This document shows positions 1 through 64,000 of a stretch of DNA of 64,000 bases, piece after piece. Each line of letters opens with the position of its first letter. Positions within the stretch are counted from its first letter, which is position 1. The DNA comes from Candidatus Termititenax sp. (GTDB lineage: Bacteria; Margulisbacteria; Riflemargulisbacteria; GWF2-35-9; DYQY01). The notes under the pieces were generated by a model. The model had not been told where the DNA came from, ran no database searches, and was given only the letters and a program-made list of their open reading frames with translations. A program made the position numbers and the translations under genes. The stretch covers positions 62,001 through 126,000 of the forward strand of contig DYQY01000005.1 of NCBI GenBank assembly GCA_020719045.1, in the 5' to 3' direction.

Positions 1-3000
1 GAAGGTGCCGTTGTTCCTTTTGGTCCAATCGTACTTCCTGACCTTGAACCAATCGAGGGGGAGGTCCTGACTGACGAAATAATTCTACCTGAGCTAGATG
101 CATTGCAAGAGAGTCCTCTTCTAAGTGATGATTATCAAGATATGAAGTCATGGTTTGCTGAGATAAAGAGACGCTATGTTTTAGAGTCGGATTATAAAGA
201 ATTTTTATCAGCTATAGATAGGAAGCTGAAGGATACCAAAATTGTAGATACTGAAAAAGCTGAGTATTCAGCAATGGGTGTTGGCGTTGTGCTGTTGTCA
301 AAGAAAAGGAATAACCTTGACTATTACTTAAAAGAGTTCGAGAAGAATTTTTTAACAACAAAATCAGATGTTAATAAACAGTCAGTAGAGTATGGCTTTT
401 GGGTATTAGATGCTGTGTCCAAGTATACAAGTAATTCCAAGTATCGTGAGCATGTAAAATCGATTTATTCTAGATGTTTCCAAACATGCCCAATGGAAAC
501 TTACAGCTGGTTAACCGATGGCATATATGCAGAGCACTTAAGTGAACATTTTAATAATATAACAAAACCATCTGACACAAAAAAAAGAGTAAAAAGGCAA
601 GAAGAAGTTTTAATAGCTAGGGATAGATTTAGACAAATAAATAGTCGTTTCCTGAGTTTAGGTCTTATAGATAAAGAGATGAAGCCAGAAGACGCTAGAA
701 AGATACATGCATACTGTCTTGAACTAGCAAAACGTCAGCAACTTGCAGGCAAGAATGGTATTAAGATTGATCCGTTTAAGCTTGATAATGTACTAGTTGG
801 TAAGGTGTTTGGTCGTGGATATACAGGCTTATCCTCGTCAATGATGCCAGCTTCTAATGAGAGCTTAATAAATAGGCCGATAATCTCTCTTCCTGACTAT
901 AGAATAACCTATAGAAATTTTGGTGAAGAAGGAATCAAAAGCAAGTTTGACATCATGGATATAGCAGGAGACAAGGCTAGAGAAAATGGGTTTCAATTAG
1001 ACAATGCAAGAGATATTGCAAGAGACTTAGGCGATGATGACCTTTTTAATTTATTGGATACCAATGATCCCGTAGGTTTTAAGGATACTGGTATTGATGA
1101 AGCATTTAAATTAAATGATGTTCCTAGGGGATTTGGTACTGTAGTGATTGACCCAGCTATTGCAGATATAAATAAACAGCTTGTCAGTGAGGAAGAGTTT
1201 ATTGCTCCAGACGGAAGCGCTGTTTATAAGAAAGTAGAGACAGAAGCAGCTGTGCAGGACTTAACGCTTCAGCATAATCAATTTTATTCTGAGCAAGCTC
1301 ATACAGAGAAGGATTCAGCAATTGATACTACCATTTCCCTTCATTCAGGCTATGCAAAAACAACAACGATTGTAGATGATGGTACTATTTCTGAACAAAG
1401 GACTCAAACATTTAATGACTTTCATACTAGGGAAAGAAATACAGACTTGCAACTTACGACTACAACGGTTCAAGAGTCATACCCAACTGGAGCAGAAAGT
1501 GTTACGGTTACGACTGACTTAACAGGAACACAAAAGAGAACAGACGTATATAATGCAGCTAGAACTAGAACAATAGACAGAGATATAACTCAGAGTAAAG
1601 CTGAGGTCAAAACGACAATAGACATGTTTGGAAACACAGCTTTAAATGAAGAAACTAAGGAAATAATTAATGAAAAAATAGTTGATGTAAGAAATCCTAA
1701 TCGAACAATAACAACAGATAATAAATGGGAAACAAGTAAAGAGGTAGAAACCAAATATAATCCTGATGGAACCTTGGCTGTTGAAGGAACAAGAACATAC
1801 CAACTTGAAAGTGATAGAAGTGATGTGAGAACAGGTAGGACTATTAACTCGGAAATAGACGGTACTATTGTTAGAGAGAGTAAAGGTACGATAGGTTTGG
1901 ATGGAAATGAGGCTGAGGATTATATTGAAACTCAGGACTTTGATGTAACGAAAAATGATAAACGTGTTGATAGAGAGATTGATACTGTTAGTGAGCAGAA
2001 TGTTGGTATTGATGGTAAGTTGGTGAAAAGGCTTGATGGAAGCGAGACAGAGGATAGAGAGATAACTTCAACTGTTGTTGAGAATAGTGTATCTTCAAGA
2101 AAAGATGGTAGAGTTGATGTTAAAGATAGCACAACATTAGTAGAACAAACTGACCATCGTGAATTACGGGCTGATGGTGTATCCCAAACAACGGTTGGTC
2201 AAGGAACGATAGCTGTTGATAGTCACGAGGTATCAACTAGAAATGCTGGTTCAAGAGTTGAAACAACAGATGCGCTTTATGATGGAATATACGATTTTTC
2301 AATAGTAGTTAATTCAGATAGCTCGGAGATACAGACTAGTAGTAGCGAAGGTGTTGCAACAAGGATAATATCAGATATTAGACCTAATAGAACTACCACT
2401 GGAAAGGAAGTTGAATCAATCACACAGAATGCGGTAGTAAATACTGCTACAGATGGCTCTGTTACTACCAGTGGAGGCTCAACGAGTGAAACTATCGCTG
2501 ATTATTTTTCTATTTATAATCCATTTAGAAATATCACAACACATTCTGAGATAGAGTATAGTCAGAACTACCTTAGTTTTGAAAATATTTATGGCAAGAC
2601 AGTTACAACTGGGGATTTTACTAGAAATAGTGAGATTGGTATGTTTGAAAGATGGGGCAATACCACTACAGATTCAACGATTACAGAGGATATAGCAGGT
2701 ACCTTTAGTCGAAACGATTTTGCAAATGGTACATATGTTGAGAATTTGGACTATACTGGTCTTCGTAATATACATTCCTTAATGTTGTCTCCTGATTATA
2801 GCTTAAGAACAGAAAGTGTTTTGGATTACCATACATCATTACAAAATCAGCTTTTGCTTAATGGTACGTTTTTAAGTCATGAAGACACAGTGGGACATGA
2901 GGATAGAACACAGGAGTTAAGAGGTGATGGTTATAGCGCAGATTCGACAACTAATACAGATTTTCATAGAACTGTTGATTCAACAGTTAAAGTAAATGGC

Positions 3001-6000
3001 GAAGAACAAGTTAATACTAATATAGAGGCAAAATACCATACTGAAATTACAGAGATGATGGATGCGTTAATTCGCGAAAGTGTTATTGATGGAGCTATTG
3101 ATTATAGTTCAAAGTTAAATATTGATGCTAATGGTAATAGTACTGAACGTATTCATTCAGAAGAAAAGTTAGAGGCACATATTGTTGAGTCTTTAAGTGA
3201 CATTTATAACAGGATTATTACTTATGAGGAAACGGTAACGACAGATGAATTAAGACAATCTGATATATACGGTAATGAGACACGTGATATGCATAGAGAA
3301 GAGGCTAGACATCAGGTAGCTCTAGAGACGATTAGAGATTTATATGTTGCTAGAACAGAGTATTGGAGAGAGCGAACCATAGATAGGCACACATCAATTA
3401 CTGCTGATGCTTCAGCCACTGTTAGTCAGGATGTTACAGAGGAAAAGTACCAAGAGAGTAGTAAAAGGTTAAATGGTATTTTTGAAGAATTTTCAAAAGA
3501 GGTTGAAAAACTAAAATATACAGAAACATATACAGAAAATGCAGATGGAACGCAGTCAGCGAGAAAAGTGAGTTTTGACCCAAACGTTGATAAGGTGGAT
3601 GCAACATTTCTGAGAGTTGATGAAAATGGGAGAATAAGACTACAAAAGGCTGAGTATAAAGGTGGAGTGAAAACAAGTCAGTTAGAGACTTCTAACTATT
3701 TTATTCCACAGGCTTTTGCTCATGATGAAATAAAGATTGGATTAACCGATAACTTAAGTCTATATAATACCTTTGATTCTGTAAGAACAGGTGAATTTTC
3801 AAGTAGTGGATTTAGTGTTGATGGTGACAAGGTTACAACTCCAGCAGGAGAAACAGAAGTTCCAGAGCTTGTTAATTCTTCCTATAAATGGCTTTTGGAT
3901 TGGAATAAAGGTAATCCTTCAGGTGAAGGGAAATGGAATATGTCTTTGTTTGGTGAACAGAGCAGAACCAAAAACAACGTTGGAGCTGATGTTTCTTATA
4001 CAAATGAATACTCAGAGGGTAGTAACTTAAAGTTAGGGCTCAACTTAAATAACTTATATAACAATGATAGTGCACAGGAATACAGATTCGGGTATTGGGA
4101 TTATGGTGACAATGGATATCGTTTTCAGAATAGGACAAGAGCTAACCTTATGAGCAGAGATTTGGGTGTTATCCCATATATTGGAGGAGAGACAAAACTG
4201 GATGATGAAAGTACACCAGGAATTAGAGAAAAACTTTCATATAGATTGGGCTATGATTTAGCTTATACACAAGAAGCAACGCCAGTGGTTGCTGAACTTA
4301 ATTATGAAAAACGCAATGAAGTTACGGGATTAGGCTATGATTTAGGTCTTAAATATTCAGCGCAGGAGAGTATGGATGAAGACTTTAATATGGACCCATA
4401 TAATATGCTGGCACTCAATTACAGAGTAAAAAAGGATATTGGTGAAGATTTCTTAGCATACGCAGAGGGTCGTAATTATTTTTCAGATAGTGAAGACGCA
4501 AGAGATTCTAGATATAGATTAGGGATAGATTATAACCCTAATGATATGTTCAATTTAGGTTTATTCGGAGAGTATAGAAACGAGAATATAGATAATGGTC
4601 AGTATCAGGACCTATTTGATTTGGGATTACAGCTTGGGGCAAATCGTTCTTTTTACTCAAAGCCAAAATATGATGGAGATTCATATATGTCAGAATTTAA
4701 CGAAGATGCTCTTGATGGTATTGCCTCTGGGATAGGAGATAATACAACCCCTAGATTTATTGGTAGTGATCGTTTTATTTCTCAATTTAGAGGTGAGCTA
4801 GAGACAAACGCAGAGAAAGTGACAGATGCTAGCAAGCGAGAAATTGTTCAGTTAAGAGGTTTTGGGTTAGTTAAGCTTAATCAGGGTGATCCACTGGTAG
4901 GAGCTGGAGCAACATTGACATTTCCATATGAGTTTAGAAGAAGTAGTAATGCAAGTTTATCAGAGGATGGAAATACTTATTCCGTTAATGGTGGAACGTC
5001 AGTATATGGTAAGGCAGGAATTGGCATTGACCAAACTCTTACTCCATACGCAACTGCTACAATGAATGTTAATCAGGGAATTACAGCAAAAGCATCAGTA
5101 AATGCAGATGCTAATGTGCAGGTATTAGGCGTTGTTCCTTATTGTGGAGGTCAGGTTAATGCAAGTATTCCAGTATCAGATTCTGTGAATTTAAATGTTG
5201 GGACGCAGAACGGTGTTACGATAAAAAGCAATAGTGGCGACACTTATGGTGTTACAGGTGGTCTTAATGCAGACAGAGTAGGGTTTAGGTTTAAAAAAGG
5301 TAATGTGCATTTTGGAACAACAGAGACTACACTAGATGTTTGTATGCCAGGCTCAGGGGCAAGTTTCTTTCCAATAATGGTTAATTCAGAGAAGAAGCCA
5401 GGAGAGGTTGCATTTTTGGATAACGGTAAGGTTGTTTCTTATGATGGAGACAGGGAGTTAATGCTAACTGGTGGTTCAAGACAAAAGTTTAGTCAGATAA
5501 ACAAAATGTTCGTTGAAATGAATAAGCAGGGAATTGAAGTGAATTCTGATGATGAAACTTTAAACTCAATGTGTGGTTCTGATAAAGACATTAAGAGGAT
5601 GGAGTTCTTTTTGGCTACACTAGCTAATTATAAGCAAAAGAAAGAGCCAGGGTTCTCATTTCTTAAAAGTGTTAAATTCTTATCAGGCAAGTTTCTGTTA
5701 AATCCTGTTAATTGGTTTTCTACGGAATCAATGTTTATTGAAGAGGGTAATCTTTATATATCAGAAGATGCTTTTGATAATATTGATTTTAGCAAAGAGT
5801 TATCATCTCAAATAGTATTTAGGGCAACGCCAGTTAATGTTTCTTTGTCTAGATGGGTTGAAAAAATATCAATTAACAATAAGCTAACGGAACAAAGAGC
5901 TGAAAGGTTTGAGAAGATGGGTAATTTCTTTGTTGATTCTGAAGTTATTATTGAGGGCGAAGGCGATGAGCTTTTAACTGACCAAGCGATTGATGGTATT

Positions 6001-7032
6001 ATCGCGTATTTAGAGTTTTTGTCTCAGAACTTTAGCGTAACAAAGGTTAACAATAGAGTATTTACAATTAAACTAACAGATGATGATACAGAAGCAGAAG
6101 TTGAAACAGGGCATGATAGTAAAAACGTAATTATTGATTTTTCAATGGTTAAGTCATTTGCTTTGCATGATGCATGGTTAAGAAAGGCAACAGCTGTTAC
6201 AAAAGGTTTAAATGAGACAGCAGCCTTTAAGGAAAAGACTTATGGTCAGAAAGTAAAAGAGTTAGTAGATGATTTAGAAAAGATGGGAATTGATGTTAGG
6301 TCAGACGATTGGTCAAAAGTAAGAATGGATTATTTGTATGAATCGTTAAAGTCAGCAAGGGATTTACTTTCTGAAAGGCTTAATAAAACAGACAGTGGAT
6401 TAGGAAGTATCTTTGGTTCAAGTAAGTTTTATGGAATTAAAACAATTTATATTGGCGATAAAGATGTTTATCATGGAGTTGGACTAGTGAATCTAAACAC
6501 GACTATGATTGAGAGAAAACATAAGAACATGAAATCATACGTTGCAGACAGATTAAAGGTTGCATCTTTTGGTGATAGTTCTCAGTTACTACGACTTCAT
6601 AATATTTTGCAGAAAGAAAACAATGTAAATGCTAACAGATTAGATTTTATTAAAACTACTTATAATTTTATACCAGGTAAAGCAATTATTTACCAAAACG
6701 GGGCTAAGGACATTAAATACTTGGCAGTTAATATAGGAAAGAAAGAGCTTGGCGATAATTATGAAATAACGATGAGGCTGACCAAGGATAAAAATGGCAA
6801 GTTCAATGAACCGCAAATAGCAATAAGAAAGATAGTTAAAGATGGTTGGGGAAAGTATTCTCTTGAATCAAATACAGCTCCAGAGTTTATTGCTTTTCGT
6901 AAGTTTGACTTTGAAAAGTATGGAGTAGGTTTTCTCGAAGCATTTGTTGATTCTGTGGGTACTGATGATAGGTTTAAAGATTCAGCTGTTCCAGGTATAA
7001 TATCTATAAGCACCAGAAGGTCTAGAAAGTAG
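1..7032 (+). CDS. Giant repetitive surface protein, 5' end outside window
   Basis: The frame is open from base 1, so the start lies upstream; the TTG at 103 is only an internal codon. At least 2,343 residues are present. Four zones can be seen: a charged, mostly helical part (to about base 1150); a long Thr/Asp/Glu/Arg-rich, low-complexity part with many TTT and RT/DR pairs and no cysteine-rich or catalytic motif (about 1200-3650); a part with alternating polar/hydrophobic short strands rich in Tyr, Gly and Asn that resembles outer-membrane barrel or beta-solenoid sequence (about 3700-5360); and a mixed alpha/beta C-terminal part (about 5400-7032). No known family was recognised. The neighbours are two lipoproteins and an SLH-porin, so a cell-surface role is inferred. 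The beta-rich zone is internal, unlike classic autotransporters where it is C-terminal. Confidence 0.8.
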   Translation, partial: EGAVVPFGPIVLPDLEPIEGEVLTDEIILPELDALQESPLLSDDYQDMKSWFAEIKRRYVLESDYKEFLSAIDRKLKDTKIVDTEKAEYSAMGVGVVLLSKKRNNLDYYLKEFEKNFLTTKSDVNKQSVEYGFWVLDAVSKYTSNSKYREHVKSIYSRCFQTCPMETYSWLTDGIYAEHLSEHFNNITKPSDTKKRVKRQEEVLIARDRFRQINSRFLSLGLIDKEMKPEDARKIHAYCLELAKRQQLAGKNGIKIDPFKLDNVLVGKVFGRGYTGLSSSMMPASNESLINRPIISLPDYRITYRNFGEEGIKSKFDIMDIAGDKARENGFQLDNARDIARDLGDDDLFNLLDTNDPVGFKDTGIDEAFKLNDVPRGFGTVVIDPAIADINKQLVSEEEFIAPDGSAVYKKVETEAAVQDLTLQHNQFYSEQAHTEKDSAIDTTISLHSGYAKTTTIVDDGTISEQRTQTFNDFHTRERNTDLQLTTTTVQESYPTGAESVTVTTDLTGTQKRTDVYNAARTRTIDRDITQSKAEVKTTIDMFGNTALNEETKEIINEKIVDVRNPNRTITTDNKWETSKEVETKYNPDGTLAVEGTRTYQLESDRSDVRTGRTINSEIDGTIVRESKGTIGLDGNEAEDYIETQDFDVTKNDKRVDREIDTVSEQNVGIDGKLVKRLDGSETEDREITSTVVENSVSSRKDGRVDVKDSTTLVEQTDHRELRADGVSQTTVGQGTIAVDSHEVSTRNAGSRVETTDALYDGIYDFSIVVNSDSSEIQTSSSEGVATRIISDIRPNRTTTGKEVESITQNAVVNTATDGSVTTSGGSTSETIADYFSIYNPFRNITTHSEIEYSQNYLSFENIYGKTVTTGDFTRNSEIGMFERWGNTTTDSTITEDIAGTFSRNDFANGTYVENLDYTGLRNIHSLMLSPDYSLRTESVLDYHTSLQNQLLLNGTFLSHEDTVGHEDRTQELRGDGYSADSTTNTDFHRTVDSTVKVNGEEQVNTNIEAKYHTEITEMMDALIRESVIDGAIDYSSKLNIDANGNSTERIHSEEKLEAHIVESLSDIYNRIITYEETVTTDELRQSDIYGNETRDMHREEARHQVALETIRDLYVARTEYWRERTIDRHTSITADASATVSQDVTEEKYQESSKRLNGIFEEFSKEVEKLKYTETYTENADGTQSARKVSFDPNVDKVDATFLRVDENGRIRLQKAEYKGGVKTSQLETSNYFIPQAFAHDEIKIGLTDNLSLYNTFDSVRTGEFSSSGFSVDGDKVTTPAGETEVPELVNSSYKWLLDWNKGNPSGEGKWNMSLFGEQSRTKNNVGADVSYTNEYSEGSNLKLGLNLNNLYNNDSAQEYRFGYWDYGDNGYRFQNRTRANLMSRDLGVIPYIGGETKLDDESTPGIREKLSYRLGYDLAYTQEATPVVAELNYEKRNEVTGLGYDLGLKYSAQESMDEDFNMDPYNMLALNYRVKKDIGEDFLAYAEGRNYFSDSEDARDSRYRLGIDYNPNDMFNLGLFGEYRNENIDNGQYQDLFDLGLQLGANRSFYSKPKYDGDSYMSEFNEDALDGIASGIGDNTTPRFIGSDRFISQFRGELETNAEKVTDASKREIVQLRGFGLVKLNQGDPLVGAGATLTFPYEFRRSSNASLSEDGNTYSVNGGTSVYGKAGIGIDQTLTPYATATMNVNQGITAKASVNADANVQVLGVVPYCGGQVNASIPVSDSVNLNVGTQNGVTIKSNSGDTYGVTGGLNADRVGFRFKKGNVHFGTTETTLDVCMPGSGASFFPIMVNSEKKPGEVAFLDNGKVVSYDGDRELMLTGGSRQKFSQINKMFVEMNKQGIEVNSDDETLNSMCGSDKDIKRMEFFLATLANYKQKKEPGFSFLKSVKFLSGKFLLNPVNWFSTESMFIEEGNLYISEDAFDNIDFSKELSSQIVFRATPVNVSLSRWVEKISINNKLTEQRAERFEKMGNFFVDSEVIIEGEGDELLTDQAIDGIIAYLEFLSQNFSVTKVNNRVFTIKLTDDDTEAEVETGHDSKNVIIDFSMVKSFALHDAWLRKATAVTKGLNETAAFKEKTYGQKVKELVDDLEKMGIDVRSDDWSKVRMDYLYESLKSARDLLSERLNKTDSGLGSIFGSSKFYGIKTIYIGDKDVYHGVGLVNLNTTMIERKHKNMKSYVADRLKVASFGDSSQLLRLHNILQKENNVNANRLDFIKTTYNFIPGKAIIYQNGAKDIKYLAVNIGKKELGDNYEITMRLTKDKNGKFNEPQIAIRKIVKDGWGKYSLESNTAPEFIAFRKFDFEKYGVGFLEAFVDSVGTDDRFKDSAVPGIISISTRRSRK

Positions 7033-7183
7033 TATTAGTAATGATTTCTAGAACTTTTGTTACAATTATTAAGTAATTATTTTTTTATGTAATACAAATG
7101 TAACCCTTTTTAAAAGCAATCTACATAAACTTTTTATATGATGTAATCGATACATTAGAGTAATGTGTTTAAAAGGAGAGTTT

Positions 7184-9139
7184 ATGAAAAAGGGGAAAGC
7201 AGTTCAGTTAATAGTAATAAGCACGTTGCTTTTCTTTTTAACTGGTTGCGGTAGAATGGCTCAATCCATTAATGATACACCTAATTCAGATGTTTCTGTA
7301 TTATCACCACAAAACTTAAGAGCACTTGAAGGTAATAATAAAATAATTTTAGTTTGGGACAATCCAAGCGATGTTGATTTTAATGGAGTCGTTGTTCAAA
7401 GAGTTGACTCTAATGGAACAGTTCAGTCAAAGGCAATGTCATCATTTGCTAATTCTTCTGTAGCAAATATTAATGATGGTTACTATTTACCGCCAGAAGG
7501 TACAGCGTTACCAGAGAATGGTTTGGAAAATGGTGAAACATATGAGTATAGAGTATGTGCAAAAGATTCACTTGGTAATTATTCTTCTGTTCTTGTTCAA
7601 TCAGCTACTCCAAAAGCTAGTCTAGATAAAGTTGCTCCAGGAGTGGTTGGTTCAATCTATGCTGTTAATATTTCAGATAAGGTTTTCTTAAATTGGAGTA
7701 AGCCATCTGACTCTGATTGTTTAGGTGTTATTGTTGTTAGAAGAGAAGATCGTTATCCTGAATCAATAAATGATGGTTCAACTATTTATGTAGGCGACAA
7801 GAGTGCCTATACTGATGATAAGGTTACTCAAGGTAAAAGATATTACTACTCGTTATTTGCATTTGATAATTCTCTTAATTTTTCTAACTCTTCTACTATT
7901 GTTGTTAATGTTAATGGCACTAAAGAAAATGAGTTTATGGTCAATACTGATTGGTCTTCTGATCAAAAGAGTCCAGCTACAGCAGCGTTAGCTAATGGAG
8001 GTTTTGTTGTAACAGCTTTAGATAAGATAGTTGCAGATGATTATAATATTGTTTTAAATATTTTCAATAGTTCAGGACAGAAGGTTATTTCTGAAAAGAA
8101 ACTTATTTTAACTAATGTTGCAGAAAGTTGTATTCCTAAAGCAGCAGACCTTAAAAATGGTTATTTTGTTTTGACATGGGAAAGTAATGGAGACATTTTT
8201 GCACAAATATTTGATTATAGTGGGGTTGCGGTAACTTCAGAATTTAGGGTTAACGGTGTTTTATATCAGACTAATGACCAGTCAGACCAATCTGTTGCTT
8301 CATTAGGTGATGGCAAGTTTGTTATAGCTTGGGAGACAGACGGCGAGGATGGTAACAGAAAATCAGTCAATTATAAAATATATTCTTATGCTTCTTCTAG
8401 TGGTTTAGTTACTATAAAAAGTGATACAAGAGCTAATCAATATACAACTCATCACCAAAAAGACCCATCAATAGCAGTATTAAATGATGGTAACTTTGTT
8501 ATTTTATGGGAAAGCAGAGATAGTAGATATATTGGATATGATGTTGCTGGAAGTGTATTTAGTTCCTATGGTTCTCCAATATCAAAAGAGTTTAGAGTTA
8601 ATAATAGTTCTGAGTATTATCAGAATGACCAGAAGTGGATAAATGTCGCAGCTTTAAATGATGGTAGTTTTGTTGTTAGTTGGGTTTCTGCAATTGCAGA
8701 CGCGCCATCTTCAACATCCTTAAAAGTTAATGGTGTTTTCTCTAGAAAATGTTTCTTTAATGGTTCTGGTGTTGTGTTTAGTCCAGTTAAGAAGGTTAAT
8801 TCTACTGATTTAATAGAGTTTGAATATTCAATAGATGGTGATGACTATGAGATGGATTTTAATACACCACAAGTACTTGGTCTTGCTGATGGTGGGTATG
8901 TTGTTGTATGGGACAGTATGGATAACTTGGATGGACAAGGTTCTAGTGTTAGAGCTCAAAGATTCAGTGTAAATAATGAACTACTTGGTTCTGAGTACCA
9001 GATAAACGTTAATGGAAGAAATGATCAAAGGAAGCCAAGTTTGGCAACCTTAGCTAACGGGGATGTCATATTTGTATGGCAGAGCGATCAAAGTAAAGTA
9101 GGCAATCAAGATATTTGGGGGAAATTCGAGAGGTTATAA
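7184..9139 (+). CDS. Lipoprotein with FN3-like domains and seven propeller-like repeats
   Basis: The ATG at 7184 is chosen over an upstream ATG at 7163 because it follows an AAAGGAGAG ribosome-binding site and starts directly with a lipoprotein signal: MKK, a hydrophobic stretch, then lipobox LTGC with the lipidated Cys at residue 22. Two fibronectin-III-like segments follow (about bases 7300-7610 and 7630-7910, the second with the YYYSLFAFD strand). From about 7960 to the end there are seven repeats of the form VAxLxDGxFVVxWxS, spaced 50-75 residues apart. Seven such units suggest a seven-bladed beta-propeller; this is inference from the count. It is a paralogue of the next gene, which shares the same signal peptide and C-terminal repeats. 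Probably anchored in an envelope membrane; ligand unknown. Confidence 0.85.
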   Translation: MKKGKAVQLIVISTLLFFLTGCGRMAQSINDTPNSDVSVLSPQNLRALEGNNKIILVWDNPSDVDFNGVVVQRVDSNGTVQSKAMSSFANSSVANINDGYYLPPEGTALPENGLENGETYEYRVCAKDSLGNYSSVLVQSATPKASLDKVAPGVVGSIYAVNISDKVFLNWSKPSDSDCLGVIVVRREDRYPESINDGSTIYVGDKSAYTDDKVTQGKRYYYSLFAFDNSLNFSNSSTIVVNVNGTKENEFMVNTDWSSDQKSPATAALANGGFVVTALDKIVADDYNIVLNIFNSSGQKVISEKKLILTNVAESCIPKAADLKNGYFVLTWESNGDIFAQIFDYSGVAVTSEFRVNGVLYQTNDQSDQSVASLGDGKFVIAWETDGEDGNRKSVNYKIYSYASSSGLVTIKSDTRANQYTTHHQKDPSIAVLNDGNFVILWESRDSRYIGYDVAGSVFSSYGSPISKEFRVNNSSEYYQNDQKWINVAALNDGSFVVSWVSAIADAPSSTSLKVNGVFSRKCFFNGSGVVFSPVKKVNSTDLIEFEYSIDGDDYEMDFNTPQVLGLADGGYVVVWDSMDNLDGQGSSVRAQRFSVNNELLGSEYQINVNGRNDQRKPSLATLANGDVIFVWQSDQSKVGNQDIWGKFERL

Positions 9140-9159
9140 GATTTTAAGGAGGTCCCGCA

Positions 9160-12042
9160 ATGAAAAAAGGTAAAAAGTTAGCAGTTATAGTTGGGTTTTT
9201 AGGTGTTTTGTTTTTAACAGGATGTGGAAGGATGTCAAATGAGCTTATGTCTACACCGCCCACGCCAGAGCAGGTTTCTGGTTTTTCTTCCCAAGTAGCA
9301 TATGAAGGTGGTTTAAATTCTTTAGGAGTGTCAGTTAGATTATCCTGGAAAATGGATGACCAGAGCTTAACTGGTGTAGTAATAAGAAGAAGTACAACTT
9401 CTTGCCCACAAACAATTACTCAAGGTGTTTTGGTTGTGGAAGCAGACCGTAATGTTACTAGTTTTACGGATCAAGGATTATCAGTAAATGTGACATATTA
9501 CTATAGTTTATGGACAAAGAATTCTAGTGGTCAGTATTCAGAAAATGTATTAACAACCTCTGTTTTAACAGAAGAGCCAGATGAAGATGCAGTTTTTGCT
9601 ATGTCTAAAACGCATGCTTTAGGGGTTTTAAGTGTACAAAATATAGTAGAAGTTAGTTGGTATTCTTATGCAATAAGTGGAATTGCAGGATATAGTTTTG
9701 TTTGGTCAAAGAACCCAACAGCTAATCCTGATGAGACAATAGACACTACAAAGAATAGTACGGTTAGTCCACCTTTAGCAGATGGGGTATGGTATTTTCA
9801 TATTAAAGCAAAAAATAATGCAGGTGTATGGGGATCATCACTACATTATGGCCCATTTTATATAAATTCAGGATCTATTTTGGTGCCAGAAGTGACAATA
9901 GCTACCTCAAATCCAGCTTCATCTACTTCCGAGTTTAATTGGACTTCCAAGAATAATGTTACTATTTCTTGGATTACTAATCTTTCAGATGCAGATATTG
10001 CAGGATATAGTTATGAGTTTTCAGCTGGATCTTCAACTGAGCCAGATGATACTTCAGAAGGAACTGCGAAGAGTACAATAAAGAAATTGTCAGATGGAGT
10101 GTGGTACTTTCATGTTAAGGGTAAAAATTCTGTAGGAGAATGGGGTAATACAGCACATTATGGTCCTTATAGGATAAATGCTTCAGTTCCAGCTACGCCA
10201 GAAGTTAAAGAAAATATAGTTTTCATTAATATGAATCCAGGCGTTGGAGAGTGGTCGGTAGCTAGTACAGCATATCTAAAATGGCAGTACATAGGTACTG
10301 GTACAGCTTCTGAGTATAATTACGTTTGGGATAAATACTCAACAACTGTCCCAGGAGCTACATCTAAAGGAACAGGTACAGAATCAACCAGCCCAACATT
10401 AACTGATGGAGATTGGTATTTTCATATAAGAGCATTAACCTCAGGTAAGTGGACTCAAACAACACATTGTGGACCATTTAGAATTGACACAGTTCCTCCT
10501 CAGCCAATATCAAATGTACAAACTGCCCCATCAGTAGGAAAGATATCCTTTAAGTGGGCTTATCCAAGCGATACAAGTGTTGCAGGCACAGTAGTTGTAA
10601 GAAACAGTACAAGATATCCAAATGACATAAATGATGGACTCATGGTGTTCTCTGATAACAATGATGACTTTATGGATGTTGGGTTAGTTGACAACACTAA
10701 TTACTACTATAGTTTCTGGACAGTAGATGGTGCTGGCAATTATTCATCTAAGGTAAATGTAGTAGCACAAGCTTATGATACATACGCAGATGTAGATACA
10801 AGAGTGGATTCAGTTGTTACTGGTGATCAGAGAAATTCACAAGTTGCTAAGTTTGGTGACGGTAGTTTTGTGGTTTTATATCTATCTAAAGCACAAGCAG
10901 CGGACTTAACAGAGTATGAAGACTTATACGCTGAAGTTTATGATGCAAATGCTACAAAAACAGTTCAGAAAGTTAAACTTAATATTGGACAGCCAATAAA
11001 TAGCGATTATTCAGTTTCAGCTCTAACAAATGGTAATTTTGTAGTAGCTTGGTCAGTAAATCGCAGGGATGTTTATGTTCAAGTGTTTAGTAAGTTAGGT
11101 GCTGCAATTACAAGTGCAACTAAAGTCAGTAGTGCAGCCACCTATGAGCAACGTAATGCTTCTGTAGCTGGTCTTTCTTCTGGATATTTTGTAGTTGCTT
11201 GGCAAGCTGGAGATGGTGACGAGAATCCTGGTCCAGATGGAGATAGGAGAAGCGTGCAAGCTAGAATGTATAATGCAAATGCAACGCCAAGAGCAGCTGA
11301 GTTTACTGTTAACCAGTGGAAATGGGAAAATCAGCAACGTCCAGCTGTATCAAGTTATTCAGGTGGATTTGTTATAGCCTGGGAAAGTAAGAAAAAAGAC
11401 AGCGTGGATGAGACTTGGGGCGGTTATGGTATAGCTGCTAGAAGATACAATTCATCAGGCGTTGCTTTAGGTGATGAGTTCTTGGTTAATGAGACCATGA
11501 GATACAAGGATCAGAAATGGGCAAATGTTATTGGGCTATCAGGTGGAGGATTTGCAATAGCATGGCAGAGCGGTGACAGTGGTAATCCTCCTTCCTTCTT
11601 CCATGGTATCTATGCTAGAGCTTATAACTCAGCAGGAGTGGCTCAGGGAACAGAGTTTGTTGTAAGAAATGCTCAATCTGACGCAATATTGCCTATTGAG
11701 GATAATGGTACTGCTTCACCTTTTGATGATGAGCTTGGACCAAACATGCTTTCACTAGGTGCTTTATCTGATGGTGGATTTGTAATTGCCTATGACAACA
11801 TTAACGGTGTGGATAAGGATGCATCCAATAGGGGTAATGGCTATGGTATATTTACTAAGAAGTATACTTCTGCAGGTGCTGCTAATGGTAGCCAGATACA
11901 GATTAATAGGTATTGTGTTGGTGACCAGAAAGAGCCACAGGTAGTTGGTCTAAATTCAGCTGGTCAGTACTTTGTAGTATGGGAAAGCAGAGGACAGAAC
12001 GAAGGTATCACAGATAGCGGAGTTTATGGTAGAAAGCTATAA
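9160..12042 (+). CDS. Larger paralogous lipoprotein, FN3-like and WYFH repeats plus seven propeller-like repeats
   Basis: A strong AAGGAGG site precedes the ATG. The signal peptide ends in LTGC (Cys 22), the same as in the preceding gene. An FN3-like domain is followed by three tandem copies of a roughly 60-residue unit containing DGxWYFHxxA and HYGPF-type strands (about bases 9688-9880, 10003-10190, 10310-10490), a unit common in large bacterial surface proteins. Another FN3-like domain with YYYSFWTVD follows near 10500-10770. The C-terminal part (about 10840-12042) has seven GxFVVxW-type repeats, as in the first lipoprotein. The gap to the upstream gene is only 20 bases, so the two are probably co-transcribed. 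Function unknown; adhesion or carbohydrate binding is possible. Confidence 0.85.
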   Translation: MKKGKKLAVIVGFLGVLFLTGCGRMSNELMSTPPTPEQVSGFSSQVAYEGGLNSLGVSVRLSWKMDDQSLTGVVIRRSTTSCPQTITQGVLVVEADRNVTSFTDQGLSVNVTYYYSLWTKNSSGQYSENVLTTSVLTEEPDEDAVFAMSKTHALGVLSVQNIVEVSWYSYAISGIAGYSFVWSKNPTANPDETIDTTKNSTVSPPLADGVWYFHIKAKNNAGVWGSSLHYGPFYINSGSILVPEVTIATSNPASSTSEFNWTSKNNVTISWITNLSDADIAGYSYEFSAGSSTEPDDTSEGTAKSTIKKLSDGVWYFHVKGKNSVGEWGNTAHYGPYRINASVPATPEVKENIVFINMNPGVGEWSVASTAYLKWQYIGTGTASEYNYVWDKYSTTVPGATSKGTGTESTSPTLTDGDWYFHIRALTSGKWTQTTHCGPFRIDTVPPQPISNVQTAPSVGKISFKWAYPSDTSVAGTVVVRNSTRYPNDINDGLMVFSDNNDDFMDVGLVDNTNYYYSFWTVDGAGNYSSKVNVVAQAYDTYADVDTRVDSVVTGDQRNSQVAKFGDGSFVVLYLSKAQAADLTEYEDLYAEVYDANATKTVQKVKLNIGQPINSDYSVSALTNGNFVVAWSVNRRDVYVQVFSKLGAAITSATKVSSAATYEQRNASVAGLSSGYFVVAWQAGDGDENPGPDGDRRSVQARMYNANATPRAAEFTVNQWKWENQQRPAVSSYSGGFVIAWESKKKDSVDETWGGYGIAARRYNSSGVALGDEFLVNETMRYKDQKWANVIGLSGGGFAIAWQSGDSGNPPSFFHGIYARAYNSAGVAQGTEFVVRNAQSDAILPIEDNGTASPFDDELGPNMLSLGALSDGGFVIAYDNINGVDKDASNRGNGYGIFTKKYTSAGAANGSQIQINRYCVGDQKEPQVVGLNSAGQYFVVWESRGQNEGITDSGVYGRKL

Positions 12043-12065
12043 ATAGAAGTTGAGGATTAATAGTT

Positions 12066-13520
12066 TTGTCTAAGTTATTGAGAGTATTTATTGTAATGAT
12101 TGCATCGATATCCTTGGGAGCATCTTTTAAAGATGTTCCCAAGTCTCATTGGGCAAAAGAAAGCATCTCCCAAGTTAATTCTCAAAATATTCTAACTGGT
12201 TATCAGGACAATACATTTAGGGGTAATAATTATATCAATAGATATGAAATGTCCGGTATTATTTCTAGAATGTTAGATTTTATTGAAAAAAACGGACGAT
12301 ATCCAACTAAAAAAGAGATGCAAGAACTATCCAATGAAGAAGAGCTTATTGTTGGTCACAAAGATGGAATTTTTATGATAGAGTCTAAGGATAGCAAGAT
12401 TAAGTATTGGATGGATGGAAGAATTGTTTTTGATTATGGTCATGTGTTAGGTAGCAAGAATGGTATTCACTCAGGAGTGGAGGCACGCAAGATAAGGTTT
12501 GCAATAAAAACTATCTTATATGATGCTTGGAGTGGCGAGTTTGATCTTTCTTTTACTCCAAATAATGACACAGAAGGAGATCACGATATCAAGACACAAG
12601 ACCTTTGGATGGCCTACAATGTTACTAATAATTTAAAAATCAAACTTGGCAACCACAAACCTGCCTGTAGCATAGAGGAAATGACTTCTTCAAGATGGAC
12701 AATGTTCATGGAGCGTTCTTTGCCAGTTGGAGTATTTACATTAGACAGAAGACTAGGTTTTAGTGTTGCAGACTATGGTGAGATGGATAGTATAGGCTGG
12801 TATTACATGACTGGTGTTTATGGGGATGAACTAGGCTTAGGTTCTGAGGAAGGGCTTAGAGAATCAGTATTGTATGCTGGCAGAGGTGCAGTCAAATTTG
12901 ATATTAATGATATTACTCTGTTAACAGGTTTTTCGTCGTATTTTTCTGATATACCAGCTTCTGATTTAGGGATTGTTAAGCTGTCGACAAGAGGTGAGAC
13001 GCATCATCACAATATAAAGTTATTGGATACAGGAGATATATTAACTAATGTAAATTCAAGACTTATTGGGTCATATGAGTTATCTCTTCAAAAAGGTCCA
13101 TTTCTGGCGCAAACTGAGATTTTTAATGCAAATTATTTTAGAAAGACTGGCAATCAAGATGCTTTTTTTACTGGATATTATTTTTGGGCATCATATTTTT
13201 TAACAGGAGAAACTAGACCTTATGTTGCTGACCAGGCAGAATTTGGAGGAGTTGTTCCTATAAATCAAGATATAGGTGCGTGGGAAGTAGGCGTTAGATT
13301 TAGCTATGTTAATCTTAATGATTCTATTGCAAGTATTTATGGTGGTGCTGCAAATAGTTTAACTTTTGGTCTTAACTGGTACGTAAATCCAAGCATTAAG
13401 ATAGTAGCTAACTATATTTTTCTTGATGTTGATAGTAATGCAAATGGCGATGGAACTCCACTTTATACTGGAGATGATGACCATCAGACCTTTGCAATGA
13501 GATTCCAGTATTTATTCTAA
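12066..13520 (+). CDS. Outer-membrane porin with N-terminal SLH domain (OprO/OprP type)
   Basis: The start is TTG at 12066, giving a signal peptide (LLRVFIVMIASISLGAS) and then a single SLH domain at about residues 20-60 (FKDVPKSHWAKESI, GYQDNTF, INRYEM). SLH domains bind peptidoglycan-linked polymers. The rest is beta-barrel-like, and the segment MTSSRWTMFMERSLP is characteristic of the phosphate-selective porin O/P family (Porin_O_P). The last residue is Phe, as in most barrel proteins recognised by BamA. The protein therefore probably forms a channel in the outer membrane tied to the cell wall. It lies 23 bases after the second lipoprotein and may be in the same transcript. Phosphate specificity is not shown by the sequence. 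Confidence 0.85.
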   Translation: MSKLLRVFIVMIASISLGASFKDVPKSHWAKESISQVNSQNILTGYQDNTFRGNNYINRYEMSGIISRMLDFIEKNGRYPTKKEMQELSNEEELIVGHKDGIFMIESKDSKIKYWMDGRIVFDYGHVLGSKNGIHSGVEARKIRFAIKTILYDAWSGEFDLSFTPNNDTEGDHDIKTQDLWMAYNVTNNLKIKLGNHKPACSIEEMTSSRWTMFMERSLPVGVFTLDRRLGFSVADYGEMDSIGWYYMTGVYGDELGLGSEEGLRESVLYAGRGAVKFDINDITLLTGFSSYFSDIPASDLGIVKLSTRGETHHHNIKLLDTGDILTNVNSRLIGSYELSLQKGPFLAQTEIFNANYFRKTGNQDAFFTGYYFWASYFLTGETRPYVADQAEFGGVVPINQDIGAWEVGVRFSYVNLNDSIASIYGGAANSLTFGLNWYVNPSIKIVANYIFLDVDSNANGDGTPLYTGDDDHQTFAMRFQYLF

Positions 13521-13550
13521 AGACCCATCCACGTTGGTCTAGAGTTCCTT
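13521..13550 (+). terminator. Weak hairpin after porin gene
   Basis: AGACC at 13521-13525 can pair with GGTCT at 13536-13540, followed by a T-rich stretch. The stem is only five perfect pairs, so this is a tentative terminator for the surface-protein genes. Confidence 0.3.
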
Positions 13551-13595
13551 TTATTAAACATAAATAGTTATACATTCCTAAAAGAAAAAATAATG

Positions 13596-13601
13596 TATAA
13601 T
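13596..13601 (+). promoter_or_regulatory. Possible -10 box for pgi
   Basis: A perfect TATAAT lies 30 bases upstream of the chosen pgi ATG, leaving room for a short leader with its ribosome-binding site. No good -35 hexamer is seen at 16-18 bases, so confidence is low. Confidence 0.35.
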
Positions 13602-13631
13602 AAAGTAATAGTAAAATATTCGGAGGGGAAA

Positions 13632-15257
13632 ATGAGATTAACGCAAATGCCAGAATGGCTAAGACTGAAAGAACTTGCAAGTAATGAGATTAACATAAAG
13701 GAACAGTTTTTATTAGATTCAGATAGACTGCACTCCATGAGTTTTAATTTAGGACATATGTATGTTGATATTTCTAAGAACAGAGCCACAAAAGACGTAA
13801 TGACTTCATTATATGATTTAGCAAGAGCATCGGATGTTAGTGATTGGGCCGATAGAATGTTTTCAGGCGAGGTTATTAACACTACAGAAAAAAGAGCAGT
13901 TTTACATATTGCGCTAAGAAATGTTAAATATGAGCGTGGAAATTTTTTGCCAATATCATCAATTTTGGTTGATGGTGAGGATGTAATGCCAGCTATTTGT
14001 GATGTACTTAATAGGATGGCAATTTTCTCTGATAAATTAAGAAGTGGTGGATGGACAGGTGCAACAGGAAAAAGAATTAGGAAGGTTGTAAATATTGGAA
14101 TTGGTGGCTCTGATTTAGGACCAAAGATGATAGTTAGAGCTCTAGAAGCCTATAGGTTAAAAGATCTTGAGTTTCATTTTGTTTCCAATGTTGATGGTCA
14201 GGATATATATGAAGTTTTACGGAAATGTGACCCAGAAGAAACATTGTTTATAGTTGCATCTAAGACCTTTACTACACAAGAAACAATGCAAAATGCTGTT
14301 ACAGCAAAGAATTGGTTTTTGTCAAAGATGAGGGAAGATGATGTTGCTAAACATTTTATTGCTGCTTCAACTGCATCGAAAGAAGTTTCAGCCTTTGGGA
14401 TAGATTTGGACAACATGTTTCCGTTTTGGGACTGGGTAGGAGGCCGTTATTCCTCTCCTTCAGCAATTGGTATCTCGATTATGCTATCTATCGGTAAAGA
14501 AGCTTTTGCTGAATTCTTACATGGCCACCATTTGATGGATCAGCATTTTCTAAATACTCCTGCTGAAAAGAATATTCCAATCAATTTGGCATTATTAGGT
14601 ATTTGGTATAATAATTTTCTTGGTGTAGAAACCATGGCTATGCTTCCTTATGACCAACGGTTAGAGAGGTTTCCTGCTTATTTCCAGCAAGGTGATATGG
14701 AGAGTAATGGAAAAACAATAACAAGAGAAGGTGAGCGAGTTGATTACCAAACTGGTCCTATCATTTGGGGTGAGCCTGGTACAAACGGACAACATGCTTT
14801 TTATCAGCTTATTCATCAGGGTACTAAACTAATCCCTTGCGACTTTATTGCTTGTGTTAATCCAGCGCATCCATATAGAAAAGAACATCATGATAAACTA
14901 ATTGCTAATTTTATTGCTCAGCAAGAAGCCTTGATGAATGGAAAGTCAAAGGAGCAGTTAATAGCAGATGGTTGTCCAGAAGAACTTATTCCACACAAGA
15001 CCTTTGATGGTAATAGGCCTAGTAATGCTATTTTGCTTCAAGAGCTTAACCCTGTGACATTAGGAATGCTTATTTCTATGTACGAGCAAAAGATTTTTAC
15101 CCAAGGAGTTATTTGGCAGGTGCTAAGTTTTGACCAGTGGGGAGTCCAGTTGGGGAAAGAATTGGCTGGAGTTATTTTAAAAGATATTGAATCAGGTAAC
15201 CCTAAGGAACACGATCCATCAACAACAGCACTTTTGAAAAAGTACTTAAAGGATTAG
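13632..15257 (+). CDS. pgi: Glucose-6-phosphate isomerase
   Basis: Interconverts glucose 6-phosphate and fructose 6-phosphate in the cytoplasm (glycolysis/gluconeogenesis). The ATG at 13632 is preferred because CGGAGGGG stands seven bases before it; an upstream in-frame ATG at 13593 has no such site and overlaps the likely -10 box. The 541-residue product is full length for the long PGI family. Visible family motifs include IGIGGSDLGPKM (about residue 143), GRYSSPSAIG, and GTNGQHAFYQLIHQGT with the conserved Gln-His region. It stands alone between the surface block and the thrC operon. Confidence 0.96.
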   Translation: MRLTQMPEWLRLKELASNEINIKEQFLLDSDRLHSMSFNLGHMYVDISKNRATKDVMTSLYDLARASDVSDWADRMFSGEVINTTEKRAVLHIALRNVKYERGNFLPISSILVDGEDVMPAICDVLNRMAIFSDKLRSGGWTGATGKRIRKVVNIGIGGSDLGPKMIVRALEAYRLKDLEFHFVSNVDGQDIYEVLRKCDPEETLFIVASKTFTTQETMQNAVTAKNWFLSKMREDDVAKHFIAASTASKEVSAFGIDLDNMFPFWDWVGGRYSSPSAIGISIMLSIGKEAFAEFLHGHHLMDQHFLNTPAEKNIPINLALLGIWYNNFLGVETMAMLPYDQRLERFPAYFQQGDMESNGKTITREGERVDYQTGPIIWGEPGTNGQHAFYQLIHQGTKLIPCDFIACVNPAHPYRKEHHDKLIANFIAQQEALMNGKSKEQLIADGCPEELIPHKTFDGNRPSNAILLQELNPVTLGMLISMYEQKIFTQGVIWQVLSFDQWGVQLGKELAGVILKDIESGNPKEHDPSTTALLKKYLKD

Positions 15258-15339
15258 CCCCCTAAATCGCCAGAAAAGTGGACTAGGGATTGATGCAGGA
15301 ATTTGAATTATTAGGCTTTTAGCTTTTAGCTTTTAGCTT

Positions 15340-15345
15340 TATAAT
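15340..15345 (+). promoter_or_regulatory. -10 box of leaderless thrC promoter
   Basis: TATAAT is followed by only six bases (ACTTCC) and then the thrC ATG, so transcription should start at or next to the start codon. Upstream lie three near-perfect copies of CTTTTAG (about 15315-15339), where a -35 box would sit; no canonical TTGACA is present. Confidence 0.6.
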
Positions 15346-15351
15346 ACTTCC

Positions 15352-16401
15352 ATGCATTATATGGGACTTATCAATAGATATCGTGAGTATTTGCCAGTTT
15401 CGGCTAACACAAAGATTATTACATTAAACGAGGGAGATACTCCTCTTATTCCTGCTGTTCATATTTCATCTTTGATAGGTAAAGGTATAAAAGTTTATTT
15501 CAAATATGAAGGTCTTAATCCAACAGGTTCATTTAAGGACCGTGGAATGACAATGGCTATTACCAAAGCAGCAGAAAAAGGAATGAAAGCAGTAATGTGT
15601 GCTTCTACTGGCAATACTTCCGCTTCTGCATCGGCATATGCTGCAAGGGCAGGAATGAAGTCAGTAGTAATAATACCAGAAGGTAAAATTGCTTTAGGGA
15701 AATTAGCTCAAGCAATGATGCATAATGCCCTTGTTATTGAGATTGAAGGTAACTTTGATGATGCGCTGAATACAGTAAAAGAAGTTACGAGCCAGTATCC
15801 TATTGAGCTAGTTAACTCTATTAATCCATATAGAATAGAAGGACAGAAGACCGCTGCTTTTGAGATAGTAGATGCTTTAGGTGATGCTCCAACGTATCAC
15901 AGCTTACCAGTTGGGAATGCAGGGAACATTACTGCGTATTGGAAGGGTTATACGGAATATCGAGATAATAAAAAGGCACGAAGTGTCCCAAAAATGATTG
16001 GATTTCAAGCAGAAGGTTCATGTCCAATTGTTGCTGGACGTGTATTTGAAAAGCCAGAAACTGTAGCAACAGCTATACGAATTGGAAACCCAGCTAGTTG
16101 GAAACAAGCAGAAGCTGCCAGAGATGAGTCGTTTGGGCTTATTGATAGCGTTACTGATGATGAGATATTGTCAGCATTTAAGCTTTTAGCTGCAACAGAG
16201 GGTGTTTTTTGTGAACCAGCTTCAGCAGCATCAGTTGCTGGAATACTTAAGAAGAAAGATATGTTTAAGAGTGGAGATGTTATTGTTTGTACTTTAACTG
16301 GACATGGTCTTAAGGATCCAGATAATGCAATCAAAATGTCAGATAGAACGTATAAAGTTTCAAATTCACTTAGTGAAATCGTAAAAATAATAGGGGTGTA
16401 A
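15352..16401 (+). CDS. thrC: Threonine synthase
   Basis: A PLP enzyme that converts O-phosphohomoserine to threonine. The 349-residue protein belongs to the short class of threonine synthases. The PLP-lysine motif GSFKDRGM is at about residues 61-68, with [19 protein letters not shown] following and a phosphate-binding GNAGN segment (about residue 189). No ribosome-binding site precedes the ATG; the -10 box is six bases away, which fits a leaderless message. The Lrp-type regulator begins one base after the stop codon and an aminotransferase follows, suggesting an amino-acid operon. Confidence 0.95.
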
Positions 16402-16402
16402 G

Positions 16403-16900
16403 ATGAGTATAAAAGAAAAACTGACTCAAATTTTAAAGGGAAACTCCAGGCTAGCTAATGCTGATATTGCTAAAATGATAGGTCTGTCAGAGAAGGAAGT
16501 TAGTAGCTTAATTAAGGAACTTGAGGACGATAAGATAATCCTTAAATATTCAGCTGTTATTAATGATGAGATGCTAGATAATGGTCAGTCTGTTACTGCG
16601 TTTATTGAAGTGAAAGTTACACCAGAACGAGACAAAGGTTTTGATAGTTTAGGCGAGAGATTGCAGAAGTTTCCTGAAGTTAAGTCAGTGTATTTAATGA
16701 GTGGAGCTTATGATATTTTAGTTGTAGTGGAAGGCAAATCCCTAAGAGAGATTGCTTCTTTTGTGTCTAATAAGCTTTCTCCAATTGGTAGAATTTTGTC
16801 TACAGCAACGCATTTCCAACTTAAAAAGTACAAAGAAAACGGTGTTATTATGGGAACTATTGATGAAGAAGGTTCTGGTCGTTTGAATGTTGCATTTTAG
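16403..16900 (+). CDS. Lrp/AsnC-family transcriptional regulator
   Basis: A 165-residue protein with an N-terminal helix-turn-helix (about residues 5-55, NADIAKMIGLSEKEVSSLIKELE) and a C-terminal AsnC_trans_reg/RAM domain (about residues 65-140, VTAFIEVKV, VYLMSGAYDILVVVEG). RAM domains bind amino acids and control oligomerisation. The gene lies between thrC and an aminotransferase, and regulator-aminotransferase pairs of this kind (for example YugG-YugH of Bacillus) are known, so it probably controls this operon. The effector cannot be read from the sequence. Confidence 0.9.
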   Translation: MSIKEKLTQILKGNSRLANADIAKMIGLSEKEVSSLIKELEDDKIILKYSAVINDEMLDNGQSVTAFIEVKVTPERDKGFDSLGERLQKFPEVKSVYLMSGAYDILVVVEGKSLREIASFVSNKLSPIGRILSTATHFQLKKYKENGVIMGTIDEEGSGRLNVAF

Positions 16901-16909
16901 GAGCTATAG

Positions 16910-18061
16910 ATGAAGGATATATCAACTAGACTTAAGCAAGTTAAGCCTTCTGGAATTAGAAAATTTTTTGACTTAGTTATGAATAGTAAAGATATTATCT
17001 CTTTAGGCGTAGGTGAGCCAGATTTTCCTACACCATGGCATATTACAGAACAAGGAATATTTCATTTAGAAAAAGGACATACATCATATACTTCCAATTT
17101 AGGGATGTTAGAGCTTAGAAAAGAAATAAGCGATTATTTGAAGAAAGATTTTTCTGCTGATTATGATCCAAAGGATGAAATAATGATAACCGTTGGAGTT
17201 TCTGCTGGACTTGATATGACCTTTAGAACCTTGCTTGAGCCTGGTGATGAAATAATTATTCCTGTGCCTAGTTATGTTTGTTATGAGCCACTTGCTTATT
17301 TGGCTGGTGGAGTACCAGTAATCGTAGATACCCGTGAAACAAACTTAGTGATAACAGCAGAGAGCATTGAAAAACACATTACTTCTAAAACAAAAGCATT
17401 ACTAATTTCTTACCCAAGTAACCCTACTGGAAGAATGATTTCTAAGGAACAACTTATAGAAATTATAGAAGTTTGTAAGAAATATGACATTTGGATTATT
17501 TCAGATGAAGTATATGGTGATTTAGTTTATGACTTAGAACCTATTTCAGCTGCTACTTATGTTAAGGATAGATTAATATTACTTAATGGTTTTTCAAAAT
17601 CCTATGCTATGACTGGTTGGAGGATAGGTTATGTCGCTTGTCCAAGAGAAGTGCTTAAGGAAATGGTAAAGATTCAACAGTATAATGTACTATGTGCTCC
17701 AATAATGTCACAGTATGCAGCCATAGAAGCTTTGCAGAACGGTAGAGCAGAGGTTGATAGAATGAAAGAATCTTACAAACTAAGAAGAAACTTTTTTTAT
17801 GAATCATTAGTTGAGATTGGCTTTGATGTTCAAAAGCCAGAGGGTGCTTTTTATATGTTTCCAAATATTAAGAAGTTTGGTCTAAGCGCAGAGGATTTTT
17901 CAATGAGACTCTTGCAAGAAGGCAGAGTGGCTGTTGTTCCTGGAAATGCTTTTGGTGACATGATAGATGACCATGTTCGTTGTTGCTACGCTTGTAGCAT
18001 GGATGAGCTAAAAGAAGCCATTTCCAGAATTGAACGGTTCATTAGTTCATTAGTTCATTAG
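16910..18061 (+). CDS. Class I/II PLP-dependent aminotransferase
   Basis: A 383-residue fold-type I aminotransferase. Visible motifs are LGVGEPDFPTP near the N-terminus, SYPSNPTG (about residue 169), SDEVYGDLVY, and the Schiff-base lysine in GFSKSYAMTGWRIGY (about residue 230). The context with an Lrp-type regulator resembles alanine or aromatic aminotransferases of the AlaT/YugH group; exact substrate is uncertain. The gene is nine bases after the regulator and in the same operon. The last codons and the stop lie inside a tandem repeat of the octamer GTTCATTA, so repeat-number changes would alter the C-terminus. Confidence 0.9.
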   Translation: MKDISTRLKQVKPSGIRKFFDLVMNSKDIISLGVGEPDFPTPWHITEQGIFHLEKGHTSYTSNLGMLELRKEISDYLKKDFSADYDPKDEIMITVGVSAGLDMTFRTLLEPGDEIIIPVPSYVCYEPLAYLAGGVPVIVDTRETNLVITAESIEKHITSKTKALLISYPSNPTGRMISKEQLIEIIEVCKKYDIWIISDEVYGDLVYDLEPISAATYVKDRLILLNGFSKSYAMTGWRIGYVACPREVLKEMVKIQQYNVLCAPIMSQYAAIEALQNGRAEVDRMKESYKLRRNFFYESLVEIGFDVQKPEGAFYMFPNIKKFGLSAEDFSMRLLQEGRVAVVPGNAFGDMIDDHVRCCYACSMDELKEAISRIERFISSLVH

Positions 18062-18076
18062 TTCATTAGTTCAATG
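18037..18076 (+). repeat. Tandem octamer repeat at aminotransferase 3' end
   Basis: GTTCATTA occurs four times perfectly (18037-18068), followed by a degenerate copy, GTTCAATG. The unit is eight bases, not a multiple of three, and the aminotransferase stop codon (18059-18061) falls within the third to fourth copies. Confidence 0.9.
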
Positions 18077-18225
18077 GTTTGCCGATGTTAATAGCTCTAC
18101 GATTGGCAATCAAATAAACCCTACGACATATTTTCTTTGTAAATAGCTTTGTTTTTCAATAAAATATTCAGCAAATAAATTAACTTAGTAGAATCTTTTA
18201 TCTTTAGTCTTTAATCTTTTGCCTT
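18062..18225. other. Intergenic region with degenerate repeats, no gene
   Basis: About 165 bases between the aminotransferase and apgM. It contains the end of the octamer repeat and, just before the apgM -10 box, a run of degenerate CTTTNATC/CTTTAGTC words (about 18194-18225). No coding potential or clear terminator was seen. Confidence 0.6.
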
Positions 18226-18231
18226 TATAAT
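18226..18231 (+). promoter_or_regulatory. -10 box of leaderless apgM promoter
   Basis: TATAAT followed by seven bases and the apgM ATG. The upstream pyrimidine-rich CTTT words resemble those before thrC and glyS. No ribosome-binding site lies between this box and the ATG. Confidence 0.6.
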
Positions 18232-18238
18232 AAGCCTT

Positions 18239-19387
18239 ATGAAATATATAGTTATTATTGGTGATGGGATGTCTGGATGGGCTTCTGATAGCTCTGAAGG
18301 CAAAACAGCTTTAGAGTTGGCAAATATACCTAACTTAGATTTATTAGCTCAAAAGGGTGAATTAGGTTTAGTTAGAAATACACCAGCTAATCTTCCTCCT
18401 GGTAGCGATGTTTGTAATTTGTCAGTGTTTGGGTATGACCCAGGGAAATATTACACTGGTAGAGCGCCTATTGAGGCAGTTGCACAAGGTATCGAGCTTT
18501 CAGAAAACGATACAGTATTTCGTGCTAATTTAGTTATTATTGAAGATGGGAAGATGAAGGATTTTACGGCTGGGCATATTTCAAATGCTGATGGAGAGTT
18601 GGCTATTTCTGCTTTAAATAAACTTGTAGAAAATATCGATAATATACAGTTTTATCCTGGAGTAAGCTATAGAAACTTGATGGTAGTTAATGATGAAAGC
18701 TTTAGTGTTGAAACAACACCCCCTCATGACATTACAGGGAAAGATATTTCTGCGTATTTTCCTAAAGGCAGTGGTTCATTGTTAATTAAAGATATTATGA
18801 AAAATAGCGAACAGGTTATGCCATTAAACAGTAAGGCAAGTATGGTTTGGTTATGGGGGCAAGGCACCAAGTTGTCTATCCCGAATTTTGAGTCAATATA
18901 CAGATTAAAAGGAGCGGTCATTACAGCTGTAGATTTGATAAAGGGACTTGGATATGCTGCTGGTATGGACTATATTAAAGTTCCTAGCATTACTGGGTTT
19001 GTTGATACTAATTATGAAGGTAAGGCAAGGTATGCAATAGCAGCTTTAGAACAATACGATATAGTTTTTATTCACGTGGAAGCACCTGATGAGGCAGGCC
19101 ACACTGGAGATTTAGCTTTAAAAGTTAAAGCAATTGAAGATTTTGATAAAAGGGTAATTGGAACAATTTTGTCTGAGATTAAGTATGAAGAGTATAAGCT
19201 GATGGTACTCCCTGACCACTCAACTCCAATAGAAATTAAGACGCATTCAAGAGACGATGTTCCATATGTAATTTATGACAATCTGAATAAAAAGAATAAC
19301 GCCAAGGCAGTGTATTCTGAGAAATATGCTAAAGATAATTCTGCTGAAGTAATTATTGGTCACGAGCTAATGAGTAGGTTTATTTAG
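18239..19387 (+). CDS. apgM: 2,3-bisphosphoglycerate-independent phosphoglycerate mutase, archaeal type
   Basis: Interconverts 3- and 2-phosphoglycerate. The 382-residue protein matches the archaeal-type family (COG3635) and not GpmI: it starts KYIVIIGDGMSGWASD with the metal-binding Asp, has NLPPGSDVCNLSVFGYDP with the catalytic Ser, and FIHVEAPDEAGHTGD plus LPDHSTPIEIKTHS metal sites near the C-terminus. It heads a long operon; its TAG stop overlaps the GTG of the next gene by one base. Archaeal-type enzymes are found in scattered bacterial phyla, so this is unusual but not unique. Confidence 0.93.
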   Translation: MKYIVIIGDGMSGWASDSSEGKTALELANIPNLDLLAQKGELGLVRNTPANLPPGSDVCNLSVFGYDPGKYYTGRAPIEAVAQGIELSENDTVFRANLVIIEDGKMKDFTAGHISNADGELAISALNKLVENIDNIQFYPGVSYRNLMVVNDESFSVETTPPHDITGKDISAYFPKGSGSLLIKDIMKNSEQVMPLNSKASMVWLWGQGTKLSIPNFESIYRLKGAVITAVDLIKGLGYAAGMDYIKVPSITGFVDTNYEGKARYAIAALEQYDIVFIHVEAPDEAGHTGDLALKVKAIEDFDKRVIGTILSEIKYEEYKLMVLPDHSTPIEIKTHSRDDVPYVIYDNLNKKNNAKAVYSEKYAKDNSAEVIIGHELMSRFI

Positions 19388-20394
19388 TGGGTTTATTTTT
19401 AGCTTTATTGGGGATATCGATTATTGTTTTAGTTCATGAGTTAGGGCATTTCCTAACTGCAAAATCAGCAGGTATTAAGGTTAGTGAGTTTTCTATTGGA
19501 ATGGGAAAAAGTTTTTTCCAGAAAGAATTTAATGGTACTATTTTTTCGTTAAGGATTTTTCCTTTAGGTGGTTATGTTAGAATTCCTGATTTGGAAGACA
19601 AGACACATAACGCAACAATCAGTTTTTTGAATAGATTTAAGATTCTATTGGCTGGTTCAATAAATAATTTATTGTTTGCATGGCTTTTATTCTTTCTGAT
19701 TGTTTTTATTTCAGGGATTCCAACTAAAGTATCAAATAATATTTCAGGTGTTTCTCAAGGAGGTCCAGCACAGACAGCAGGTATCCAGAAGGGTGATGTT
19801 GTTTCTTCTATTGATGGTAAAAGCATTGTTTCTGGTGAAGAATTAATTCTTGCTTTAAGTGGTTTTAAAAATAAGGAAATACATGTTGTTGTGCAAAGAG
19901 ATAATAAAGAGCACTCCTTTTTAGTTAAGCCGATTGAAAAATCAGGTAGGAGTATTATTGGTATTACGTTAGGAACAGAAAATGAAAAATCTTTCTCTTT
20001 TTTTGGCTCAGTGAGCTATTCTTTGGAGCAGTGTGTAAAGATTGTTGCGATGACTTATAGGGGACTATATTTATTAATTAGTAATCAGATAGGTGTTGAA
20101 CAGGTTTATGGACCTGTAGGGATAATTAATTTAACCAGTCAGGCAACTGCTCAGGGTGTTGCATATTTTCTAAGTTTCATGGCTATGCTCAGTATTAATC
20201 TTGCAGTTATTAATTTATTTCCTTTCCCAGCACTAGATGGTGGAAGAATTGTTGTTTTGTTTTTAGGTCTTATTTTAAAAGAAAAAATGATAAATAAATT
20301 CGAGTATCATTTTCATCTTTTAGGATTTATTATATTAATTCTTTTTGTTATATACATTTCTTATTTTGATATTCATAAATTACTGTTAAAATAG
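19387..20394 (+). CDS. rseP: Site-2 protease RseP-type (M50 zinc metalloprotease)
   Basis: A membrane-embedded zinc protease that cleaves substrates within transmembrane helices, for example anti-sigma factors. The HELGH zinc motif is in the first helix (VHELGHFLTAKSAG, about residues 17-30), one PDZ domain lies in the middle (about residues 115-190, GVSQGGPAQTAGIQKGDVV), and the third zinc ligand is in NLFPFPALDGGRI (about residue 275). At 335 residues it has one PDZ domain, as in many non-proteobacterial homologues. The GTG start overlaps the apgM stop, so the genes are translationally coupled. Confidence 0.93.
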   Translation: MGLFLALLGISIIVLVHELGHFLTAKSAGIKVSEFSIGMGKSFFQKEFNGTIFSLRIFPLGGYVRIPDLEDKTHNATISFLNRFKILLAGSINNLLFAWLLFFLIVFISGIPTKVSNNISGVSQGGPAQTAGIQKGDVVSSIDGKSIVSGEELILALSGFKNKEIHVVVQRDNKEHSFLVKPIEKSGRSIIGITLGTENEKSFSFFGSVSYSLEQCVKIVAMTYRGLYLLISNQIGVEQVYGPVGIINLTSQATAQGVAYFLSFMAMLSINLAVINLFPFPALDGGRIVVLFLGLILKEKMINKFEYHFHLLGFIILILFVIYISYFDIHKLLLK

Positions 20395-20403
20395 CGAAGA
20401 GAA

Positions 20404-21255
20404 ATGTTAACAGCAAAGCAACTTAGCGAATTATCAAATATCTCCATTAGAATACGAAAGAATATAATCGAGATGACTCATTATGCAAAATCTGGGCACC
20501 CAGGTGGGTCAATGTCTATGACTGATATTATTACTTTTTTGTATTTTAATTGGTTGAATATAGATCCAAAATTTCCTAAAAAGGAAGATAGGGATATATT
20601 TGTTCTTTGCAAGGGTCATGCTGCGCCAGCCTTATATTCAGCAATGGCTATAAAAGGATTTTTACCAGAGGAAGAGTTAAAGACTTTAAGAAGTATTGGT
20701 TCTAGATTACAGGGGCATCCAGACATGAAAGCTTTGCCAGGAATAGAGATGTCTACTGGTTCTTTAGGGCAAGGTTTGTCAGTTGCAGTTGGAATGAGTT
20801 TGGCATTAAAGTTAGATAAGAAGAAAAACAGAGTATACGGTGTAATGGGAGACGGAGAGCTTCAAGAAGGACAGGTTTGGGAAGCAATGATGTCAGCTGC
20901 TCATTACAAGTGTGATAATCTTTGTGTGTTTATCGATAACAATAAACAGCAAATAGATGGAAACATCGCTGATGTTATGGGTGTTGAGCCTTTAACAGAT
21001 AAATTAAAGGCTTTTGGTTGGGAAGTAATAAATATTGATGGACATGATTTTGAGCAAATAGAAAGTGCTTTGGTTGCTGCTGATAAAGTTGTTGGGAAGC
21101 CAACAGTAATCATTTCAGATACAGTAAAGGGAAAGGGAGTATCTTTTATGGAAAGACAGTTGTGTTTTCATGGCGCTCCTTGTAATGATGATCAGAAAGC
21201 TAAGGCTTGTAGTGAACTTGATATAAAAAATGGAGTATGTGGATGTCAGATTTAG
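20404..21255 (+). CDS. Transketolase, N-terminal (thiamine-diphosphate) subunit
   Basis: The 283-residue subunit carries the thiamine diphosphate/Mg-binding half of transketolase: SGHPGGSMSMTDI (about residue 28), KGHAAPALYSAM, and the TPP motif GDGELQEGQVWEA through FIDNNKQQ (about residues 147-180). It is full length for a split-transketolase alpha subunit. The beta subunit overlaps its 3' end. Together they transfer two-carbon ketol units in the pentose phosphate pathway. The split form is a recognised alternative to the single-chain enzyme, not a frameshift. Confidence 0.93.
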   Translation: MLTAKQLSELSNISIRIRKNIIEMTHYAKSGHPGGSMSMTDIITFLYFNWLNIDPKFPKKEDRDIFVLCKGHAAPALYSAMAIKGFLPEEELKTLRSIGSRLQGHPDMKALPGIEMSTGSLGQGLSVAVGMSLALKLDKKKNRVYGVMGDGELQEGQVWEAMMSAAHYKCDNLCVFIDNNKQQIDGNIADVMGVEPLTDKLKAFGWEVINIDGHDFEQIESALVAADKVVGKPTVIISDTVKGKGVSFMERQLCFHGAPCNDDQKAKACSELDIKNGVCGCQI

Positions 21256-22184
21256 CAATGAGAGATTATTATGCTAAGGCATTAATTGCTTTAGGAAAAG
21301 TTAATAAGGATATAGTTGTTTTAGATGCTGATTTATCATGTTCAACTAGAACAGAGAAGTTTGCAAAAGAGTTTCCAGATAGATTCTTTAATGCTGGTAT
21401 TTCTGAGCAAGACTGTATAGGTATGTCAGCTGGGTTTGCTTGTATGGGTAAGACAGTTTTTGCAAGTTCATTTGCAATGTTCATTACAGGAAGAACTTGG
21501 GAGCAGATTCGCAATTCGGTTTGTTATCCTAAGCTAAACGTAAAGGTATGTGCTACTCATGCAGGGATTACTGTTGGAGAAGACGGTGCATCACATCAGG
21601 CATTAGAAGACATAGCTTTAATGAGAATACTTCCTAATATGAGAGTAATTGTTCCAGCAGATGCGCTTGAGGCTGAACAAGCAATTCATTTTGTTGCAAA
21701 AGAAGCTGGACCGTTTTATGTAAGAATGTGCAGAGGTGCAACTCCTGTTGTATTTAATGAAGGAGAATGTGATTTCCAGTTAGGTAAAAATAAAGTTCTT
21801 AAAGATGGTAATGACCTTACTATTATGGCTTGTGGAATAATGGTTGATATGGCATTAAAAGCAGCTGATGTGCTTAAAAATGAGCACAATATAACTGCTG
21901 CGGTTGTTAATGTATCAAGCATTAAACCAATAGATGAAGAAAATATATATCAGATGGCTACAAAAACAGGTGCGTTTGTAACTGCTGAGGAGCATACAAT
22001 CTATGGTGGTATGGGTAGTGCAGTTGCAGAGGTAACAGCTAAGAAGTGTCCTATCCCAATAGAAATGTTAGGTGTAAATGGAGTTTTTGGTGAAAGCGGA
22101 AAGCCTAATGATTTACTTAATAAGCATAACTTAACTGTTCAAGGTATTGTTGATAAAGCATTAGCTGTTAAATCTAGAAAATAA
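21243..22184 (+). CDS. Transketolase, C-terminal (pyrimidine-binding) subunit
   Basis: The 313-residue subunit has the Transket_pyr domain (DADLSCSTRTEKFAKEFPDRFFNAGISEQDCIGMSAG reads as the pyrimidine-ring and Glu region near residue 60; shown in parts: FFNAGISEQD) and the C-terminal transketolase domain (about residues 180-300). ATG at 21243 is preferred over ATG at 21237 because GGAG then stands seven bases away. The gene overlaps the alpha-subunit gene by 13 bases, typical of coupled subunits. Confidence 0.92.
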   Translation: MSDLAMRDYYAKALIALGKVNKDIVVLDADLSCSTRTEKFAKEFPDRFFNAGISEQDCIGMSAGFACMGKTVFASSFAMFITGRTWEQIRNSVCYPKLNVKVCATHAGITVGEDGASHQALEDIALMRILPNMRVIVPADALEAEQAIHFVAKEAGPFYVRMCRGATPVVFNEGECDFQLGKNKVLKDGNDLTIMACGIMVDMALKAADVLKNEHNITAAVVNVSSIKPIDEENIYQMATKTGAFVTAEEHTIYGGMGSAVAEVTAKKCPIPIEMLGVNGVFGESGKPNDLLNKHNLTVQGIVDKALAVKSRK

Positions 22185-22862
22185 GTGATTAGACTAAGGA
22201 ACGTAACTAAGACTTATCAAGATTTTGTAGTTTTAAATCATATAAATCTTCATATAGCTAAAGACGAATTTGTTTTTTTAGTTGGTCCAACTGGTTCAGG
22301 TAAGACAACTATTTTGAATTTATTGACTCGTGAAGAAGTTCCTGATGCGGGCAAGATATATGTTGGGATGACAAGCATTAATGAGCTTAATGAAAGACAA
22401 GTCGCTAATTTAAGAAAGAATATTGGCTTTATTTTCCAAGATTTTAAGATACTAAATAGAACAATCTACGAGAATTTGGCATATGTTTTAAAAATACAGG
22501 GTGAAAAAAAACAGATAATCAAAGAGAAAATTGATAGAGTTGCTGAGTTAGTTGGGTTTGAAAGTAAGTTATATTGTTATCCTCATCAGCTTTCTGGTGG
22601 AGAACAACAAAAGGTTTGTATCGCCAGAGCAATTATTAACAAGCCTCACGTTTTATTAGCTGATGAGCCAACTGGCAACTTAGATCCAGATGCGTCGCTT
22701 GAGATAATTCAGATTATTTCTAAAATTAATTTAGATAACACCACTGTTATTGTCGCAACTCATGATAAAGCAATCGTTGATTTAATGCGGAAACGTGTTA
22801 TTGGCTTACATGGTGGGAATATAGTTCGTGACCAGCAAATGGGGAGCTATCATGAATTTTAG
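22185..22862 (+). CDS. ftsE: Cell-division ABC transporter ATP-binding protein FtsE
   Basis: ATPase partner of FtsX; the complex activates cell-wall hydrolases at division. Walker A GPTGSGKTT is at about residues 35-43, the ABC signature LSGGEQQKVCIARA near residue 140, and Walker B LLADEPTGNLD near residue 162, in a 225-residue protein of normal length. It starts with GTG directly at the end of the transketolase gene and overlaps ftsX by 11 bases. An EnvC-like M23 protein, the usual type of FtsEX target, is encoded at 46104-47231. Confidence 0.95.
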   Translation: MIRLRNVTKTYQDFVVLNHINLHIAKDEFVFLVGPTGSGKTTILNLLTREEVPDAGKIYVGMTSINELNERQVANLRKNIGFIFQDFKILNRTIYENLAYVLKIQGEKKQIIKEKIDRVAELVGFESKLYCYPHQLSGGEQQKVCIARAIINKPHVLLADEPTGNLDPDASLEIIQIISKINLDNTTVIVATHDKAIVDLMRKRVIGLHGGNIVRDQQMGSYHEF

Positions 22863-23748
22863 AGTAATATATTTTCTTATAGATGAAGCAATTAACTCTA
22901 TAAAGCAAAATTCAGTAATGTCTTTTTTATCATTTCTAACTGTGACTATATCCTTATCAGTATTAGCAATGTTTCTAATCGTGTTTATGAATCTGAATTC
23001 TATGATAAAGTCTATTGGTGATGACTTGAATATCTCCGTATATTTGAACAGAAATATCAGTGAAGATAGGGTTTCACAGGTTAGAGATCAGATTAAATTT
23101 ATTAGGGGTGTTAAGTCTATCTCTATTATTCCAAGGGATGCCGCATGGGCAGATTTAAAAAATAAACTTCAATATCAAAGGGACATAGTTGAGCTTATTC
23201 CAGGTAATCCTTTGCCTGATTTAATAATTGTTAAACTAAAGTCGATTGAAAATACTAACAGTGTTTTAAAGGAGCTTAGTTTTATAAAGGATATTGATGA
23301 CATTAGGTATGGAAAGTCTGTTGTTAACAAATTTAGAAGTGGAGTTAAGCTATTTAATTTCGTTGGAGGTGTAATAGTTTTGCTACTTCTTTCTGCTACG
23401 TTTATCATAGTTGCTAGTACAATAAATATAACAATAATTGCTAAAGAAAAAGAAATAAAGATTATGAAATTAGTTGGAGCTACAAATAGTTTTATTAAAT
23501 CAGTTTTTGTTTTGGAGGCAATGGTATTAGGGTTAGTTGGTTCAATACTTGCAGTAGTATTAATTAATGCCGGCTACTTTATTATAAATAGTAAAATGCA
23601 ACAGGTTTATCATTTTGCTTATGTTTTTACTAAACACATGAACATTATTTCACTGAATATGTTTGTTATTGTTATTGGGTTAGTGATATGTTTGAGCGCA
23701 AGCTTCTTTTCAGTGAATAGTTTATTAAAAAGTATAATCAAGAAATAA
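22852..23748 (+). CDS. ftsX: Cell-division ABC transporter permease FtsX
   Basis: The ATG at 22852 follows GGGGAG and gives a normal N-terminus; an upstream frame start inside ftsE has no support. The protein has one N-terminal membrane helix (about residues 22-45), a periplasmic domain, and three C-terminal helices with the FtsX/MacB core (about residues 165-295), including IAKEKEIKIMKLVGATNSFI. It forms the FtsEX complex with the overlapping upstream gene. Confidence 0.95.
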   Translation: MNFRVIYFLIDEAINSIKQNSVMSFLSFLTVTISLSVLAMFLIVFMNLNSMIKSIGDDLNISVYLNRNISEDRVSQVRDQIKFIRGVKSISIIPRDAAWADLKNKLQYQRDIVELIPGNPLPDLIIVKLKSIENTNSVLKELSFIKDIDDIRYGKSVVNKFRSGVKLFNFVGGVIVLLLLSATFIIVASTINITIIAKEKEIKIMKLVGATNSFIKSVFVLEAMVLGLVGSILAVVLINAGYFIINSKMQQVYHFAYVFTKHMNIISLNMFVIVIGLVICLSASFFSVNSLLKSIIKK

Positions 23749-23763
23749 CTAGGAGGAATATTT

Positions 23764-25269
23764 ATGTTAAATTTGTTAAGAGAAAGAGCCAAAGAAATAG
23801 TCGCAACAACAGTAATTTTATTTGCTTTGTCTTTGTTAGGGATAGGGACATATTCTTTCTTGAATAGAGGAGACAAAGATAAAGAAGAAGAAGTAACTTC
23901 AACCTTGGGGTTAGTGAACGGTAAACCATTAGACCAATATTATTATAATAGACAGTTTAACCAAGCATTCGCGAATATTCCAAGTGAGCAAAGAATGCTT
24001 CTTGACCCAGATATTATTGATTATTATCGTTATAAGGCGTTTCAAGAAACAGTTGATAATATGCTTATGCTGGAAGAGGCAAATAAGCAAGGAATAAAGG
24101 TTTTTCCACAAGAAATGAATTATAGAATAGAGCAACTGGTTCAGGCATATAGTTTGAAAAATGTAGGAGCACTTAAGAAGTTAATTAAAGAAAATAAGAT
24201 TGATTGGAAAGTTTTTAAAGAACAACAAAAGAACGATATTATTGTGTCTAAATTCTTGAGTGGAATTACTGGTAGAGTTAGCGTTACTCCTTTAGATAAA
24301 GAGTTGGCGTTTACGGAGATAAAGGCTAGACATATTCTTATCAAAGTAGATAACAATGTTTCAGACAATATGGAAGAAGACATTAAACAGCTTAAGAAAG
24401 CAGAGTCTATAAATGAAATGGTATTAGGCAATAAAGGTAATTTCGCAAAGATTGCTGAAAGATTCTCAGATGATAAGGCGACAGCCGTAAAAGGCGGAGA
24501 TCTTGGTTGGGTTGGAAGAGGACAAATGGTTCCAGAGTTCGAACTTATGTTAAATAAGCTTTCTCCTGGTGAGGTTGGTGGACCTATCAGAACAATGTAT
24601 GGATATCATATTATTTTAGTTGAAGATAAGAGAGAGAAAGAAAAGCCAAAAAATCTTACAGAAGAAAGAATAGACCAGATGCTATTGCAACAGAAACAGC
24701 AAGAAGCAGTCCAGGAATGGTTAAAGCCAATGAAGGTCTCTATTGATGTACAGATTATGGATTCACAGATAAAGGCTTATGATTATAAGATTAATCAGAA
24801 ATACGATGAAGCACTAATTGAGTATAGAAGGTCGCTCATGAATACTAATGACTTACTTACCTATACGCAAATAGCTAGAGTTTATGATAGGTTAGGCGAT
24901 AAAGATGAAGCAGTAAGGTCAATTCGAAAGGCGTTAATACTACAGAAAAGAGTTCAAGGGTATCGTTATCCATCATTGTATTTCGCAGGTATTGATTTAT
25001 ATATTAAGTATGGTTTGGTGGACTTATATACAAGTTTATTTGATGATGTTCTTGCTACTTTTAAGGGTAAGGAAGTAATCTTAAGCGTAATTGATAATAA
25101 CTATAGGAAAGAAATGACAAAGGATCAATTGACTAATCTTGATGCACAGTTAAAGCTTATTAATGATGAAAAGGAAAAGGCTGAACAAAGTAAACAAGCT
25201 CAGACAGGTTCGCCATTTTCTTCCTTAGAAGCATTGGATAGTTTGTCTGGTAACGCAAAAGCTAAGTAA
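23764..25269 (+). CDS. Membrane-anchored parvulin peptidyl-prolyl isomerase with C-terminal TPR-like region
   Basis: A GGAGG site precedes the ATG. The 501-residue protein has an N-terminal membrane helix (about residues 13-32), a SurA_N-like chaperone region, then a parvulin domain starting at ARHILIKV (about residue 182) with FSDDKATAVKGGDLGWVGRG and GYHIILVED. The C-terminal 160 residues are helical and resemble tetratricopeptide repeats (KINQKYDEALIEYRRSL, YDRLGDKDEAVRSIRKAL). It resembles PpiD/SurA/PrsA and probably helps fold exported or outer-membrane proteins. It is the last gene of the apgM operon. Confidence 0.88.
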   Translation: MLNLLRERAKEIVATTVILFALSLLGIGTYSFLNRGDKDKEEEVTSTLGLVNGKPLDQYYYNRQFNQAFANIPSEQRMLLDPDIIDYYRYKAFQETVDNMLMLEEANKQGIKVFPQEMNYRIEQLVQAYSLKNVGALKKLIKENKIDWKVFKEQQKNDIIVSKFLSGITGRVSVTPLDKELAFTEIKARHILIKVDNNVSDNMEEDIKQLKKAESINEMVLGNKGNFAKIAERFSDDKATAVKGGDLGWVGRGQMVPEFELMLNKLSPGEVGGPIRTMYGYHIILVEDKREKEKPKNLTEERIDQMLLQQKQQEAVQEWLKPMKVSIDVQIMDSQIKAYDYKINQKYDEALIEYRRSLMNTNDLLTYTQIARVYDRLGDKDEAVRSIRKALILQKRVQGYRYPSLYFAGIDLYIKYGLVDLYTSLFDDVLATFKGKEVILSVIDNNYRKEMTKDQLTNLDAQLKLINDEKEKAEQSKQAQTGSPFSSLEALDSLSGNAKAK

Positions 25270-25281
25270 TTAACTCTTTCT

Positions 25282-25310
25282 AAGAAGTACTGCTATTTGC
25301 AGTATTTCTT
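25282..25310. terminator. Bidirectional terminator hairpin
   Basis: The arms AAGAAGTACTGC and GCAGTATTTCTT (12 pairs with one G-U) enclose the loop TATTT between two converging genes. The first arm overlaps the stop codon of the minus-strand gene. It can serve both strands. Confidence 0.65.
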
Positions 25311-25880
25311 AACAAAAAGCTTAAAAAGAAGTTTGCTATTTTTATGGACGAGAAAAGGCAGCATGAACCTAAAGAATATTGCCTTGGGTGTAAAAGTAAA
25401 AGTATCGAGAATTATTTTATATGAAATAATCTTTGGGTATACTTTTGCTAAATGGAACAGTTCCATGTCAACGCAATACGCATTCTTGAATTGTTCTGCA
25501 AGTTTCTTTTTATTTTGAATTGAGTTTACTGTTATGTTTTCAATATGATTGCTTGAGTCGATAATTATCTTTTCTTTTCCATTATTACCCGCACAGGTGC
25601 CGATGCTAAGAATTGTTGAAGCGTTGATTTTCTTAATTGCCCCAGCGTTTCCAAGATTGAATACTTTTTTCGGTTTAATAGATTGGAGAAAATCATGCTG
25701 ATTTTTAAGAGTTCGCTTAATTGAGTTTTTTCCAACACCAGTAATAACTATTGATATTGTTCTGGTGTTAATGCTTTGTATATAGATTCTACTACTAACT
25801 TTTTTAGCTCTTTTAATAAACTCAGAGGCTTCTCTTTTTTCAGCTACGAAAATTAGATAATCAATCTCGTTTGTAACCAT
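25293..25880 (-). CDS. Putative nucleoside phosphorylase/nucleosidase-like protein
   Basis: The 195-residue protein resembles the PNP_UDP_1/MTA-SAH nucleosidase superfamily: an N-terminal Rossmann-like strand, VITGVGKNSIKRTL, VFNLGNAGAI (the phosphate-binding Gly-rich loop), and VDMELFHLA near residue 138, which corresponds to the purine/ribose-binding VEME segment. It is shorter than usual nucleosidases (about 230 residues), and the C-terminus is basic. Substrate cannot be read. It begins two bases after the stop of the DUF1015 gene, so the two are an operon. Confidence 0.65.
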   Translation of the reverse strand: MVTNEIDYLIFVAEKREASEFIKRAKKVSSRIYIQSINTRTISIVITGVGKNSIKRTLKNQHDFLQSIKPKKVFNLGNAGAIKKINASTILSIGTCAGNNGKEKIIIDSSNHIENITVNSIQNKKKLAEQFKNAYCVDMELFHLAKVYPKIISYKIILDTFTFTPKAIFFRFMLPFLVHKNSKLLFKLFVKKYCK

Positions 25881-25882
25881 TA

Positions 25883-27133
25883 TTAGCCTTCTAAACTATG
25901 AATGATAAGTCCACTTCTTAGCTTTGGTTCGAACCAAGTAGTTTTTGGTGGCATTATCATGTCATTATCAGCGATAGCCATTAGCTGGTCCATAGAAACA
26001 GGAAACATAGCAAAGGCAGCTTTCATTTCTCCTGAATCAACTCTTTTTTCTAGTTCAGCTAATCCTCTTATTCCACCAACGAAGTCTATTCTTTTGCTTG
26101 TTCTAAGGTCTTTGATATCAAGTATTGGTTCAAGAACATAGTTTGTAAGAGTTGTAACATCTAATGCATTAATAGGGTCAGCGTCGTCATAGGTGCCTTC
26201 CTTGAAAGATAGTTTATACCAACTTCCTTCTAGGTACAGCCCCATAATGTGTTTATTTTCTGGTCTGTAAGTATTTTTGCCTTTCTTTTCTATGATAAAA
26301 TTATCGTTTAGATTAGAGAGAAATTGATCAGTTGTTAGTCCATTTAAATCCTTGATTAATCTATTATAGTCAAATATTTTTAGTTGGTTATCCGGGAATA
26401 AAACAGTTAGAAAGTAATTAAACTCCTCTTTCCCACTATAGGTTGGGTGCTTGCTTCTAAGCTCTTTTCCAACCAAGGCAGCTGCAGCGCTTCTGTGGTG
26501 TCCATCAGCAACGTAGGTGTATGGAATTTTGCTAAAGATAGTAGTGATTTCAGTGATATAGCTATCATTATTAATAACCCAAAACGTGTGACTAATTCCA
26601 TCTTCTGAAGTGAAATCGTATTCAGGTTTATTTGAAGTAATAGTGTCGTTAATAATTTCATCTATTCTGGAGTGAGAAGGGTAAGCTAGAAATACTGGTT
26701 CAATATTGGCTTTAGTGATTCTTACATGAACCATTCTATCCTCTTCTTTGTCTTTTCTGGTAAGTTCATGTTTTTTGATTTTATCAGTTAGATAGTCATC
26801 AATATTTGAGCAAGCAACTAGCCCTAATTGTGTTCTACCATCCATTGTTTGTGAGTAAACGTATAGAAGGTCTTTATCGTCTTGGATAAGCCATTTATTT
26901 TGCTTGAATTTACTAAAATTCTCGACAGCTTTATCATATACTGCCTGTGAATGTTCATCAGTGCCAGCTGGAAAGTCTATTTCTGGCTTTATGATGTGGT
27001 AGAGAGACATTTCAATATCTCCAGCTTCCAAACGAGCTTCTTCTGAGTTTAATACATCATATGGACGAGATGCTATTTTTGTTTCTAATCCTTTTTGTGG
27101 TCTTATTCCTTTGAAAGCTTTAATTGTTACCAT
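25883..27133 (-). CDS. DUF1015 family protein
   Basis: A 416-residue member of the DUF1015 family (PF06245), recognised from the N-terminal FKGIRPQKGLETKIASRPYDVLN, the RKDKEEDRMVHVRITKANIEPVFLAYP-type region (about residues 125-150), and the VADGHHRSAAA motif (about residue 228) reminiscent of ParB-like nucleases. Biochemical function is unknown; some homologues are annotated as uncharacterised HTH/ParB-like proteins. AAGGAGCC lies before the ATG. It is divergent from glyS and co-directional with the nucleosidase-like gene. Confidence 0.88.
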   Translation of the reverse strand: MVTIKAFKGIRPQKGLETKIASRPYDVLNSEEARLEAGDIEMSLYHIIKPEIDFPAGTDEHSQAVYDKAVENFSKFKQNKWLIQDDKDLLYVYSQTMDGRTQLGLVACSNIDDYLTDKIKKHELTRKDKEEDRMVHVRITKANIEPVFLAYPSHSRIDEIINDTITSNKPEYDFTSEDGISHTFWVINNDSYITEITTIFSKIPYTYVADGHHRSAAAALVGKELRSKHPTYSGKEEFNYFLTVLFPDNQLKIFDYNRLIKDLNGLTTDQFLSNLNDNFIIEKKGKNTYRPENKHIMGLYLEGSWYKLSFKEGTYDDADPINALDVTTLTNYVLEPILDIKDLRTSKRIDFVGGIRGLAELEKRVDSGEMKAAFAMFPVSMDQLMAIADNDMIMPPKTTWFEPKLRSGLIIHSLEG

Positions 27134-27254
27134 GTTGGCTCCTTATTTAATCATTCTCGTTTATACGGAAATCTTGTAGTGATTTTCTCACAGAGAAAGA
27201 AAATTCAAAAGTAAAAAGTTCAGCTTTCAGCTTTGAGCTTTGGGATTTTAGCTT

Positions 27255-27260
27255 TATAAT
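27255..27260 (+). promoter_or_regulatory. -10 box of leaderless glyS promoter
   Basis: TATAAT stands seven bases before the glyS ATG with no ribosome-binding site between. Upstream (27221-27254) are degenerate AGCTTTCAG/CTTTGAG words; TTGAGC at 27233-27238 could serve as -35 with a 16-base spacer. Confidence 0.6.
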
Positions 27261-27267
27261 ATGCGTT

Positions 27268-29292
27268 ATGAATTATTTATTAGAAGTTGGTACAGAAGAA
27301 GTCCCTGCAAGGTTTTTACAAAGTTTGATGGCTGATTTGGTTGAAAATGTAACCAAGAGGCTTGATGGTATTACTTTTTCTGAGATTGAAACCTTTGTTA
27401 CTTACAGAAGATTAGCATTTATTATAAAAGGGCTATCTAAAGAGCAAGCGTCAAAAGATGAAGAGATTAAGGGACCTCCTGAGAAAGTTGCAGTAAACTC
27501 CGATAGTAGTTATACCAAAGCTGGAGAAGGTTTCATGAAGAAGTTTGGTGTAACTGAAGGAGTTGTCCGTGACGGTTACTTATATGTAAGAGTTTTCGAA
27601 AAAGGCAAGCTCACTAAAGATGTATTAGCAAATATTGTACAGGACTCGCTCTCAGCTTTATATTTACCAGTTGCGATGAAGTGGGGTAATGAGAAGCAGA
27701 AGTTTTATCGTCCTGTTCATTGGATAGTTTCTTTACTTGATGATAAAGTTTTGCCATTAGAGTTTGCAGGGATTAAAGCAGGAAATATTTCCAGAGGTCA
27801 TCGTTCTTTAGTGATAGGACAAGATATAGATGGAGTGGAACTTCCAATCGATTCAGATGCAAATTATGAAAATATTTTACAAAAAAATGGAGTTATTGCT
27901 AGTTTTAACAAGAGAAGAGACATAATAGTAGATAAGTTAGGTAAAGCAACAAGTAATGTTGTGTTGGATAAGCCTTTGCTTGATGAGGTTTGTGGGTTAG
28001 TTGAAGAACCTGTTATTTTACAAGGAGAATTTGAAGACGAATTCTTGCAAATACCGGACAGAATTTTGATAACTTCTATGCAGAAGCATCAGAAGTATTT
28101 TCCAGTTATTGAAGGTGGAAAATTAACACACAAATTTTTAATTATTGCTGATAATGTGAATGATAAGAATAGTAAAAATATCATAGCAGGGAATCAGAAA
28201 GTATTAAGAGCAAGACTATGTGATGCAAAGTTTTTTTATGAAGAAGATACAAAGTATGATTTTGCACATTTTAATGAAAAGTTAAAAACCATTATGTTTC
28301 AACAGAAGTTAGGAAGTATTTTTGATAAGGTTAAGAGAAATATTTTTGTGGCTGAGTTTATTTGTGACAAGATGGGGCTTGATGTTGCTACTAGAAAGAC
28401 AGTAACAACAGTCACTGAATATGCTAAAGCAGATTTATCTACAGGAATGGTGAATGAGTTTGCTGAACTGCAAGGGTATGTTGGACAGCAGTATGCTTTA
28501 AAGTGGGGCATTGATAAGCAGATAGCCGATGGAATATATGAGCATTACTTACCTGCATTTGCTGGTGATGTGTTGCCTAGTTCTTTAGTTTCATCAGTAG
28601 CATCAATATCAGACAAAGTTGAAACAATAGTTGGTCAATTTGTTATTGGGAAAATTCCTTCTGGTTCTCAGGACCCTTTTGGACTTAGACGTCAAGCAAA
28701 CGGAATTGTAAGAATATTTTTTGAACAAGATTATTTCACTTTTTCATTGAAAGATTTAATTTGTTTTACGACTAGTTTATATAAGGATTTTGAAGTAACA
28801 AAAGATACAGAAGGTAAGATATATGATTTCTTTGAGCAAAGAATAGAACAGTATTTAAAGGATAAGGAAGTATCTATTGATGTCATTGGGGCAATCAAGA
28901 CCTTTGATATTATTTTACTTAAGAAAAGAGAAGTATTTATTTCTGGTTTATGTAAATTAGATAAAAAGAAATATATTTTGGAGGCTATTGTTAGAGTATT
29001 GAATATTACAAAAGATACAAAGCTAGAAGGATTAAAAATAGTAGACCCGTTCTTATTTGAAGATGCTTCAGAGCGAGCATTATATGACACCTTTAAGAAG
29101 TTAACTAAAACAGATAGGACTTGGGACGCAAGTCTATATAAAGAATGGGAAGTTTTAGCCAAAGCCGTTAGTGAATTTTTTGAAGCTGTAATGGTTATGG
29201 TTGATGATGAGAAAATTAAAAACAATAGACTAAGTCTTTTATGTAATTTGAGAGATTACTTTGAGCAATTTGGAGATATGAAGCTCTTATAG
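27268..29292 (+). CDS. glyS: Glycine-tRNA ligase beta subunit
   Basis: Beta subunit of the bacterial alpha2beta2 glycyl-tRNA synthetase; provides tRNA recognition. The 674 residues are close to the usual 690. Family motifs are LEVGTEEVPARF at the N-terminus, KGPPEKVA-type region, the HRSL and FLIIADN segments, and GSQDPFGLRRQANGI (about residue 468), followed by a DALR-like C-terminal domain. The alpha subunit gene glyQ is about 12 kb away on the other strand, whereas the two are usually adjacent. The 3' end overlaps the converging deaminase gene by six bases. Confidence 0.95.
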   Translation: MNYLLEVGTEEVPARFLQSLMADLVENVTKRLDGITFSEIETFVTYRRLAFIIKGLSKEQASKDEEIKGPPEKVAVNSDSSYTKAGEGFMKKFGVTEGVVRDGYLYVRVFEKGKLTKDVLANIVQDSLSALYLPVAMKWGNEKQKFYRPVHWIVSLLDDKVLPLEFAGIKAGNISRGHRSLVIGQDIDGVELPIDSDANYENILQKNGVIASFNKRRDIIVDKLGKATSNVVLDKPLLDEVCGLVEEPVILQGEFEDEFLQIPDRILITSMQKHQKYFPVIEGGKLTHKFLIIADNVNDKNSKNIIAGNQKVLRARLCDAKFFYEEDTKYDFAHFNEKLKTIMFQQKLGSIFDKVKRNIFVAEFICDKMGLDVATRKTVTTVTEYAKADLSTGMVNEFAELQGYVGQQYALKWGIDKQIADGIYEHYLPAFAGDVLPSSLVSSVASISDKVETIVGQFVIGKIPSGSQDPFGLRRQANGIVRIFFEQDYFTFSLKDLICFTTSLYKDFEVTKDTEGKIYDFFEQRIEQYLKDKEVSIDVIGAIKTFDIILLKKREVFISGLCKLDKKKYILEAIVRVLNITKDTKLEGLKIVDPFLFEDASERALYDTFKKLTKTDRTWDASLYKEWEVLAKAVSEFFEAVMVMVDDEKIKNNRLSLLCNLRDYFEQFGDMKLL

Positions 29293-30210
29293 TCCTAATC
29301 TGTCTCTGAAGTCTTGTGGTAGAGCTTCAAAAGGTTTTTGTCTAGCTCTTGATGTTCCTTGAGGATGTATTAGTTCGAATATAAGCTGATTAAATGATTG
29401 TGGTGTAAATTTAAGAGGAATCACCTCAATGCCAGCATTATGAAGAGTTTTTAGCGCTTTTTGATTATATTCCTTGGTTCCTGTTGCACTAGTAAAGTCT
29501 TCAGCATAATAGACTTTTTTCATTCCAGGTACTTTTGCTAATGCTTCAGCACAATGAATGCAAGGAAATAATGTGCAATATGCGCTCAACTCATCTTCTG
29601 GTTTTGTTTCCGGTAACCTACTTATGGCTGACCTTTCAGCACATGGTGACGGACATATTGGGAGGCTATCTTTTAGTATGCTTTTAACACTTGGTTTATC
29701 TAAATGATTATTGTGTAGTACCAGTTCAAATATCTTAGTGTTCCTAAACATTTCTTTTGCGCAATTCCCTTCATGCATGCAAGAATTTTGCCAATGCGGA
29801 GCACCATTGTAACCAATGCTTACAATGTCATGACCTTTGACGATAACTGCTCCTGTTTTTCTAGCATAACAAGATGCGCGCATGGATGCCATTAAGGCAA
29901 TGTTCATAAAATATTCTTCAAAGCTTGGTCTTTGATTAGCTGGAAATTTAAAAGTATTTTCTACAATAGCCGTAAGGTCTTCAATGTCAAATTCAGTTGA
30001 GGAGTATATTTTATTAGCTTCAAGATTAATGAATCTAGTTGCTGTCGCAAGATGGGAGACAATAAATGCTATGTTATCCATTTGTTTTTGAGTGTCCCCT
30101 GGGAATAGACGTTGTATGCTTTGCACCATTTTGTCATAGGCGGAAAACATATCAGCAAGGACATTCCTTGCATTTAGAATAGCTATTATTTTATTTTTTA
30201 TATAACTCAT
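29287..30210 (-). CDS. Zinc-dependent deaminase, dCMP/cytidine deaminase superfamily
   Basis: A 307-residue protein with an extra N-terminal helical region (about residues 1-105) and a deaminase domain. CYARKTGAVIVKGHDIVSIGYNGAP (seen as ARKTGAVIV and SIGYNGAP) is typical of dCMP deaminase/ComEB. The zinc site reads PCAERSAI and FPCIHCAEAL: the first ligand is Cys-Ala-Glu, as in cytidine deaminases, where dCMP deaminases have His-Ala-Glu. It may act on dCMP or another nucleotide. It lies 56 bases downstream of murB and could be the last gene of the mur cluster. Confidence 0.8.
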   Translation of the reverse strand: MSYIKNKIIAILNARNVLADMFSAYDKMVQSIQRLFPGDTQKQMDNIAFIVSHLATATRFINLEANKIYSSTEFDIEDLTAIVENTFKFPANQRPSFEEYFMNIALMASMRASCYARKTGAVIVKGHDIVSIGYNGAPHWQNSCMHEGNCAKEMFRNTKIFELVLHNNHLDKPSVKSILKDSLPICPSPCAERSAISRLPETKPEDELSAYCTLFPCIHCAEALAKVPGMKKVYYAEDFTSATGTKEYNQKALKTLHNAGIEVIPLKFTPQSFNQLIFELIHPQGTSRARQKPFEALPQDFRDRLGL

Positions 30211-30266
30211 GTTATTAAAATATCGAATGTAATATCTGAAAATTTCAGGTATTTTGTTTTTTAGTT

Positions 30267-31094
30267 TTAATAAACGACTATTTCCGGTATTAGCGTAATA
30301 TTCTTTTTCGTTGTTACTGTTGTTTGAATAAGAGTAAGAAGCTCAATGAAGTCTTCACTTTGTGATTCTTTGTTACAAACAATGACGTTGGCATGTGACT
30401 CACATACCATTACCGTCTTATGAGCATATCCTTTAAATCCGCAGTCATCTATTAATTTACCTGCAGATAGACCAGGTGGGTTTTTAAAGATACTCCCGAG
30501 GGTATAAGCAAGAGGGTAGGATGATTCTCTTTTTAACTTAAATGAATCACAGGTGGCTTTAATGTCTATTTGGTGAATGGTCTCAAGTTGAAGTAAAGCA
30601 GAGGTGATTATCAGCTCATTTGTTTTAAAGATGGAGTCTCTATATCCGAACGCGCAGTCCTCTTTTGTTAGTGTAATAGTTTTTTTGTTTTTCAGATCAA
30701 AGCAGTGCACTTCAAGTATTAATTCGCTAATGGTTTTCTCATAAGCGCCAAAGTTTTGATAAATAGCTCCACCAAGAGTTGTTGGTATAGGATAGGTAAA
30801 CTCAAGCCCCCCCAGATTAAGGGGTTTAAGCGAATTTATCAGGTTTGGTAACAGTACGCCAGTTTCAGCAAGAACAGTTTTTCCTCTAATATCAAACTTA
30901 GTAAGCTTTTTAAGAGACACAATTTGGCTTTTTTGTTTATTAACAAAAATAGTATTAGTACCATTGCCTAGAATAAAAGCATTATTCTCTAATTCATATA
31001 AGTCAGAAACGTTTTCTGGAAATAGAACAGTGTAGTTATGACCATTGCAGTGTGACGAGCTGAGTTCCTTAGCATTAGTATTGCTAATAATCAT
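30267..31094 (-). CDS. murB: UDP-N-acetylenolpyruvoylglucosamine reductase
   Basis: FAD enzyme that makes UDP-N-acetylmuramate, an early step of peptidoglycan synthesis. The 275-residue protein has the FAD-binding loop LGNGTNTIF (about residue 42), PIPTTLGGAIYQNFGAY, the catalytic Ser in LGSIFKNPPG (about residue 199), and the final Glu in LIPEIVV. It is a compact MurB, shorter at the N-terminus than most. Its ATG directly follows the murC stop codon. Confidence 0.93.
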   Translation of the reverse strand: MIISNTNAKELSSSHCNGHNYTVLFPENVSDLYELENNAFILGNGTNTIFVNKQKSQIVSLKKLTKFDIRGKTVLAETGVLLPNLINSLKPLNLGGLEFTYPIPTTLGGAIYQNFGAYEKTISELILEVHCFDLKNKKTITLTKEDCAFGYRDSIFKTNELIITSALLQLETIHQIDIKATCDSFKLKRESSYPLAYTLGSIFKNPPGLSAGKLIDDCGFKGYAHKTVMVCESHANVIVCNKESQSEDFIELLTLIQTTVTTKKNITLIPEIVVY

Positions 31095-32471
31095 TTATGC
31101 TTCTTCTTTTTGCATATTCAGGAGTTGTACTATTTCTTTAGATACAAAGGTAACATCTCCTGCTCCCAAGGTTATTATTAAGTCGCCAGGTTTTGCTATT
31201 TCTGATGCTTTGGTTGCGATGTTGCTAACTTGAGGTATAAATTCGGCTTTGTTTTTTTCAAACATTGGAAGGATGTCTTTGGCTTTAATCGGTCCAGGTT
31301 CTTCACCAGCTGCATATACTTCTGTAAAGAATACTTTATCAGCTATGGATAGTGCAGAAACAAAGTCTTTGTAGAAGGCAGTAAACCTAGAGTATCTGTG
31401 TGGCTGAAAAATGGCTATAATTCTTCTGTTGTATTCTTTGGCAGCCTCGAGTGTGGATTTAATTTCTGTTGGATGATGAGCATAGTCATCAAAGATCATA
31501 ATATCGTTTACTTCACCAGCTTTATGAAACCTTCGACTAGCTCCTTCGAATGATTTAAATGAATTAACAATCTCATTATAAGGAAGATTAAAGTGTAAGG
31601 CTAACGCAAACACGGTTAAACAATTTTCTATATTATGTTTTCCAGGTATTTTAAGTTTTATTTGTGAAGCAATTAGTTCATCATTTATATAGACATCAAA
31701 TGAACTTCTTCCGTTATTTTGACTTAAGTTTCTTGCTTGAACTATATTGCTTGTATTAAATCCATAGGTAATAACTTTCTTTCCTTTTGTATTGAGCTTT
31801 TTGATGTTTTTATCATCACCATTTAGAATCAGAAGATTATTGGTTTTATCTAGTCTTTGAATAAAGCTGTTAAAAGTATTTAGGATGTCATCTAAATCAC
31901 TAAACTGATCCATGTGTTCTTCTTCAATGTTAGTTATTACTATTATGGTTGGATTTAGAAAAAGAAAGGATCTATCACTTTCGTCTGCTTCAGCCACACA
32001 GAAGTCCTTCTGCCCGAATTGAGAGGCGATATTTGTATTTTTTAGGGCTGCCCCAATGATGTAGGTAGGTTTTCTTCCTATGTTGCAAAGATAGTGAGAG
32101 ATAAAGCTAGTTACTGTTGTTTTGCCGTGTGTACCTGCAACAGCGAGACGTATATTGTGTTGATCCATTATATATGAAAGTAGTTCTGCTCTTTTTAGAA
32201 TAGGTATTCTTTGGTTAACTGCTTCTTTTAGCTCAACATTGTTTGGTTTGATTGCTGATGAGATTACAACAACCTCTGCAAGCCTTATGTTACTAGGCGT
32301 GTGACCATAGAAAATCTGAGCACCTTTTTCCTTTAATAGTAAAGTGTAGATATTTTCCTTCATGTCACTTCCAGAAACAGTGTATCCCATGTCAACTAAA
32401 ACAGATGCAAGTGGGTTCATTCCTGTCCCACCGATTCCTATAAAATGAATGTTTTTATTTTCTAATATCAT
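31095..32471 (-). CDS. murC: UDP-N-acetylmuramate-L-alanine ligase
   Basis: Adds L-Ala to UDP-MurNAc. The 458-residue protein is full length: the N-terminal Rossmann GIGGTGMNPLA (about residue 12), the P-loop AGTHGKTTVTSF (about residue 112), IEEEHMDQF, and the C-terminal FDDYAHHPTEI segment (about residue 335). It overlaps murG by four bases and abuts murB. Confidence 0.97.
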   Translation of the reverse strand: MILENKNIHFIGIGGTGMNPLASVLVDMGYTVSGSDMKENIYTLLLKEKGAQIFYGHTPSNIRLAEVVVISSAIKPNNVELKEAVNQRIPILKRAELLSYIMDQHNIRLAVAGTHGKTTVTSFISHYLCNIGRKPTYIIGAALKNTNIASQFGQKDFCVAEADESDRSFLFLNPTIIVITNIEEEHMDQFSDLDDILNTFNSFIQRLDKTNNLLILNGDDKNIKKLNTKGKKVITYGFNTSNIVQARNLSQNNGRSSFDVYINDELIASQIKLKIPGKHNIENCLTVFALALHFNLPYNEIVNSFKSFEGASRRFHKAGEVNDIMIFDDYAHHPTEIKSTLEAAKEYNRRIIAIFQPHRYSRFTAFYKDFVSALSIADKVFFTEVYAAGEEPGPIKAKDILPMFEKNKAEFIPQVSNIATKASEIAKPGDLIITLGAGDVTFVSKEIVQLLNMQKEEA

Positions 32472-33469
32472 AGATAGCCTAATCTTTTCAAAGTAGTAAT
32501 GATAATACTAGTTGCATTATTAGGCAATTTATTAAGTGCTGATTGGTACTTAATAATTGAGTCATTTAGTTTGTTAATAGCTTTTATGAAATTATCGTTG
32601 CTTAAATCTTTTTCAAGGAGCATTTCTCCTCCACCATTATCAACAACAAATTTTGCATTATATACTTGGTGGTTATCCATAGCAAAAGGATAAGGTATAT
32701 ATAACGTAGGAATGTTATTAGCTGTAAGCTCAGATATACTCATTGCTCCAGAGCGACTGATAGCAAGTTTAGTGGTTGAAAGTAGCTCTGGTATGTCATT
32801 TCTAAATGGATATAATTTAATAAATGTATTGTTTATTTTGTACAAGCTTTCCTTAACTTCAAGCGACTTAATCTTTGAAATAATTTCCTTATAGGTTTTT
32901 TCTCCAGTGAGCCAAACTATGTCTAATCCAAGTTTAGCAAGTTCATCAAGGTTGTTTGTGATGAGCTCATTTATTGATTTTGATCCTTGGCTTCCACCAA
33001 ATATTAATAGTTTACTTTTCTTGCCTGTGAGTGCTGGAGAGACTGGATTTCCAGAAAAGATAGTTTTCTTTTTAGAAAAAGAAGCTATTGGGTATCCTGT
33101 AAAGATTGTTTTTGCAAATTTAGCCAAGAATCTATTTGTTCTGCCAGGTATACTATTTTGTTCCAGAAGTATAATCGGAATCCCAAGTGAAATACCAGCG
33201 ATTCCAACTGGTAGAGTTACATAACCTCCAGTAGAGAATATAAACTTTGGTTTAAGTTTAGTTAAGATTTTGCGTGCTTGGAAGATACTTATAATTATAT
33301 TGATAATATTTCTTTTTAGAGACGGGATACAGATGAAGTCATATTGTTTAATCATTACCTTCTCAAGTCTATCTCCACCAATAAAGCAAATTTCTTCATT
33401 AATTTCTTTAGCAATATTAAGAGCAGGAGAGATGTGCCCTCCAGTTCCGCCGCAAGTAAATACTATCAT
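32468..33469 (-). CDS. murG: Lipid II synthase (UDP-GlcNAc transferase) MurG
   Basis: Transfers GlcNAc to lipid I on the inner face of the cytoplasmic membrane. The 333-residue GT28 protein begins FTCGGTGGHISPALNIA, has LLEQNSIPGRTNR, IFGGSQGSKSIN (about residue 177) and the donor-binding SRSGAMSISEL with PYPFAMDNHQ (about residue 270). It is slightly shorter than typical (about 355). Confidence 0.95.
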   Translation of the reverse strand: MIVFTCGGTGGHISPALNIAKEINEEICFIGGDRLEKVMIKQYDFICIPSLKRNIINIIISIFQARKILTKLKPKFIFSTGGYVTLPVGIAGISLGIPIILLEQNSIPGRTNRFLAKFAKTIFTGYPIASFSKKKTIFSGNPVSPALTGKKSKLLIFGGSQGSKSINELITNNLDELAKLGLDIVWLTGEKTYKEIISKIKSLEVKESLYKINNTFIKLYPFRNDIPELLSTTKLAISRSGAMSISELTANNIPTLYIPYPFAMDNHQVYNAKFVVDNGGGEMLLEKDLSNDNFIKAINKLNDSIIKYQSALNKLPNNATSIIITTLKRLGYL

Positions 33470-34603
33470 TTATAAAACCCTTTCTTGGTATCTTGATGCG
33501 TTCATTATTATACCAGTCATTGCTAATGCCATAATTATAGATGTTCCTCCAAAGCTAATAAATGGAAGTGTTATTCCTTTGGTTGGAGCAAGATTTATCG
33601 CAACAGCAATATTAAAGACAGATTGAAATGATAACCATCCTGTTATCCCAACAATTAATAGCTTGGAGTATAGGTTTGTTTGTCGTATGGCAACAAAAAA
33701 ACATTTGATATAAAACAGTGTCATTGGAAGTATAAATATTAGGATAGTAAATACAAAGCCTAATTCCTCGCAAATTATAGCAAAAATGAAGTCTGTATAC
33801 TGCTGTGTTAAGTAGAAGAATTTTTGTCTGGATTGTCCGAAGCCAAGGCCAAATAATCCGCCAGAGCCAACTGCTATCATCGATTGAATAACATGGAATC
33901 CTTTTCCGTATTTATCAGCCCAAGGATTAAGAAATCCTTGTACTCTAGCAAGCTGATAAGGCATAGCCAGTATACTAAGGGCAAGAACTCCGAAGGCTGA
34001 ACCAAGCATTCCTAAAAGCCATTCTTTACGTAAACGAAAAATAAATAGTTGCATTATAAAAACACCTCCAATAATCATTGTTGTTCCAAGGTCTGGTTGA
34101 GTAAGAACAACAGCTGCAGAAAAACCAATTATTCCAATAAGAATAAAGAATGTTTTATAGTTGTCGTTTATTGTGCTCTTAAACTTGTCTAAGTAATCAG
34201 CGGTAACAAGTAGTGTCGCAAATTTTACAAATTCAGATGGCTGAACAGTTATTCCAAGGAAGCCAATCCATCGTGTGGAACCGCCAACGGTTATTCCTAT
34301 TCCAGGTATATGGGTAAGCCCTGTTAAGAAGAGAGACCCTCCTAAGATTAACCATGAAAATCTTCGAAAGAATTGGTGAGGGATGATGTAGGTAATTAGA
34401 AATGCAATTATTCCAAGAAATATATAGATAAAGTGTCTAATAACAAAGTGGAAGCTATTGTTAAATTCTTGGTAACCAATAACATTTGATGAACTCATAA
34501 TCATTATGATTCCAAATATTACTAGCCAGCCAGCCAGTATTAGTATTTTGAAGTCAGGTTTACTAGTTGTTGGGAATTGTTGATACAATTTGCTTATATT
34601 CAT
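33470..34603 (-). CDS. ftsW: Peptidoglycan glycosyltransferase FtsW (SEDS family)
   Basis: Polymerises lipid II at the septum. ATG at 34603 is preferred: it has GAGGA eight bases upstream and begins a normal FtsW N-terminus; an in-frame ATG at 34645 lies deeper inside murD. The 377 residues include about ten membrane helices, the STRWIGFLGITVQPSEFVK motif (residues about 100-118), LTQPDLGTTM, the catalytic-region GKGFHVIQSMIAVGSGGLFG, and C-terminal LPFISFGGTSII. It overlaps the 3' end of murD by 41 bases. Confidence 0.95.
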   Translation of the reverse strand: MNISKLYQQFPTTSKPDFKILILAGWLVIFGIIMIMSSSNVIGYQEFNNSFHFVIRHFIYIFLGIIAFLITYIIPHQFFRRFSWLILGGSLFLTGLTHIPGIGITVGGSTRWIGFLGITVQPSEFVKFATLLVTADYLDKFKSTINDNYKTFFILIGIIGFSAAVVLTQPDLGTTMIIGGVFIMQLFIFRLRKEWLLGMLGSAFGVLALSILAMPYQLARVQGFLNPWADKYGKGFHVIQSMIAVGSGGLFGLGFGQSRQKFFYLTQQYTDFIFAIICEELGFVFTILIFILPMTLFYIKCFFVAIRQTNLYSKLLIVGITGWLSFQSVFNIAVAINLAPTKGITLPFISFGGTSIIMALAMTGIIMNASRYQERVL

Positions 34604-35783
34604 GGCCGCGTTCCTCGAAGTTTTTGTACATATCAAAACTTGCACAAGCTGGGGAGAGCAGTACTACGTCTCCGCTATTTACTTTACTATAAGCCAACTT
34701 AATTGCTTCTTCAAGATTATAGGTTTTACCTAACATCAGCGGTGAATCAGAGAGTGCTTCATAAAAGAAGTCTCTAGCACCACCGAAAGCAATGCATCTA
34801 ACATTGTTTTTTCTTATTAAGCTAAACATCTGCTCGTAAGAAACAGATTTCTTCTCTCCACCTAGAAGCAGGATGGTTTTTTCTCCTGGTATTGAGTTAA
34901 GTGCAGCAATTGTTGAGTCTGGGTTAGTGGCCTTTGAGTCATTAATAAACTCAACACCATTAAGTGTTCTTACTTTTTCTAGCCTATGTGGATATGCTTT
35001 TATGTTGCGTATTTTTTCAATGGTAATAGAGTTTTTATCCATAATTAGTGAAGCATTTATCGCAGCAGATAGGTTTTCTTGGTTATGTTCGCCTAGCAGA
35101 GGCGATTCTTTTAATAAATAAGCAATCTCATCTCGTTTATGGATATCAATTAAGTTCGCAGCTATCTTATTTTTTGATAAGAAGTCCATGGTAAAAGTAT
35201 CTTTGCTGTTGTAAATAAAGTAATCTTTGTTTGTTAGTAAATGTAAGACTTTTAGCTTGATTCTTGCGTATTCTTCCATAGTACCGTGTCTTTCAAGATG
35301 GTCTTCAGTGATATTCATTAATATGTATACCTCAGGTTTAAAAGTTGGAGACATCTCTAGTTGGTAGCTTGATGCTTCGAGAGAAATCATTTTTGGAACC
35401 TTGGTAGGATTGTTTGATACAAACTCTATTAGTGGCACCCCAATGTTTCCAGCAGATGGTATGTTTAGTAGCTGAGAAATAACGTCAGTAGTAGTAGTTT
35501 TGCCATTTGTTCCAGTGATAGTAATTATTTTAGGTGGATTCTTAAAATACTGGAAAAGCAAATAGGCTAATTCCATCTCGCTTATTACTGGCGCTGTGAT
35601 TCCTAATGTATATTTTTTTGGGTCAAGACCAGGAGAGATAATCACAAGGTCAGTATTTGCAGTATCGGTTGTGATTTCAAATAGGGCTAATTCATTTAGT
35701 TTGTTAAGTACAGATTTCGCTGTTTTGCCTTCCCCTAAAACGGTGATTTTTTTAATGGAGGATATGTCGAGATGTTTAACCAA
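34563..35783 (-). CDS. murD: UDP-N-acetylmuramoylalanine-D-glutamate ligase
   Basis: Adds D-Glu to UDP-MurNAc-L-Ala. The 406-residue protein is about 40 shorter than usual. The P-loop ITGTNGKTTTTDV is at about residue 88, with MNITEDHLERHGTMEEY, NDSKATNPDS (about residue 270), LLGGEKKS and LLSPACASFDMYKNFEERG near the C-terminus. It overlaps mraY by eight bases. Confidence 0.95.
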   Translation of the reverse strand: MVKHLDISSIKKITVLGEGKTAKSVLNKLNELALFEITTDTANTDLVIISPGLDPKKYTLGITAPVISEMELAYLLFQYFKNPPKIITITGTNGKTTTTDVISQLLNIPSAGNIGVPLIEFVSNNPTKVPKMISLEASSYQLEMSPTFKPEVYILMNITEDHLERHGTMEEYARIKLKVLHLLTNKDYFIYNSKDTFTMDFLSKNKIAANLIDIHKRDEIAYLLKESPLLGEHNQENLSAAINASLIMDKNSITIEKIRNIKAYPHRLEKVRTLNGVEFINDSKATNPDSTIAALNSIPGEKTILLLGGEKKSVSYEQMFSLIRKNNVRCIAFGGARDFFYEALSDSPLMLGKTYNLEEAIKLAYSKVNSGDVVLLSPACASFDMYKNFEERGHEYKQIVSTIPNN

Positions 35784-36711
35784 TTTTGATCGCTATTATT
35801 AACATGATTATGCTGACAATCCAGAACCTTAAAACTACTTTGTTTTCTGACCAGCCACAAAGCTCAAAATGATGATGAATAGGTGACATTTTGAAAATTC
35901 TTTTGCCTTTAGTAATCTTAAAATAACTTACCTGAAGAATAACTGAGAGTGTTTCTATAATAAAAATTAAACCAAGCGGTATAAGTAGTAATTCTTTATG
36001 AAGAAGAATGGCAATACCAGCAAGAATAGCCCCTAGCGATAAGGACCCTGTGTCGCCCATAAATATTCTGGCAGGATTAAGGTTAAACCAGAGGAATCCT
36101 AGTAGTGAGCCTATCATGATTAGGATAAATACAAGGATTGTAATGTTAGTGCTAACAAAGGCAAAATAAGCAAACCCCACTAGTGAAATAATTGTAGTTC
36201 CTGTAGCTAATCCGTCTAGTCCATCTGTTAAGTTGACTGCATTTGATGTGCCAACAATCATGAAGATAATGAACGTGTAGTAAATAATAGGAGGAAGGAA
36301 GTTGAGTGTTCCTTGGATAAATACAAAATTATTTGATACAGCAAGTATTCCTGCAAAGATGCTAGCAAAAGCAATCTGTAGAATAAGTTTTACTTTAGCA
36401 GTCATGCCTTTGTTGTGTCTTTTTCTTATTTTAGCTGAATCATCAATTATTCCGATTAAGGCATAGGAGACTAATAGGAACGTTAACATAAGGATATTAA
36501 AGTCAACTGCTGAATGAAAGATTGCTAGCGAAGCAAGTCCGCTTATTAGGATAGCTAACCCACCCATAGTTGGTGTGCCTTCTTTTACCATATGTGTTTC
36601 TGGTGCATCTTTTAATACATATTGTTTCATTTTTGCTTGTTTAAGAATATTGATAAGAATATTTGTTAAAAATAAAGAGAGGACGAAAGAAGCTAGTAAT
36701 ATATTAGTCAT
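35776..36711 (-). CDS. mraY: Phospho-N-acetylmuramoyl-pentapeptide transferase
   Basis: Integral membrane enzyme that makes lipid I from UDP-MurNAc-pentapeptide and undecaprenyl phosphate. The 311-residue protein has GTPTMGGLAIL, GIIDDSAKIRKRHNKGMTAK, the catalytic NAVNLTDGLDGLATG, FMGDTGSLSLGA and the family-defining MSPIHHHFEL (about residue 280), within about ten helices. Confidence 0.97.
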   Translation of the reverse strand: MTNILLASFVLSLFLTNILINILKQAKMKQYVLKDAPETHMVKEGTPTMGGLAILISGLASLAIFHSAVDFNILMLTFLLVSYALIGIIDDSAKIRKRHNKGMTAKVKLILQIAFASIFAGILAVSNNFVFIQGTLNFLPPIIYYTFIIFMIVGTSNAVNLTDGLDGLATGTTIISLVGFAYFAFVSTNITILVFILIMIGSLLGFLWFNLNPARIFMGDTGSLSLGAILAGIAILLHKELLLIPLGLIFIIETLSVILQVSYFKITKGKRIFKMSPIHHHFELCGWSENKVVLRFWIVSIIMLIIAIKIG

Positions 36712-37831
36712 TTTTTATTAGTTCCTTAATAATAGTCTCCATCTTTGTTGAACGTGACCCTTTGAAGAGTATTACTTTGTTTTTTGGACTTAATTCATTA
36801 ATTTTGCTAGGAATCAATGTTTTGTCTGTATAATAGTAACATTTGTCGTTCTTTTTCTCAATTCGAAGATATGTGTTTCCATAAAAAATTGCTTTTTCTA
36901 TTTGTTTATCATTAATAATTTTATTAATCAGCTCTTTGTGGAATAAATCTTCTTTTTTCCCTAGCTCTTTCATTTCCCCAAGAACAGTTATTATTTTATG
37001 GTTTGGGTACATAGCTTTTGTTTTGTTTATAGAAAACTCCATGCTGTTAGGGTTAGCATTGTAAGCATCATCAATAATAATATTTCCGTTCCATTTAGTT
37101 ATTTCTTCACGATGTGGACTAATGGATTTAATTTCTAGAGCATCAAGTTCTTCTTGTGTAATACCAAAGTTCATCGCCAGAGCAGATGCTAGCTTTTTGC
37201 TTGATAATAGTGGTTGTTCTTCTGTGATTGTGTTTATTATAAATTCATTCTTTTGTGCCTTTTCTTTGACGAGTTCATAATAATCAAATTTGGTGTTTAA
37301 GTAAGCAGAATATTTTTTATTTTTATCTTTTGGAAAGTTAAAAATCTCAGACTTACCGAGTGCAATATTTTTTTGTGTTTTCATTAGCTCAAGGTGAGCA
37401 AGACCGATATTTGTGATTAGGGTTATGTCAGGTCTAATAATGTTTGATAAATAGGTTAGGTCTCCTCTGTGTCTCATTCCCATTTCAATAATAATAAAGT
37501 CAGCATCACTTGGGGCATTAAGTAGTGTTAACGGTGCACCAACCTCGTTGTTTTGATTCTCAAAAGTGCTATGAACTTTGTATTTGATGCTAAGTATTTG
37601 GTGAAGCATATCTTTAAGGGTTGTTTTGCCGGAGCTACCTGTAAGACCGATAACCGTTGCTTTAATGTTATTCATTCTATGATAAGTAGCATATTCAGGT
37701 AAGTCTACATCAAGCACCTTGATTTTTCTTTTAATCATTTCTGGGATAAAGCTGTGTCCATCAAAGTTTTCACCTTTAATAGGAATAAAGATATCATTTT
37801 CTTTTATGGTTCTGGTATCTATGGAATACAA
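36704..37831 (-). CDS. murF: UDP-MurNAc-tripeptide-D-alanyl-D-alanine ligase, compact form
   Basis: Adds D-Ala-D-Ala to the UDP-MurNAc-tripeptide. The 375-residue protein is about 70-80 residues shorter than most MurF; the P-loop GLTGSSGKTTLKDML is already at about residue 61, so the N-terminal substrate domain is reduced (SIDTRTIKENDIFIPIKGENFDGHSF). IIIEMGMRHRGDL, TNIGLAHLE and IIDDAYNANPNSM are conserved. It overlaps murE by 13 bases and mraY by eight. Confidence 0.93.
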   Translation of the reverse strand: MYSIDTRTIKENDIFIPIKGENFDGHSFIPEMIKRKIKVLDVDLPEYATYHRMNNIKATVIGLTGSSGKTTLKDMLHQILSIKYKVHSTFENQNNEVGAPLTLLNAPSDADFIIIEMGMRHRGDLTYLSNIIRPDITLITNIGLAHLELMKTQKNIALGKSEIFNFPKDKNKKYSAYLNTKFDYYELVKEKAQKNEFIINTITEEQPLLSSKKLASALAMNFGITQEELDALEIKSISPHREEITKWNGNIIIDDAYNANPNSMEFSINKTKAMYPNHKIITVLGEMKELGKKEDLFHKELINKIINDKQIEKAIFYGNTYLRIEKKNDKCYYYTDKTLIPSKINELSPKNKVILFKGSRSTKMETIIKELIKND

Positions 37832-38979
37832 CTGGCTAGTTCCTTCACTATTTCACTGTCGTCAAAGTGGGATTTGATATTTCCAATAATTTGGTAGTCC
37901 TCGTGGCCTTTACCAGCCAGCATTATGAAGTCATTTGCTTTGGCAAGCAGAAGCGCTTTTTTAATAGCTTCTTTTCTGTCTATTTCAATTATTAATTTGT
38001 TTTTATTTTCTATGCCAACAGTAATCTGGTCTATGATAGACTGCGGATTCTCTGTTCTTGGATTGTCGGAAGTAACAATTATTATGTCAGCCCATTTATC
38101 TGCAATTTTGCCCATAAGTGGTCTTTTTTTGTTGTCTCTATCTCCACCAGCACCGAACACAGCAATAAGTTTATTTTTTGTAATTTTTCTTGCCTCTTTA
38201 AGAACATTGTCCAGCCCATCAGGAGTGTGCGCGTAATCAACTACTGCGGTGTATGGTTTATTTATAGCAACTTTTTCGAACCTTCCTTTTGGTGGCAAGG
38301 CGTTAGCTAGTCCATCTTTTATGGTTTGAATAGGAATACTCAGTGCCTTACAGATAGCAAAAGTAGCTTTCAGATTATTTTCATTAAAAGCACCTATAAG
38401 TTTATGAGAGAAATCAATTTTTATTTTCTTGTAGTCAGTAGGATAGATTGTCGTACCAACTGGGTTTGTTAAGAATTTGAATTTTGCACTAACGTAGTTC
38501 TTAAAAGTTTTGTGATAGTCTAAGTGGTCTTGAGTAATGTTCGTAAGAAGTTTAACTGTGAATGGTAATCCTGCAATTCTATTTTCTTCAACACCAATAG
38601 AGGATACTTCCATTATTAGGTGAGTTTCATTATTCTCTATCATTTCTTTAATGATAGACACTAGGTCGAAAATCTCTGGTGTAGTCAGTGATGAGTTGAT
38701 TGTTCCTATAACTCTTGGTTTTGCGCCAGCCTGTTTTAGCACTTCGTTTACTAAATAGGTTACAGTTGTTTTGCCATTGGTGCCTGTTACGCCGATTATT
38801 TTTATTTTATTCATCGGAAGGTTCCATAGCGTGCTAAGATATCTGTAAACAAATTTTTTATCAATCTTGATGATTTTATTTGTTTTTTCTATGAGTTCCT
38901 TGGTTATGTGATTCTGACCCTTATTAATGGCTAAAAAAATGTCATTCGTGTTTATTTTTCTGGTGTCATACTGTATCAT
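37819..38979 (-). CDS. murE: UDP-MurNAc-dipeptide ligase MurE, meso-DAP type, compact form
   Basis: Adds the third amino acid of the stem peptide. The motif SDNPRTENP (about residue 295) is the DNPR signature linked to meso-diaminopimelate, not lysine. The P-loop GVTGTNGKTTVTYL is at about residue 63 against about 110 in Escherichia coli, and total length is 386 against about 495, so the N-terminal domain is shortened. TNITQDHLDYH and VVDYAHTPDGL are conserved. It is the first gene of the mur operon and has a promoter immediately upstream. Confidence 0.94.
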   Translation of the reverse strand: MIQYDTRKINTNDIFLAINKGQNHITKELIEKTNKIIKIDKKFVYRYLSTLWNLPMNKIKIIGVTGTNGKTTVTYLVNEVLKQAGAKPRVIGTINSSLTTPEIFDLVSIIKEMIENNETHLIMEVSSIGVEENRIAGLPFTVKLLTNITQDHLDYHKTFKNYVSAKFKFLTNPVGTTIYPTDYKKIKIDFSHKLIGAFNENNLKATFAICKALSIPIQTIKDGLANALPPKGRFEKVAINKPYTAVVDYAHTPDGLDNVLKEARKITKNKLIAVFGAGGDRDNKKRPLMGKIADKWADIIIVTSDNPRTENPQSIIDQITVGIENKNKLIIEIDRKEAIKKALLLAKANDFIMLAGKGHEDYQIIGNIKSHFDDSEIVKELASCIP

Positions 38980-38988
38980 ATAACAAGA

Positions 38989-39018
38989 ATTATAAGGCTA
39001 GAATAGAAGCAATTGCAA
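38989..39018 (-). promoter_or_regulatory. Promoter of murE operon, near-leaderless
   Basis: On the minus strand TTGCAA (39013-39018), an 18-base spacer and TATAAT (38989-38994) precede the murE ATG by nine bases. No ribosome-binding site fits in the gap. TTGCAA is self-complementary and lies in the region shared with the divergent sigma-factor gene. Confidence 0.65.
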
Positions 39019-39036
39019 TACTGAAGAGGGGTTGTT

Positions 39037-39801
39037 TTGTTAACAGGCAAAGAATTATTTATTAAGTTCAGAGAAACAGAAGATCCAAAGCTTAAAGATC
39101 AGATAATTGAACAACACTACAACTTAGTAATATATGTAGCTCGTAAGTTCTTAGGCAAAGGTGAGGCATTAGAAGACCTTATTCAAGTTGGCATCATAGG
39201 TCTTATCAAGTCTATGGATAACTATGACCCTAGTTATAATGCTGAGTTTGCAACCTATGCCATGCCGATGATTGTTGGCGAGATTAAGCATTATTTTAGA
39301 GACCACGCACGTTTGGTCAAGCTACCAAGAAGACTTCACGAGCTTAACGCTCAGATTAAAAAGTTGGCTTTTGAATTTCAACAGAATTATGACCGTTCAC
39401 CAACTATTGAAGAAATAGCTAAACAGCTAAACGCTTCTGAGGAAGAAGTTCTAGAAGCGATGGAGGCTGGTGAAGCAAGTAGGGCTCTTAGTTTGGACTC
39501 TCCAGCCTTTGTAACAGAGAGAAGCGGTGAAGTGGTATCTGACGCTAGAGCGTCTTTGATGGACTCATTAGGTGTAGAGCATCTTGAGTCAAAGATAATA
39601 GATAGAGAGACTTTGAAGTTTGCAATAGCTAATATTCTTAATAGAAGAGAGCAAAGAATTATTTATATGAGATATTATGATAATCTTTCTCAGCATGAGA
39701 TTGCTACTTATCTGCGTTTATCACAGATGCACGTGTCTAGACTTATTAAAAACGCTATTGATAAATTATCCAGGTATATTCAAAAAAATTCTATAATTTA
39801 G
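39037..39801 (+). CDS. RNA polymerase sigma factor, SigB/SigF/SigG family
   Basis: The TTG at 39037 follows GAGGGG and gives a 254-residue group 3 sigma factor. Region 2 reads LEDLIQVGIIGLIKSMDNYDPSYNAEFATYAMPMIVGEIKHYFRDH in parts (core binding and -10 recognition, residues about 45-95), region 3 includes RSPTIEEIAKQL, and region 4 has LSQHEIATYLRLSQMHVSRLI (residues about 215-240). Such sigma factors are usually governed by anti-sigma and anti-anti-sigma proteins; a SpoIIE-type phosphatase that could act in that switch converges on it, but no anti-sigma gene is in the window. Confidence 0.92.
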   Translation: MLTGKELFIKFRETEDPKLKDQIIEQHYNLVIYVARKFLGKGEALEDLIQVGIIGLIKSMDNYDPSYNAEFATYAMPMIVGEIKHYFRDHARLVKLPRRLHELNAQIKKLAFEFQQNYDRSPTIEEIAKQLNASEEEVLEAMEAGEASRALSLDSPAFVTERSGEVVSDARASLMDSLGVEHLESKIIDRETLKFAIANILNRREQRIIYMRYYDNLSQHEIATYLRLSQMHVSRLIKNAIDKLSRYIQKNSII

Positions 39802-39823
39802 CAGAGACTGCAGGGTGGTGGGT

Positions 39824-40801
39824 CTAACTATATTCAAGTAACATCATTGTAATGTCATCATCGGTATTGGGGCTTTTACTGTATTCTTTTATTTCATCAA
39901 GTATTTTTTGAAAAAGGTTTTCTCCAGATAACCAGCTATTTTCTTGAAGAATTTTTGTTAGTCTGCTGGCTCCAAATAGTTCGCCATTTTCGTCTTTTGC
40001 TTCAGTTACTCCATCAGTGTATAAGAATATTTTGTCTCCTTGCTCAAGGATGATGTCTTTTTGCTCGAATTCTGGAGATTCGAACATACCAAGGAATACT
40101 CCCTCTGTTTCTAATAAGATGACTGTATTATTTTTTTTCAGTAAGATTGGTGCAGTATGTCCAGCCTTTGAATAGGTGAGCTTATTGTTTGTTACATCTA
40201 AGGTAGCACCAAAAATAGTAACAAAGTTAATCGCACTTCCTTCTGTATATTCAAGTAAGCGTTTGTTAGCTATTTCCATCATCTGTTTGGGCTGAATCTG
40301 TTGTGAAAATAGGTCTTCAAGTGTGTTTTTTGATAAAATCATAACTAGGGCAGATGCTACACCGTGGCCGGAAACGTCTCCGATAGCGAAGTTAATTGTT
40401 TCATCTTTTTTGTTTTTTAAAGTAATTACTCCTAGGTCTGGCTCAGAGGATTGAATTTTATTTTTAATATCCTTTGTCATTACAAAGAAGTCGCCTCCAA
40501 TTTTCTCGGCAGGCATACAAAGGGCAGTAAGCTGATATTTTTTATATTGAATTTTATTTGTTGCAAGTAGTCCGCTTTGGATTCTTCTTGCCATGTCTAA
40601 GTCTCGTTTGTTTTTCATTTGGTTTCTATCGGTTGTCTTAATGAGTTGTAATGCCTCTTGTTTTAAGACTTCTGCATTGTTTTTAAGAACCTCCGTTTCT
40701 TTGATAGTTTTTAGTTTTAAATCTCTCTCTCTCTTAAGGAAAAGAAGAAGTGTTGCAGAGATTGCAAAGAAAATAAGTAGATAGATGATATGAATTAACA
40801 T
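39824..40801 (-). CDS. PP2C/SpoIIE-type serine phosphatase (RsbU-like), membrane anchored
   Basis: The 325-residue protein has one N-terminal helix (about residues 3-21), a coiled-coil linker (about residues 25-65), and a SpoIIE domain: DMARRIQSGLL, ALCMPAEKIGGDFF, FAIGDVSGHGVASALVM (metal-binding Asp), IFLYTDGVTEAKDENGELFG and NTDDDITMMLL. Related enzymes dephosphorylate anti-sigma antagonists. It converges on a SigB/SigF-type sigma gene, which makes a partner-switching link plausible but not proven. Confidence 0.9.
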   Translation of the reverse strand: MLIHIIYLLIFFAISATLLLFLKRERDLKLKTIKETEVLKNNAEVLKQEALQLIKTTDRNQMKNKRDLDMARRIQSGLLATNKIQYKKYQLTALCMPAEKIGGDFFVMTKDIKNKIQSSEPDLGVITLKNKKDETINFAIGDVSGHGVASALVMILSKNTLEDLFSQQIQPKQMMEIANKRLLEYTEGSAINFVTIFGATLDVTNNKLTYSKAGHTAPILLKKNNTVILLETEGVFLGMFESPEFEQKDIILEQGDKIFLYTDGVTEAKDENGELFGASRLTKILQENSWLSGENLFQKILDEIKEYSKSPNTDDDITMMLLEYS

Positions 40802-40958
40802 AGTTGTTTCTAATTAGCCCCCCTAGAGTATATTTAAGGATATTAGCATCAGATATATAAAATCAATAGGGGTTGAAATAGCAAAAAAATATGGTTTAAC
40901 GTAGGGTGTGGTTTTTTGTGGGAATATTATAGCGTTATCGTATTCTATTATAGAAAAG

Positions 40959-40987
40959 TTGACGTTTATTTGCTATGTGATTATACT
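40959..40987 (+). promoter_or_regulatory. Leaderless promoter of pilin-like gene
   Basis: TTGACG (40959-40964), a 17-base spacer and TATACT (40982-40987) are followed by six bases and ATG at 40994. This is one of the two best-formed leaderless promoters in the window and also sets the start of the gene. Confidence 0.75.
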
Positions 40988-40993
40988 GTTAAT

Positions 40994-41431
40994 ATGATGG
41001 TTGCTCCTAGTAATAGAAAAGCCTTTATGTTACTTGAGACATTATTAGCTTTATCTATTCTATTAATATTGTTGCCAATGGTAAGTAATATTTTTTATGG
41101 GAGCGTTAAAAGATATCAATCGAATTCAGATGAGAATAAAGAGATAGCTCAGGTAGTGTTTGCAGAAATGTATCTAAACAAGATAGGCAAAGTTTCTGAC
41201 TCAATTAATGTGGTTGGTGAGGTTTTGCAAATTGATAGTGGAGGCGTTATCCATGAAGTGGGAGTTAAAAATAATAAGCTGTATACTATGCAATCAGCAA
41301 CTAGATACTTAACAATAGAACCAATGCAAATAAGTAGCTATCGGTTTATTAAGTTAAATGATAATTACTATCAGATTGAGTTGCGTACAAAAACTAATAG
41401 AGAATATTTAATTCAAATGATTAGATACTAA
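40994..41431 (+). CDS. Type IV pilin/pseudopilin-like protein
   Basis: The ATG at 40994 is chosen because a -35/-10 pair lies exactly upstream; longer frames start inside the promoter. The 145-residue protein has a short basic leader (MMVAPSNRKA) and the hydrophobic FMLLETLLALSILLILLPMV, matching the prepilin pattern with Glu at +5, though the residue before the cleavage point would be Ala in place of the usual Gly. The rest is a small soluble beta-rich domain. No other pilus gene is near. It could be a minor pseudopilin of a secretion or competence system. Confidence 0.65.
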   Translation: MMVAPSNRKAFMLLETLLALSILLILLPMVSNIFYGSVKRYQSNSDENKEIAQVVFAEMYLNKIGKVSDSINVVGEVLQIDSGGVIHEVGVKNNKLYTMQSATRYLTIEPMQISSYRFIKLNDNYYQIELRTKTNREYLIQMIRY

Positions 41432-41469
41432 TTAGTGTATTTGTTTGTTTACAAAAGAATATAATCTTA

Positions 41470-41499
41470 ACCCTCTCAATTCGAAAGAAAGGAGAGGGT
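41470..41499. terminator. Hairpin between converging pilin-like gene and glyQ
   Basis: ACCCTCTC (41470-41477) pairs perfectly with GAGAGGGT (41492-41499) around a 14-base loop. There is no strong T-run, so termination is likely but not certain. Confidence 0.5.
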
Positions 41500-41547
41500 G
41501 CTGGTATCGTATCAATTAGAAGTTTTTGTTAGTTACAGCGGGTGAGG

Positions 41548-42417
41548 TTACTTCTTTAGTAATGGAAACCCAAGTTCTTCGCGTTTAGCAAGATACTTAA
41601 CCGCACATTTTTTTGCTAAATGACGTATTTTAGTTATGTAGTTTGTTCTTTCAGTAACGCTTATAGCACCTCTTGCATCAAGTAAGTTAAAGGTGTGTGA
41701 GCATTTTAGACAATAGTCATATGCTGGTAGAATTAGTTTTTCTTCAATGCATTTATATGATTCTTTTTCGAATTTCTGAAACATATCAGTAAGCATTTCA
41801 ACGTTTGAAACTTCAAAGTTGTATTTACTTTGTTCTTGCTCATTTTGAAGGTAAATATCGCCATACTTTATGTTATCGTTCCAGTTTATGTCATATACAG
41901 AATCTTTGCCCTGAATAAACATAGTTAATCTTTCAATGCCATAGGTTATTTCTACAGAAACCGGATCAAGTTCAATGCCACCAGTAATCTGAAAGTAAGT
42001 GAATTGTGTTACTTCCATGCCATCTAGCCATACTTCCCATCCTAAGCCAGCTGCTCCAAGAGTAGGTGATTCCCAGTTGTCTTCAACAAAGCGTAAGTCA
42101 TGTTCTGTAAGGTCAACACCAATCGCCTCTAGACTTCTTTTATATAAGTCCTGAACATTCAAAGGTGAAGGTTTAAGAATTACTTGAAATTGAAAATAGT
42201 GTTGTAGCCTATTCGGGTTTTCTCCATAACGACCATCAGTAGGTCTTCTTGATGGCTCTACGTAAGCAACGTTATATGGTTCAGGTCCTAGAACTCTTAG
42301 GAAAGTAGCAGGGTTCATTGTTCCTGCGCCTTTTTCCATATCATATGGTTGTTGGATAATGCATCCTTGGTCTGCCCAAAACTGTTGTAAAGTTAGAATA
42401 ACATTTTGAAAATTCAT
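41548..42417 (-). CDS. glyQ: Glycine-tRNA ligase alpha subunit
   Basis: Catalytic subunit of the tetrameric glycyl-tRNA synthetase. The 289-residue protein is full length and near-identical in pattern to other Gly[30 protein letters not shown] (parts: [15 protein letters not shown]), [28 protein letters not shown] region, [17 protein letters not shown], and the C-terminal [14 protein letters not shown]. It stands alone with its own promoter; the beta subunit is at 27268-29292 on the opposite strand. Confidence 0.97.
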
Positions 42418-42423
42418 GACAGT

Positions 42424-42452
42424 ATTATACAGTTTATTTGTTGATTTGTTTA
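42424..42452 (-). promoter_or_regulatory. Leaderless promoter of glyQ
   Basis: On the minus strand TAAACA (42447-42452), a 17-base spacer and TATAAT (42424-42429) lie six bases before the glyQ ATG. Confidence 0.65.
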
Positions 42453-42559
42453 TCTGTTTATTTGTTAGTATATTAGTATATATAGGAAAAGGAAAAAGTA
42501 TTAAAGATAAAGTTGTTTTTCCTTTTCACCTCTCACCATTCACTTTTCACTATTTGTAA
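42453..42559. other. Intergenic region between glyQ and rpsF, no gene
   Basis: AT-rich sequence with short degenerate tandem words (TTTGTTTA/CTGTTTA on the glyQ side, TTTTCACC/TTTTCAC at about 42523-42552). No coding potential was seen. Confidence 0.5.
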
Positions 42560-42587
42560 TAGACATACCACAAGAGTGTGTTATAAT
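42560..42587 (+). promoter_or_regulatory. Promoter of rpsF operon
   Basis: TAGACA (42560-42565), a 16-base spacer and TATAAT (42582-42587) with an extended TGn just before it. It leaves a leader of about 90 bases ending in a GGAGG site, in contrast to the leaderless promoters nearby. The long leader may hold autoregulation by S6/S18, but no known fold was identified. Confidence 0.65.
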
Positions 42588-42682
42588 CTACTTTGCTCTT
42601 TTGGCATGGTCATCATAGTAGATTTTTCTTATCTTTTATGATTTAATATACCAGTTTGTAAATAATGTAGGAGGAACAGCAC

Positions 42683-42973
42683 ATGAAATATGAGGTTTTA
42701 GCATTACTTAAACCCGAAAATACTGAAGAACAAGTAGATTCGTTAATAGAAAAAATAAAGAAGAATATTGAAGCAGTTGATGGAACTTTTATCGACGCTG
42801 AAAAATGGGGTAAGAGAGAAACTCCATATGCTTTTAAAAAGCATAAAGGTCTTAAAGAAGCATATTATGTTTTAATTAACTTTGAAAAACTAAAAGGTGA
42901 ACTTACTAGACTGAACTACAGTATAAGTATCGACGAGAACGTAGTTCGTCATATGATTACAAAAAAGGACTAA
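42683..42973 (+). CDS. rpsF: 30S ribosomal protein S6
   Basis: A 96-residue S6 that binds 16S rRNA with S18. Family features: YEVLALLKPENTEEQV at the N-terminus, WGKRETPYAFKKHKGLKEAYYVLINF in the centre (the RRxLAYPI equivalent) and NVVRHMITKK at the end. GGAGG precedes the ATG. First gene of rpsF-ssb-ssb-rpsR-rplI, the usual order with one extra ssb. Confidence 0.96.
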   Translation: MKYEVLALLKPENTEEQVDSLIEKIKKNIEAVDGTFIDAEKWGKRETPYAFKKHKGLKEAYYVLINFEKLKGELTRLNYSISIDENVVRHMITKKD

Positions 42974-42982
42974 TATACTTTC

Positions 42983-43348
42983 ATGGCTCAGCTAAATAGA
43001 ATAATTTTGATTGGTAGTATAGTAGACGAACCAGATTTAAAAGTTTCAACAGAAGGTAAAAGTATAGCAAAGTTTACTATTGAAACTGAAAGATCCTTCG
43101 GAGATAAAACTGATAGGATTTCTGTTGTAGCTTGGGAAAAACTAGCTGATGCAGTTAACGAGTTTTCTAAAAACCAAGTAGTTTTGGTTGAAGGAAGAAT
43201 TCAGCAAAGGAGTTTTGAGGACACTGATAAGAATACAACTTGGGTTACTGAAGTTGTTGCTTCTTCTTTAAGAAGTTTTTCAGCTGGAGGAGTTACTGTT
43301 GCTGGTGGAAAAGAACAGGATATTACAGAGGATGATATACCTTTTTAA
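42983..43348 (+). CDS. ssb: Single-stranded DNA-binding protein, first tandem copy
   Basis: A 121-residue OB-fold SSB: LNRIILIGSIVDEPDLK, FTIETERSFGDKTDRISVVAWEKLAD, VLVEGRIQQRSFED. The C-terminal tip is EDDIPF, the acidic tail through which SSB recruits partner proteins. The linker is very short. It is one of two adjacent ssb genes with only moderate similarity. Its stop codon lies in the palindrome ACCTTTTTAAAAGGT (43339-43353). Confidence 0.93.
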   Translation: MAQLNRIILIGSIVDEPDLKVSTEGKSIAKFTIETERSFGDKTDRISVVAWEKLADAVNEFSKNQVVLVEGRIQQRSFEDTDKNTTWVTEVVASSLRSFSAGGVTVAGGKEQDITEDDIPF

Positions 43349-43373
43349 AAGGTAAAAGATAAAGGTAGAAAAC

Positions 43374-43739
43374 ATGTATAATAAAGTTTTTTTAATTGGT
43401 AATTTAACAAAAGATCCAGAGATGAGATATACAGCTGCTGGCATCCCAGTTACTAGATTTACAATAGCCGTTAACCGTGGATATGGTGATAATAAACAAG
43501 TAGATTTTTTAAGAATTTCTACCTGGAGAAAATTAGCTGAGTTCTGTGGAGAATATTTAGCTAAAGGAAGATCAGTTGCAATTGAAGGTTCATTGCAATT
43601 AAGTGAGTATGAAAAAGACGGCAAAGATAGAGTGTTTGCTGAAATAATGGCAGATCGCGTTGAAGTATTAAATAAGAAAGATAGTCAGTCGGATGAAGCT
43701 CCGACCAAATCTGGCAGTGATGAAGATATACCTTTTTAA
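43374..43739 (+). CDS. ssb: Single-stranded DNA-binding protein, second tandem copy
   Basis: Also 121 residues and the more canonical copy: NKVFLIGNLTKDPEMRYTAAG, FTIAVNRGYGD, VDFLRISTWRKLAEFCGEYLAKG, and tail DEDIPF after a short Ser/Asp-rich linker. The stop codon again lies in a palindrome (43730-43743). Two SSBs with intact acidic tips suggest different roles, such as replication and recombination or competence, as seen in Bacillus SsbA/SsbB; here this is inference. Confidence 0.94.
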   Translation: MYNKVFLIGNLTKDPEMRYTAAGIPVTRFTIAVNRGYGDNKQVDFLRISTWRKLAEFCGEYLAKGRSVAIEGSLQLSEYEKDGKDRVFAEIMADRVEVLNKKDSQSDEAPTKSGSDEDIPF

Positions 43740-43779
43740 AGGTTAAAAGGTAAAAAGGCTAATAGGAGGACTTTAGAAA

Positions 43780-44028
43780 ATGGCAAAAAGAGTAGCAGAA
43801 AAAGTATCAGCGTTCAAAAGAGTAAGAAAAAAGAAGTGTTCTGTATGCGTATCACGCGTTGAAGTAGTTGATTATAAAGATATCAATACTTTAAGAAAGA
43901 ACATTACTGATAGAGGAAAGATAGCATCTCGTAGGATGACAGGACTTTGTCCAAAGCACCAAAGAGCTATTGCTGCAGCTATTAAAAAAGCAAGAGAAGC
44001 AAGTTTATTGCCTCATGTAATGGATTAA
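43780..44028 (+). CDS. rpsR: 30S ribosomal protein S18, zinc-binding form
   Basis: An 82-residue S18 with KKCSVC near residue 20 and [11 protein letters not shown] near residue 62, giving the Cys-Cys/Cys-His set of the zinc-binding (C+) form. [20 protein letters not shown] is the conserved core. AGGAGG precedes the ATG. Partner of S6 in the platform of the small subunit. Confidence 0.96.
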
Positions 44029-44039
44029 GGAGAAGATAA

Positions 44040-44510
44040 ATGAGGATAATATTAACAGAAGACGATGTAAGATTAGGCGATAAAGGTAGCGTTGTTAGCG
44101 TAAAAAGAGGCTATGGCGTTAATTATTTAATTCCAGAAAATAAAGCTATCATTTATAACGCTGGTAATAAGGCAAAAGTTGACAATGAAATAGGTCAGCA
44201 GTCAAAAAGAATTGCTAAAGAAAAAGCTGAGCATCAAGCTCAAGCAGATAAGTTAAAAGAAGTTGAACTTAATTTTGTTGCAAAGGCAGCATTAACAGGT
44301 CACATTTATGGTTCAATTACTAACCATGATGTTTCTGAGAAGATTAAGGAATTAACAGGATTAGATATTTCTAAAAAGAAAATCGCAATTAACACACACA
44401 TTAAGACAGCTGGAAAGTATGCTGCAAATATTAAGTTATTTACAGGTATTAATGTATCAGTACCAATAATTGTTACAATCGAAGAAGAAGAGATTAAGCT
44501 AAAAAGATAA
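44040..44510 (+). CDS. rplI: 50S ribosomal protein L9
   Basis: A 156-residue L9 with the N-terminal signature MRIILTEDDVRLGDKGSVVSVKRGYGVNYLIP in parts (LGDKGSVVSVKRGYGVNYL), a long connecting helix (about residues 45-78) and the C-terminal rRNA-binding domain starting at FVAKAALTGHIYGSIT. AAGGAGAAG precedes the ATG. Confidence 0.96.
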   Translation: MRIILTEDDVRLGDKGSVVSVKRGYGVNYLIPENKAIIYNAGNKAKVDNEIGQQSKRIAKEKAEHQAQADKLKEVELNFVAKAALTGHIYGSITNHDVSEKIKELTGLDISKKKIAINTHIKTAGKYAANIKLFTGINVSVPIIVTIEEEEIKLKR

Positions 44511-44511
44511 A

Positions 44512-46104
44512 TTGTTAGCTAATATTAGTTTGCCTACATCCCCAGGAGTATACTTAATGAAAGATGCTTCTGGGGATGTTTTGTATGTGGGCAAAGCTAA
44601 GAATTTAAACAAACGAGTAAAGAGTTATTTCCAGAAGACAGACCACCATCCCAAAATAAGCGTAATGGTAAAGAAAGTTGCTGATGTTGACTACGTATTG
44701 GTAGATAACGAAGCTGAAGCATTAATTCTTGAGAATCGTTTTATAAAAGAATATTATCCTAGATATAACACGAGATTAAAGGACAGTAAAACCTATCCTT
44801 ATTTGAAAATAGATTTAAGTGAAAGATTTCCTAGAGTAATTAAAACAAGACAGATAAGTAAGGATGGGGCTTTGTATTTTGGTCCATATGTCCAGGGTAG
44901 TTTCTTTAAAACACTTCAAGAAATAATTAAGGAAAACTTTAGCTTGAGAAGATGCAGGGTTTTAAGTAAGAAGGGTCCTTGTTTGTATTATCATTTAGGT
45001 TCATGCAAAGCACCTTGTGATAATAAGATCTCAGAGGAATCTTATGGTCAACTAGTTGGAGATGTAGTTGCTTTGTTAGATGGTAGATATAAAGAGTTAA
45101 TTGATGTTTTAAAAGATAGAATGCTTCTTGCAAGCAGTGAGCTTAGGTTTGAGGAAGCTGGGGAAGTTAAAAATCAACTATCAGTATTAGATAATTTGCT
45201 TGTATCTCAAAGGATAGAGATTTTTAGTTTAAATAAGAATGTTGATATGTTTGTATTTGTTGAGCATTTTAATAGCGTCGTGTTTCAAGTATTTAGAGTT
45301 AAGCAAGGATACTTGGCTCAGCAGTTTATACATGAAGTCATTGTTGAAGAGGAAGATGATTTGAGTGCAGTTATTACAAAAGCTTTGGTTCAGTTTTATT
45401 CAATGCATAATGATTATCCAGACTATGTTTATTGGCAGGGTGCTGAGATAAGTGATGAGTTGCTTAGCTTTTTTGAAGATAGGAAGATAAAGAGTTACAC
45501 TAGACCATCAAAAGAACTAAGTGAGCTGTATGATATGTTGCAGAAGAATTCTTATTTTGCTGTGAAGAGGCAGCTTGAAGTTAAGTCAAATATTGATTAT
45601 CCTTTGCTTTCACAAAAACTAAAAGAGTCCTTGTCTTTAAGGAAGTTACCTATGAGTGTAATTGGTTTAGATATTTCACATTTAAGTGGCGAGAACATAG
45701 TTGCATCGTGTGTGTTTTTTCAAGAAGGAGTGCCCAAAAAAGAGCTCTATCGAAAATACAATATTAAGACGGTTTTAGATAACGACGATTTTGCCTCAAT
45801 GTATGAGTTAGCAACAAGGATTTTTTCTAAACTAAATATAGAAAATAGGCCTGATTTAGTTGTTGTTGATGGAGGCAAGGGGCAGTTAAGTTCAGTGCTA
45901 AAAGCATTAGATGACCTTGGCATAACTAATCAAGACATTTGTGCTTTAGCAAAAAAAGAGGAAATTATTTATTTGCCATTTCTTGATGAAGGGTTAAAAT
46001 TAGATGAAAGGGATCATGGACTAAGGTTACTTCAGATGGTTAGGGATGAGGCTCATCGGTTCGCAGTAAATTTTCAAAGAAGAAAAAGGAGTTTTGTTAA
46101 ATAG
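44512..46104 (+). CDS. uvrC: Excinuclease ABC subunit C lacking the C-terminal HhH domain
   Basis: Nucleotide-excision-repair nuclease. TTG at 44512, one base after the rplI stop. The GIY-YIG domain is SPGVYLMKDASGDVLYVGKAKNLNKRV in parts (about residues 8-35), a Cys-rich CRVLSKKGPCLYYHLGSCKAPC segment follows (seen as GPCLYYHLGSCKAPC), then UVR and the RNase-H-like endonuclease with GLDISH, DLVVVDGGKGQL and DEAHRFAV. The protein stops at residue 530, right after the RRKRS segment where other UvrC continue with a helix-hairpin-helix domain of about 60-70 residues. The next gene starts on the stop codon, so this end is natural. Confidence 0.92.
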   Translation: MLANISLPTSPGVYLMKDASGDVLYVGKAKNLNKRVKSYFQKTDHHPKISVMVKKVADVDYVLVDNEAEALILENRFIKEYYPRYNTRLKDSKTYPYLKIDLSERFPRVIKTRQISKDGALYFGPYVQGSFFKTLQEIIKENFSLRRCRVLSKKGPCLYYHLGSCKAPCDNKISEESYGQLVGDVVALLDGRYKELIDVLKDRMLLASSELRFEEAGEVKNQLSVLDNLLVSQRIEIFSLNKNVDMFVFVEHFNSVVFQVFRVKQGYLAQQFIHEVIVEEEDDLSAVITKALVQFYSMHNDYPDYVYWQGAEISDELLSFFEDRKIKSYTRPSKELSELYDMLQKNSYFAVKRQLEVKSNIDYPLLSQKLKESLSLRKLPMSVIGLDISHLSGENIVASCVFFQEGVPKKELYRKYNIKTVLDNDDFASMYELATRIFSKLNIENRPDLVVVDGGKGQLSSVLKALDDLGITNQDICALAKKEEIIYLPFLDEGLKLDERDHGLRLLQMVRDEAHRFAVNFQRRKRSFVK

Positions 46105-47231
46105 TGAAAATTATTCTACGTTTACTAATTGTATTATTGTTTAGCTTTGCTTTTTGTGCAGACTTTGACTCAAGGATAAAAGAAAAGAAACAAGAACTTG
46201 AAAGCATCTATGATGAGATAACTAAACAAAGGGTCATGATTAATGAAACTGACCGTAAAGCAAAGCAAGTCGCAGATGAAATAGCAGCAATTGAAAAATT
46301 ACTTAGACAACAGAATATATTACTAGCAAGAGTTGAGGAACAGCAGAAAGCTGTTGAGAAGGAAGCTAATTGGTTAGAGCAAGAAATAGATAAAGACAGA
46401 AAATTGTTTAATCAAATTTTAGATGAATTAAACAGTAAATATTACTTTTATTATAAGCTAAGCAATACAGACTTAATAGAACAGTTAGTTGAACATAGTG
46501 CGTTAACCGACCAGATTAATATCAATTATATGTTAGAGTTTTTAATAAGTATGGATGTTTCCTTTTTGACTGACATTAAAAAGAGAAGTGATAGCTTAAA
46601 GTACAAAGGGTACAGGCTTGAGGCTCAGTTGGATATTTTAACAGAGCGTCAAATAGCTATTAACACTTTAAAAAATAGCATACTTGATAATAATAATAAG
46701 AAGAAGAGTCTTTATAATCAGCTTTTATATCAGAAAAGTGAATATGAAAAGAAGGCTAAGAGTTTGCTAGAAGACTCCAAGAAAATTGAAGAGTTGATAG
46801 TAAGCTTACAAAAAGCTAAGCAAACAGCTCAAATGGGAGATGGAAAGTATATATGGCCTGTTCTAGGCAATATTACTTCTTTATTCGGAGAACGGTTTCA
46901 TCCAATATTAAGAGTAAAGACAACTCATACAGGGATTGATATCGGGGCTCCAAGTGGTAGGCCAGTATTCGCAGTAGATGATGGAGTTGTTTTATATTCA
47001 GGTAGATGGGGTAATTATGGCAACGTAGTTATTTTGGACCATGGTAATAATACAACGACATTATATGCTCACTTATCAAAGTATCTTGTAAAGAACAACG
47101 TTACAGTTAAAAAGGGTACAGTTATTGGTTTAGTTGGTTCAACTGGATTATCGACAGGGCCACATCTTCATTTTGAGGTTAGAAAAAGTGGTAAAGTCCA
47201 AGATCCATTAATCTATTTACCTAAAAGATAA
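46104..47231 (+). CDS. EnvC-like M23 (LytM) peptidase with coiled coil
   Basis: The GTG at 46104 overlaps the uvrC stop. The 375-residue protein has a signal peptide (ILRLLIVLLFSFAFCA), a long coiled coil (about residues 22-245) and a C-terminal M23 domain: FGERFHPI, HTGIDIGAPSGRPV, HGNNTTTLYAHL and GPHLHFEVRKSG. The zinc ligands (HxxxD and HxH) are present, so unlike EnvC it may be an active endopeptidase. EnvC-type proteins work with FtsEX, whose genes are at 22185-23748. Confidence 0.92.
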   Translation: MKIILRLLIVLLFSFAFCADFDSRIKEKKQELESIYDEITKQRVMINETDRKAKQVADEIAAIEKLLRQQNILLARVEEQQKAVEKEANWLEQEIDKDRKLFNQILDELNSKYYFYYKLSNTDLIEQLVEHSALTDQININYMLEFLISMDVSFLTDIKKRSDSLKYKGYRLEAQLDILTERQIAINTLKNSILDNNNKKKSLYNQLLYQKSEYEKKAKSLLEDSKKIEELIVSLQKAKQTAQMGDGKYIWPVLGNITSLFGERFHPILRVKTTHTGIDIGAPSGRPVFAVDDGVVLYSGRWGNYGNVVILDHGNNTTTLYAHLSKYLVKNNVTVKKGTVIGLVGSTGLSTGPHLHFEVRKSGKVQDPLIYLPKR

Positions 47232-47241
47232 TGAATAGTAA

Positions 47242-47270
47242 TTGTCAAAAGATTAAAATCTTTATAAGAT
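47242..47270 (+). promoter_or_regulatory. Leaderless promoter of ctpA
   Basis: TTGTCA (47242-47247), a 17-base spacer and TAAGAT (47265-47270) lie six bases before the ctpA ATG, in the 45-base gap after the M23 gene. Confidence 0.55.
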
Positions 47271-47276
47271 ACAACT

Positions 47277-48446
47277 ATGCTTAAATATAGATGGTTAATT
47301 CTGCTATCCTTTTTGTTGACTTTTGGGTTCAGTGCTAATACTAATAATCTCTCAACCACCAGCTGGAAATTACAAATATTAAAGGTTTTTGATATTATTG
47401 AGCATCAATATGTCGAAGATAGTATAGAGGATGAACAACTTGTTCATGGTGCTATTGAAGGCATGCTTAATTCATTAAATGACCCATATACTAGATTTTT
47501 AAAACCAACAGGCTTTTCAGAATTAAAGACTAATCTTCAAGGTAATTTTTATGGTATTGGTATTCATATCGGGCTTAAAGATGGTAAGTTGGTGGTTATA
47601 TCTCCAATGGAAGACACCCCAGCATATAAGGCAGGGCTTAAGTCATTTGATATAATCTCATCAATTAATAGTAAATCAACAACAGGTATATCGTTGGAAG
47701 AAGCAGTTTCCAAGATAAGAGGAGAAAAAGGTACCTCAGTTGTATTGGGGATACATAGAGAGACTAATTCTAGTAATTTTAATGTTCAAATTACTAGAGA
47801 CATTATACAAATTAAGAGTATAAAAGAAAGTGTAATGCTTAAGAATAATGTTGGATATATCAGGTTAATGACTTTTGAGAGCAAGGATACATATACTCAA
47901 CTTAAGGATGCTATCCTCAAGCTTAAGAAGGATGGAATGGAAAAGCTTATTTTAGATGTTAGGTATAATGGTGGTGGGTTATTGCACAATGCTTTGGATA
48001 TAGCAGGTTTATTCATTGGTAGTAAGGTAGTAGTTAAAACAGTTGATAGAAAGGGTGACTCGTTGGAATTGCATTCTACAAAGCCAAATTCTCAAATATT
48101 TTCTGGACCTTTAATTATTCTTGTAAATGGTGCATCAGCTTCTGCATCAGAGATTCTAGCAGGTGCGATTAGGGATAATAATAGAGGAATTGTAATGGGT
48201 ACTCAAACGTTTGGTAAGGCATCTGTACAGGAAGTTATTCCATTGCAAGATGAATCTGCTATACTTCTTACAACAGCCAAATACTTAACACCAAAAGGTT
48301 CTGACATTAACAAAATTGGAATTACTCCTGATGTAGTTGTAAACATTCCATCTGAAGATATTAAACTGATTCAAGAGGGAAAGTATGAATATTCTTTAGA
48401 GAAGGACTTTCAAGTTCAGCAGGCATTAAATTATTTTAAAAAATAA
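47277..48446 (+). CDS. ctpA: Carboxyl-terminal processing protease (S41 family)
   Basis: A 389-residue periplasmic serine protease: signal peptide (WLILLSFLLTFGFSA), N-terminal helical region with GAIEGMLNSLNDPYTRFL, a PDZ domain (about residues 95-165) and the S41 catalytic core with the Ser in NGASASASEILAGA (about residue 285) and the Lys in GTQTFGKASVQ. Such proteases trim or degrade envelope proteins and wall hydrolases. It overlaps the next gene by one base. Confidence 0.95.
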   Translation: MLKYRWLILLSFLLTFGFSANTNNLSTTSWKLQILKVFDIIEHQYVEDSIEDEQLVHGAIEGMLNSLNDPYTRFLKPTGFSELKTNLQGNFYGIGIHIGLKDGKLVVISPMEDTPAYKAGLKSFDIISSINSKSTTGISLEEAVSKIRGEKGTSVVLGIHRETNSSNFNVQITRDIIQIKSIKESVMLKNNVGYIRLMTFESKDTYTQLKDAILKLKKDGMEKLILDVRYNGGGLLHNALDIAGLFIGSKVVVKTVDRKGDSLELHSTKPNSQIFSGPLIILVNGASASASEILAGAIRDNNRGIVMGTQTFGKASVQEVIPLQDESAILLTTAKYLTPKGSDINKIGITPDVVVNIPSEDIKLIQEGKYEYSLEKDFQVQQALNYFKK

Positions 48447-49375
48447 TGAAAAGAAAATTTAACCTTGGGCTAGGTTTATTTTTATTGTTTATATTTTTCA
48501 CAGTTATTAATTCATTATTTTTTTTAGTTAAATATATTATGCTCGAGATGGAGGCTGAACAGTACATCCAAGAAGAGGTATATGTTGAGAAAGAAGTTAA
48601 GGCTACTCAAAATGTAGCTATTGTAGTTACTCCAAGCGTAGTTCCTGTTAAAAAGTCAAAAAACAAAGGTAAACCAAAGAAGATAGCGATAGTTATTAAT
48701 GATCTTGGGGCAAGGACGGTAAGGTATTATCTTTTAGATTTAATGGAGAATAAGCTTAATTTAGCGATTATTCCAGGCGAGATGCATTCAGTTGATATGA
48801 TTAAGTTCTATAAGATGAAGAGTAATTATGAGTTGATTATGCATATGCCAATGGGTTTTTATAATACGGATGAAGATAAAGAAAGTCCAGGGCATAAAAG
48901 GGAGGCTTATAAGTATTTTATTCAGAATAGGGATAATAAGAAGACAATAAATAAAAAGTTAGATGATGCATACAATGTATTGTTGGCTGCCGGTGGTGTA
49001 GTTGGAATTAATAACCATATGGGTTCTTATGTCACTTCCTCAAGAGATATGGTTAATCCGATTGTTAAATGGGCAAAGCGGAAACAACTATACGTTTTAG
49101 ATAGCTTGTCCGCTCCTTCCTCTTTGCTTTATGAGCAAGCAAGAAAGACGAAGGTAAAAGCTGCGTATAATCAAGTATTTTTGGATAGTATTGATGACCC
49201 TGAAGAGATAAAAAAACAACTAGCACAGGTTGAAAAGATAGCTGATAGTGATGGGCAGGTTATTGCTATTGGTCACATAGGTAAGCAGTATACAATGGAA
49301 GTTTTATTTGAGTGGATGCCTCAGGCTGTTGAGCGAGGTTACACTTTTGTGTTTGTATCAGAATTAGTACAATAA
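48446..49375 (+). CDS. Divergent polysaccharide deacetylase family protein (YibQ-like)
   Basis: A 309-residue protein with one N-terminal membrane helix (about residues 8-30) and a COG2861/divergent polysaccharide deacetylase domain: KIAIVINDLGARTVRY, LAIIPGEMHSVDM, LIMHMPMGFY, INNHMGSYVTSSRDMV, and IGHIGKQYT near the C-terminus. It is in a run of cell-wall genes (M23, ctpA, then mltG), so it probably acts on envelope polysaccharide. Substrate unknown. Confidence 0.88.
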   Translation: MKRKFNLGLGLFLLFIFFTVINSLFFLVKYIMLEMEAEQYIQEEVYVEKEVKATQNVAIVVTPSVVPVKKSKNKGKPKKIAIVINDLGARTVRYYLLDLMENKLNLAIIPGEMHSVDMIKFYKMKSNYELIMHMPMGFYNTDEDKESPGHKREAYKYFIQNRDNKKTINKKLDDAYNVLLAAGGVVGINNHMGSYVTSSRDMVNPIVKWAKRKQLYVLDSLSAPSSLLYEQARKTKVKAAYNQVFLDSIDDPEEIKKQLAQVEKIADSDGQVIAIGHIGKQYTMEVLFEWMPQAVERGYTFVFVSELVQ

Positions 49376-49386
49376 GAAGTTTTTAG

Positions 49387-50388
49387 TTACTCGTGATAGT
49401 ATTTCTTTGTCCAGTTAATGTGTTCTCTTTCAGTTCTGGAAAAATGATGCGTACCATCTTTATTGGACACAAAGAATAAATAATTGTGTTTTCCTGGGTT
49501 CAGTGCTGCTTCTATTGATGCTATCCCTGGGTTGCTTATTGGAGTTGGTGGTAACCCAGAATAAATATAGGTGTTGTATGCATTTTCTATTCTTGTGTCA
49601 GTAAAAGACAGGTCAACCACTCTTGGGAGTCCTTCAAGTTTTCTTGCATAATGAATTGTTGGACAAGAGCCAAGCGTCATATTGCGATTCATTCTATTTA
49701 AGAAAACACCTGCAACCATAGCTCTTTCGTTTGCGGTAGTAGTTTCTTCTTCAACAATAGAGGCTAAGGAAATAATGTTATAAAGTTTCAGCGGTGTTCC
49801 GTTTCTTCTTGGCAAAGTTCCATTTTGTTTACTTAATTCATATGCAGGAAGCGCTTTGTTCTTGAAGCACATTAGCATTGCATGAACCATTTCTTCTATG
49901 GTCATGTCGTAATCTATCATATATGTGTCTGGAAACAAGAAACCCTCTAACTTGGTAATCTCAGGTTCATTGTATAGTTCTGGAATGCTTTTTAGTAAAG
50001 GTAGAAATTGGTCTCTGTTTGTTGCAAAAGCGTAGAATGCTCCTTTAGATATTAGTTCTTTTTTGACTAAAAGGTCATCTATTTGAAATAGGTTGTATCC
50101 TTCAGGTATCGTGACTTTAGCATGCACAACGTTTTGAGGGTTTTGAAGCTGATCGATAATTTTTAGATAGCTAGTATCTGGGTTAAGTTTGATTCTTCCA
50201 GGGATGAAGGTATGTTCTTTATTAAATACTTTTACCAATAGTTTGAACTTTAACTCACTGTTAATTATTTTATTTTCTTTGAGTATTCTTGATACACTAG
50301 ATGCAGAGGCACCTTTAGGTATTTTTACATATACCGTGGAACTAAACGCGAGGTTTAGTATGAGTAATAAGCAAAAAAGCTTCTTCAT
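49387..50388 (-). CDS. mltG: Endolytic murein transglycosylase
   Basis: Cleaves nascent peptidoglycan strands at the membrane. The 333-residue YceG/MltG protein has an N-terminal signal or membrane helix, a LysM-like region (VKIPKGASASSVSRIL), LEGFLFPDTY (about residue 145), the catalytic Glu in SLASIVEEET (about residue 202), VFLNRM and LPPTPISNPGIASIEAALNP. Convergent with the preceding deacetylase. Confidence 0.95.
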   Translation of the reverse strand: MKKLFCLLLILNLAFSSTVYVKIPKGASASSVSRILKENKIINSELKFKLLVKVFNKEHTFIPGRIKLNPDTSYLKIIDQLQNPQNVVHAKVTIPEGYNLFQIDDLLVKKELISKGAFYAFATNRDQFLPLLKSIPELYNEPEITKLEGFLFPDTYMIDYDMTIEEMVHAMLMCFKNKALPAYELSKQNGTLPRRNGTPLKLYNIISLASIVEEETTTANERAMVAGVFLNRMNRNMTLGSCPTIHYARKLEGLPRVVDLSFTDTRIENAYNTYIYSGLPPTPISNPGIASIEAALNPGKHNYLFFVSNKDGTHHFSRTEREHINWTKKYYHE

Positions 50389-50394
50389 AAAAGT

Positions 50395-50400
50395 ATTATA
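50395..50400 (-). promoter_or_regulatory. -10 box of leaderless mltG promoter
   Basis: On the minus strand TATAAT is followed by six bases (ACTTTT) and the mltG ATG. No ribosome-binding site; the -35 region is weak. Confidence 0.55.
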
Positions 50401-50461
50401 AATTCCATTTGTTTAATATACTAATCGGAATTATTTAGTTTTTATTTCAGATACTTATGCG

Positions 50462-50470
50462 TGGTATACT
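50462..50470 (+). promoter_or_regulatory. Extended -10 box for the methyltransferase gene
   Basis: TGG plus TATACT, about 35 bases before the ATG at 50506, followed by a GAAGGAGA ribosome-binding site. This is a conventional leadered promoter. Confidence 0.5.
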
Positions 50471-50505
50471 TGCTTTATTAGATAAGCAGATGAAGGAGAT
50501 ATTTT

Positions 50506-51066
50506 ATGCATATTTTTAATCCAAAAGATTTTCAAAAACTACTTAGTCCTGAAAGACATAGCATTATTAATCCAGTAACTACCTTGACTCAGATAGGACT
50601 TAAAGAGGGAGATACTTTTTTGGACTTTGGTTGTGGTCCAGGGTTTTTTACGGTTCCTGCATCAAACATTGTTAAGAGTTCAGGCAAAATATTTGCTTTG
50701 GATATTTTCGATGAAATGTTGCAAGAGTTAGCAAAGAGCGAACTGAAAGCACCTACTGAATTTGTTAAGTTATTTGATTCGACGATTCCTTTAGTTGATG
50801 AAGTTGCAAATATTGTTTTTATGGCTTTTGTTCTTCATGAGGTAATTGATAAAGAAAAGGTATTGTCAGAATTATACAGGGTTACAATGCCAAAAGGTAA
50901 AATTGCAGTGATTGAGTGGAATGAAATACATGCTGGTAAAGGGCCAGATTTGGGTGAGAGAGTATCGTCCAAAGAAGCAATTAAAGTATTAGAAAATGCA
51001 GGATTTAAGGACATTATTTATAAAGAAATTAACCCTTATCATTATCTTGTTGTTGGCAGTAAATAG
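50506..51066 (+). CDS. Class I SAM-dependent methyltransferase
   Basis: A 186-residue Methyltransf_11/UbiE-like protein: motif I FLDFGCGPGFFTVPAS (about residue 39), an acidic strand-2 end FALDIFDEML, and FMAFVLHEVIDKEKVLSELYRV. Substrate not identifiable. The 3' end contains the promoter of the following antiporter gene. Confidence 0.88.
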   Translation: MHIFNPKDFQKLLSPERHSIINPVTTLTQIGLKEGDTFLDFGCGPGFFTVPASNIVKSSGKIFALDIFDEMLQELAKSELKAPTEFVKLFDSTIPLVDEVANIVFMAFVLHEVIDKEKVLSELYRVTMPKGKIAVIEWNEIHAGKGPDLGERVSSKEAIKVLENAGFKDIIYKEINPYHYLVVGSK

Positions 51067-51075
51067 AAGTATAAT
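51047..51075 (+). promoter_or_regulatory. Leaderless promoter of antiporter gene
   Basis: TTGTTG (51047-51052), a 17-base spacer and TATAAT (51070-51075) lie seven bases before the ATG at 51083. The -35 box is inside the end of the methyltransferase gene. Confidence 0.65.
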
Positions 51076-51082
51076 AGCTCAG

Positions 51083-52042
51083 ATGATTAATTTATTGCTT
51101 TTTATTATTGGGTTAGTGTTCCTTGTTAAAGGTGCTGATTTTTTAGTTGATGGCTCGGCATCTATTGCTAAGAAACTTAATATTTCAAGTATAGTTATTG
51201 GTTTAACTATTGTTGCTTTTGGAACTTCTACACCAGAACTTATTGTTAATATTTTTGCAAGTGCACAGGGTAATAGCGAAATAGCCATTGGTAATGTTCT
51301 TGGTAGTAATATAGCAAACATACTCTTAATACTTGGAATCTCTGCAATTATTTTTCCAATAACGGCTAAAAAGAATACTGTTTTAAAAGAAGTTCCTTTT
51401 AGTTTACTAGCAATTCTTATTTTAGGTGTTATGGCTAATGATATGCTTATTGATGGCGGAACGTTTTCTGGTATAACGAGAATAGATGGAATTGTTCTTT
51501 TGGGTTTTTTTGTTATCTTTCTTGTCTATACTTTCGGAATTACAAAGTCTGATGATGACATTGTTGAAAAAGATCCAATTAAGCTTTTTAGTTTTCCAGT
51601 TTCTATTTTTTTAATAATTGGTGGATTAATAGGGTTGATGATTGGCGGGAAGTTGATAGTTGATGCAGCAGTAAGATTGGCTGAATTCTTTAACATTAGT
51701 CAATCATTAATTGGACTAACAGTCGTAGCGATTGGAACATCTTTGCCTGAGTTAGCTACTTCAGCTATTGCCGCGTATAAGAAACAATCCGATATAGCTA
51801 TTGGAAATGCTGTTGGATCAAATATTTTTAATGTTTTTTTAGTGTTAGGTATAAGTGCAACTATTCGTCCATTACCCTTTAGTACTAGCTCTAATGGTGA
51901 TATCGCAATGACCATTTTGGCAAGTGTAGTTTTATTTGGAGTTATGGTTGTTGGTAAACGAAGAGTTATTGAGCGTTATCAAGGTGTATTGATGGTTTTA
52001 ACTTATATTGCATATGTTGCAGTGTTGGTAGTCACCAAGTAA
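51083..52042 (+). CDS. Calcium/sodium antiporter (CaCA family, YrbG-like)
   Basis: The ATG at 51083 is set by the promoter seven bases upstream; a longer frame into the methyltransferase gene would add a spurious N-terminus. The 319-residue protein has about ten membrane helices and the two inverted alpha-repeats of the family: TIVAFGTSTPELIVN with GNVLGSNIANILL, and TVVAIGTSLPELATS with GNAVGSNIFNVFL. It exchanges Ca2+ or another cation across the cytoplasmic membrane. Confidence 0.95.
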   Translation: MINLLLFIIGLVFLVKGADFLVDGSASIAKKLNISSIVIGLTIVAFGTSTPELIVNIFASAQGNSEIAIGNVLGSNIANILLILGISAIIFPITAKKNTVLKEVPFSLLAILILGVMANDMLIDGGTFSGITRIDGIVLLGFFVIFLVYTFGITKSDDDIVEKDPIKLFSFPVSIFLIIGGLIGLMIGGKLIVDAAVRLAEFFNISQSLIGLTVVAIGTSLPELATSAIAAYKKQSDIAIGNAVGSNIFNVFLVLGISATIRPLPFSTSSNGDIAMTILASVVLFGVMVVGKRRVIERYQGVLMVLTYIAYVAVLVVTK

Positions 52043-52268
52043 CGCTTTTAATAAGGGCTCATTGCCGCCCTTATTAATCCTGCTAGCACTGAGGCTTCAG
52101 TTCTTAGATTAAGTAAATCTTATTCCACTAATGGACAAATTCGCCTGTCCTGGCTCAGTTGTCCTGAAAAATCGTCCTGATTTTTCTACGCTTTATTCGC
52201 TAACTTAATCTACAGCACTTCTCGCACAGTGACTAATGAATAGTGGGAAACCGTTTATTTTGCCATAA
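52043..52268. other. Non-coding stretch with several inverted repeats
   Basis: About 225 bases of unusually GC-balanced, structured sequence. After the terminator-like hairpin there is ACTGA/TCAGT around GGCT (about 52088-52101), and TAGATTAAGT (about 52107-52116) is complementary to ACTTAATCTA about 85 bases on. No convincing reading frame or ribosome-binding site was seen. It may be a structured RNA, a decayed mobile element or a repeat. Confidence 0.4.
52048..52077 (+). terminator. Hairpin after antiporter gene
   Basis: TTAATAAGGGC (52048-52058) and GCCCTTATTAA (52067-52077) form a perfect 11-bp stem with an eight-base loop, six bases after the stop codon. No T-run follows on the + strand. 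Confidence 0.55.
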
Positions 52269-52297
52269 TTGTTTTATGTATAAGCTTAACCTATAAT
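52269..52297 (+). promoter_or_regulatory. Leaderless promoter of first accessory gene
   Basis: TTGTTT (52269-52274), a 17-base spacer and TATAAT (52292-52297) are followed by six bases and the ATG at 52304. A GTG adjoins the -10 box and is unlikely to be the start. Confidence 0.6.
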
Positions 52298-52303
52298 GTG
52301 ATT

Positions 52304-52924
52304 ATGGAACGATTAATGATGATTATACAAAAAATAGAAAAACATCCGATTTATATTCTTATAGGAATACTGGTAACAATTTATACTTTTGTTCAACCTT
52401 TTAGAGAGTTAATAAAATATTTAGTAATTGGAAGTATAAATGTAATAATATTTGTTTTAAAACAAGCAATAGTTCCTATTCCAATAAATGGATTATTTAT
52501 AATAATTTATAGTTTTTTTATGATGGGGGTCATATATTTGTTTTTTTTAAGAAAGTCTAAACAACGAGACAAATTAGAGGACTCACATATAGTAGAAAAC
52601 TTAGTTGAATTACCTAAAGAAAATTTAGTTGATAAAACGGAAAAACCAAAAAGATTTAGTATGGTAATTGAAGATATATTGTGGGAATTTGTTTATGATG
52701 GTGGAAATGTTTATCCGTTTTGTAATAAATGTCAAACACCACTTAAATTTAATGAATACCATAATTTAAATTCAGGTTATTACGATACAAGTTTATTTTG
52801 TGATACATGCAAAGGCATACAGCACACTTATAAAAACTCATTTAAAAGTGGTGTGGTTGAGTCTATTAGAAATCAAATTGCTGGAGAACTTCGTAGAAGA
52901 GCTAAAGATAATAAAAGTGAATAA
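52304..52924 (+). CDS. Unrecognised membrane protein with C-terminal zinc-ribbon-like motif
   Basis: No family was recognised. The 206-residue protein has two or three membrane helices (about residues 15-33, 43-60 and 68-85), a charged linker, and a cytosolic part with two CxxC pairs, FCNKCQTPL (about residue 142) and FCDTCKG (about residue 168), as in a zinc ribbon. It is followed 40 bases later by another unrecognised gene; both sit in an accessory pocket between the antiporter and ruvX. The region reads more AT-rich than the neighbours. Start set by the leaderless promoter. Confidence 0.7.
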   Translation: MERLMMIIQKIEKHPIYILIGILVTIYTFVQPFRELIKYLVIGSINVIIFVLKQAIVPIPINGLFIIIYSFFMMGVIYLFFLRKSKQRDKLEDSHIVENLVELPKENLVDKTEKPKRFSMVIEDILWEFVYDGGNVYPFCNKCQTPLKFNEYHNLNSGYYDTSLFCDTCKGIQHTYKNSFKSGVVESIRNQIAGELRRRAKDNKSE

Positions 52925-52964
52925 TAAAGTTTGATTATAGAAAGCTATAAATTGAGAAGGAAAA

Positions 52965-53582
52965 TTGGCTCCATTTAAATATTTAAAAAAATGTTATGCT
53001 AATTCTTTATGTGAATCTGGCATGATTCGTCTTGGTACATTATATGAGTATCGGGATACTGAGAGGTATGGGAATAATATAGGTGATAAATATGAAGGAA
53101 CAGGCGGGAAACAGTGGAATCTAAACGGTGAAACATATGGTGGAAATCAATTACCAGAAAAAGTTAAACAAATAGGGAGAATTAGAGTATATTCTTCTTT
53201 AAAAGGTGATGGTTCTATAGTATTTAGTGAGACTTGTCCTAATTTTTATATTTATTCAGTTTGTGCAACATTTTTTGATTCTGTCTCAGACTTTATGGAT
53301 CCGGAATACGATTCTTGTGTTGAAATTTTAAATCAAGAGCTGTTTGCTGCAATAGTTACAAAAGAGTTAGACTTGCCTTTTTTGCATTGGTCTCCGTGTA
53401 AATATCAAAATCGTATTAAGAATATTTTTGACGATGGAATAATTGATTATTCAGTTATTAAGGAAACAAAATATGTACAACAGAATGAGGTTAGAGGGAT
53501 TTGGGGTCCAATAGCTAGTCAAGAAAAAGCAAGGATACTTTCAGTTCCAGAAATTGCTCAATTTTGTAAAAGAAAATATTAG
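52965..53582 (+). CDS. Unrecognised 205-residue soluble protein
   Basis: TTG at 52965 with GAAGGA five bases upstream. The protein begins FKYLKKCYANSLCESGMIRLGTLYEYRD, shown in parts here as CESGMIRLGTLYEYRD, a layout seen in uncharacterised accessory proteins of many genomes, then YEGTGGKQWN, NFYIYSVCATFF and a Trp/Pro-rich segment LPFLHWSPCKYQN. No catalytic motif was identified, and no signal peptide or membrane helix. It may form a two-gene unit with the upstream membrane protein. A defence-type function is possible from the context only. Confidence 0.65.
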   Translation: MAPFKYLKKCYANSLCESGMIRLGTLYEYRDTERYGNNIGDKYEGTGGKQWNLNGETYGGNQLPEKVKQIGRIRVYSSLKGDGSIVFSETCPNFYIYSVCATFFDSVSDFMDPEYDSCVEILNQELFAAIVTKELDLPFLHWSPCKYQNRIKNIFDDGIIDYSVIKETKYVQQNEVRGIWGPIASQEKARILSVPEIAQFCKRKY

Positions 53583-53818
53583 TTATTTAATTGCTGGCTG
53601 AGCAACTGTTTGAACGAATTAAAATTGTAGAAATTTTGAAATCATTTAACGACAATTTATCAGAATAGTATAGTTTAGCAATTCTCCCGAAGGTTGAATT
53701 GTTTGTACTGGAAATAGTAATAGCTCACAGGGTGATGAAAAATTTTCCAAATTTAAATGAGTGAGTTTTGCGAAGTCTTGATTTTTGAGTTACTTTTTAT
53801 CAAGAAAAAGTAACAAAG
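53583..53818. other. Non-coding stretch, no gene seen
   Basis: AT-rich with frequent stops in all frames on inspection. It ends in the hairpin at 53789-53814, next to the first copy of the ruvX-end repeat. Confidence 0.6.
53789..53814. repeat. Perfect 10-bp inverted repeat
   Basis: GTTACTTTTT (53789-53798) and AAAAAGTAAC (53805-53814) around ATCAAG. The upstream word CTTGAT can pair with the loop as an alternative fold. From memory it resembles interspersed palindromes next to accessory genes in other bacteria; this is unverified. Confidence 0.7.
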
Positions 53819-53860
53819 ATTATTTTTTGTCTAAGAAGCTCTGTAATATCTGTGTAGCTT
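53819..53860. repeat. Duplicated 3' end of ruvX, distal copy
   Basis: Identical at 41 of 42 bases to 54442-54483. Read on the minus strand it encodes the RuvX tail ATQILQSFLDKK plus stop; the single difference changes GCA to GCT, a synonymous Ala codon. Confidence 0.9.
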
Positions 53861-53907
53861 TAAACCACCTAGAATTATTGACGCTTTATTATTTATTATT
53901 TTATTTA

Positions 53908-53936
53908 TTGACCTAATGTTCGTTTTATACTAAAAT
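53908..53936 (+). promoter_or_regulatory. Leaderless promoter of ORF6N gene
   Basis: TTGACC (53908-53913), a 17-base spacer and TAAAAT (53931-53936) are followed by six bases and the ATG at 53943. With the pilin-like gene this is the clearest leaderless promoter in the window. Confidence 0.75.
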
Positions 53937-53942
53937 ATATTT

Positions 53943-54440
53943 ATGGATATTATAGTTCCTAAGGAAGTAATTGAGTCAAGAATATACTTGATAAGAGGGA
54001 GTAAGGTCATGCTTGATAGAGGCCTTGCTGAGCTTTACCAAGTCGAGACAAGGACGTTAAATCAGTCTGTTAAAAGAAATATTAGTAGGTTTCCTGAAGA
54101 TTTTATGTTTCAGTTAACAGATAAAGAGTTTTCTAACTTGAAATCACAATTTGTGATTTCAAGTTGGGGAGGAGCTAGAACATTACCTTTTGTTTTTACA
54201 GAGCATGGAGTAGCAATGCTTTCTAGTGTACTGAGAAGCGAAAGGGCAGTTCAGATAAATATCCAGATTATGCGTGCTTTTACAAAATTAAGAGAAATGA
54301 TGAAAAGTCATAAGGAATTGTTGGATAAAGTTAATGAGTTAGAAAAAAGGTATGATTATAATTTTCAAATAGTTTTTGAAGCAATTGACCAGTTGCTGGC
54401 TGTGCCAGATAAAAATGTAATGAAAATAGGGTTTATTTAA
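53943..54440 (+). CDS. ORF6N domain (KilA-N-related) DNA-binding protein
   Basis: The 165-residue protein has an ORF6N domain at about residues 8-92 (IYLIRGSKVMLDRGLAELYQVETRTLNQSVKRN in parts, FPEDFMFQLTD, PFVFTEHGVAMLSSVL) and a C-terminal coiled coil (about residues 110-140, MKSHKELLDKVNELEKRY). ORF6N proteins come from phages and are spread by transfer; their precise role in chromosomes is unknown. The gene carries a perfect palindrome in its coding region and is flanked by direct repeats of the ruvX end. Confidence 0.9.
   Translation: MDIIVPKEVIESRIYLIRGSKVMLDRGLAELYQVETRTLNQSVKRNISRFPEDFMFQLTDKEFSNLKSQFVISSWGGARTLPFVFTEHGVAMLSSVLRSERAVQINIQIMRAFTKLREMMKSHKELLDKVNELEKRYDYNFQIVFEAIDQLLAVPDKNVMKIGFI
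54135..54165. repeat. Perfect 31-nt palindrome inside the ORF6N gene
   Basis: Two 15-base arms, the left being AACTTGAAATCACAA, are exact reverse complements around a central T. It encodes NLKSQFVISSW, in the variable loop before the conserved PFVFTEHG segment. Confidence 0.9.
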
Positions 54441-54441
54441 T

Positions 54442-54483
54442 ATTATTTTTTGTCTAAGAAGCTCTGTAATATCTGTGTTGCTT
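54442..54483. repeat. ruvX 3' end, proximal copy of direct repeat
   Basis: Contains the ruvX stop codon and the last 12 sense codons. It begins one base after the ORF6N stop codon. Partner of 53819-53860. Confidence 0.9.
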
Positions 54484-54844
54484 CTAAAGCGTCTTTGATT
54501 TCTCTTTGTTTTTTTTGATTTATACCTTGAGCTATTAGTTGTTTACCAACGAAGGATGAAGTTAGCCTTTCGTCTTGGAAGATGATTGGAACAGTTACAT
54601 GCTTTTCCAGTTCTGCTTTAAACTCTTTAACAAGTCCAGTCATAGCAGTTTCGTTGCCTTTTAATGCTCTAGGTAAACCAAGCACTATTGATTCTATGGT
54701 TTCTTCTTCAAGTATTTCTTTGATTTTAGTAAATGCTTTGTTCGGTTCTATTTTCCCATAAGGAAAAGCGATTGATTTAAACGGATCAGATAAAGCAATC
54801 CCAATATATTTTGTCCCAAAATCTAATCCCAACACTTTTTTCAT
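54443..54844 (-). CDS. ruvX: Putative pre-16S rRNA nuclease / Holliday-junction resolvase-like YqgF
   Basis: The 133-residue protein has the RNase-H-like YqgF fold: LGLDFGTKYIGIALSD (first Asp), IVLGLPRALKG, IIFQDERLTS (DERLTS motif) and IKDALEATQIL with the last Asp. The family processes the 5' end of 16S rRNA in E. coli. It follows alaS but has its own -10 box at 54851-54856. Confidence 0.95.
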   Translation of the reverse strand: MKKVLGLDFGTKYIGIALSDPFKSIAFPYGKIEPNKAFTKIKEILEEETIESIVLGLPRALKGNETAMTGLVKEFKAELEKHVTVPIIFQDERLTSSFVGKQLIAQGINQKKQREIKDALEATQILQSFLDKK

Positions 54845-54850
54845 GCTGTC

Positions 54851-54856
54851 ATTTTA
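54851..54856 (-). promoter_or_regulatory. -10 box of leaderless ruvX promoter
   Basis: On the minus strand TAAAAT is followed by six bases (GACAGC) and the ruvX ATG. No ribosome-binding site is present; the -35 region is not clear. Confidence 0.5.
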
Positions 54857-54885
54857 TCATAATTTTATTTATTTGATTTATATTA

Positions 54886-54932
54886 ATCCTTCCCTTTTCA
54901 AGGGAAGGTGTCAGCTATGCTGACGGAAGGGT
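54886..54932. repeat. REP-like palindromic element, copy A
   Basis: CCTTCCCTT/AAGGGAAGG hairpin, then GTCAGC-TAT-GCTGAC hairpin, then GGAAGGGT. It starts two bases from the alaS stop codon. Copy B is at 57873-57928 in the same orientation, with the same outer parts and a different inner stem. Confidence 0.85.
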
Positions 54933-54933
54933 A

Positions 54934-57255
54934 TTAGCAAACACTAGACCCTAAAGTAAACTTCAAATAAGTAACCGCTTTTTCAATAGCCTTTGGCAAC
55001 ATGCTAGAATCTTCACCAGATCCTTGTGCTAAATCAGGACGTCCGCCACCTTTTCCGTTAATAATAGGTGTAACTTCTTTTACTAGGTTGCCTGCATTAA
55101 ATAAGTTTACTGGAATACCAGGAGTGCTTTTAACGATTATTTGAATTTTATTAGTTTTAGTATTGTGTATAAAGATACAAACGATACCATTAGTTTTTTC
55201 TTGTACTTTATCTGCAATAGTTTTTAAATCAACCTTTAGTTCTTCAATAATATCTATTTTAGAAATGAAAGCAGTAAGAGCTCCAAATGTTATGGTCTCT
55301 GATTCTTTGCTAGAAATAACTTGCTCAGTAAGAATGTTTTCAGCCATTTTTGCATTTGTTTTTTTCAGCTCATCAAGTTCAGATTGGATATCTTCTATTT
55401 TTTGTTCAAGTTGTTCTGCTGAAGTTTTGTATTTTGCAGAAATATTTCTAACTACTTTTAAGTTATTATTTAGGTAATCAAAAGCATATGTTCCAGTAAG
55501 TGCTTCGATTCTTCTAACTCCACTACTAATGGAAGCTTCAGATATAATTTTGAATAGTCCAATATCTCCGGTTCTTTCTACGTGGGTTCCACCACAAAGT
55601 TCTTTGGAATCACCCATAGTTACAACTCTTACTTCATCTCCATACTTTTCAGTAAAGAGAGCAACAGCTCCACTATCTAGCGCTTCCTGTAAACTTAATG
55701 TGCAGAAGTCTACTAAATGGTTTTCTAAGATAGCTTCGTTTACAAGTCTTTCGATTTCTTCGATTTGTTCATCAGTTAGGCCTTTAGGTGTTGTGAAATC
55801 AAACCTGAGCCTTTCTGGTGATACCATTGAACCAGCTTGAGCTATATGTTTGCCCATTACTTTCTTAAGTGCATCTTGCAAAAGGTGAGTTGCACTGTGG
55901 TTTCTAGCCATTTCTATTTTGTCTTTTTCATCTTTAGCAATTATTGCTTCGCCGCCAATAGGCTTTTCGCCTTCTTTATAAAAAGTAGAGTTTTCTCTAG
56001 AACGTTCTTTTTGTTGTTCCATAAGTTTTTCAAAGCCAACTACATCAAGCTTTACATTATTCTTTCTTGCTAAATCTTGTGTTAGTTCAAGTGGAAAGCC
56101 ATAGGTATCAAATAATTTAAAGGCATGCTCACCAGAGATAGCATTATGTTCAGCAATAACTTCTTTTATAAGTTCAAGACCGTATTCTAAAGTTTTAGAG
56201 AAGTTAGCTTCTTCAGTTGCGATTATTTCATGTATCATTTTCTTGTTTTGCTCAAGTTCTTTATAGAATGAACCATATTCCTTAATAACTAAATCAGCAA
56301 GAATAGTTAGGAAATGATTTGTGATTCCAAGTTGTTTACCATGGAGAATAGCTCTACGCATAATTTTCTTTAAAACATATCCACGTCCATCGTTCCCAGG
56401 GAAAACATTATCTGCAATCATGAAGGTAATAGCGCGAATATGGTCTGCAATAACCTGTGATGATTCTCTGTTTTGAGTAGTTGCAAGTTCGTTTATTTTA
56501 TCAATGATTGGTGTAAACAAGTCTGTTTCAAAATTTGATTTTACGTTTTGAATTACAGTACTGATTCTTTCAAGCCCCATCCCAGTATCGATATTCTTTT
56601 TAGGTAACGGACTTAATTCGCCTTTATCGTTTTTGTTGTATTGCATAAAGACAAGGTTCCAAATCTCGAGAAATCTGTTGCAGTCACACCCTGGAGCGCA
56701 TTTGGTTTTTTCTGGGCAGTTTTCATCTTCACCAGTATCGTAATATATTTCTGAACATGGTCCACATGGTCCAGTTGGTCCAGCTTCCCAAAAATTATGC
56801 TCAGCACCTAGCCTCGAAATTCTGTCATCAGAAATTCCTGTTTCAGATTTCCACAAGTTTGCTGCTTCTTCATCATCTTTAAAAACAGAGATGTATAGTT
56901 TATCTTTGTTAAGCCCCAATTCTTTGGTAAGAAACTCCCAAGCAAAAGAAATGGCATCTTTTTTAAAATAGTCACCGAAAGAGAAGTTCCCTAACATTTC
57001 AAAGAAAGTATGATGTCTAGGTGTTTTCCCAACGTTGTTTAAGTCATTTGTTCTGATACACTTCTGGCAAGATGTTGCCTTTGAGTATGGAGCTTCTTTT
57101 TTGCCTAAAAAGTATGGCTTAAATGGTACCATCCCAGCAATAGTAAGAAGCAGGGTAGGGTCAGGAGGTACTAGTGAAGCACTTTCCTGAAACTTGTGAC
57201 CTTTGCTAATGAAGTAATCTATATATCTTTGCCTGATGGCAGAAGCTTTGATCAT
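54934..57255 (-). CDS. alaS: Alanine-tRNA ligase lacking the beta-barrel subdomain
   Basis: The 773-residue protein has a complete aminoacylation core (IRQRYIDYFISKGH at the N-terminus, RHHTFFEMLGNFSFGDYF, CGPCSEIYYD, GTGMGLERI-type segment), the editing domain with zinc motif RNHSATHLL (about residue 452) and ELCGGTHVERTGDIG, a coiled coil (about residues 590-630) and a DHHA1 domain ending GKGGGRPDLAQGSG. Usual length is about 875. The roughly 100 residues normally between the core and the RNHSATHLL segment, including the FYAESGGQ motif, are reduced to about 30. The frame is intact. Confidence 0.95.
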   Translation of the reverse strand: MIKASAIRQRYIDYFISKGHKFQESASLVPPDPTLLLTIAGMVPFKPYFLGKKEAPYSKATSCQKCIRTNDLNNVGKTPRHHTFFEMLGNFSFGDYFKKDAISFAWEFLTKELGLNKDKLYISVFKDDEEAANLWKSETGISDDRISRLGAEHNFWEAGPTGPCGPCSEIYYDTGEDENCPEKTKCAPGCDCNRFLEIWNLVFMQYNKNDKGELSPLPKKNIDTGMGLERISTVIQNVKSNFETDLFTPIIDKINELATTQNRESSQVIADHIRAITFMIADNVFPGNDGRGYVLKKIMRRAILHGKQLGITNHFLTILADLVIKEYGSFYKELEQNKKMIHEIIATEEANFSKTLEYGLELIKEVIAEHNAISGEHAFKLFDTYGFPLELTQDLARKNNVKLDVVGFEKLMEQQKERSRENSTFYKEGEKPIGGEAIIAKDEKDKIEMARNHSATHLLQDALKKVMGKHIAQAGSMVSPERLRFDFTTPKGLTDEQIEEIERLVNEAILENHLVDFCTLSLQEALDSGAVALFTEKYGDEVRVVTMGDSKELCGGTHVERTGDIGLFKIISEASISSGVRRIEALTGTYAFDYLNNNLKVVRNISAKYKTSAEQLEQKIEDIQSELDELKKTNAKMAENILTEQVISSKESETITFGALTAFISKIDIIEELKVDLKTIADKVQEKTNGIVCIFIHNTKTNKIQIIVKSTPGIPVNLFNAGNLVKEVTPIINGKGGGRPDLAQGSGEDSSMLPKAIEKAVTYLKFTLGSSVC

Positions 57256-57257
57256 TC

Positions 57258-57461
57258 TTATTTATTCTTCTTTGAAAAAATCTCCATAGGAGCTTTTTTG
57301 ATTAAGCTTATCCAGAAAGATATTGTTGCTACTTTATGAGCAAGATTCTTCCAAGCATTAACTGCTCCGATAGCGGTTATTACTAAAGCAATAAGTAAAA
57401 TTAAAAATAGAATAATTAATACATTAACAATAAGTTGGCTTAGAAGAGTTGCAAATACCAT
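57258..57461 (-). CDS. Small membrane protein
   Basis: A 67-residue protein with one or two hydrophobic helices (about residues 8-33 and 43-53) and a basic tail. No family recognised. It sits between a YtxH-like gene (five bases away) and alaS (two bases away), so all three are probably one transcript. Confidence 0.6.
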   Translation of the reverse strand: MVFATLLSQLIVNVLIILFLILLIALVITAIGAVNAWKNLAHKVATISFWISLIKKAPMEIFSKKNK

Positions 57462-57466
57462 GATTA

Positions 57467-57736
57467 TTACTCCTTATCAGCTTTAGAGTTATCAATCTTT
57501 TCTGCTATGCTTTGTGAAACGTTTTCAATCATATCTTCTATTTGTACCTTTGTTTTGATAATTAAGTTTTCAGCTGTTTCTTTAGTTTTTTCGAAAATTT
57601 CTTTATTATCATCTAAAGTTTTCTTTAAAAATTCTCTTGTTTCTTTACCGCTTTTTGGTGCAAATATTATGGCAATAAGTGACCCTACTAATAATCCAAG
57701 TATAAAAAATAATCCTTTGTTTGAACGATTGTTCAT
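57467..57736 (-). CDS. YtxH-like small membrane protein
   Basis: An 89-residue protein with one N-terminal helix (GLFFILGLLVGSLIAIIFAP), the APKSGKETR motif typical of YtxH/GvpP-family proteins, and an amphipathic helical tail. AAGGAGATG precedes the ATG. Function of the family is poorly defined; some members respond to stress. Confidence 0.75.
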   Translation of the reverse strand: MNNRSNKGLFFILGLLVGSLIAIIFAPKSGKETREFLKKTLDDNKEIFEKTKETAENLIIKTKVQIEDMIENVSQSIAEKIDNSKADKE

Positions 57737-57872
57737 GTTACATCTCCTTTTAAGTTATTTATTTGGAATTATTGTACATCTAAGGCATTTGCTGGGCAAG
57801 TGAAAACTCCCTTGCTCCCTCAGTGCTCCCTCAGTCACCTTCGGTGTGGTTGAAGAAGCTTTTGTAATTTTT

Positions 57873-57928
57873 ATCCTTCCCTTTTCAAGGGAAGGTGTCC
57901 TATACTTTAAAGTATAGGACGGAAGGGT
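57873..57928. repeat. REP-like palindromic element, copy B
   Basis: Same outer blocks as copy A, but the inner stem is GTCCTATACTTT/AAAGTATAGGAC, a perfect 24-base palindrome. It ends four bases before the ATG of the next gene, and its terminal GGAAGGG could act as that gene's ribosome-binding site. Confidence 0.85.
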
Positions 57929-57931
57929 GTT

Positions 57932-58576
57932 ATGCGAATATTAGCCACGATTTGGTACTTAGTTATTTCTATGTTAGAGTTTTTGTTTGTCATCACAAAA
58001 CCAAAACTATGGCGCTTTTATTTCTACTTTAGTTTGGAGTATTTCTTTTTTTCCCCATATTATTTTGCAGACAAAAAAGCTGATGATGATTTTGTTTTCG
58101 GGTTTACTCCATTATTTAGTTTTAATACGATTTTCAAAAAAGCTAGGGTACATTACTATCAGAAAACCGAGTATCCATTAGCTTTTTGTGATGCTGGATG
58201 TGGTGATGGTAGAGGTGTTTTTTTAGTGAATCAATTATATGACAGACCTGTTTGTGGTATGGAGATAAATGAGAAGTTTGTTCAAAAAATAATGTTTATG
58301 AAATCCTTTGTGAAAGGTAATTTGCTTATTATCGGTGATGATATGTTTAATTCAGAGTTTCAAGGGTATGGTATAATTTTTATTACTTGGACAACGTTTA
58401 AAGATGAGACCGAAAAAAGGCTTATTGCTAAACTGGAAAAGGAAGTAATGCAGAATGCTATTGTTGTGACCTTGAGTTATCCAATTAGTTCTGATTATTT
58501 TGAGTTGATTGAGAAGAAGAGAATATTGGTTTCTTGGGGAAAGTCAGATGCGTACTTTCATAGAAAGGTTAAATAA
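57932..58576 (+). CDS. Membrane-anchored SAM-binding methyltransferase-like protein
   Basis: A 214-residue protein with an aromatic-rich N-terminal hydrophobic region (about residues 5-50) and a Rossmann SAM motif FCDAGCGDGRGVFL (about residue 85) followed by acidic VCGMEINEKFV. The catalytic second half is weakly conserved, so substrate is unknown and activity uncertain. Its TAA overlaps the nadK ATG by one base. Confidence 0.7.
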   Translation: MRILATIWYLVISMLEFLFVITKPKLWRFYFYFSLEYFFFSPYYFADKKADDDFVFGFTPLFSFNTIFKKARVHYYQKTEYPLAFCDAGCGDGRGVFLVNQLYDRPVCGMEINEKFVQKIMFMKSFVKGNLLIIGDDMFNSEFQGYGIIFITWTTFKDETEKRLIAKLEKEVMQNAIVVTLSYPISSDYFELIEKKRILVSWGKSDAYFHRKVK

Positions 58577-59382
58577 TGAAAATTGGTCTTTATAGAAAGA
58601 GCAACAAACAATATTTAGAAAAAGATATTGAAAATATAAAAGATATTGTCAAATCAAATGGATTTGAATTTACAGATATAAGCCAGCATAGGGAAAAAGT
58701 AGATTTGATTCTCGTTTTAGGTGGAGATGGCACAATCCTTCAGGCAGCAATGATATCTTTGGAAATGAATGCTCCTATGCTTTGCGTAAGTGGAGGATAC
58801 TTAGGTTTTCTTGCAGAGATTGGTCTGAGTGGATTGTCTGATGCTCTAGTGAAAATAAATAAAGAAGAATTCTTTTATGACGATAGAAATTTATTAAGCG
58901 TTAAAAGTAAGGACAAGGAGTATCTTTGTTTAAATGAAGTTGTTGTTAAGGGAGATGCTTTTAAACTGGTTGATTTAGATGTTTATTTGAATGATAATTT
59001 TTTGTCTTCTTATAAAACAGACGGTGTAATTATCGCAAGTTCCACAGGTTCAACGGCTTATAATTTATCAGCAGGTGGGCCAATTATATTCCCAGACACA
59101 GAAGCGATTATCATTACTCCAGTGTGTTCACATAGCTTAACAATAAGACCATTGGTAGTTTCAGCAAAAGATAAAATAAAAGTTACATCCTCAGATGAGA
59201 ATTGTGCTTTTTCAGTTGATGGTAGTCCAGAAGTAAGAGAAAGTGCATTATCACTTCAGGTGGAGATTTCTAAAAAGAAAGTAAGGTTTATTAGGTTTGA
59301 TAAATACAGTTTTATTAAAGGGCTACAACACAAATTAAACTGGAGTGGTAAGTTTAGTAAGTCAGATGATAAGAAAACTTAG
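58576..59382 (+). CDS. nadK: NAD kinase
   Basis: Phosphorylates NAD to NADP. The 268-residue protein has LGGDGTILQAA (about residue 51, the GGDGT motif), YLGFLAEI, the catalytic-region NEVVV, and TDGVIIASSTGSTAYNLSAGGPI in parts. Coupled to the preceding gene and overlapping recN by 17 bases. The nadK-recN pairing is common in bacteria. Confidence 0.95.
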   Translation: MKIGLYRKSNKQYLEKDIENIKDIVKSNGFEFTDISQHREKVDLILVLGGDGTILQAAMISLEMNAPMLCVSGGYLGFLAEIGLSGLSDALVKINKEEFFYDDRNLLSVKSKDKEYLCLNEVVVKGDAFKLVDLDVYLNDNFLSSYKTDGVIIASSTGSTAYNLSAGGPIIFPDTEAIIITPVCSHSLTIRPLVVSAKDKIKVTSSDENCAFSVDGSPEVRESALSLQVEISKKKVRFIRFDKYSFIKGLQHKLNWSGKFSKSDDKKT

Positions 59383-60943
59383 GATACTTAATTATCTTTT
59401 TATAAAAGACCAGACAATCAACTTCAATCCTGGCATGAATGTTTTTATTGGTGAATCAGGAGTCGGAAAGAGTCTCATTGCGAATATTTTAATGATCCCT
59501 GAAAAGAAACCCAAGAAAGAAATGGTAGGTAAATGGGGAGAAGAAGCCATAATTGAGCTTGAAATTACAAGGGACAGCTCCTTAGAACAAGTTAAGTTTA
59601 TTATATCTGATAAGCTAACTTTTTATATAAAGGGTGAGATTGTTACCCAAAAAAAAATGAAGGATTATTGGCAGGAGGTAGTGGATGTTCATTCCCAAGG
59701 AAACTATCAGTTATTATATAGCTCTCAGTTAGAGATAATAGATTCTTTTATGACAGACCGTGAAAAGAATATTAAACAAAAGTATCTTGAAAAATATTTA
59801 GAATACGATAAAAAAAGAGAAGAGATAAAAGAGTTACAGTCATTGCTTATAACAGACTCAGATAAAGAACTGTATACATATCATCTGGCAGAAATAGCTA
59901 AGATTTCGCCAAAACAAAATGAAGATGAAGAGTTATTCGTAAAGCTAAAGCAAATTAAGAATAAGCTTGACCTTGAGCGGTCAGTAAATAAGATAAAGAG
60001 TGGTTTAGAGCAAGCTGGAGAAGGGTTGCAGACTGCTGTTCTTGAAGCAGATAAGATGTTTAATTCAGGGCTTTTGGGTAAAGAACTAGTGGATAAGATA
60101 AACGAAGTTTTTGCTTTGCAAGAAGATGTTTTGTGGCAAGTAACAAAATCAACCGACATGGATAGGATTGAAGACATCGGAGATATTGAGGATAGACTTT
60201 CTGATTTAGAAAGTTTGAAAGGAAGATTCAAAAGAAGCATAGAAGAAATAATTTTATATCAAGAAAAAATAAAAGATCAGCTGGATAATCGAGATTATTA
60301 TCAGGCAAAAATGGAAAAGAAAGAAAAGGAACTGCTAGAAGAGAAATCCAGGTTAGTGCCTATTGCTGATGAGCTAACAAACACCAGAAAATTAGTTTTA
60401 GAGAGAGTGTTAACTCAAATAAGAGAATCCTTAAGAATGCTTAAATTAGACAAGACCGAATTATCATATGTTTTAAAAAAGAAGGATACTTTTGATAGTT
60501 CTGGAAATGATGAGCTGGAGCTACTTATTAAGGTTAATGTTGGGTCAAGTTTTGTTAGTCTTACAGAACTTTCTGGTGGAGAGACCTCTAGGGTATTGCT
60601 TGCATTTAAGTCAGTTCTTTTAAAAATATCACCGATTTGTACATATGTTTTTGATGAAATAGATAGTGGGGTTAGTGGAGACATAGCCTTTAAAGTTATG
60701 GAGGTTATGCGAAGTATGGCAAGCGCTAAACAGCTAATTGTAGTAACTCATTCGCCAATGATAGCAGTAAATACAGATGTGCTTTTTATGATAAAGAAAA
60801 GCTTTATGGATAATCACACGGTTATCAATGTTGAGCAGTTTATTTCGCAAGATGATATTTTTAAAGAGGTTTCTATTTTGGTGACCGACAAGTCATCTGA
60901 GGAGGCTCAGGCATACGTTAAGTCTTTAGTTAGAAAACGTTGA
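59366..60943 (+). CDS. recN: DNA repair protein RecN (SMC-like)
   Basis: The ATG at 59366 gives the normal RecN N-terminus (IRKLRILNYLFIKD); an upstream frame start adds seven odd residues. Walker A is FIGESGVGKSL (about residue 29), a coiled-coil middle spans about residues 125-350, and the C-terminal ATPase half has LSGGETSRVLLAFKSVL and YVFDEIDSGVSGDIAFKV. The 525 residues are slightly below the usual 550. Acts in double-strand-break repair. Confidence 0.94.
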   Translation: MIRKLRILNYLFIKDQTINFNPGMNVFIGESGVGKSLIANILMIPEKKPKKEMVGKWGEEAIIELEITRDSSLEQVKFIISDKLTFYIKGEIVTQKKMKDYWQEVVDVHSQGNYQLLYSSQLEIIDSFMTDREKNIKQKYLEKYLEYDKKREEIKELQSLLITDSDKELYTYHLAEIAKISPKQNEDEELFVKLKQIKNKLDLERSVNKIKSGLEQAGEGLQTAVLEADKMFNSGLLGKELVDKINEVFALQEDVLWQVTKSTDMDRIEDIGDIEDRLSDLESLKGRFKRSIEEIILYQEKIKDQLDNRDYYQAKMEKKEKELLEEKSRLVPIADELTNTRKLVLERVLTQIRESLRMLKLDKTELSYVLKKKDTFDSSGNDELELLIKVNVGSSFVSLTELSGGETSRVLLAFKSVLLKISPICTYVFDEIDSGVSGDIAFKVMEVMRSMASAKQLIVVTHSPMIAVNTDVLFMIKKSFMDNHTVINVEQFISQDDIFKEVSILVTDKSSEEAQAYVKSLVRKR

Positions 60944-60988
60944 CTATGATAGCTAGATAGAAATACAATCAGATATAGAGGTTAATTT

Positions 60989-61453
60989 ATGCAGGAAGAA
61001 AAGGTAAGCAAAATAGAGGAGAAAAATGACGAACTGTTACAGTTTGTTACTTTTTTCATTGGTGAAGAGCTTTATGGGGTAGATATTTATAAAGTTCGTG
61101 AAGTTATTAAGCTAATAAGTATTACCTCTGTTCCGAGAAGCACTGAATATGTTGTTGGTGTTATTAATCTAAGAGGTCAAGTTATTCCAGTTATTGATTT
61201 AAGGCTTAGATTTTCTCTTACTGCCAAAGAATATGATAAGCATACACGTATTATTATTTGCGATGTAAAAGGCAAAAAAGTAGGTATGATTGTGGATAAA
61301 ATGAATAAGGTTGAACGAATCCAAGAAAGTAAAATGAAAAAAGAGACTAATGTTATTTCTAGTATTGATGCTGATTTTATCGATCGTATAGGTAAAATAG
61401 GTGAAAATATTATGGTTGTTATCGATCTTGAACTGCTTTTTGGAAAAATGTAA
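60989..61453 (+). CDS. cheW: Chemotaxis coupling protein CheW
   Basis: A 154-residue CheW: FVTFFIGEELYGVDIYKVREVIKL in parts (residues about 20-42), VPRSTEYVVGVINLRGQVIPVIDLR and the final MVVIDLELLFG. It links receptors to CheA, so a chemosensory system should exist elsewhere in the genome; no other chemotaxis gene is in the window. Its stop overlaps the dgt start. Confidence 0.93.
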   Translation: MQEEKVSKIEEKNDELLQFVTFFIGEELYGVDIYKVREVIKLISITSVPRSTEYVVGVINLRGQVIPVIDLRLRFSLTAKEYDKHTRIIICDVKGKKVGMIVDKMNKVERIQESKMKKETNVISSIDADFIDRIGKIGENIMVVIDLELLFGKM

Positions 61454-62604
61454 TGTTTGATCGCTGGTATTTTGAGAGTAGGGAGATAAGAGAACTTAAA
61501 CCCTACGCAATCTACGCTAGAAACTCCAAAGGACGTAAGTACACAGAGGACCCAGATGAGCAAAGGACCTGCTTTCAACGGGATAGAGACAGAATAGTTC
61601 ACTCAAAAGCTTTCCGTAGGCTTAAACATAAAACACAAGTATTTGTCTCAAACGAAAACGATCATTTTAGAACAAGGCTTACACATACACTTGAGGTTTG
61701 TCAGATTGCTAGGCATATTGCAAGAGTGCTTGGATGTAACGAGGATTTAGTAGAATCAATAGCTTTGGCACATGACTTAGGGCACACTCCTTTTGGGCAT
61801 GCTGGTGAAGAGATGTTAGATGAACTTTTGGTTAATCACGGTGGGTTTGAACATAATAACCAAAGTAAACGAGTAGTAGAGTTATTGGAGAATAAGTATC
61901 CTTGGTTTACAGGGATTAATTTAACGATTGAAGTTTTAGAAGGTTTAATGAAGCATCATACTCCTTTTGATAATCCACAGAATTTAGCAGAAAACGAACT
62001 GATTCATCCATCCATGGAAGCTCAGATTGTTAACTTGGCTGACCAGCTTGCCTATATTAACCATGACCTAGATGATGGATTGTCGTCTGGTATCTTGAAT
62101 CACGAGGAGCTTATTTCAGAGGTGGAATTATGGAGGGAAGCTCAGATTGTTAATGAGCATAGGTTTGAAATGTTAAGGGAAGAACAAAAACGTTTCTTAA
62201 ATGTTAGATATTTAATTAACACAATGATAAATGAAGCTGTAGCAAATAGTGAAAGATTGATTAGTGAGTTTGGGATATTAACAGTGGATGACGTTTATAA
62301 TTGTGATCAAATAATAATTGATTATACAAGCGATTTTAAGCAGAAATTGGGGTTCATGCAGAAGTATTTGTATGAGAAGTTCTATTCTGACTATCGAGTT
62401 TTACAGATGTCAATTAAGGGTAGAAATATTATTAAAGAATTGTTTGAGTTTTATTTAGCAAATATTGAGACGTTGCCTGTTGAGATGCGGAATAAGATTG
62501 GACAAGAAGGCTTCTCTGCTCATAGAGTTATTGCTGATCATATTGCGTTAATGACAGACAATTATGTTATTTCAGAGCATGCAAGATTAATAATTAAGTC
62601 TTAA
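61453..62604 (+). CDS. dgt: Deoxyguanosinetriphosphate triphosphohydrolase-like protein (HD domain)
   Basis: A 383-residue HD-domain dNTPase: DRDRIVHSKAFRRLKHKTQVF, TRLTHTLEVCQIAR, ALAHDLGHTPFGHAGE (HD motif, about residue 112), FEHNNQS, LEGLMKHH and DLADQLAYINHDLDDGL-type segment. It hydrolyses dNTPs to deoxynucleosides and triphosphate, or a similar reaction. It overlaps the converging gene at 62601 by four bases. Confidence 0.94.
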   Translation: MFDRWYFESREIRELKPYAIYARNSKGRKYTEDPDEQRTCFQRDRDRIVHSKAFRRLKHKTQVFVSNENDHFRTRLTHTLEVCQIARHIARVLGCNEDLVESIALAHDLGHTPFGHAGEEMLDELLVNHGGFEHNNQSKRVVELLENKYPWFTGINLTIEVLEGLMKHHTPFDNPQNLAENELIHPSMEAQIVNLADQLAYINHDLDDGLSSGILNHEELISEVELWREAQIVNEHRFEMLREEQKRFLNVRYLINTMINEAVANSERLISEFGILTVDDVYNCDQIIIDYTSDFKQKLGFMQKYLYEKFYSDYRVLQMSIKGRNIIKELFEFYLANIETLPVEMRNKIGQEGFSAHRVIADHIALMTDNYVISEHARLIIKS

Positions 62605-63707
62605 TTTGTATTAGTTTTATTTTTTTCGAATTCTGCTTTTAGTTTCATTGTATCTCCGATTATGTCTGAGATGTTTTGTTGCATTTTTGCAATTTTTTGT
62701 TTTTGTGCTAGTTCTTCTTTCATCTTGAGAGTATCGCCAACGATGTTTTTAATGGATTCTTTCAGCTTAGCTTGGTCGATTCCTGCCATACCTTTATTGT
62801 CCTTGTCTAGCATGCCTTCGGCTTTGAGTTTAGCAATAAGCTTAGCTTTAACATCATCTTTAACGCCTTTAAGTTTTAAGTCTTTTTCTGTAATTGATGT
62901 TTTATTATTAATAGAAGCGGTGATTGCTTCCATGGTTGTTTCTATATAGTATGCATAGCAGATAGTAGTTATTTTTGCAGACAACTTTGCTAGTTCTTTG
63001 TGTTGTGCTTTTGTTAGTTTTCCACTACTTTGTTTGGATAATTCTTCATAAAATTTTGTACCTAAATATTCTTTATTTCTTAAAGCCATAAGTGTATTAA
63101 GTGAACAACCAGCGATTACATTTTCATCAGAAACAAGTAATAATGATATTAGTGTTTCGTCTGCAAGTGGTTTTGCATCAGGTGCAAGTCTGCTAAGTAG
63201 CGATATTTTTTTAGCGTTAGATAAATTTTCTGGGGCGTAGAATTTAAGCGAAGTTTTTATGGTTAGAGCATCAACATAGGGTAGGACTGCATCTAGTACT
63301 TTCTCAGAGTGAGCACAGGTATCTTTGTAAGTTTTTATAAGGAACTCTACCTTTTTATTTTTATTAATTTTATTAAATGAATTAAGGTCATTACTAAGTA
63401 TTTTAGTAGATAAAACCTTGTATTCTTCTTCTGACATAAACTCTTCAGAGTTTAAGGAGTTTTCAACTTCCGATTCAAGTTGATTTAATAATATTTTTTC
63501 TTTCATAAGTTGTTGTTGAGGGTTATCAGCGATAACTGGATTGTTTGTTTGTTTGGAAATAATAGCAGAATCTGCTTCTTCTTTTTCATTGTATTCTTGG
63601 GTAACTTTAATATTTCTGAGAGTTTTAGTTTTAAGCTCAAGTTTGATTTCTTCGCCTACGGTTGCGTTAATCTGTGCTTGGTTTATGGCTGCATTTTCTA
63701 TAGTCAT
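62601..63707 (-). CDS. Unrecognised helical protein with C-terminal tandem repeat
   Basis: No family recognised. The 368-residue protein is mostly alpha-helical, without signal peptide or membrane helix, with a charged N-terminal 100 residues and a central domain containing ADETLISLLLVSDENVIAGC. The C-terminus has two copies of a unit, IVGDTLKMKEEL (about residue 322) and IIGDTMKLKAEF (about residue 347), separated by 25 residues. It lies downstream of another unrecognised gene 12 bases away on the same strand. Confidence 0.7.
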   Translation of the reverse strand: MTIENAAINQAQINATVGEEIKLELKTKTLRNIKVTQEYNEKEEADSAIISKQTNNPVIADNPQQQLMKEKILLNQLESEVENSLNSEEFMSEEEYKVLSTKILSNDLNSFNKINKNKKVEFLIKTYKDTCAHSEKVLDAVLPYVDALTIKTSLKFYAPENLSNAKKISLLSRLAPDAKPLADETLISLLLVSDENVIAGCSLNTLMALRNKEYLGTKFYEELSKQSSGKLTKAQHKELAKLSAKITTICYAYYIETTMEAITASINNKTSITEKDLKLKGVKDDVKAKLIAKLKAEGMLDKDNKGMAGIDQAKLKESIKNIVGDTLKMKEELAQKQKIAKMQQNISDIIGDTMKLKAEFEKNKTNTN

Positions 63708-63719
63708 TTATTTTCCCCT

Positions 63720-64000
63720 TTATGATGCAACATTATATATTTTATATACTTTTCCCTGAAGTTCTAGTTTTTCTAAATCTTCAAGTTGATTAATCATTAT
63801 TATTTCACCAGTTAGAGATTCAACTGCTAATGTAACAATTTTGTCGCTATGAAGTGGGTGAGTAGCCTTATATATATTGATGCCAGATTTGTCAGCAGCA
63901 GAAATTATCTTCTCATTATTATGTATTTCTTTAATTTTATTAAGATTAAGTTCCTTATTTAGTTTTGTTCGGAACTGTTCAATATCATCCCAACCAAGGC
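63720..64000 (-). CDS. Unrecognised protein, 5' part outside window
   Basis: An open frame enters from the right edge and ends at TAA (63720-63722), giving 92 C-terminal residues: it includes WDDIEQFRTKLNKELNLNKI, YKATHPLHSDKIVTLAVES and IIMINQLEDLEKLELQGKVY. The AGGGG within its stop region serves as the ribosome-binding site of the next gene. Family not recognised. Confidence 0.65.
   Translation of the reverse strand, partial: LGWDDIEQFRTKLNKELNLNKIKEIHNNEKIISAADKSGINIYKATHPLHSDKIVTLAVESLTGEIIMINQLEDLEKLELQGKVYKIYNVAS

Follow-up and report, generated by a model that had tools for sequence, protein, structure and literature searches.

Putative leaderless promoters, some preceded by in-register tandem arrays, in a genome of Candidatus Margulisiibacteriota

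Sigma70-type promoters giving leaderless transcripts are, very probably and on the sequence evidence, the best explanation for the −10-like hexamers that stand directly ahead of many operon-leading genes in the genome of the uncultured bacterium studied here (G000; 1.75 Mb in 31 contigs, 34% GC). With a −10 box so near the coding sequence, RNA polymerase would start at, or 0–3 bases from, the A of the ATG, and the resulting leaderless mRNA would presumably be translated without Shine–Dalgarno (SD) contact; operon-internal genes and many other operon heads would use ordinary SD sites. We infer this transcription start and this mode of translation from four observations: a positional peak of the hexamer, the confinement of this peak to operon heads, the conservation of the layout and the spacing of the −35 boxes. 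In a subset of promoters of the genus, an in-register array of 7- or 8-mers appears to take the place of a recognizable −35 hexamer. Leaderless transcription is a known bacterial mode that appears to be newly shown for this phylum, and no report of leaderless expression in Margulisbacteria was found in the literature searched. G000 belongs to Candidatus Margulisiibacteriota; the nearest GlyQ from a named organism is the Candidatus Termititenax aidoneus protein (74%), and the GlyQ of another member of the phylum (G013) is 100% identical to the T. aidoneus protein.

Twelve putative promoters in the window

The window is the whole stretch of 64,000 nucleotides analysed here. A first-pass annotation had named twelve genes in it with a TATAAT-like hexamer shortly before the start codon and no ribosome-binding site. 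All twelve hexamers (12/12) were located 6–9 bases ahead of the start codon and their coordinates fixed, and a convincing SD sequence was found at 0/12 of these genes. On the forward strand, TATAAT precedes thrC (PALP domain; 15340–15345, 6 bases before the ATG at 15352), apgM (18226–18231, 7 bases before the ATG at 18239), glyS (27255–27260, 7 bases before the ATG at 27268), an antiporter gene (Na_Ca_ex; 51070–51075, 7 bases before the ATG at 51083) and the gene at 52304 (52292–52297, 6 bases before the ATG). The gene at 40994, whose product has a pilin-like N-terminus and no Pfam match, has TATACT (40982–40987), and the ORF6N gene at 53943 has TAAAAT (53931–53936), both 6 bases before the ATG. 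For ctpA (Peptidase_S41), the hexamer at 47265–47270 is indeed 6 bases before the ATG at 47277, but its sequence, TAAGAT, is a weak −10 (4/6) rather than a close match to TATAAT. On the reverse strand, TATAAT lies 6 bases before the ATG of glyQ (42424–42429; ATG 42417) and of mltG (YceG family; 50395–50400; ATG 50388), and TAAAAT lies 6 bases before that of ruvX (54851–54856; ATG 54844). In murE (Mur ligase), also on the reverse strand, TATAAT at 38989–38994 is 9 bases before the ATG at 38979, which would give a leader of ~3 nt if used.

Four −35 boxes proposed in the same annotation each lie exactly 17 bp from the −10, namely TTGACG of the 40994 gene (40959–40964), TTGTCA of ctpA (47242–47247), the −35-like TTGTTG of the antiporter gene (51047–51052) and TTGACC of the ORF6N gene (53908–53913), all on the forward strand. 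The antiporter gene begins only ~16 bp after the preceding gene and is an exception to the operon-head restriction. Consistent with the earlier description, SD sequences are present at the genes at 42683 (rpsF-like), 27133 (DUF1015), 57736, 50506 and 23764. A very long open reading frame of 2309 codons occupies positions 103–7032 of the window.

The earlier promoter description was right about the hexamers and overlooked that four of these genes have tandem arrays of 7- or 8-mers directly against the −10. The 7-mer array of thrC, (GCTTTTA)3.7, at 15315–15340 and the degenerate 7-mer array of apgM, (CTTTNNN)n, at 18192–18227 are both flush with the −10, and the 7-mer array of glyS, (AGCTTTN)n, at 27219–27255 is in register with it (all on the forward strand). 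The 8-mer array of glyQ, (AACAAATA)n, at 42430–42466 on the reverse strand is likewise in register with its −10. A perfect 8-mer array, (GTTCATTA)4.6, is also found at 18037–18073, overlapping the 3′ end of a gene that ends at 18061 and adjoining no start.

A positional peak at operon heads

Start codons were chosen by a purpose-written gene caller that relies on codon usage alone and ignores upstream signals. Gene-based counts cover 631 kb of G000 and ~790 kb of its sister species (G001), and exact patterns were scanned genome-wide. A strict hexamer was defined as TA...T with at least 5 of 6 positions matching. The genome scan proposed by the first-pass annotation gave the predicted result: strict hexamers do peak 6–7 bases before operon-leading starts. 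In the 631 kb of G000, 32 of the 230 operon-leading genes have one at spacing 6 or 7 (19 genes at 6 and 13 at 7, compared with ~3.5 per position elsewhere); dinucleotide shuffles give 6.1 ± 2.5 for the two spacings together (maximum 12 in 100) and the other spacings give 7.2. Operon-internal genes of the same 631 kb show no peak (4/189 versus 3.4 expected). Operon heads of G001 display a spacing peak like that of G000, and no peak was found in identically treated sequences from Desulfobacterota, Paenibacillus and Peptococcaceae. When all in-frame start candidates were counted, the excess was 28 in 251 operon-leading genes, similar to the result with the caller's starts. In the genus of G000, the peak is limited to ATG, with none on GTG or TTG.

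The exact pattern TATAAT-N6/7-ATG occurs 165 times in the whole of G000, compared with 94 occurrences for N13/14 (p = 6e-6) and 109 for the reversed-pattern control; in G001, the counts are 209 and 116 at the control spacing. Summed over the 55 genomes used for the phylum comparison (G000, G001 and 53 relatives), there are 5515 occurrences versus 3477 for the control, and 33/55 genomes are significant at p < 0.01. The excess is absent from G007, G020, G034, G043, G045 and G049. The −10-to-ATG spacing trait is widespread but patchy in the phylum. Two higher-GC relatives, G011 and G014 (L136–L155), have a double −10 peak at spacings 6 and 8, which suggests that some of their transcripts may carry a leader of 1–2 nt. 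In one divergent gene pair (L124, ~6000–6090), both leaderless-type −10 boxes are interlocked on opposite strands of a short shared intergenic region, and a similar case is seen in G001 (L172).

Conservation and −35 boxes

The orthologous promoters compared between G000 and G001 have kept the −10 and the interval that separates it from the ATG. In thrC, the array is retained as well, and the G001 glyS also has a 7-mer array; the flanking bases of apgM, glyS and glyQ have largely diverged. The layout of glyQ can be followed much further, since a hexamer matching at least 5/6 positions lies 6–9 bases before the start in 20 of 29 phylum genomes (1.9 expected from shuffles, maximum 8 in 2000), and in some families of the phylum the start that follows the hexamer is often GTG. 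In many relatives glyS and glyQ are neighbours; in the window they lie ~15 kb apart on opposite strands, each with its own leaderless-type promoter. The two arrangements of glyS, alone or behind glyQ, are a natural comparison of operon head and operon interior. Where glyS stands alone, it has the leaderless layout (G000, G001, G002, G003 and G004). Among the sampled starts of glyS genes located directly behind glyQ, none is preceded at 5–9 bases by a −10 with 5/6 or more matching positions.

Among 55 array-free promoters of the leaderless type, 21 have a −35-like hexamer (at least 4/6) at 16–18 bp, with 17 as the best spacing, compared with 8.1 expected from shuffles (maximum 15 in 200). Single genes that have no conserved orthologue are individually uncertain as leaderless candidates, TATAAT-like strings being common at 34% GC.

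Tandem arrays upstream of the −10 box

Arrays in the genus are of two types, 7-mer (CTTTNNN)n and 8-mer (AACNNNNN)n, that run flush into the −10 box. When periods of 5–10 were scanned in intergenic DNA, the arrays in the sampled part of G000 had periods of 7 (11 arrays) and 8 (3) only, and those of G001 had periods of 7 (10), 8 (5) and 9 (1). The repeat units of G001 (CTTTTAG) vary little, those of G000 more. Two array patterns were searched genome-wide: CTTTNNNCTTTNNNCTTTATAAT has 8 sites in G000 and 6 in G001, and AACNNNNNAACNNNNNAACNNTATAAT has 7 and 6, respectively; each has 0 sites in the 53 other phylum genomes and 0 in the reversed control. No flush array (0) turned up in 80 records from other organisms, 1.28 Mb of sequence in total, and such upstream arrays, seen in this genus only, look new. 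A loose 8-mer pattern without the −10 was discarded as evidence, as it has ~10 matches in shuffled sequence. The two array patterns hold no start codon, and the resulting set is independent of start prediction. In 25 of its 27 sites, an ATG that opens a long frame follows exactly 6–7 bases past the TATAAT, and this set is the strongest single argument that starts in the genus may be leaderless. The genes at these sites include those for imidazoleglycerol-phosphate dehydratase, a LeuA/homocitrate-synthase-type enzyme, GTP cyclohydrolase I, QueC, an aspartyl-type tRNA synthetase, a 6-pyruvoyl-tetrahydropterin-synthase-type protein, TrkA, homoserine dehydrogenase and BacA/UppP.

An array is present in one or both members of 14 orthologue pairs; 12 of the pairs keep an array, and in two of these 12 its type is switched: apgM has a 7-mer array in G000 and an 8-mer array in G001, and hom has the reverse. 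The hom arrays (L301 in G000, L286 in G001) lie ~30–60 bases before the ATG. Upstream of G001 hom, the old 8-mer sequence AACAAATAAACATTA persists; exactly 35 bases, or five heptamers, separate it from the TAAT. We read the five heptamers as a probable insertion of whole units, and arrays appear to spread in general by slippage or unit insertion of this kind. A few arrays precede SD-led genes (C28:126860 in G000; L278 and L298 in G001), and the array thus seems to go with the promoter and not with leaderless translation. Judging by its position, register and retention, the array would be a DNA-level promoter element, serving the polymerase or an upstream factor; action at the level of DNA is suggested because the array lies outside the leaderless mRNA and because it is also found ahead of some SD-led genes. 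Tentatively, and with somewhat less than even confidence, we propose a genus-specific promoter class in which the −35 is replaced by a tandem array of 7-mers or of 8-mers that keeps a constant register with the −10, the two types being functionally interchangeable and spread by whole-unit insertion, and which would serve many housekeeping genes, mostly leaderless.

A reading that we hold to be just as possible is that the arrays are slippage-born or selfish repeats tolerated between genes and have no role in the promoter. Units do vary among species and genes, some intergenic arrays have no adjoining −10, and heptamer repeats are over-represented in the intergenic DNA of several bacteria (PMC4692102). 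Repeats of that sort do not readily account, however, for intergenic periods of almost solely 7 and 8, for arrays that stop at the −10 in a constant register and are directed towards a downstream gene, or for the retention of an array in 12/14 orthologue pairs, two of them with its type altered.

Two proposed modes of translation initiation

The first-pass annotation had suggested two initiation modes, with leaderless mRNA as the norm for many operon-leading genes. Leaderless operon heads with SD sites elsewhere are supported by the head-only peak, the conservation between species, the 17-bp spacing of −35 boxes and the persistence of the glyQ layout across the phylum, but the amount was overstated. 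Genome-wide, the leaderless share may be put at 11% of operon heads at least and perhaps at 20% or so, and SD starts are commoner. The 11% is a lower bound because the codon-only caller misses some starts; in the window, it misplaces or misses those of ctpA, murE and mltG, and its recovery of the window cases is estimated at roughly 60%. The window is richer in leaderless-type starts than the genome estimate.

SD matches are found at 46% of operon heads (18% in shuffled sequence) and at 59% of internal genes (30% in shuffled sequence). Heads with a close −10 have a 4-base SD match in 4 of 43 cases, compared with 102 of 187 other heads, a difference that is partly geometric, as the −10 occupies the same bases. 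The anti-SD sequence was read in relatives, the 16S rRNA being missing from the G000 assembly; CACCTCC is intact in 19 of the 20, including G001, and one match is apparently out of register. Loss of the SD system was rejected as a reading because the anti-SD is intact in these relatives and SD matches are enriched. The predicted initiation mode of folE has changed between the sister species: the gene is of the leaderless type with a 7-mer array in G000 (L287), and SD-led (AAGGAG) and array-free in G001 (L156).

About half of the operon heads have no SD match and G000 has a gene for a four-domain S1 protein, as might be expected if the true transcription starts lay further upstream, the leaders were translated by non-SD initiation (e.g. 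A/U-rich, S1-dependent) and the hexamers served otherwise. An A/U-rich translation enhancer would have no need, however, of promoter-like spacing to both −35 and ATG, and the peak is missing at operon-internal genes, where a translation signal is still required; we consider this account improbable. Weaker still, and to be given little credence, is the view of the arrays as RNA elements of translation control, as proposed for the TAACTGA repeats of Beggiatoaceae. Both are tandem heptamers just ahead of start codons (PMC4679880), but here the −10 lies between array and ATG, and the array would be untranscribed from that promoter. Finally, that AT-rich intergenic DNA yields TATAAT-like hexamers near starts by chance, from which good ones were selected, is scarcely believable: 34% GC and the 94 control sites in G000 show that such strings do arise, but chance does not explain a peak at two neighbouring spacings that is absent inside operons, a −10 and spacing conserved between species, a −35 at 17 bp, or a start-free array pattern that reaches an ATG at 6–7 bases in 25/27 sites.

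Comparison with known systems

Leaderless promoters, as the preferred reading, would add a phylum neighbouring Cyanobacteria to those with leaderless expression, with the glyQ layout kept at phylum depth. In a survey, ~40% of genes in Deinococcus-Thermus and ~20% in Actinobacteria were leaderless, and operon-distal genes needed SD sites (PMC3160421). Leaderless genes are predicted to be used by ~21.6% of bacterial species, a figure that PMC9581028 quotes from GeneMarkS-2. In Deinococcus radiodurans, the ORF-adjacent motif was shown experimentally to be the promoter −10, and a −35 raises expression (PMC12340547). Like the leaderless genes of Deinococcota and Actinobacteria (PMC3160421; PMC12340547; PMC3898074), those described here have a sigma70-like −10 (TANNNT there) directly before the start, and in both settings a large minority of genes would be leaderless while operon-distal genes are SD-led. 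Unlike them, the present cases come from another phylum of low GC, have the full TATAAT consensus and, in some, arrays upstream of it, show a peak on ATG and not on GTG/TTG in this genus, and are predicted from sequence. Gene finders that rely on SD signals alone may misplace starts here.

If their promoter role holds, the arrays would represent a novel kind of upstream element, and one that poses a puzzle, with 7-bp and 8-bp repeats working in the same place. In promoters of epsilon-proteobacteria, a periodic AT signal with a period of ~10–11 bp replaces the −35 box; the units here are of 7 or 8 bp. Direct repeats of the heptamer TAACTGA occur in Beggiatoaceae, cyanobacteria and some Bacteroidetes, and a role in translation has been proposed for them (MacGregor 2015, PMC4679880). 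As in that system, the arrays described here are intergenic tandem 7-mers aimed at a downstream start, and the genes are mostly without SD. The units differ, however, being CTTTNNN or AACNNNNN here and not TAACTGA. Moreover, TAACTGA arrays are dominated by one heptamer and usually stop 1 nt short of the start codon, overlapping the ribosome-binding region, whereas those of this genus comprise both 7-mers and 8-mers, have variable units exchanged between orthologues, and end at the −10 box, 6–7 nt plus the hexamer before the ATG. A translation role such as that proposed for TAACTGA would not fit, because the array here is upstream of the −10. Heptameric G-rich repeats of Xanthomonas and Nostoc (PMC4692102) are likewise intergenic tandem repeats near ORFs, but they are quadruplex-forming, lie upstream of ORFs for the most part on the opposite strand and have no fixed register with a promoter.

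Follow-up and report, generated by a model that had tools for sequence, protein, structure and literature searches.

A single ORF6N gene in the window, the 64,000-nucleotide stretch of Candidatus Termititenax DNA that we analyzed, lies between two copies of the 3' end of ruvX, and ORF6N genes in many other genomes lie between copies of other host gene ends. The finding is real and general, and it describes a very small mobile gene that is retained between two copies of a host gene end. Probably, an integrase-free mobile ORF6N gene duplicated the ruvX end on insertion, and its protein binds a palindrome within its own gene. Our evidence throughout is sequence, and most of the compared genomes were MAGs. 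The features of the locus are as follows.

49387 to 50388, minus strand: mltG (YceG), displaced about 4 kb from ruvX in the window
53789 to 53814, no strand: dispersed hairpin repeat GTTACTTTTT-ATCAAG-AAAAAGTAAC, adjoining copy 1, several in the genome
53819 to 53860, minus strand: copy 1, the displaced ruvX 3' end (last 12 codons, stop, and flank)
53861 to 53942, plus strand: leader of the unit, with promoter-like TTGACC (53908) and TAAAAT (ends 53936), a consensus match only
53943 to 54440, plus strand: ORF6N gene, 165 aa, DNA-binding protein (PF10543, PHROG anti-repressor, PADLOC PDC-S05)
54048 to 54077, plus strand: recognition-helix codons (residues 36 to 45) with specificity residues R37, T38, Q41, and S42, from the model and the code
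54135 to 54165, no strand: intragenic palindrome AACTTGAAATCACAATTTGTGATTTCAAGTT, 31 nt, where the encoded protein is predicted to bind
54442 to 54483, minus strand: copy 2, the 3' end of intact ruvX, 1 to 2 nt past the ORF6N stop
54443 to 54844, minus strand: ruvX, the host gene, convergent with ORF6N

When the window was compared with itself by BLASTN, positions 53819-53860 and 54442-54483 formed a direct repeat of 42 bp with 41/42 identical bases and a start-to-start distance of 623, as the first-pass annotation of this DNA had reported. This pair was the sole non-dispersed direct repeat within 6 kb across the whole window, and its diagonal score was 39, compared with 11 to 18 in 20 first-order Markov shuffles. 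Both copies, read in the ruvX sense, encode ATQILQSFLDKK and then a stop. The single in-frame difference (GCT in the displaced copy versus GCA in ruvX) is synonymous, which the annotation had also stated. The ORF6N and ruvX genes meet tail to tail, with stops almost in contact (54440 and 54443).

Between the copies, we found an 82-nt leader and one ORF, the ORF6N gene. Its match to the ORF6N domain family (PF10543) passed the cut-off (E value of 1.3e-36; 125 bits versus 27.8), and a candidate anti-phage defence profile, PDC-S05, matched it in PADLOC with an E value of 2e-59, which is a profile match only. The interval had been described as containing only a promoter and an ORF6N gene. The single ORF was borne out, but the promoter is only a consensus match (TTGACC-17-TAAAAT), and promoter-like sites in the region were no commoner than expected by chance. 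ORF6N is the only ORF of at least 60 aa in 53861-54442; no recombinase gene is present between the copies, in agreement with the description of the unit as lacking an integrase, and neither terminal inverted repeats nor an integrase were seen at the ruvX unit. The dispersed hairpin repeat was considered as a part of the unit and rejected because it lies outside the repeat and is present elsewhere in the genome. Specifically, window positions 53611-53814 are occupied by an intergenic repeat of the dispersed type, made up of about 160 bp and a hairpin. The genome contains approximately a dozen related copies, and another sits between alaS and ruvX in G001, a genome of the same genus. The second ORF6N gene of the window's genome (G000 C28, L002:1273-1626) is N-terminally truncated, is located beside a broken ATPase-like gene, and carries a palindrome of another specificity class.

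The first-pass annotation had proposed that the region downstream of ruvX be compared in related genomes. In order-level relatives, mltG is located directly behind ruvX; because it is located at 49387-50388 in the window, DNA was gained on the ruvX 3' side. In G001, ruvX has no ORF6N gene, but another convergent gene is present there, and the site in this nearest relative therefore does not count as truly empty. This gene (L004:1896-2600), which encodes 234 aa and is of unknown family, ends exactly on the ruvX stop, which suggests that the ruvX gene end is a repeated landing site. No direct repeat was found near the gene in 28 RuvX control loci.

To place the ruvX case among others, ORF6N genes were sampled from Candidatus Margulisiibacteriota and from 80 named contigs that represent many phyla, and the 179 genes with sufficient flank were compared with 367 other genes in the same loci. 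A downstream repeat copy within 30 nt of the stop was found for 28/179 ORF6N genes and 6/367 other genes (Fisher p=1e-9). Any flanking direct repeat was found for 43/179 ORF6N genes, some of these being repeats between ORF6N paralogs or of the dispersed intergenic type, and for 32/367 other genes; about three quarters of the ORF6N loci have no flanking repeat. The repeat was a host gene end in 12 curated cases, and thus the search for further ORF6N genes between repeats of neighboring gene ends, which the annotation had called for, was productive. The curated hosts, identified via Pfam, were ruvX, ilvD, proB, pyrE, carB, trxB, dagK, hsdM (twice), a HAD phosphatase gene, rsmB, and rlmB. In the case of pyrE, the 5' end was duplicated, and the carB case involved the first part of a split carB.

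The repeats differed in sequence and length (23 to 184 bp) from locus to locus. Where ORF6N and the host gene were convergent, the ORF6N stop adjoined the intact gene, and the remnant was located upstream; where they were co-directional and a 3' end was duplicated, the remnant adjoined the stop, and the intact gene was located upstream. Because one repeat copy follows the ORF6N stop in either orientation, the unit has a constant edge at that stop codon. In G002 and G005, ORF6N genes of different specificity are arranged in a row, with rlmB ends in between. Neither a shared boundary motif nor terminal inverted repeats were seen across 14 loci, and no circular or free form of the unit was seen. 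Some other gene families also have flanking repeats. Among 29 S23 four-helix-bundle genes, 7 had a direct repeat that started within 30 nt of the stop (L220, L224, L231, L232, L235, L238, and L244); many of these repeats were low-complexity or intergenic, and they were less clean than the ORF6N cases. DUF559 and DUF1016 nuclease genes (L034:2114-3135; L151:3335-4788) were found between 162- and 187-bp direct repeats (94-96%).

Sites without ORF6N were found at ilvD-ilvB and recJ/HAD, as the annotation had anticipated for an insertion, though at ruvX itself only indirectly. In G024, ilvB lies 31 nt past the end of ilvD, and in G051 the ilvD-ilvB site is also without ORF6N. In G011, which belongs to the same genus as G024, an ORF6N gene follows ilvD, and behind it are a remnant of the ilvD end and then a HEPN gene. 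This HEPN gene precedes ilvB and opens with the first ilvB codons, MEISGAQAL (L276:3738-3804, 4450-4516), so the ilvB start appears to be duplicated as well. Comparison with relatives provided too few informative sites to assign the native ilvD copy. Another ilvD 3' end duplication, in G048 (L254:2907-2987, 3902-3982), spans 81 bp at 79%, with copies about 900 bp apart and a different insert. In the case of recJ/HAD, the two genes have overlapping stops and no ORF6N gene in five Draconibacterium relatives (G070, G071, G061, G064, and G066). An orthologous ORF6N gene, broken in one genome, was located between them in four other genomes. Here, the 184-bp junction was duplicated whole, and thus both recJ and HAD remain complete.

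The differences between copies provided information about their origin. Over the twelve curated cases, there were 123 differences, distributed 20/18/85 by codon position (pN/pS of 0.13), and one copy per pair was a fragment. The remnant in G060 matched the intact HAD end of the sister species G067 at 131/133 positions and the HAD gene of its own genome at 119/133. These two observations indicate that, often, at least one member of a pair derives from a different lineage or was exchanged with it. Thus, the suggestion in the annotation that one copy came from another strain appears to apply at several loci, but it is less certain for ruvX itself. The G001 ruvX gene has GCT, like the displaced copy in the window, so the GCT/GCA difference need not make the displaced copy foreign, and the GCA of the current window ruvX may be the derived base.

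The same data bear on a plain long target duplication, in which the recipient would be the source of both copies, with subsequent drift or overwriting through allelic replacement. We regard this explanation as possible but doubtful. The whole recJ/HAD junction is duplicated and some copies are nearly identical (41/42 at ruvX and 108/110 in G063, the latter fitting plain duplication or gene conversion), as it would predict, but it does not readily account for a pN/pS of 0.13 when one copy is a non-functional fragment, or for a G060 remnant that is nearer to the gene of another species than to its own. In the explanation that we prefer, ORF6N and its short leader would be a minimal integrase-free mobile gene inserted at the ruvX 3' end, with the ruvX end duplicated on insertion and ruvX left intact. 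Recombination would use the host gene end as homology. By one route, the target would be duplicated over a long stretch; by the other, a donor fragment would bring in the gene end as it stood in the donor, through homologous recombination. Both routes are possible.

The first-pass annotation had read the locus as integration at a gene end that restores the gene. Insertion that keeps the gene intact was supported; an att-like site was not, since the repeats vary and the ORF6N stop forms the boundary. It is accordingly unlikely that an integrase-bearing element integrated at the ruvX 3' end and lost its tyrosine integrase, leaving ORF6N between attL and attR. A duplicated 3' gene end with a restored frame is the classic att outcome, and ORF6N is related to phage anti-repressors, but the repeats are of unrelated sequence and length at each locus, a 5' gene end (pyrE) is among them, they directly adjoin the ORF6N stop with no other phage genes, and the identical deletion outcome would be needed repeatedly in many phyla. 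A local tandem duplication that later gained ORF6N by chance, or an assembly error, is highly improbable because the arrangement was found in many independent genomes, including the single-contig G011, even though the window genome is a draft of 31 contigs.

The second part of the finding concerns a 25-bp palindrome at about codons 65 to 75 of ORF6N coding sequences. At least 9 of 12 palindrome pairs were present in 183/189 ORF6N genes, and perfect 16-nt palindromes were present in 92/189 genes versus 19/567 synonymous shuffles. In the 1.67 Mb of DNA examined, 99 perfect copies were located in ORF6N genes, 11 just upstream, and 14 elsewhere. The 17-mer RGTCACAAWTTGTGACY was found in 20/51 Margulisbacteria genomes, and the reversed control pattern had 0 matches. 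No palindrome excess was found in S23 and RuvX genes. The arm pairs covary, with compensated arms, and the palindrome falls in two reading frames. A 25-nt palindrome could fold as RNA, but it is very unlikely that this one reflects an mRNA hairpin, or coincidence in the coding sequence, and not a protein-binding site: the mismatches had no G-U excess (27 GU, 33 AC, and 92 other), on which basis we rejected the RNA-hairpin reading, and the use of two reading frames and the prediction of bases by recognition-helix residues also argue against it.

Bases 5 and 4 of the half-site followed residue 41 of the protein: Q with CA in 95/95, K with TC in 27/30, R with GC in 18/18, and E with CG in 28/29 (fractions of sites of that type). 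These two bases also track residue 38, base 7 tracks residue 37, and base 8 tracks residues 78 to 80. All of these residues are located outside the stretch encoded by the palindrome (about residues 66 to 74). In a leave-one-out prediction restricted to sequences no more than 55% identical, residues 38 and 41 predicted the site in 152/164 genes, compared with 67 for the nearest neighbor and 89 for the majority class. Among independent viral ORF6N genes, 37/43 had the palindrome, and the code held in 34/36 assignable cases.

The predicted model of the window ORF6N protein (pLDDT 74, pTM 0.64) has a helix-turn-helix in which the second helix, residues 36 to 45, bears residues 37, 38, 41, and 42. 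A low-confidence loop (71 to 74) falls within the palindrome-coded stretch, and the long helix at 100 to 136 could mediate dimerization. Fold matches were weak: the best had a Z score of 6.8 to a Ski-like protein (SKI/Dachshund), MerR/RacA proteins scored 4 to 5, and Foldseek E values were at least 0.18. The VIA-align comparison set lists no KilA-N chain, so the absence of such a match is no evidence against a KilA-N fold. A PDB sequence search found no relative. Because the variable bases of the palindrome follow the recognition-helix residues, ORF6N proteins very probably bind their own genes, and from this covariation we infer that they very probably bind as dimers.

According to the mechanism that we propose, ORF6N would be a dimeric winged helix-turn-helix protein that most likely controls its own expression by binding the palindrome within its coding sequence. 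Palindromes at -1 to -33 upstream of ORF6N genes had the specificity of that gene in 6/7 cases, which suggests autoregulation; those located farther away were often mismatched, and a role of upstream palindromes as operators was only partly supported. With an operator inside the gene, the unit could land behind any host gene. No palindrome-like sequence was found at insertion sites, and thus the binding site accounts more readily for regulation than for targeting. It also seems rather unlikely that ORF6N is self-addressed, such that the ORF6N-palindrome complex would promote capture of the gene, or of a small circle containing the gene and the host end, by homologous recombination at the corresponding gene end of a new genome, with no integrase involved. 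ORF6N-type palindromes were also observed within a Bro-N gene and at a distance of 98 nt ahead of a DUF559 gene (L308:1501-1517; L317:1501-1517), and in G011 three of different specificity lie inside a 270-bp span of intergenic sequence (L321:1276, 1508, 1547).

A very common solo gene family thus appears to spread with duplicated housekeeping gene ends, which represents a route of gene gain without a transposase or integrase that is recognizable in any genome. The part that surprised us most, and that would be easiest to test, is the protein-matched intragenic palindrome. The genes have their own predicted binding site within the coding sequence, with a readable protein-DNA code of four specificities, and this makes binding, specificity swaps, and autoregulation directly testable. 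In addition, some two hundred protein-operator pairs are a rare natural data set. In our search of the freely accessible literature, we found no paper that joined ORF6N with direct repeats and no description of the intragenic site or the recognition code; the sole match with both ORF6N and a palindrome was a phage genome report.

Features of several known mobile elements were not seen at these loci. No common att core of the integrase type was found across insertions, since the repeats are unrelated between loci; a transposase, terminal inverted repeats, and a fixed short target duplication were not seen at the boundaries; and the 14 loci had no common boundary sequence like the shared attC recombination site of integrons. 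The same domain is found by Pfam and PHROG in ORF6N/KilA-N-like phage anti-repressors, and the genes described here are stand-alone chromosomal genes. Homing endonuclease genes in fungal mitochondrial atp6 and rps3 replace or duplicate a gene end beside the mobile gene. In contrast to those genes, the predicted recognition site of ORF6N is inside the mobile gene and not in the empty allele, and no nuclease domain was found (Pfam finds ORF6N only, and the model consists of a helix-turn-helix and a long helix).

For T6SS immunity arrays, a model of homology-facilitated illegitimate recombination has been proposed that leaves gene ends displaced (PMC5361080). Displaced remnants and arrays after anchored recombination are found there as at ORF6N, but the displaced piece here is a 30- to 180-bp terminal stretch from a housekeeping gene. 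Insertion with long target duplication, as summarized for Helicobacter pylori restriction-modification genes in PMC1643837 and PMC3031569 (Nobusato et al. 2000), likewise places a gene between long direct copies of its target, with the host sequence intact and no transposase. The sequences that form the repeats were single at the empty recJ/HAD and ilvD sites, and at ruvX this was seen only indirectly. The cargo in that system is restriction-modification, whereas here it is a single ORF6N regulator in many phyla; Pfam and PADLOC give ORF6N and no restriction-modification cargo. Also unlike that system, the ORF6N stop fixes one boundary of the unit, and the copies of the host gene end have often diverged synonymously.
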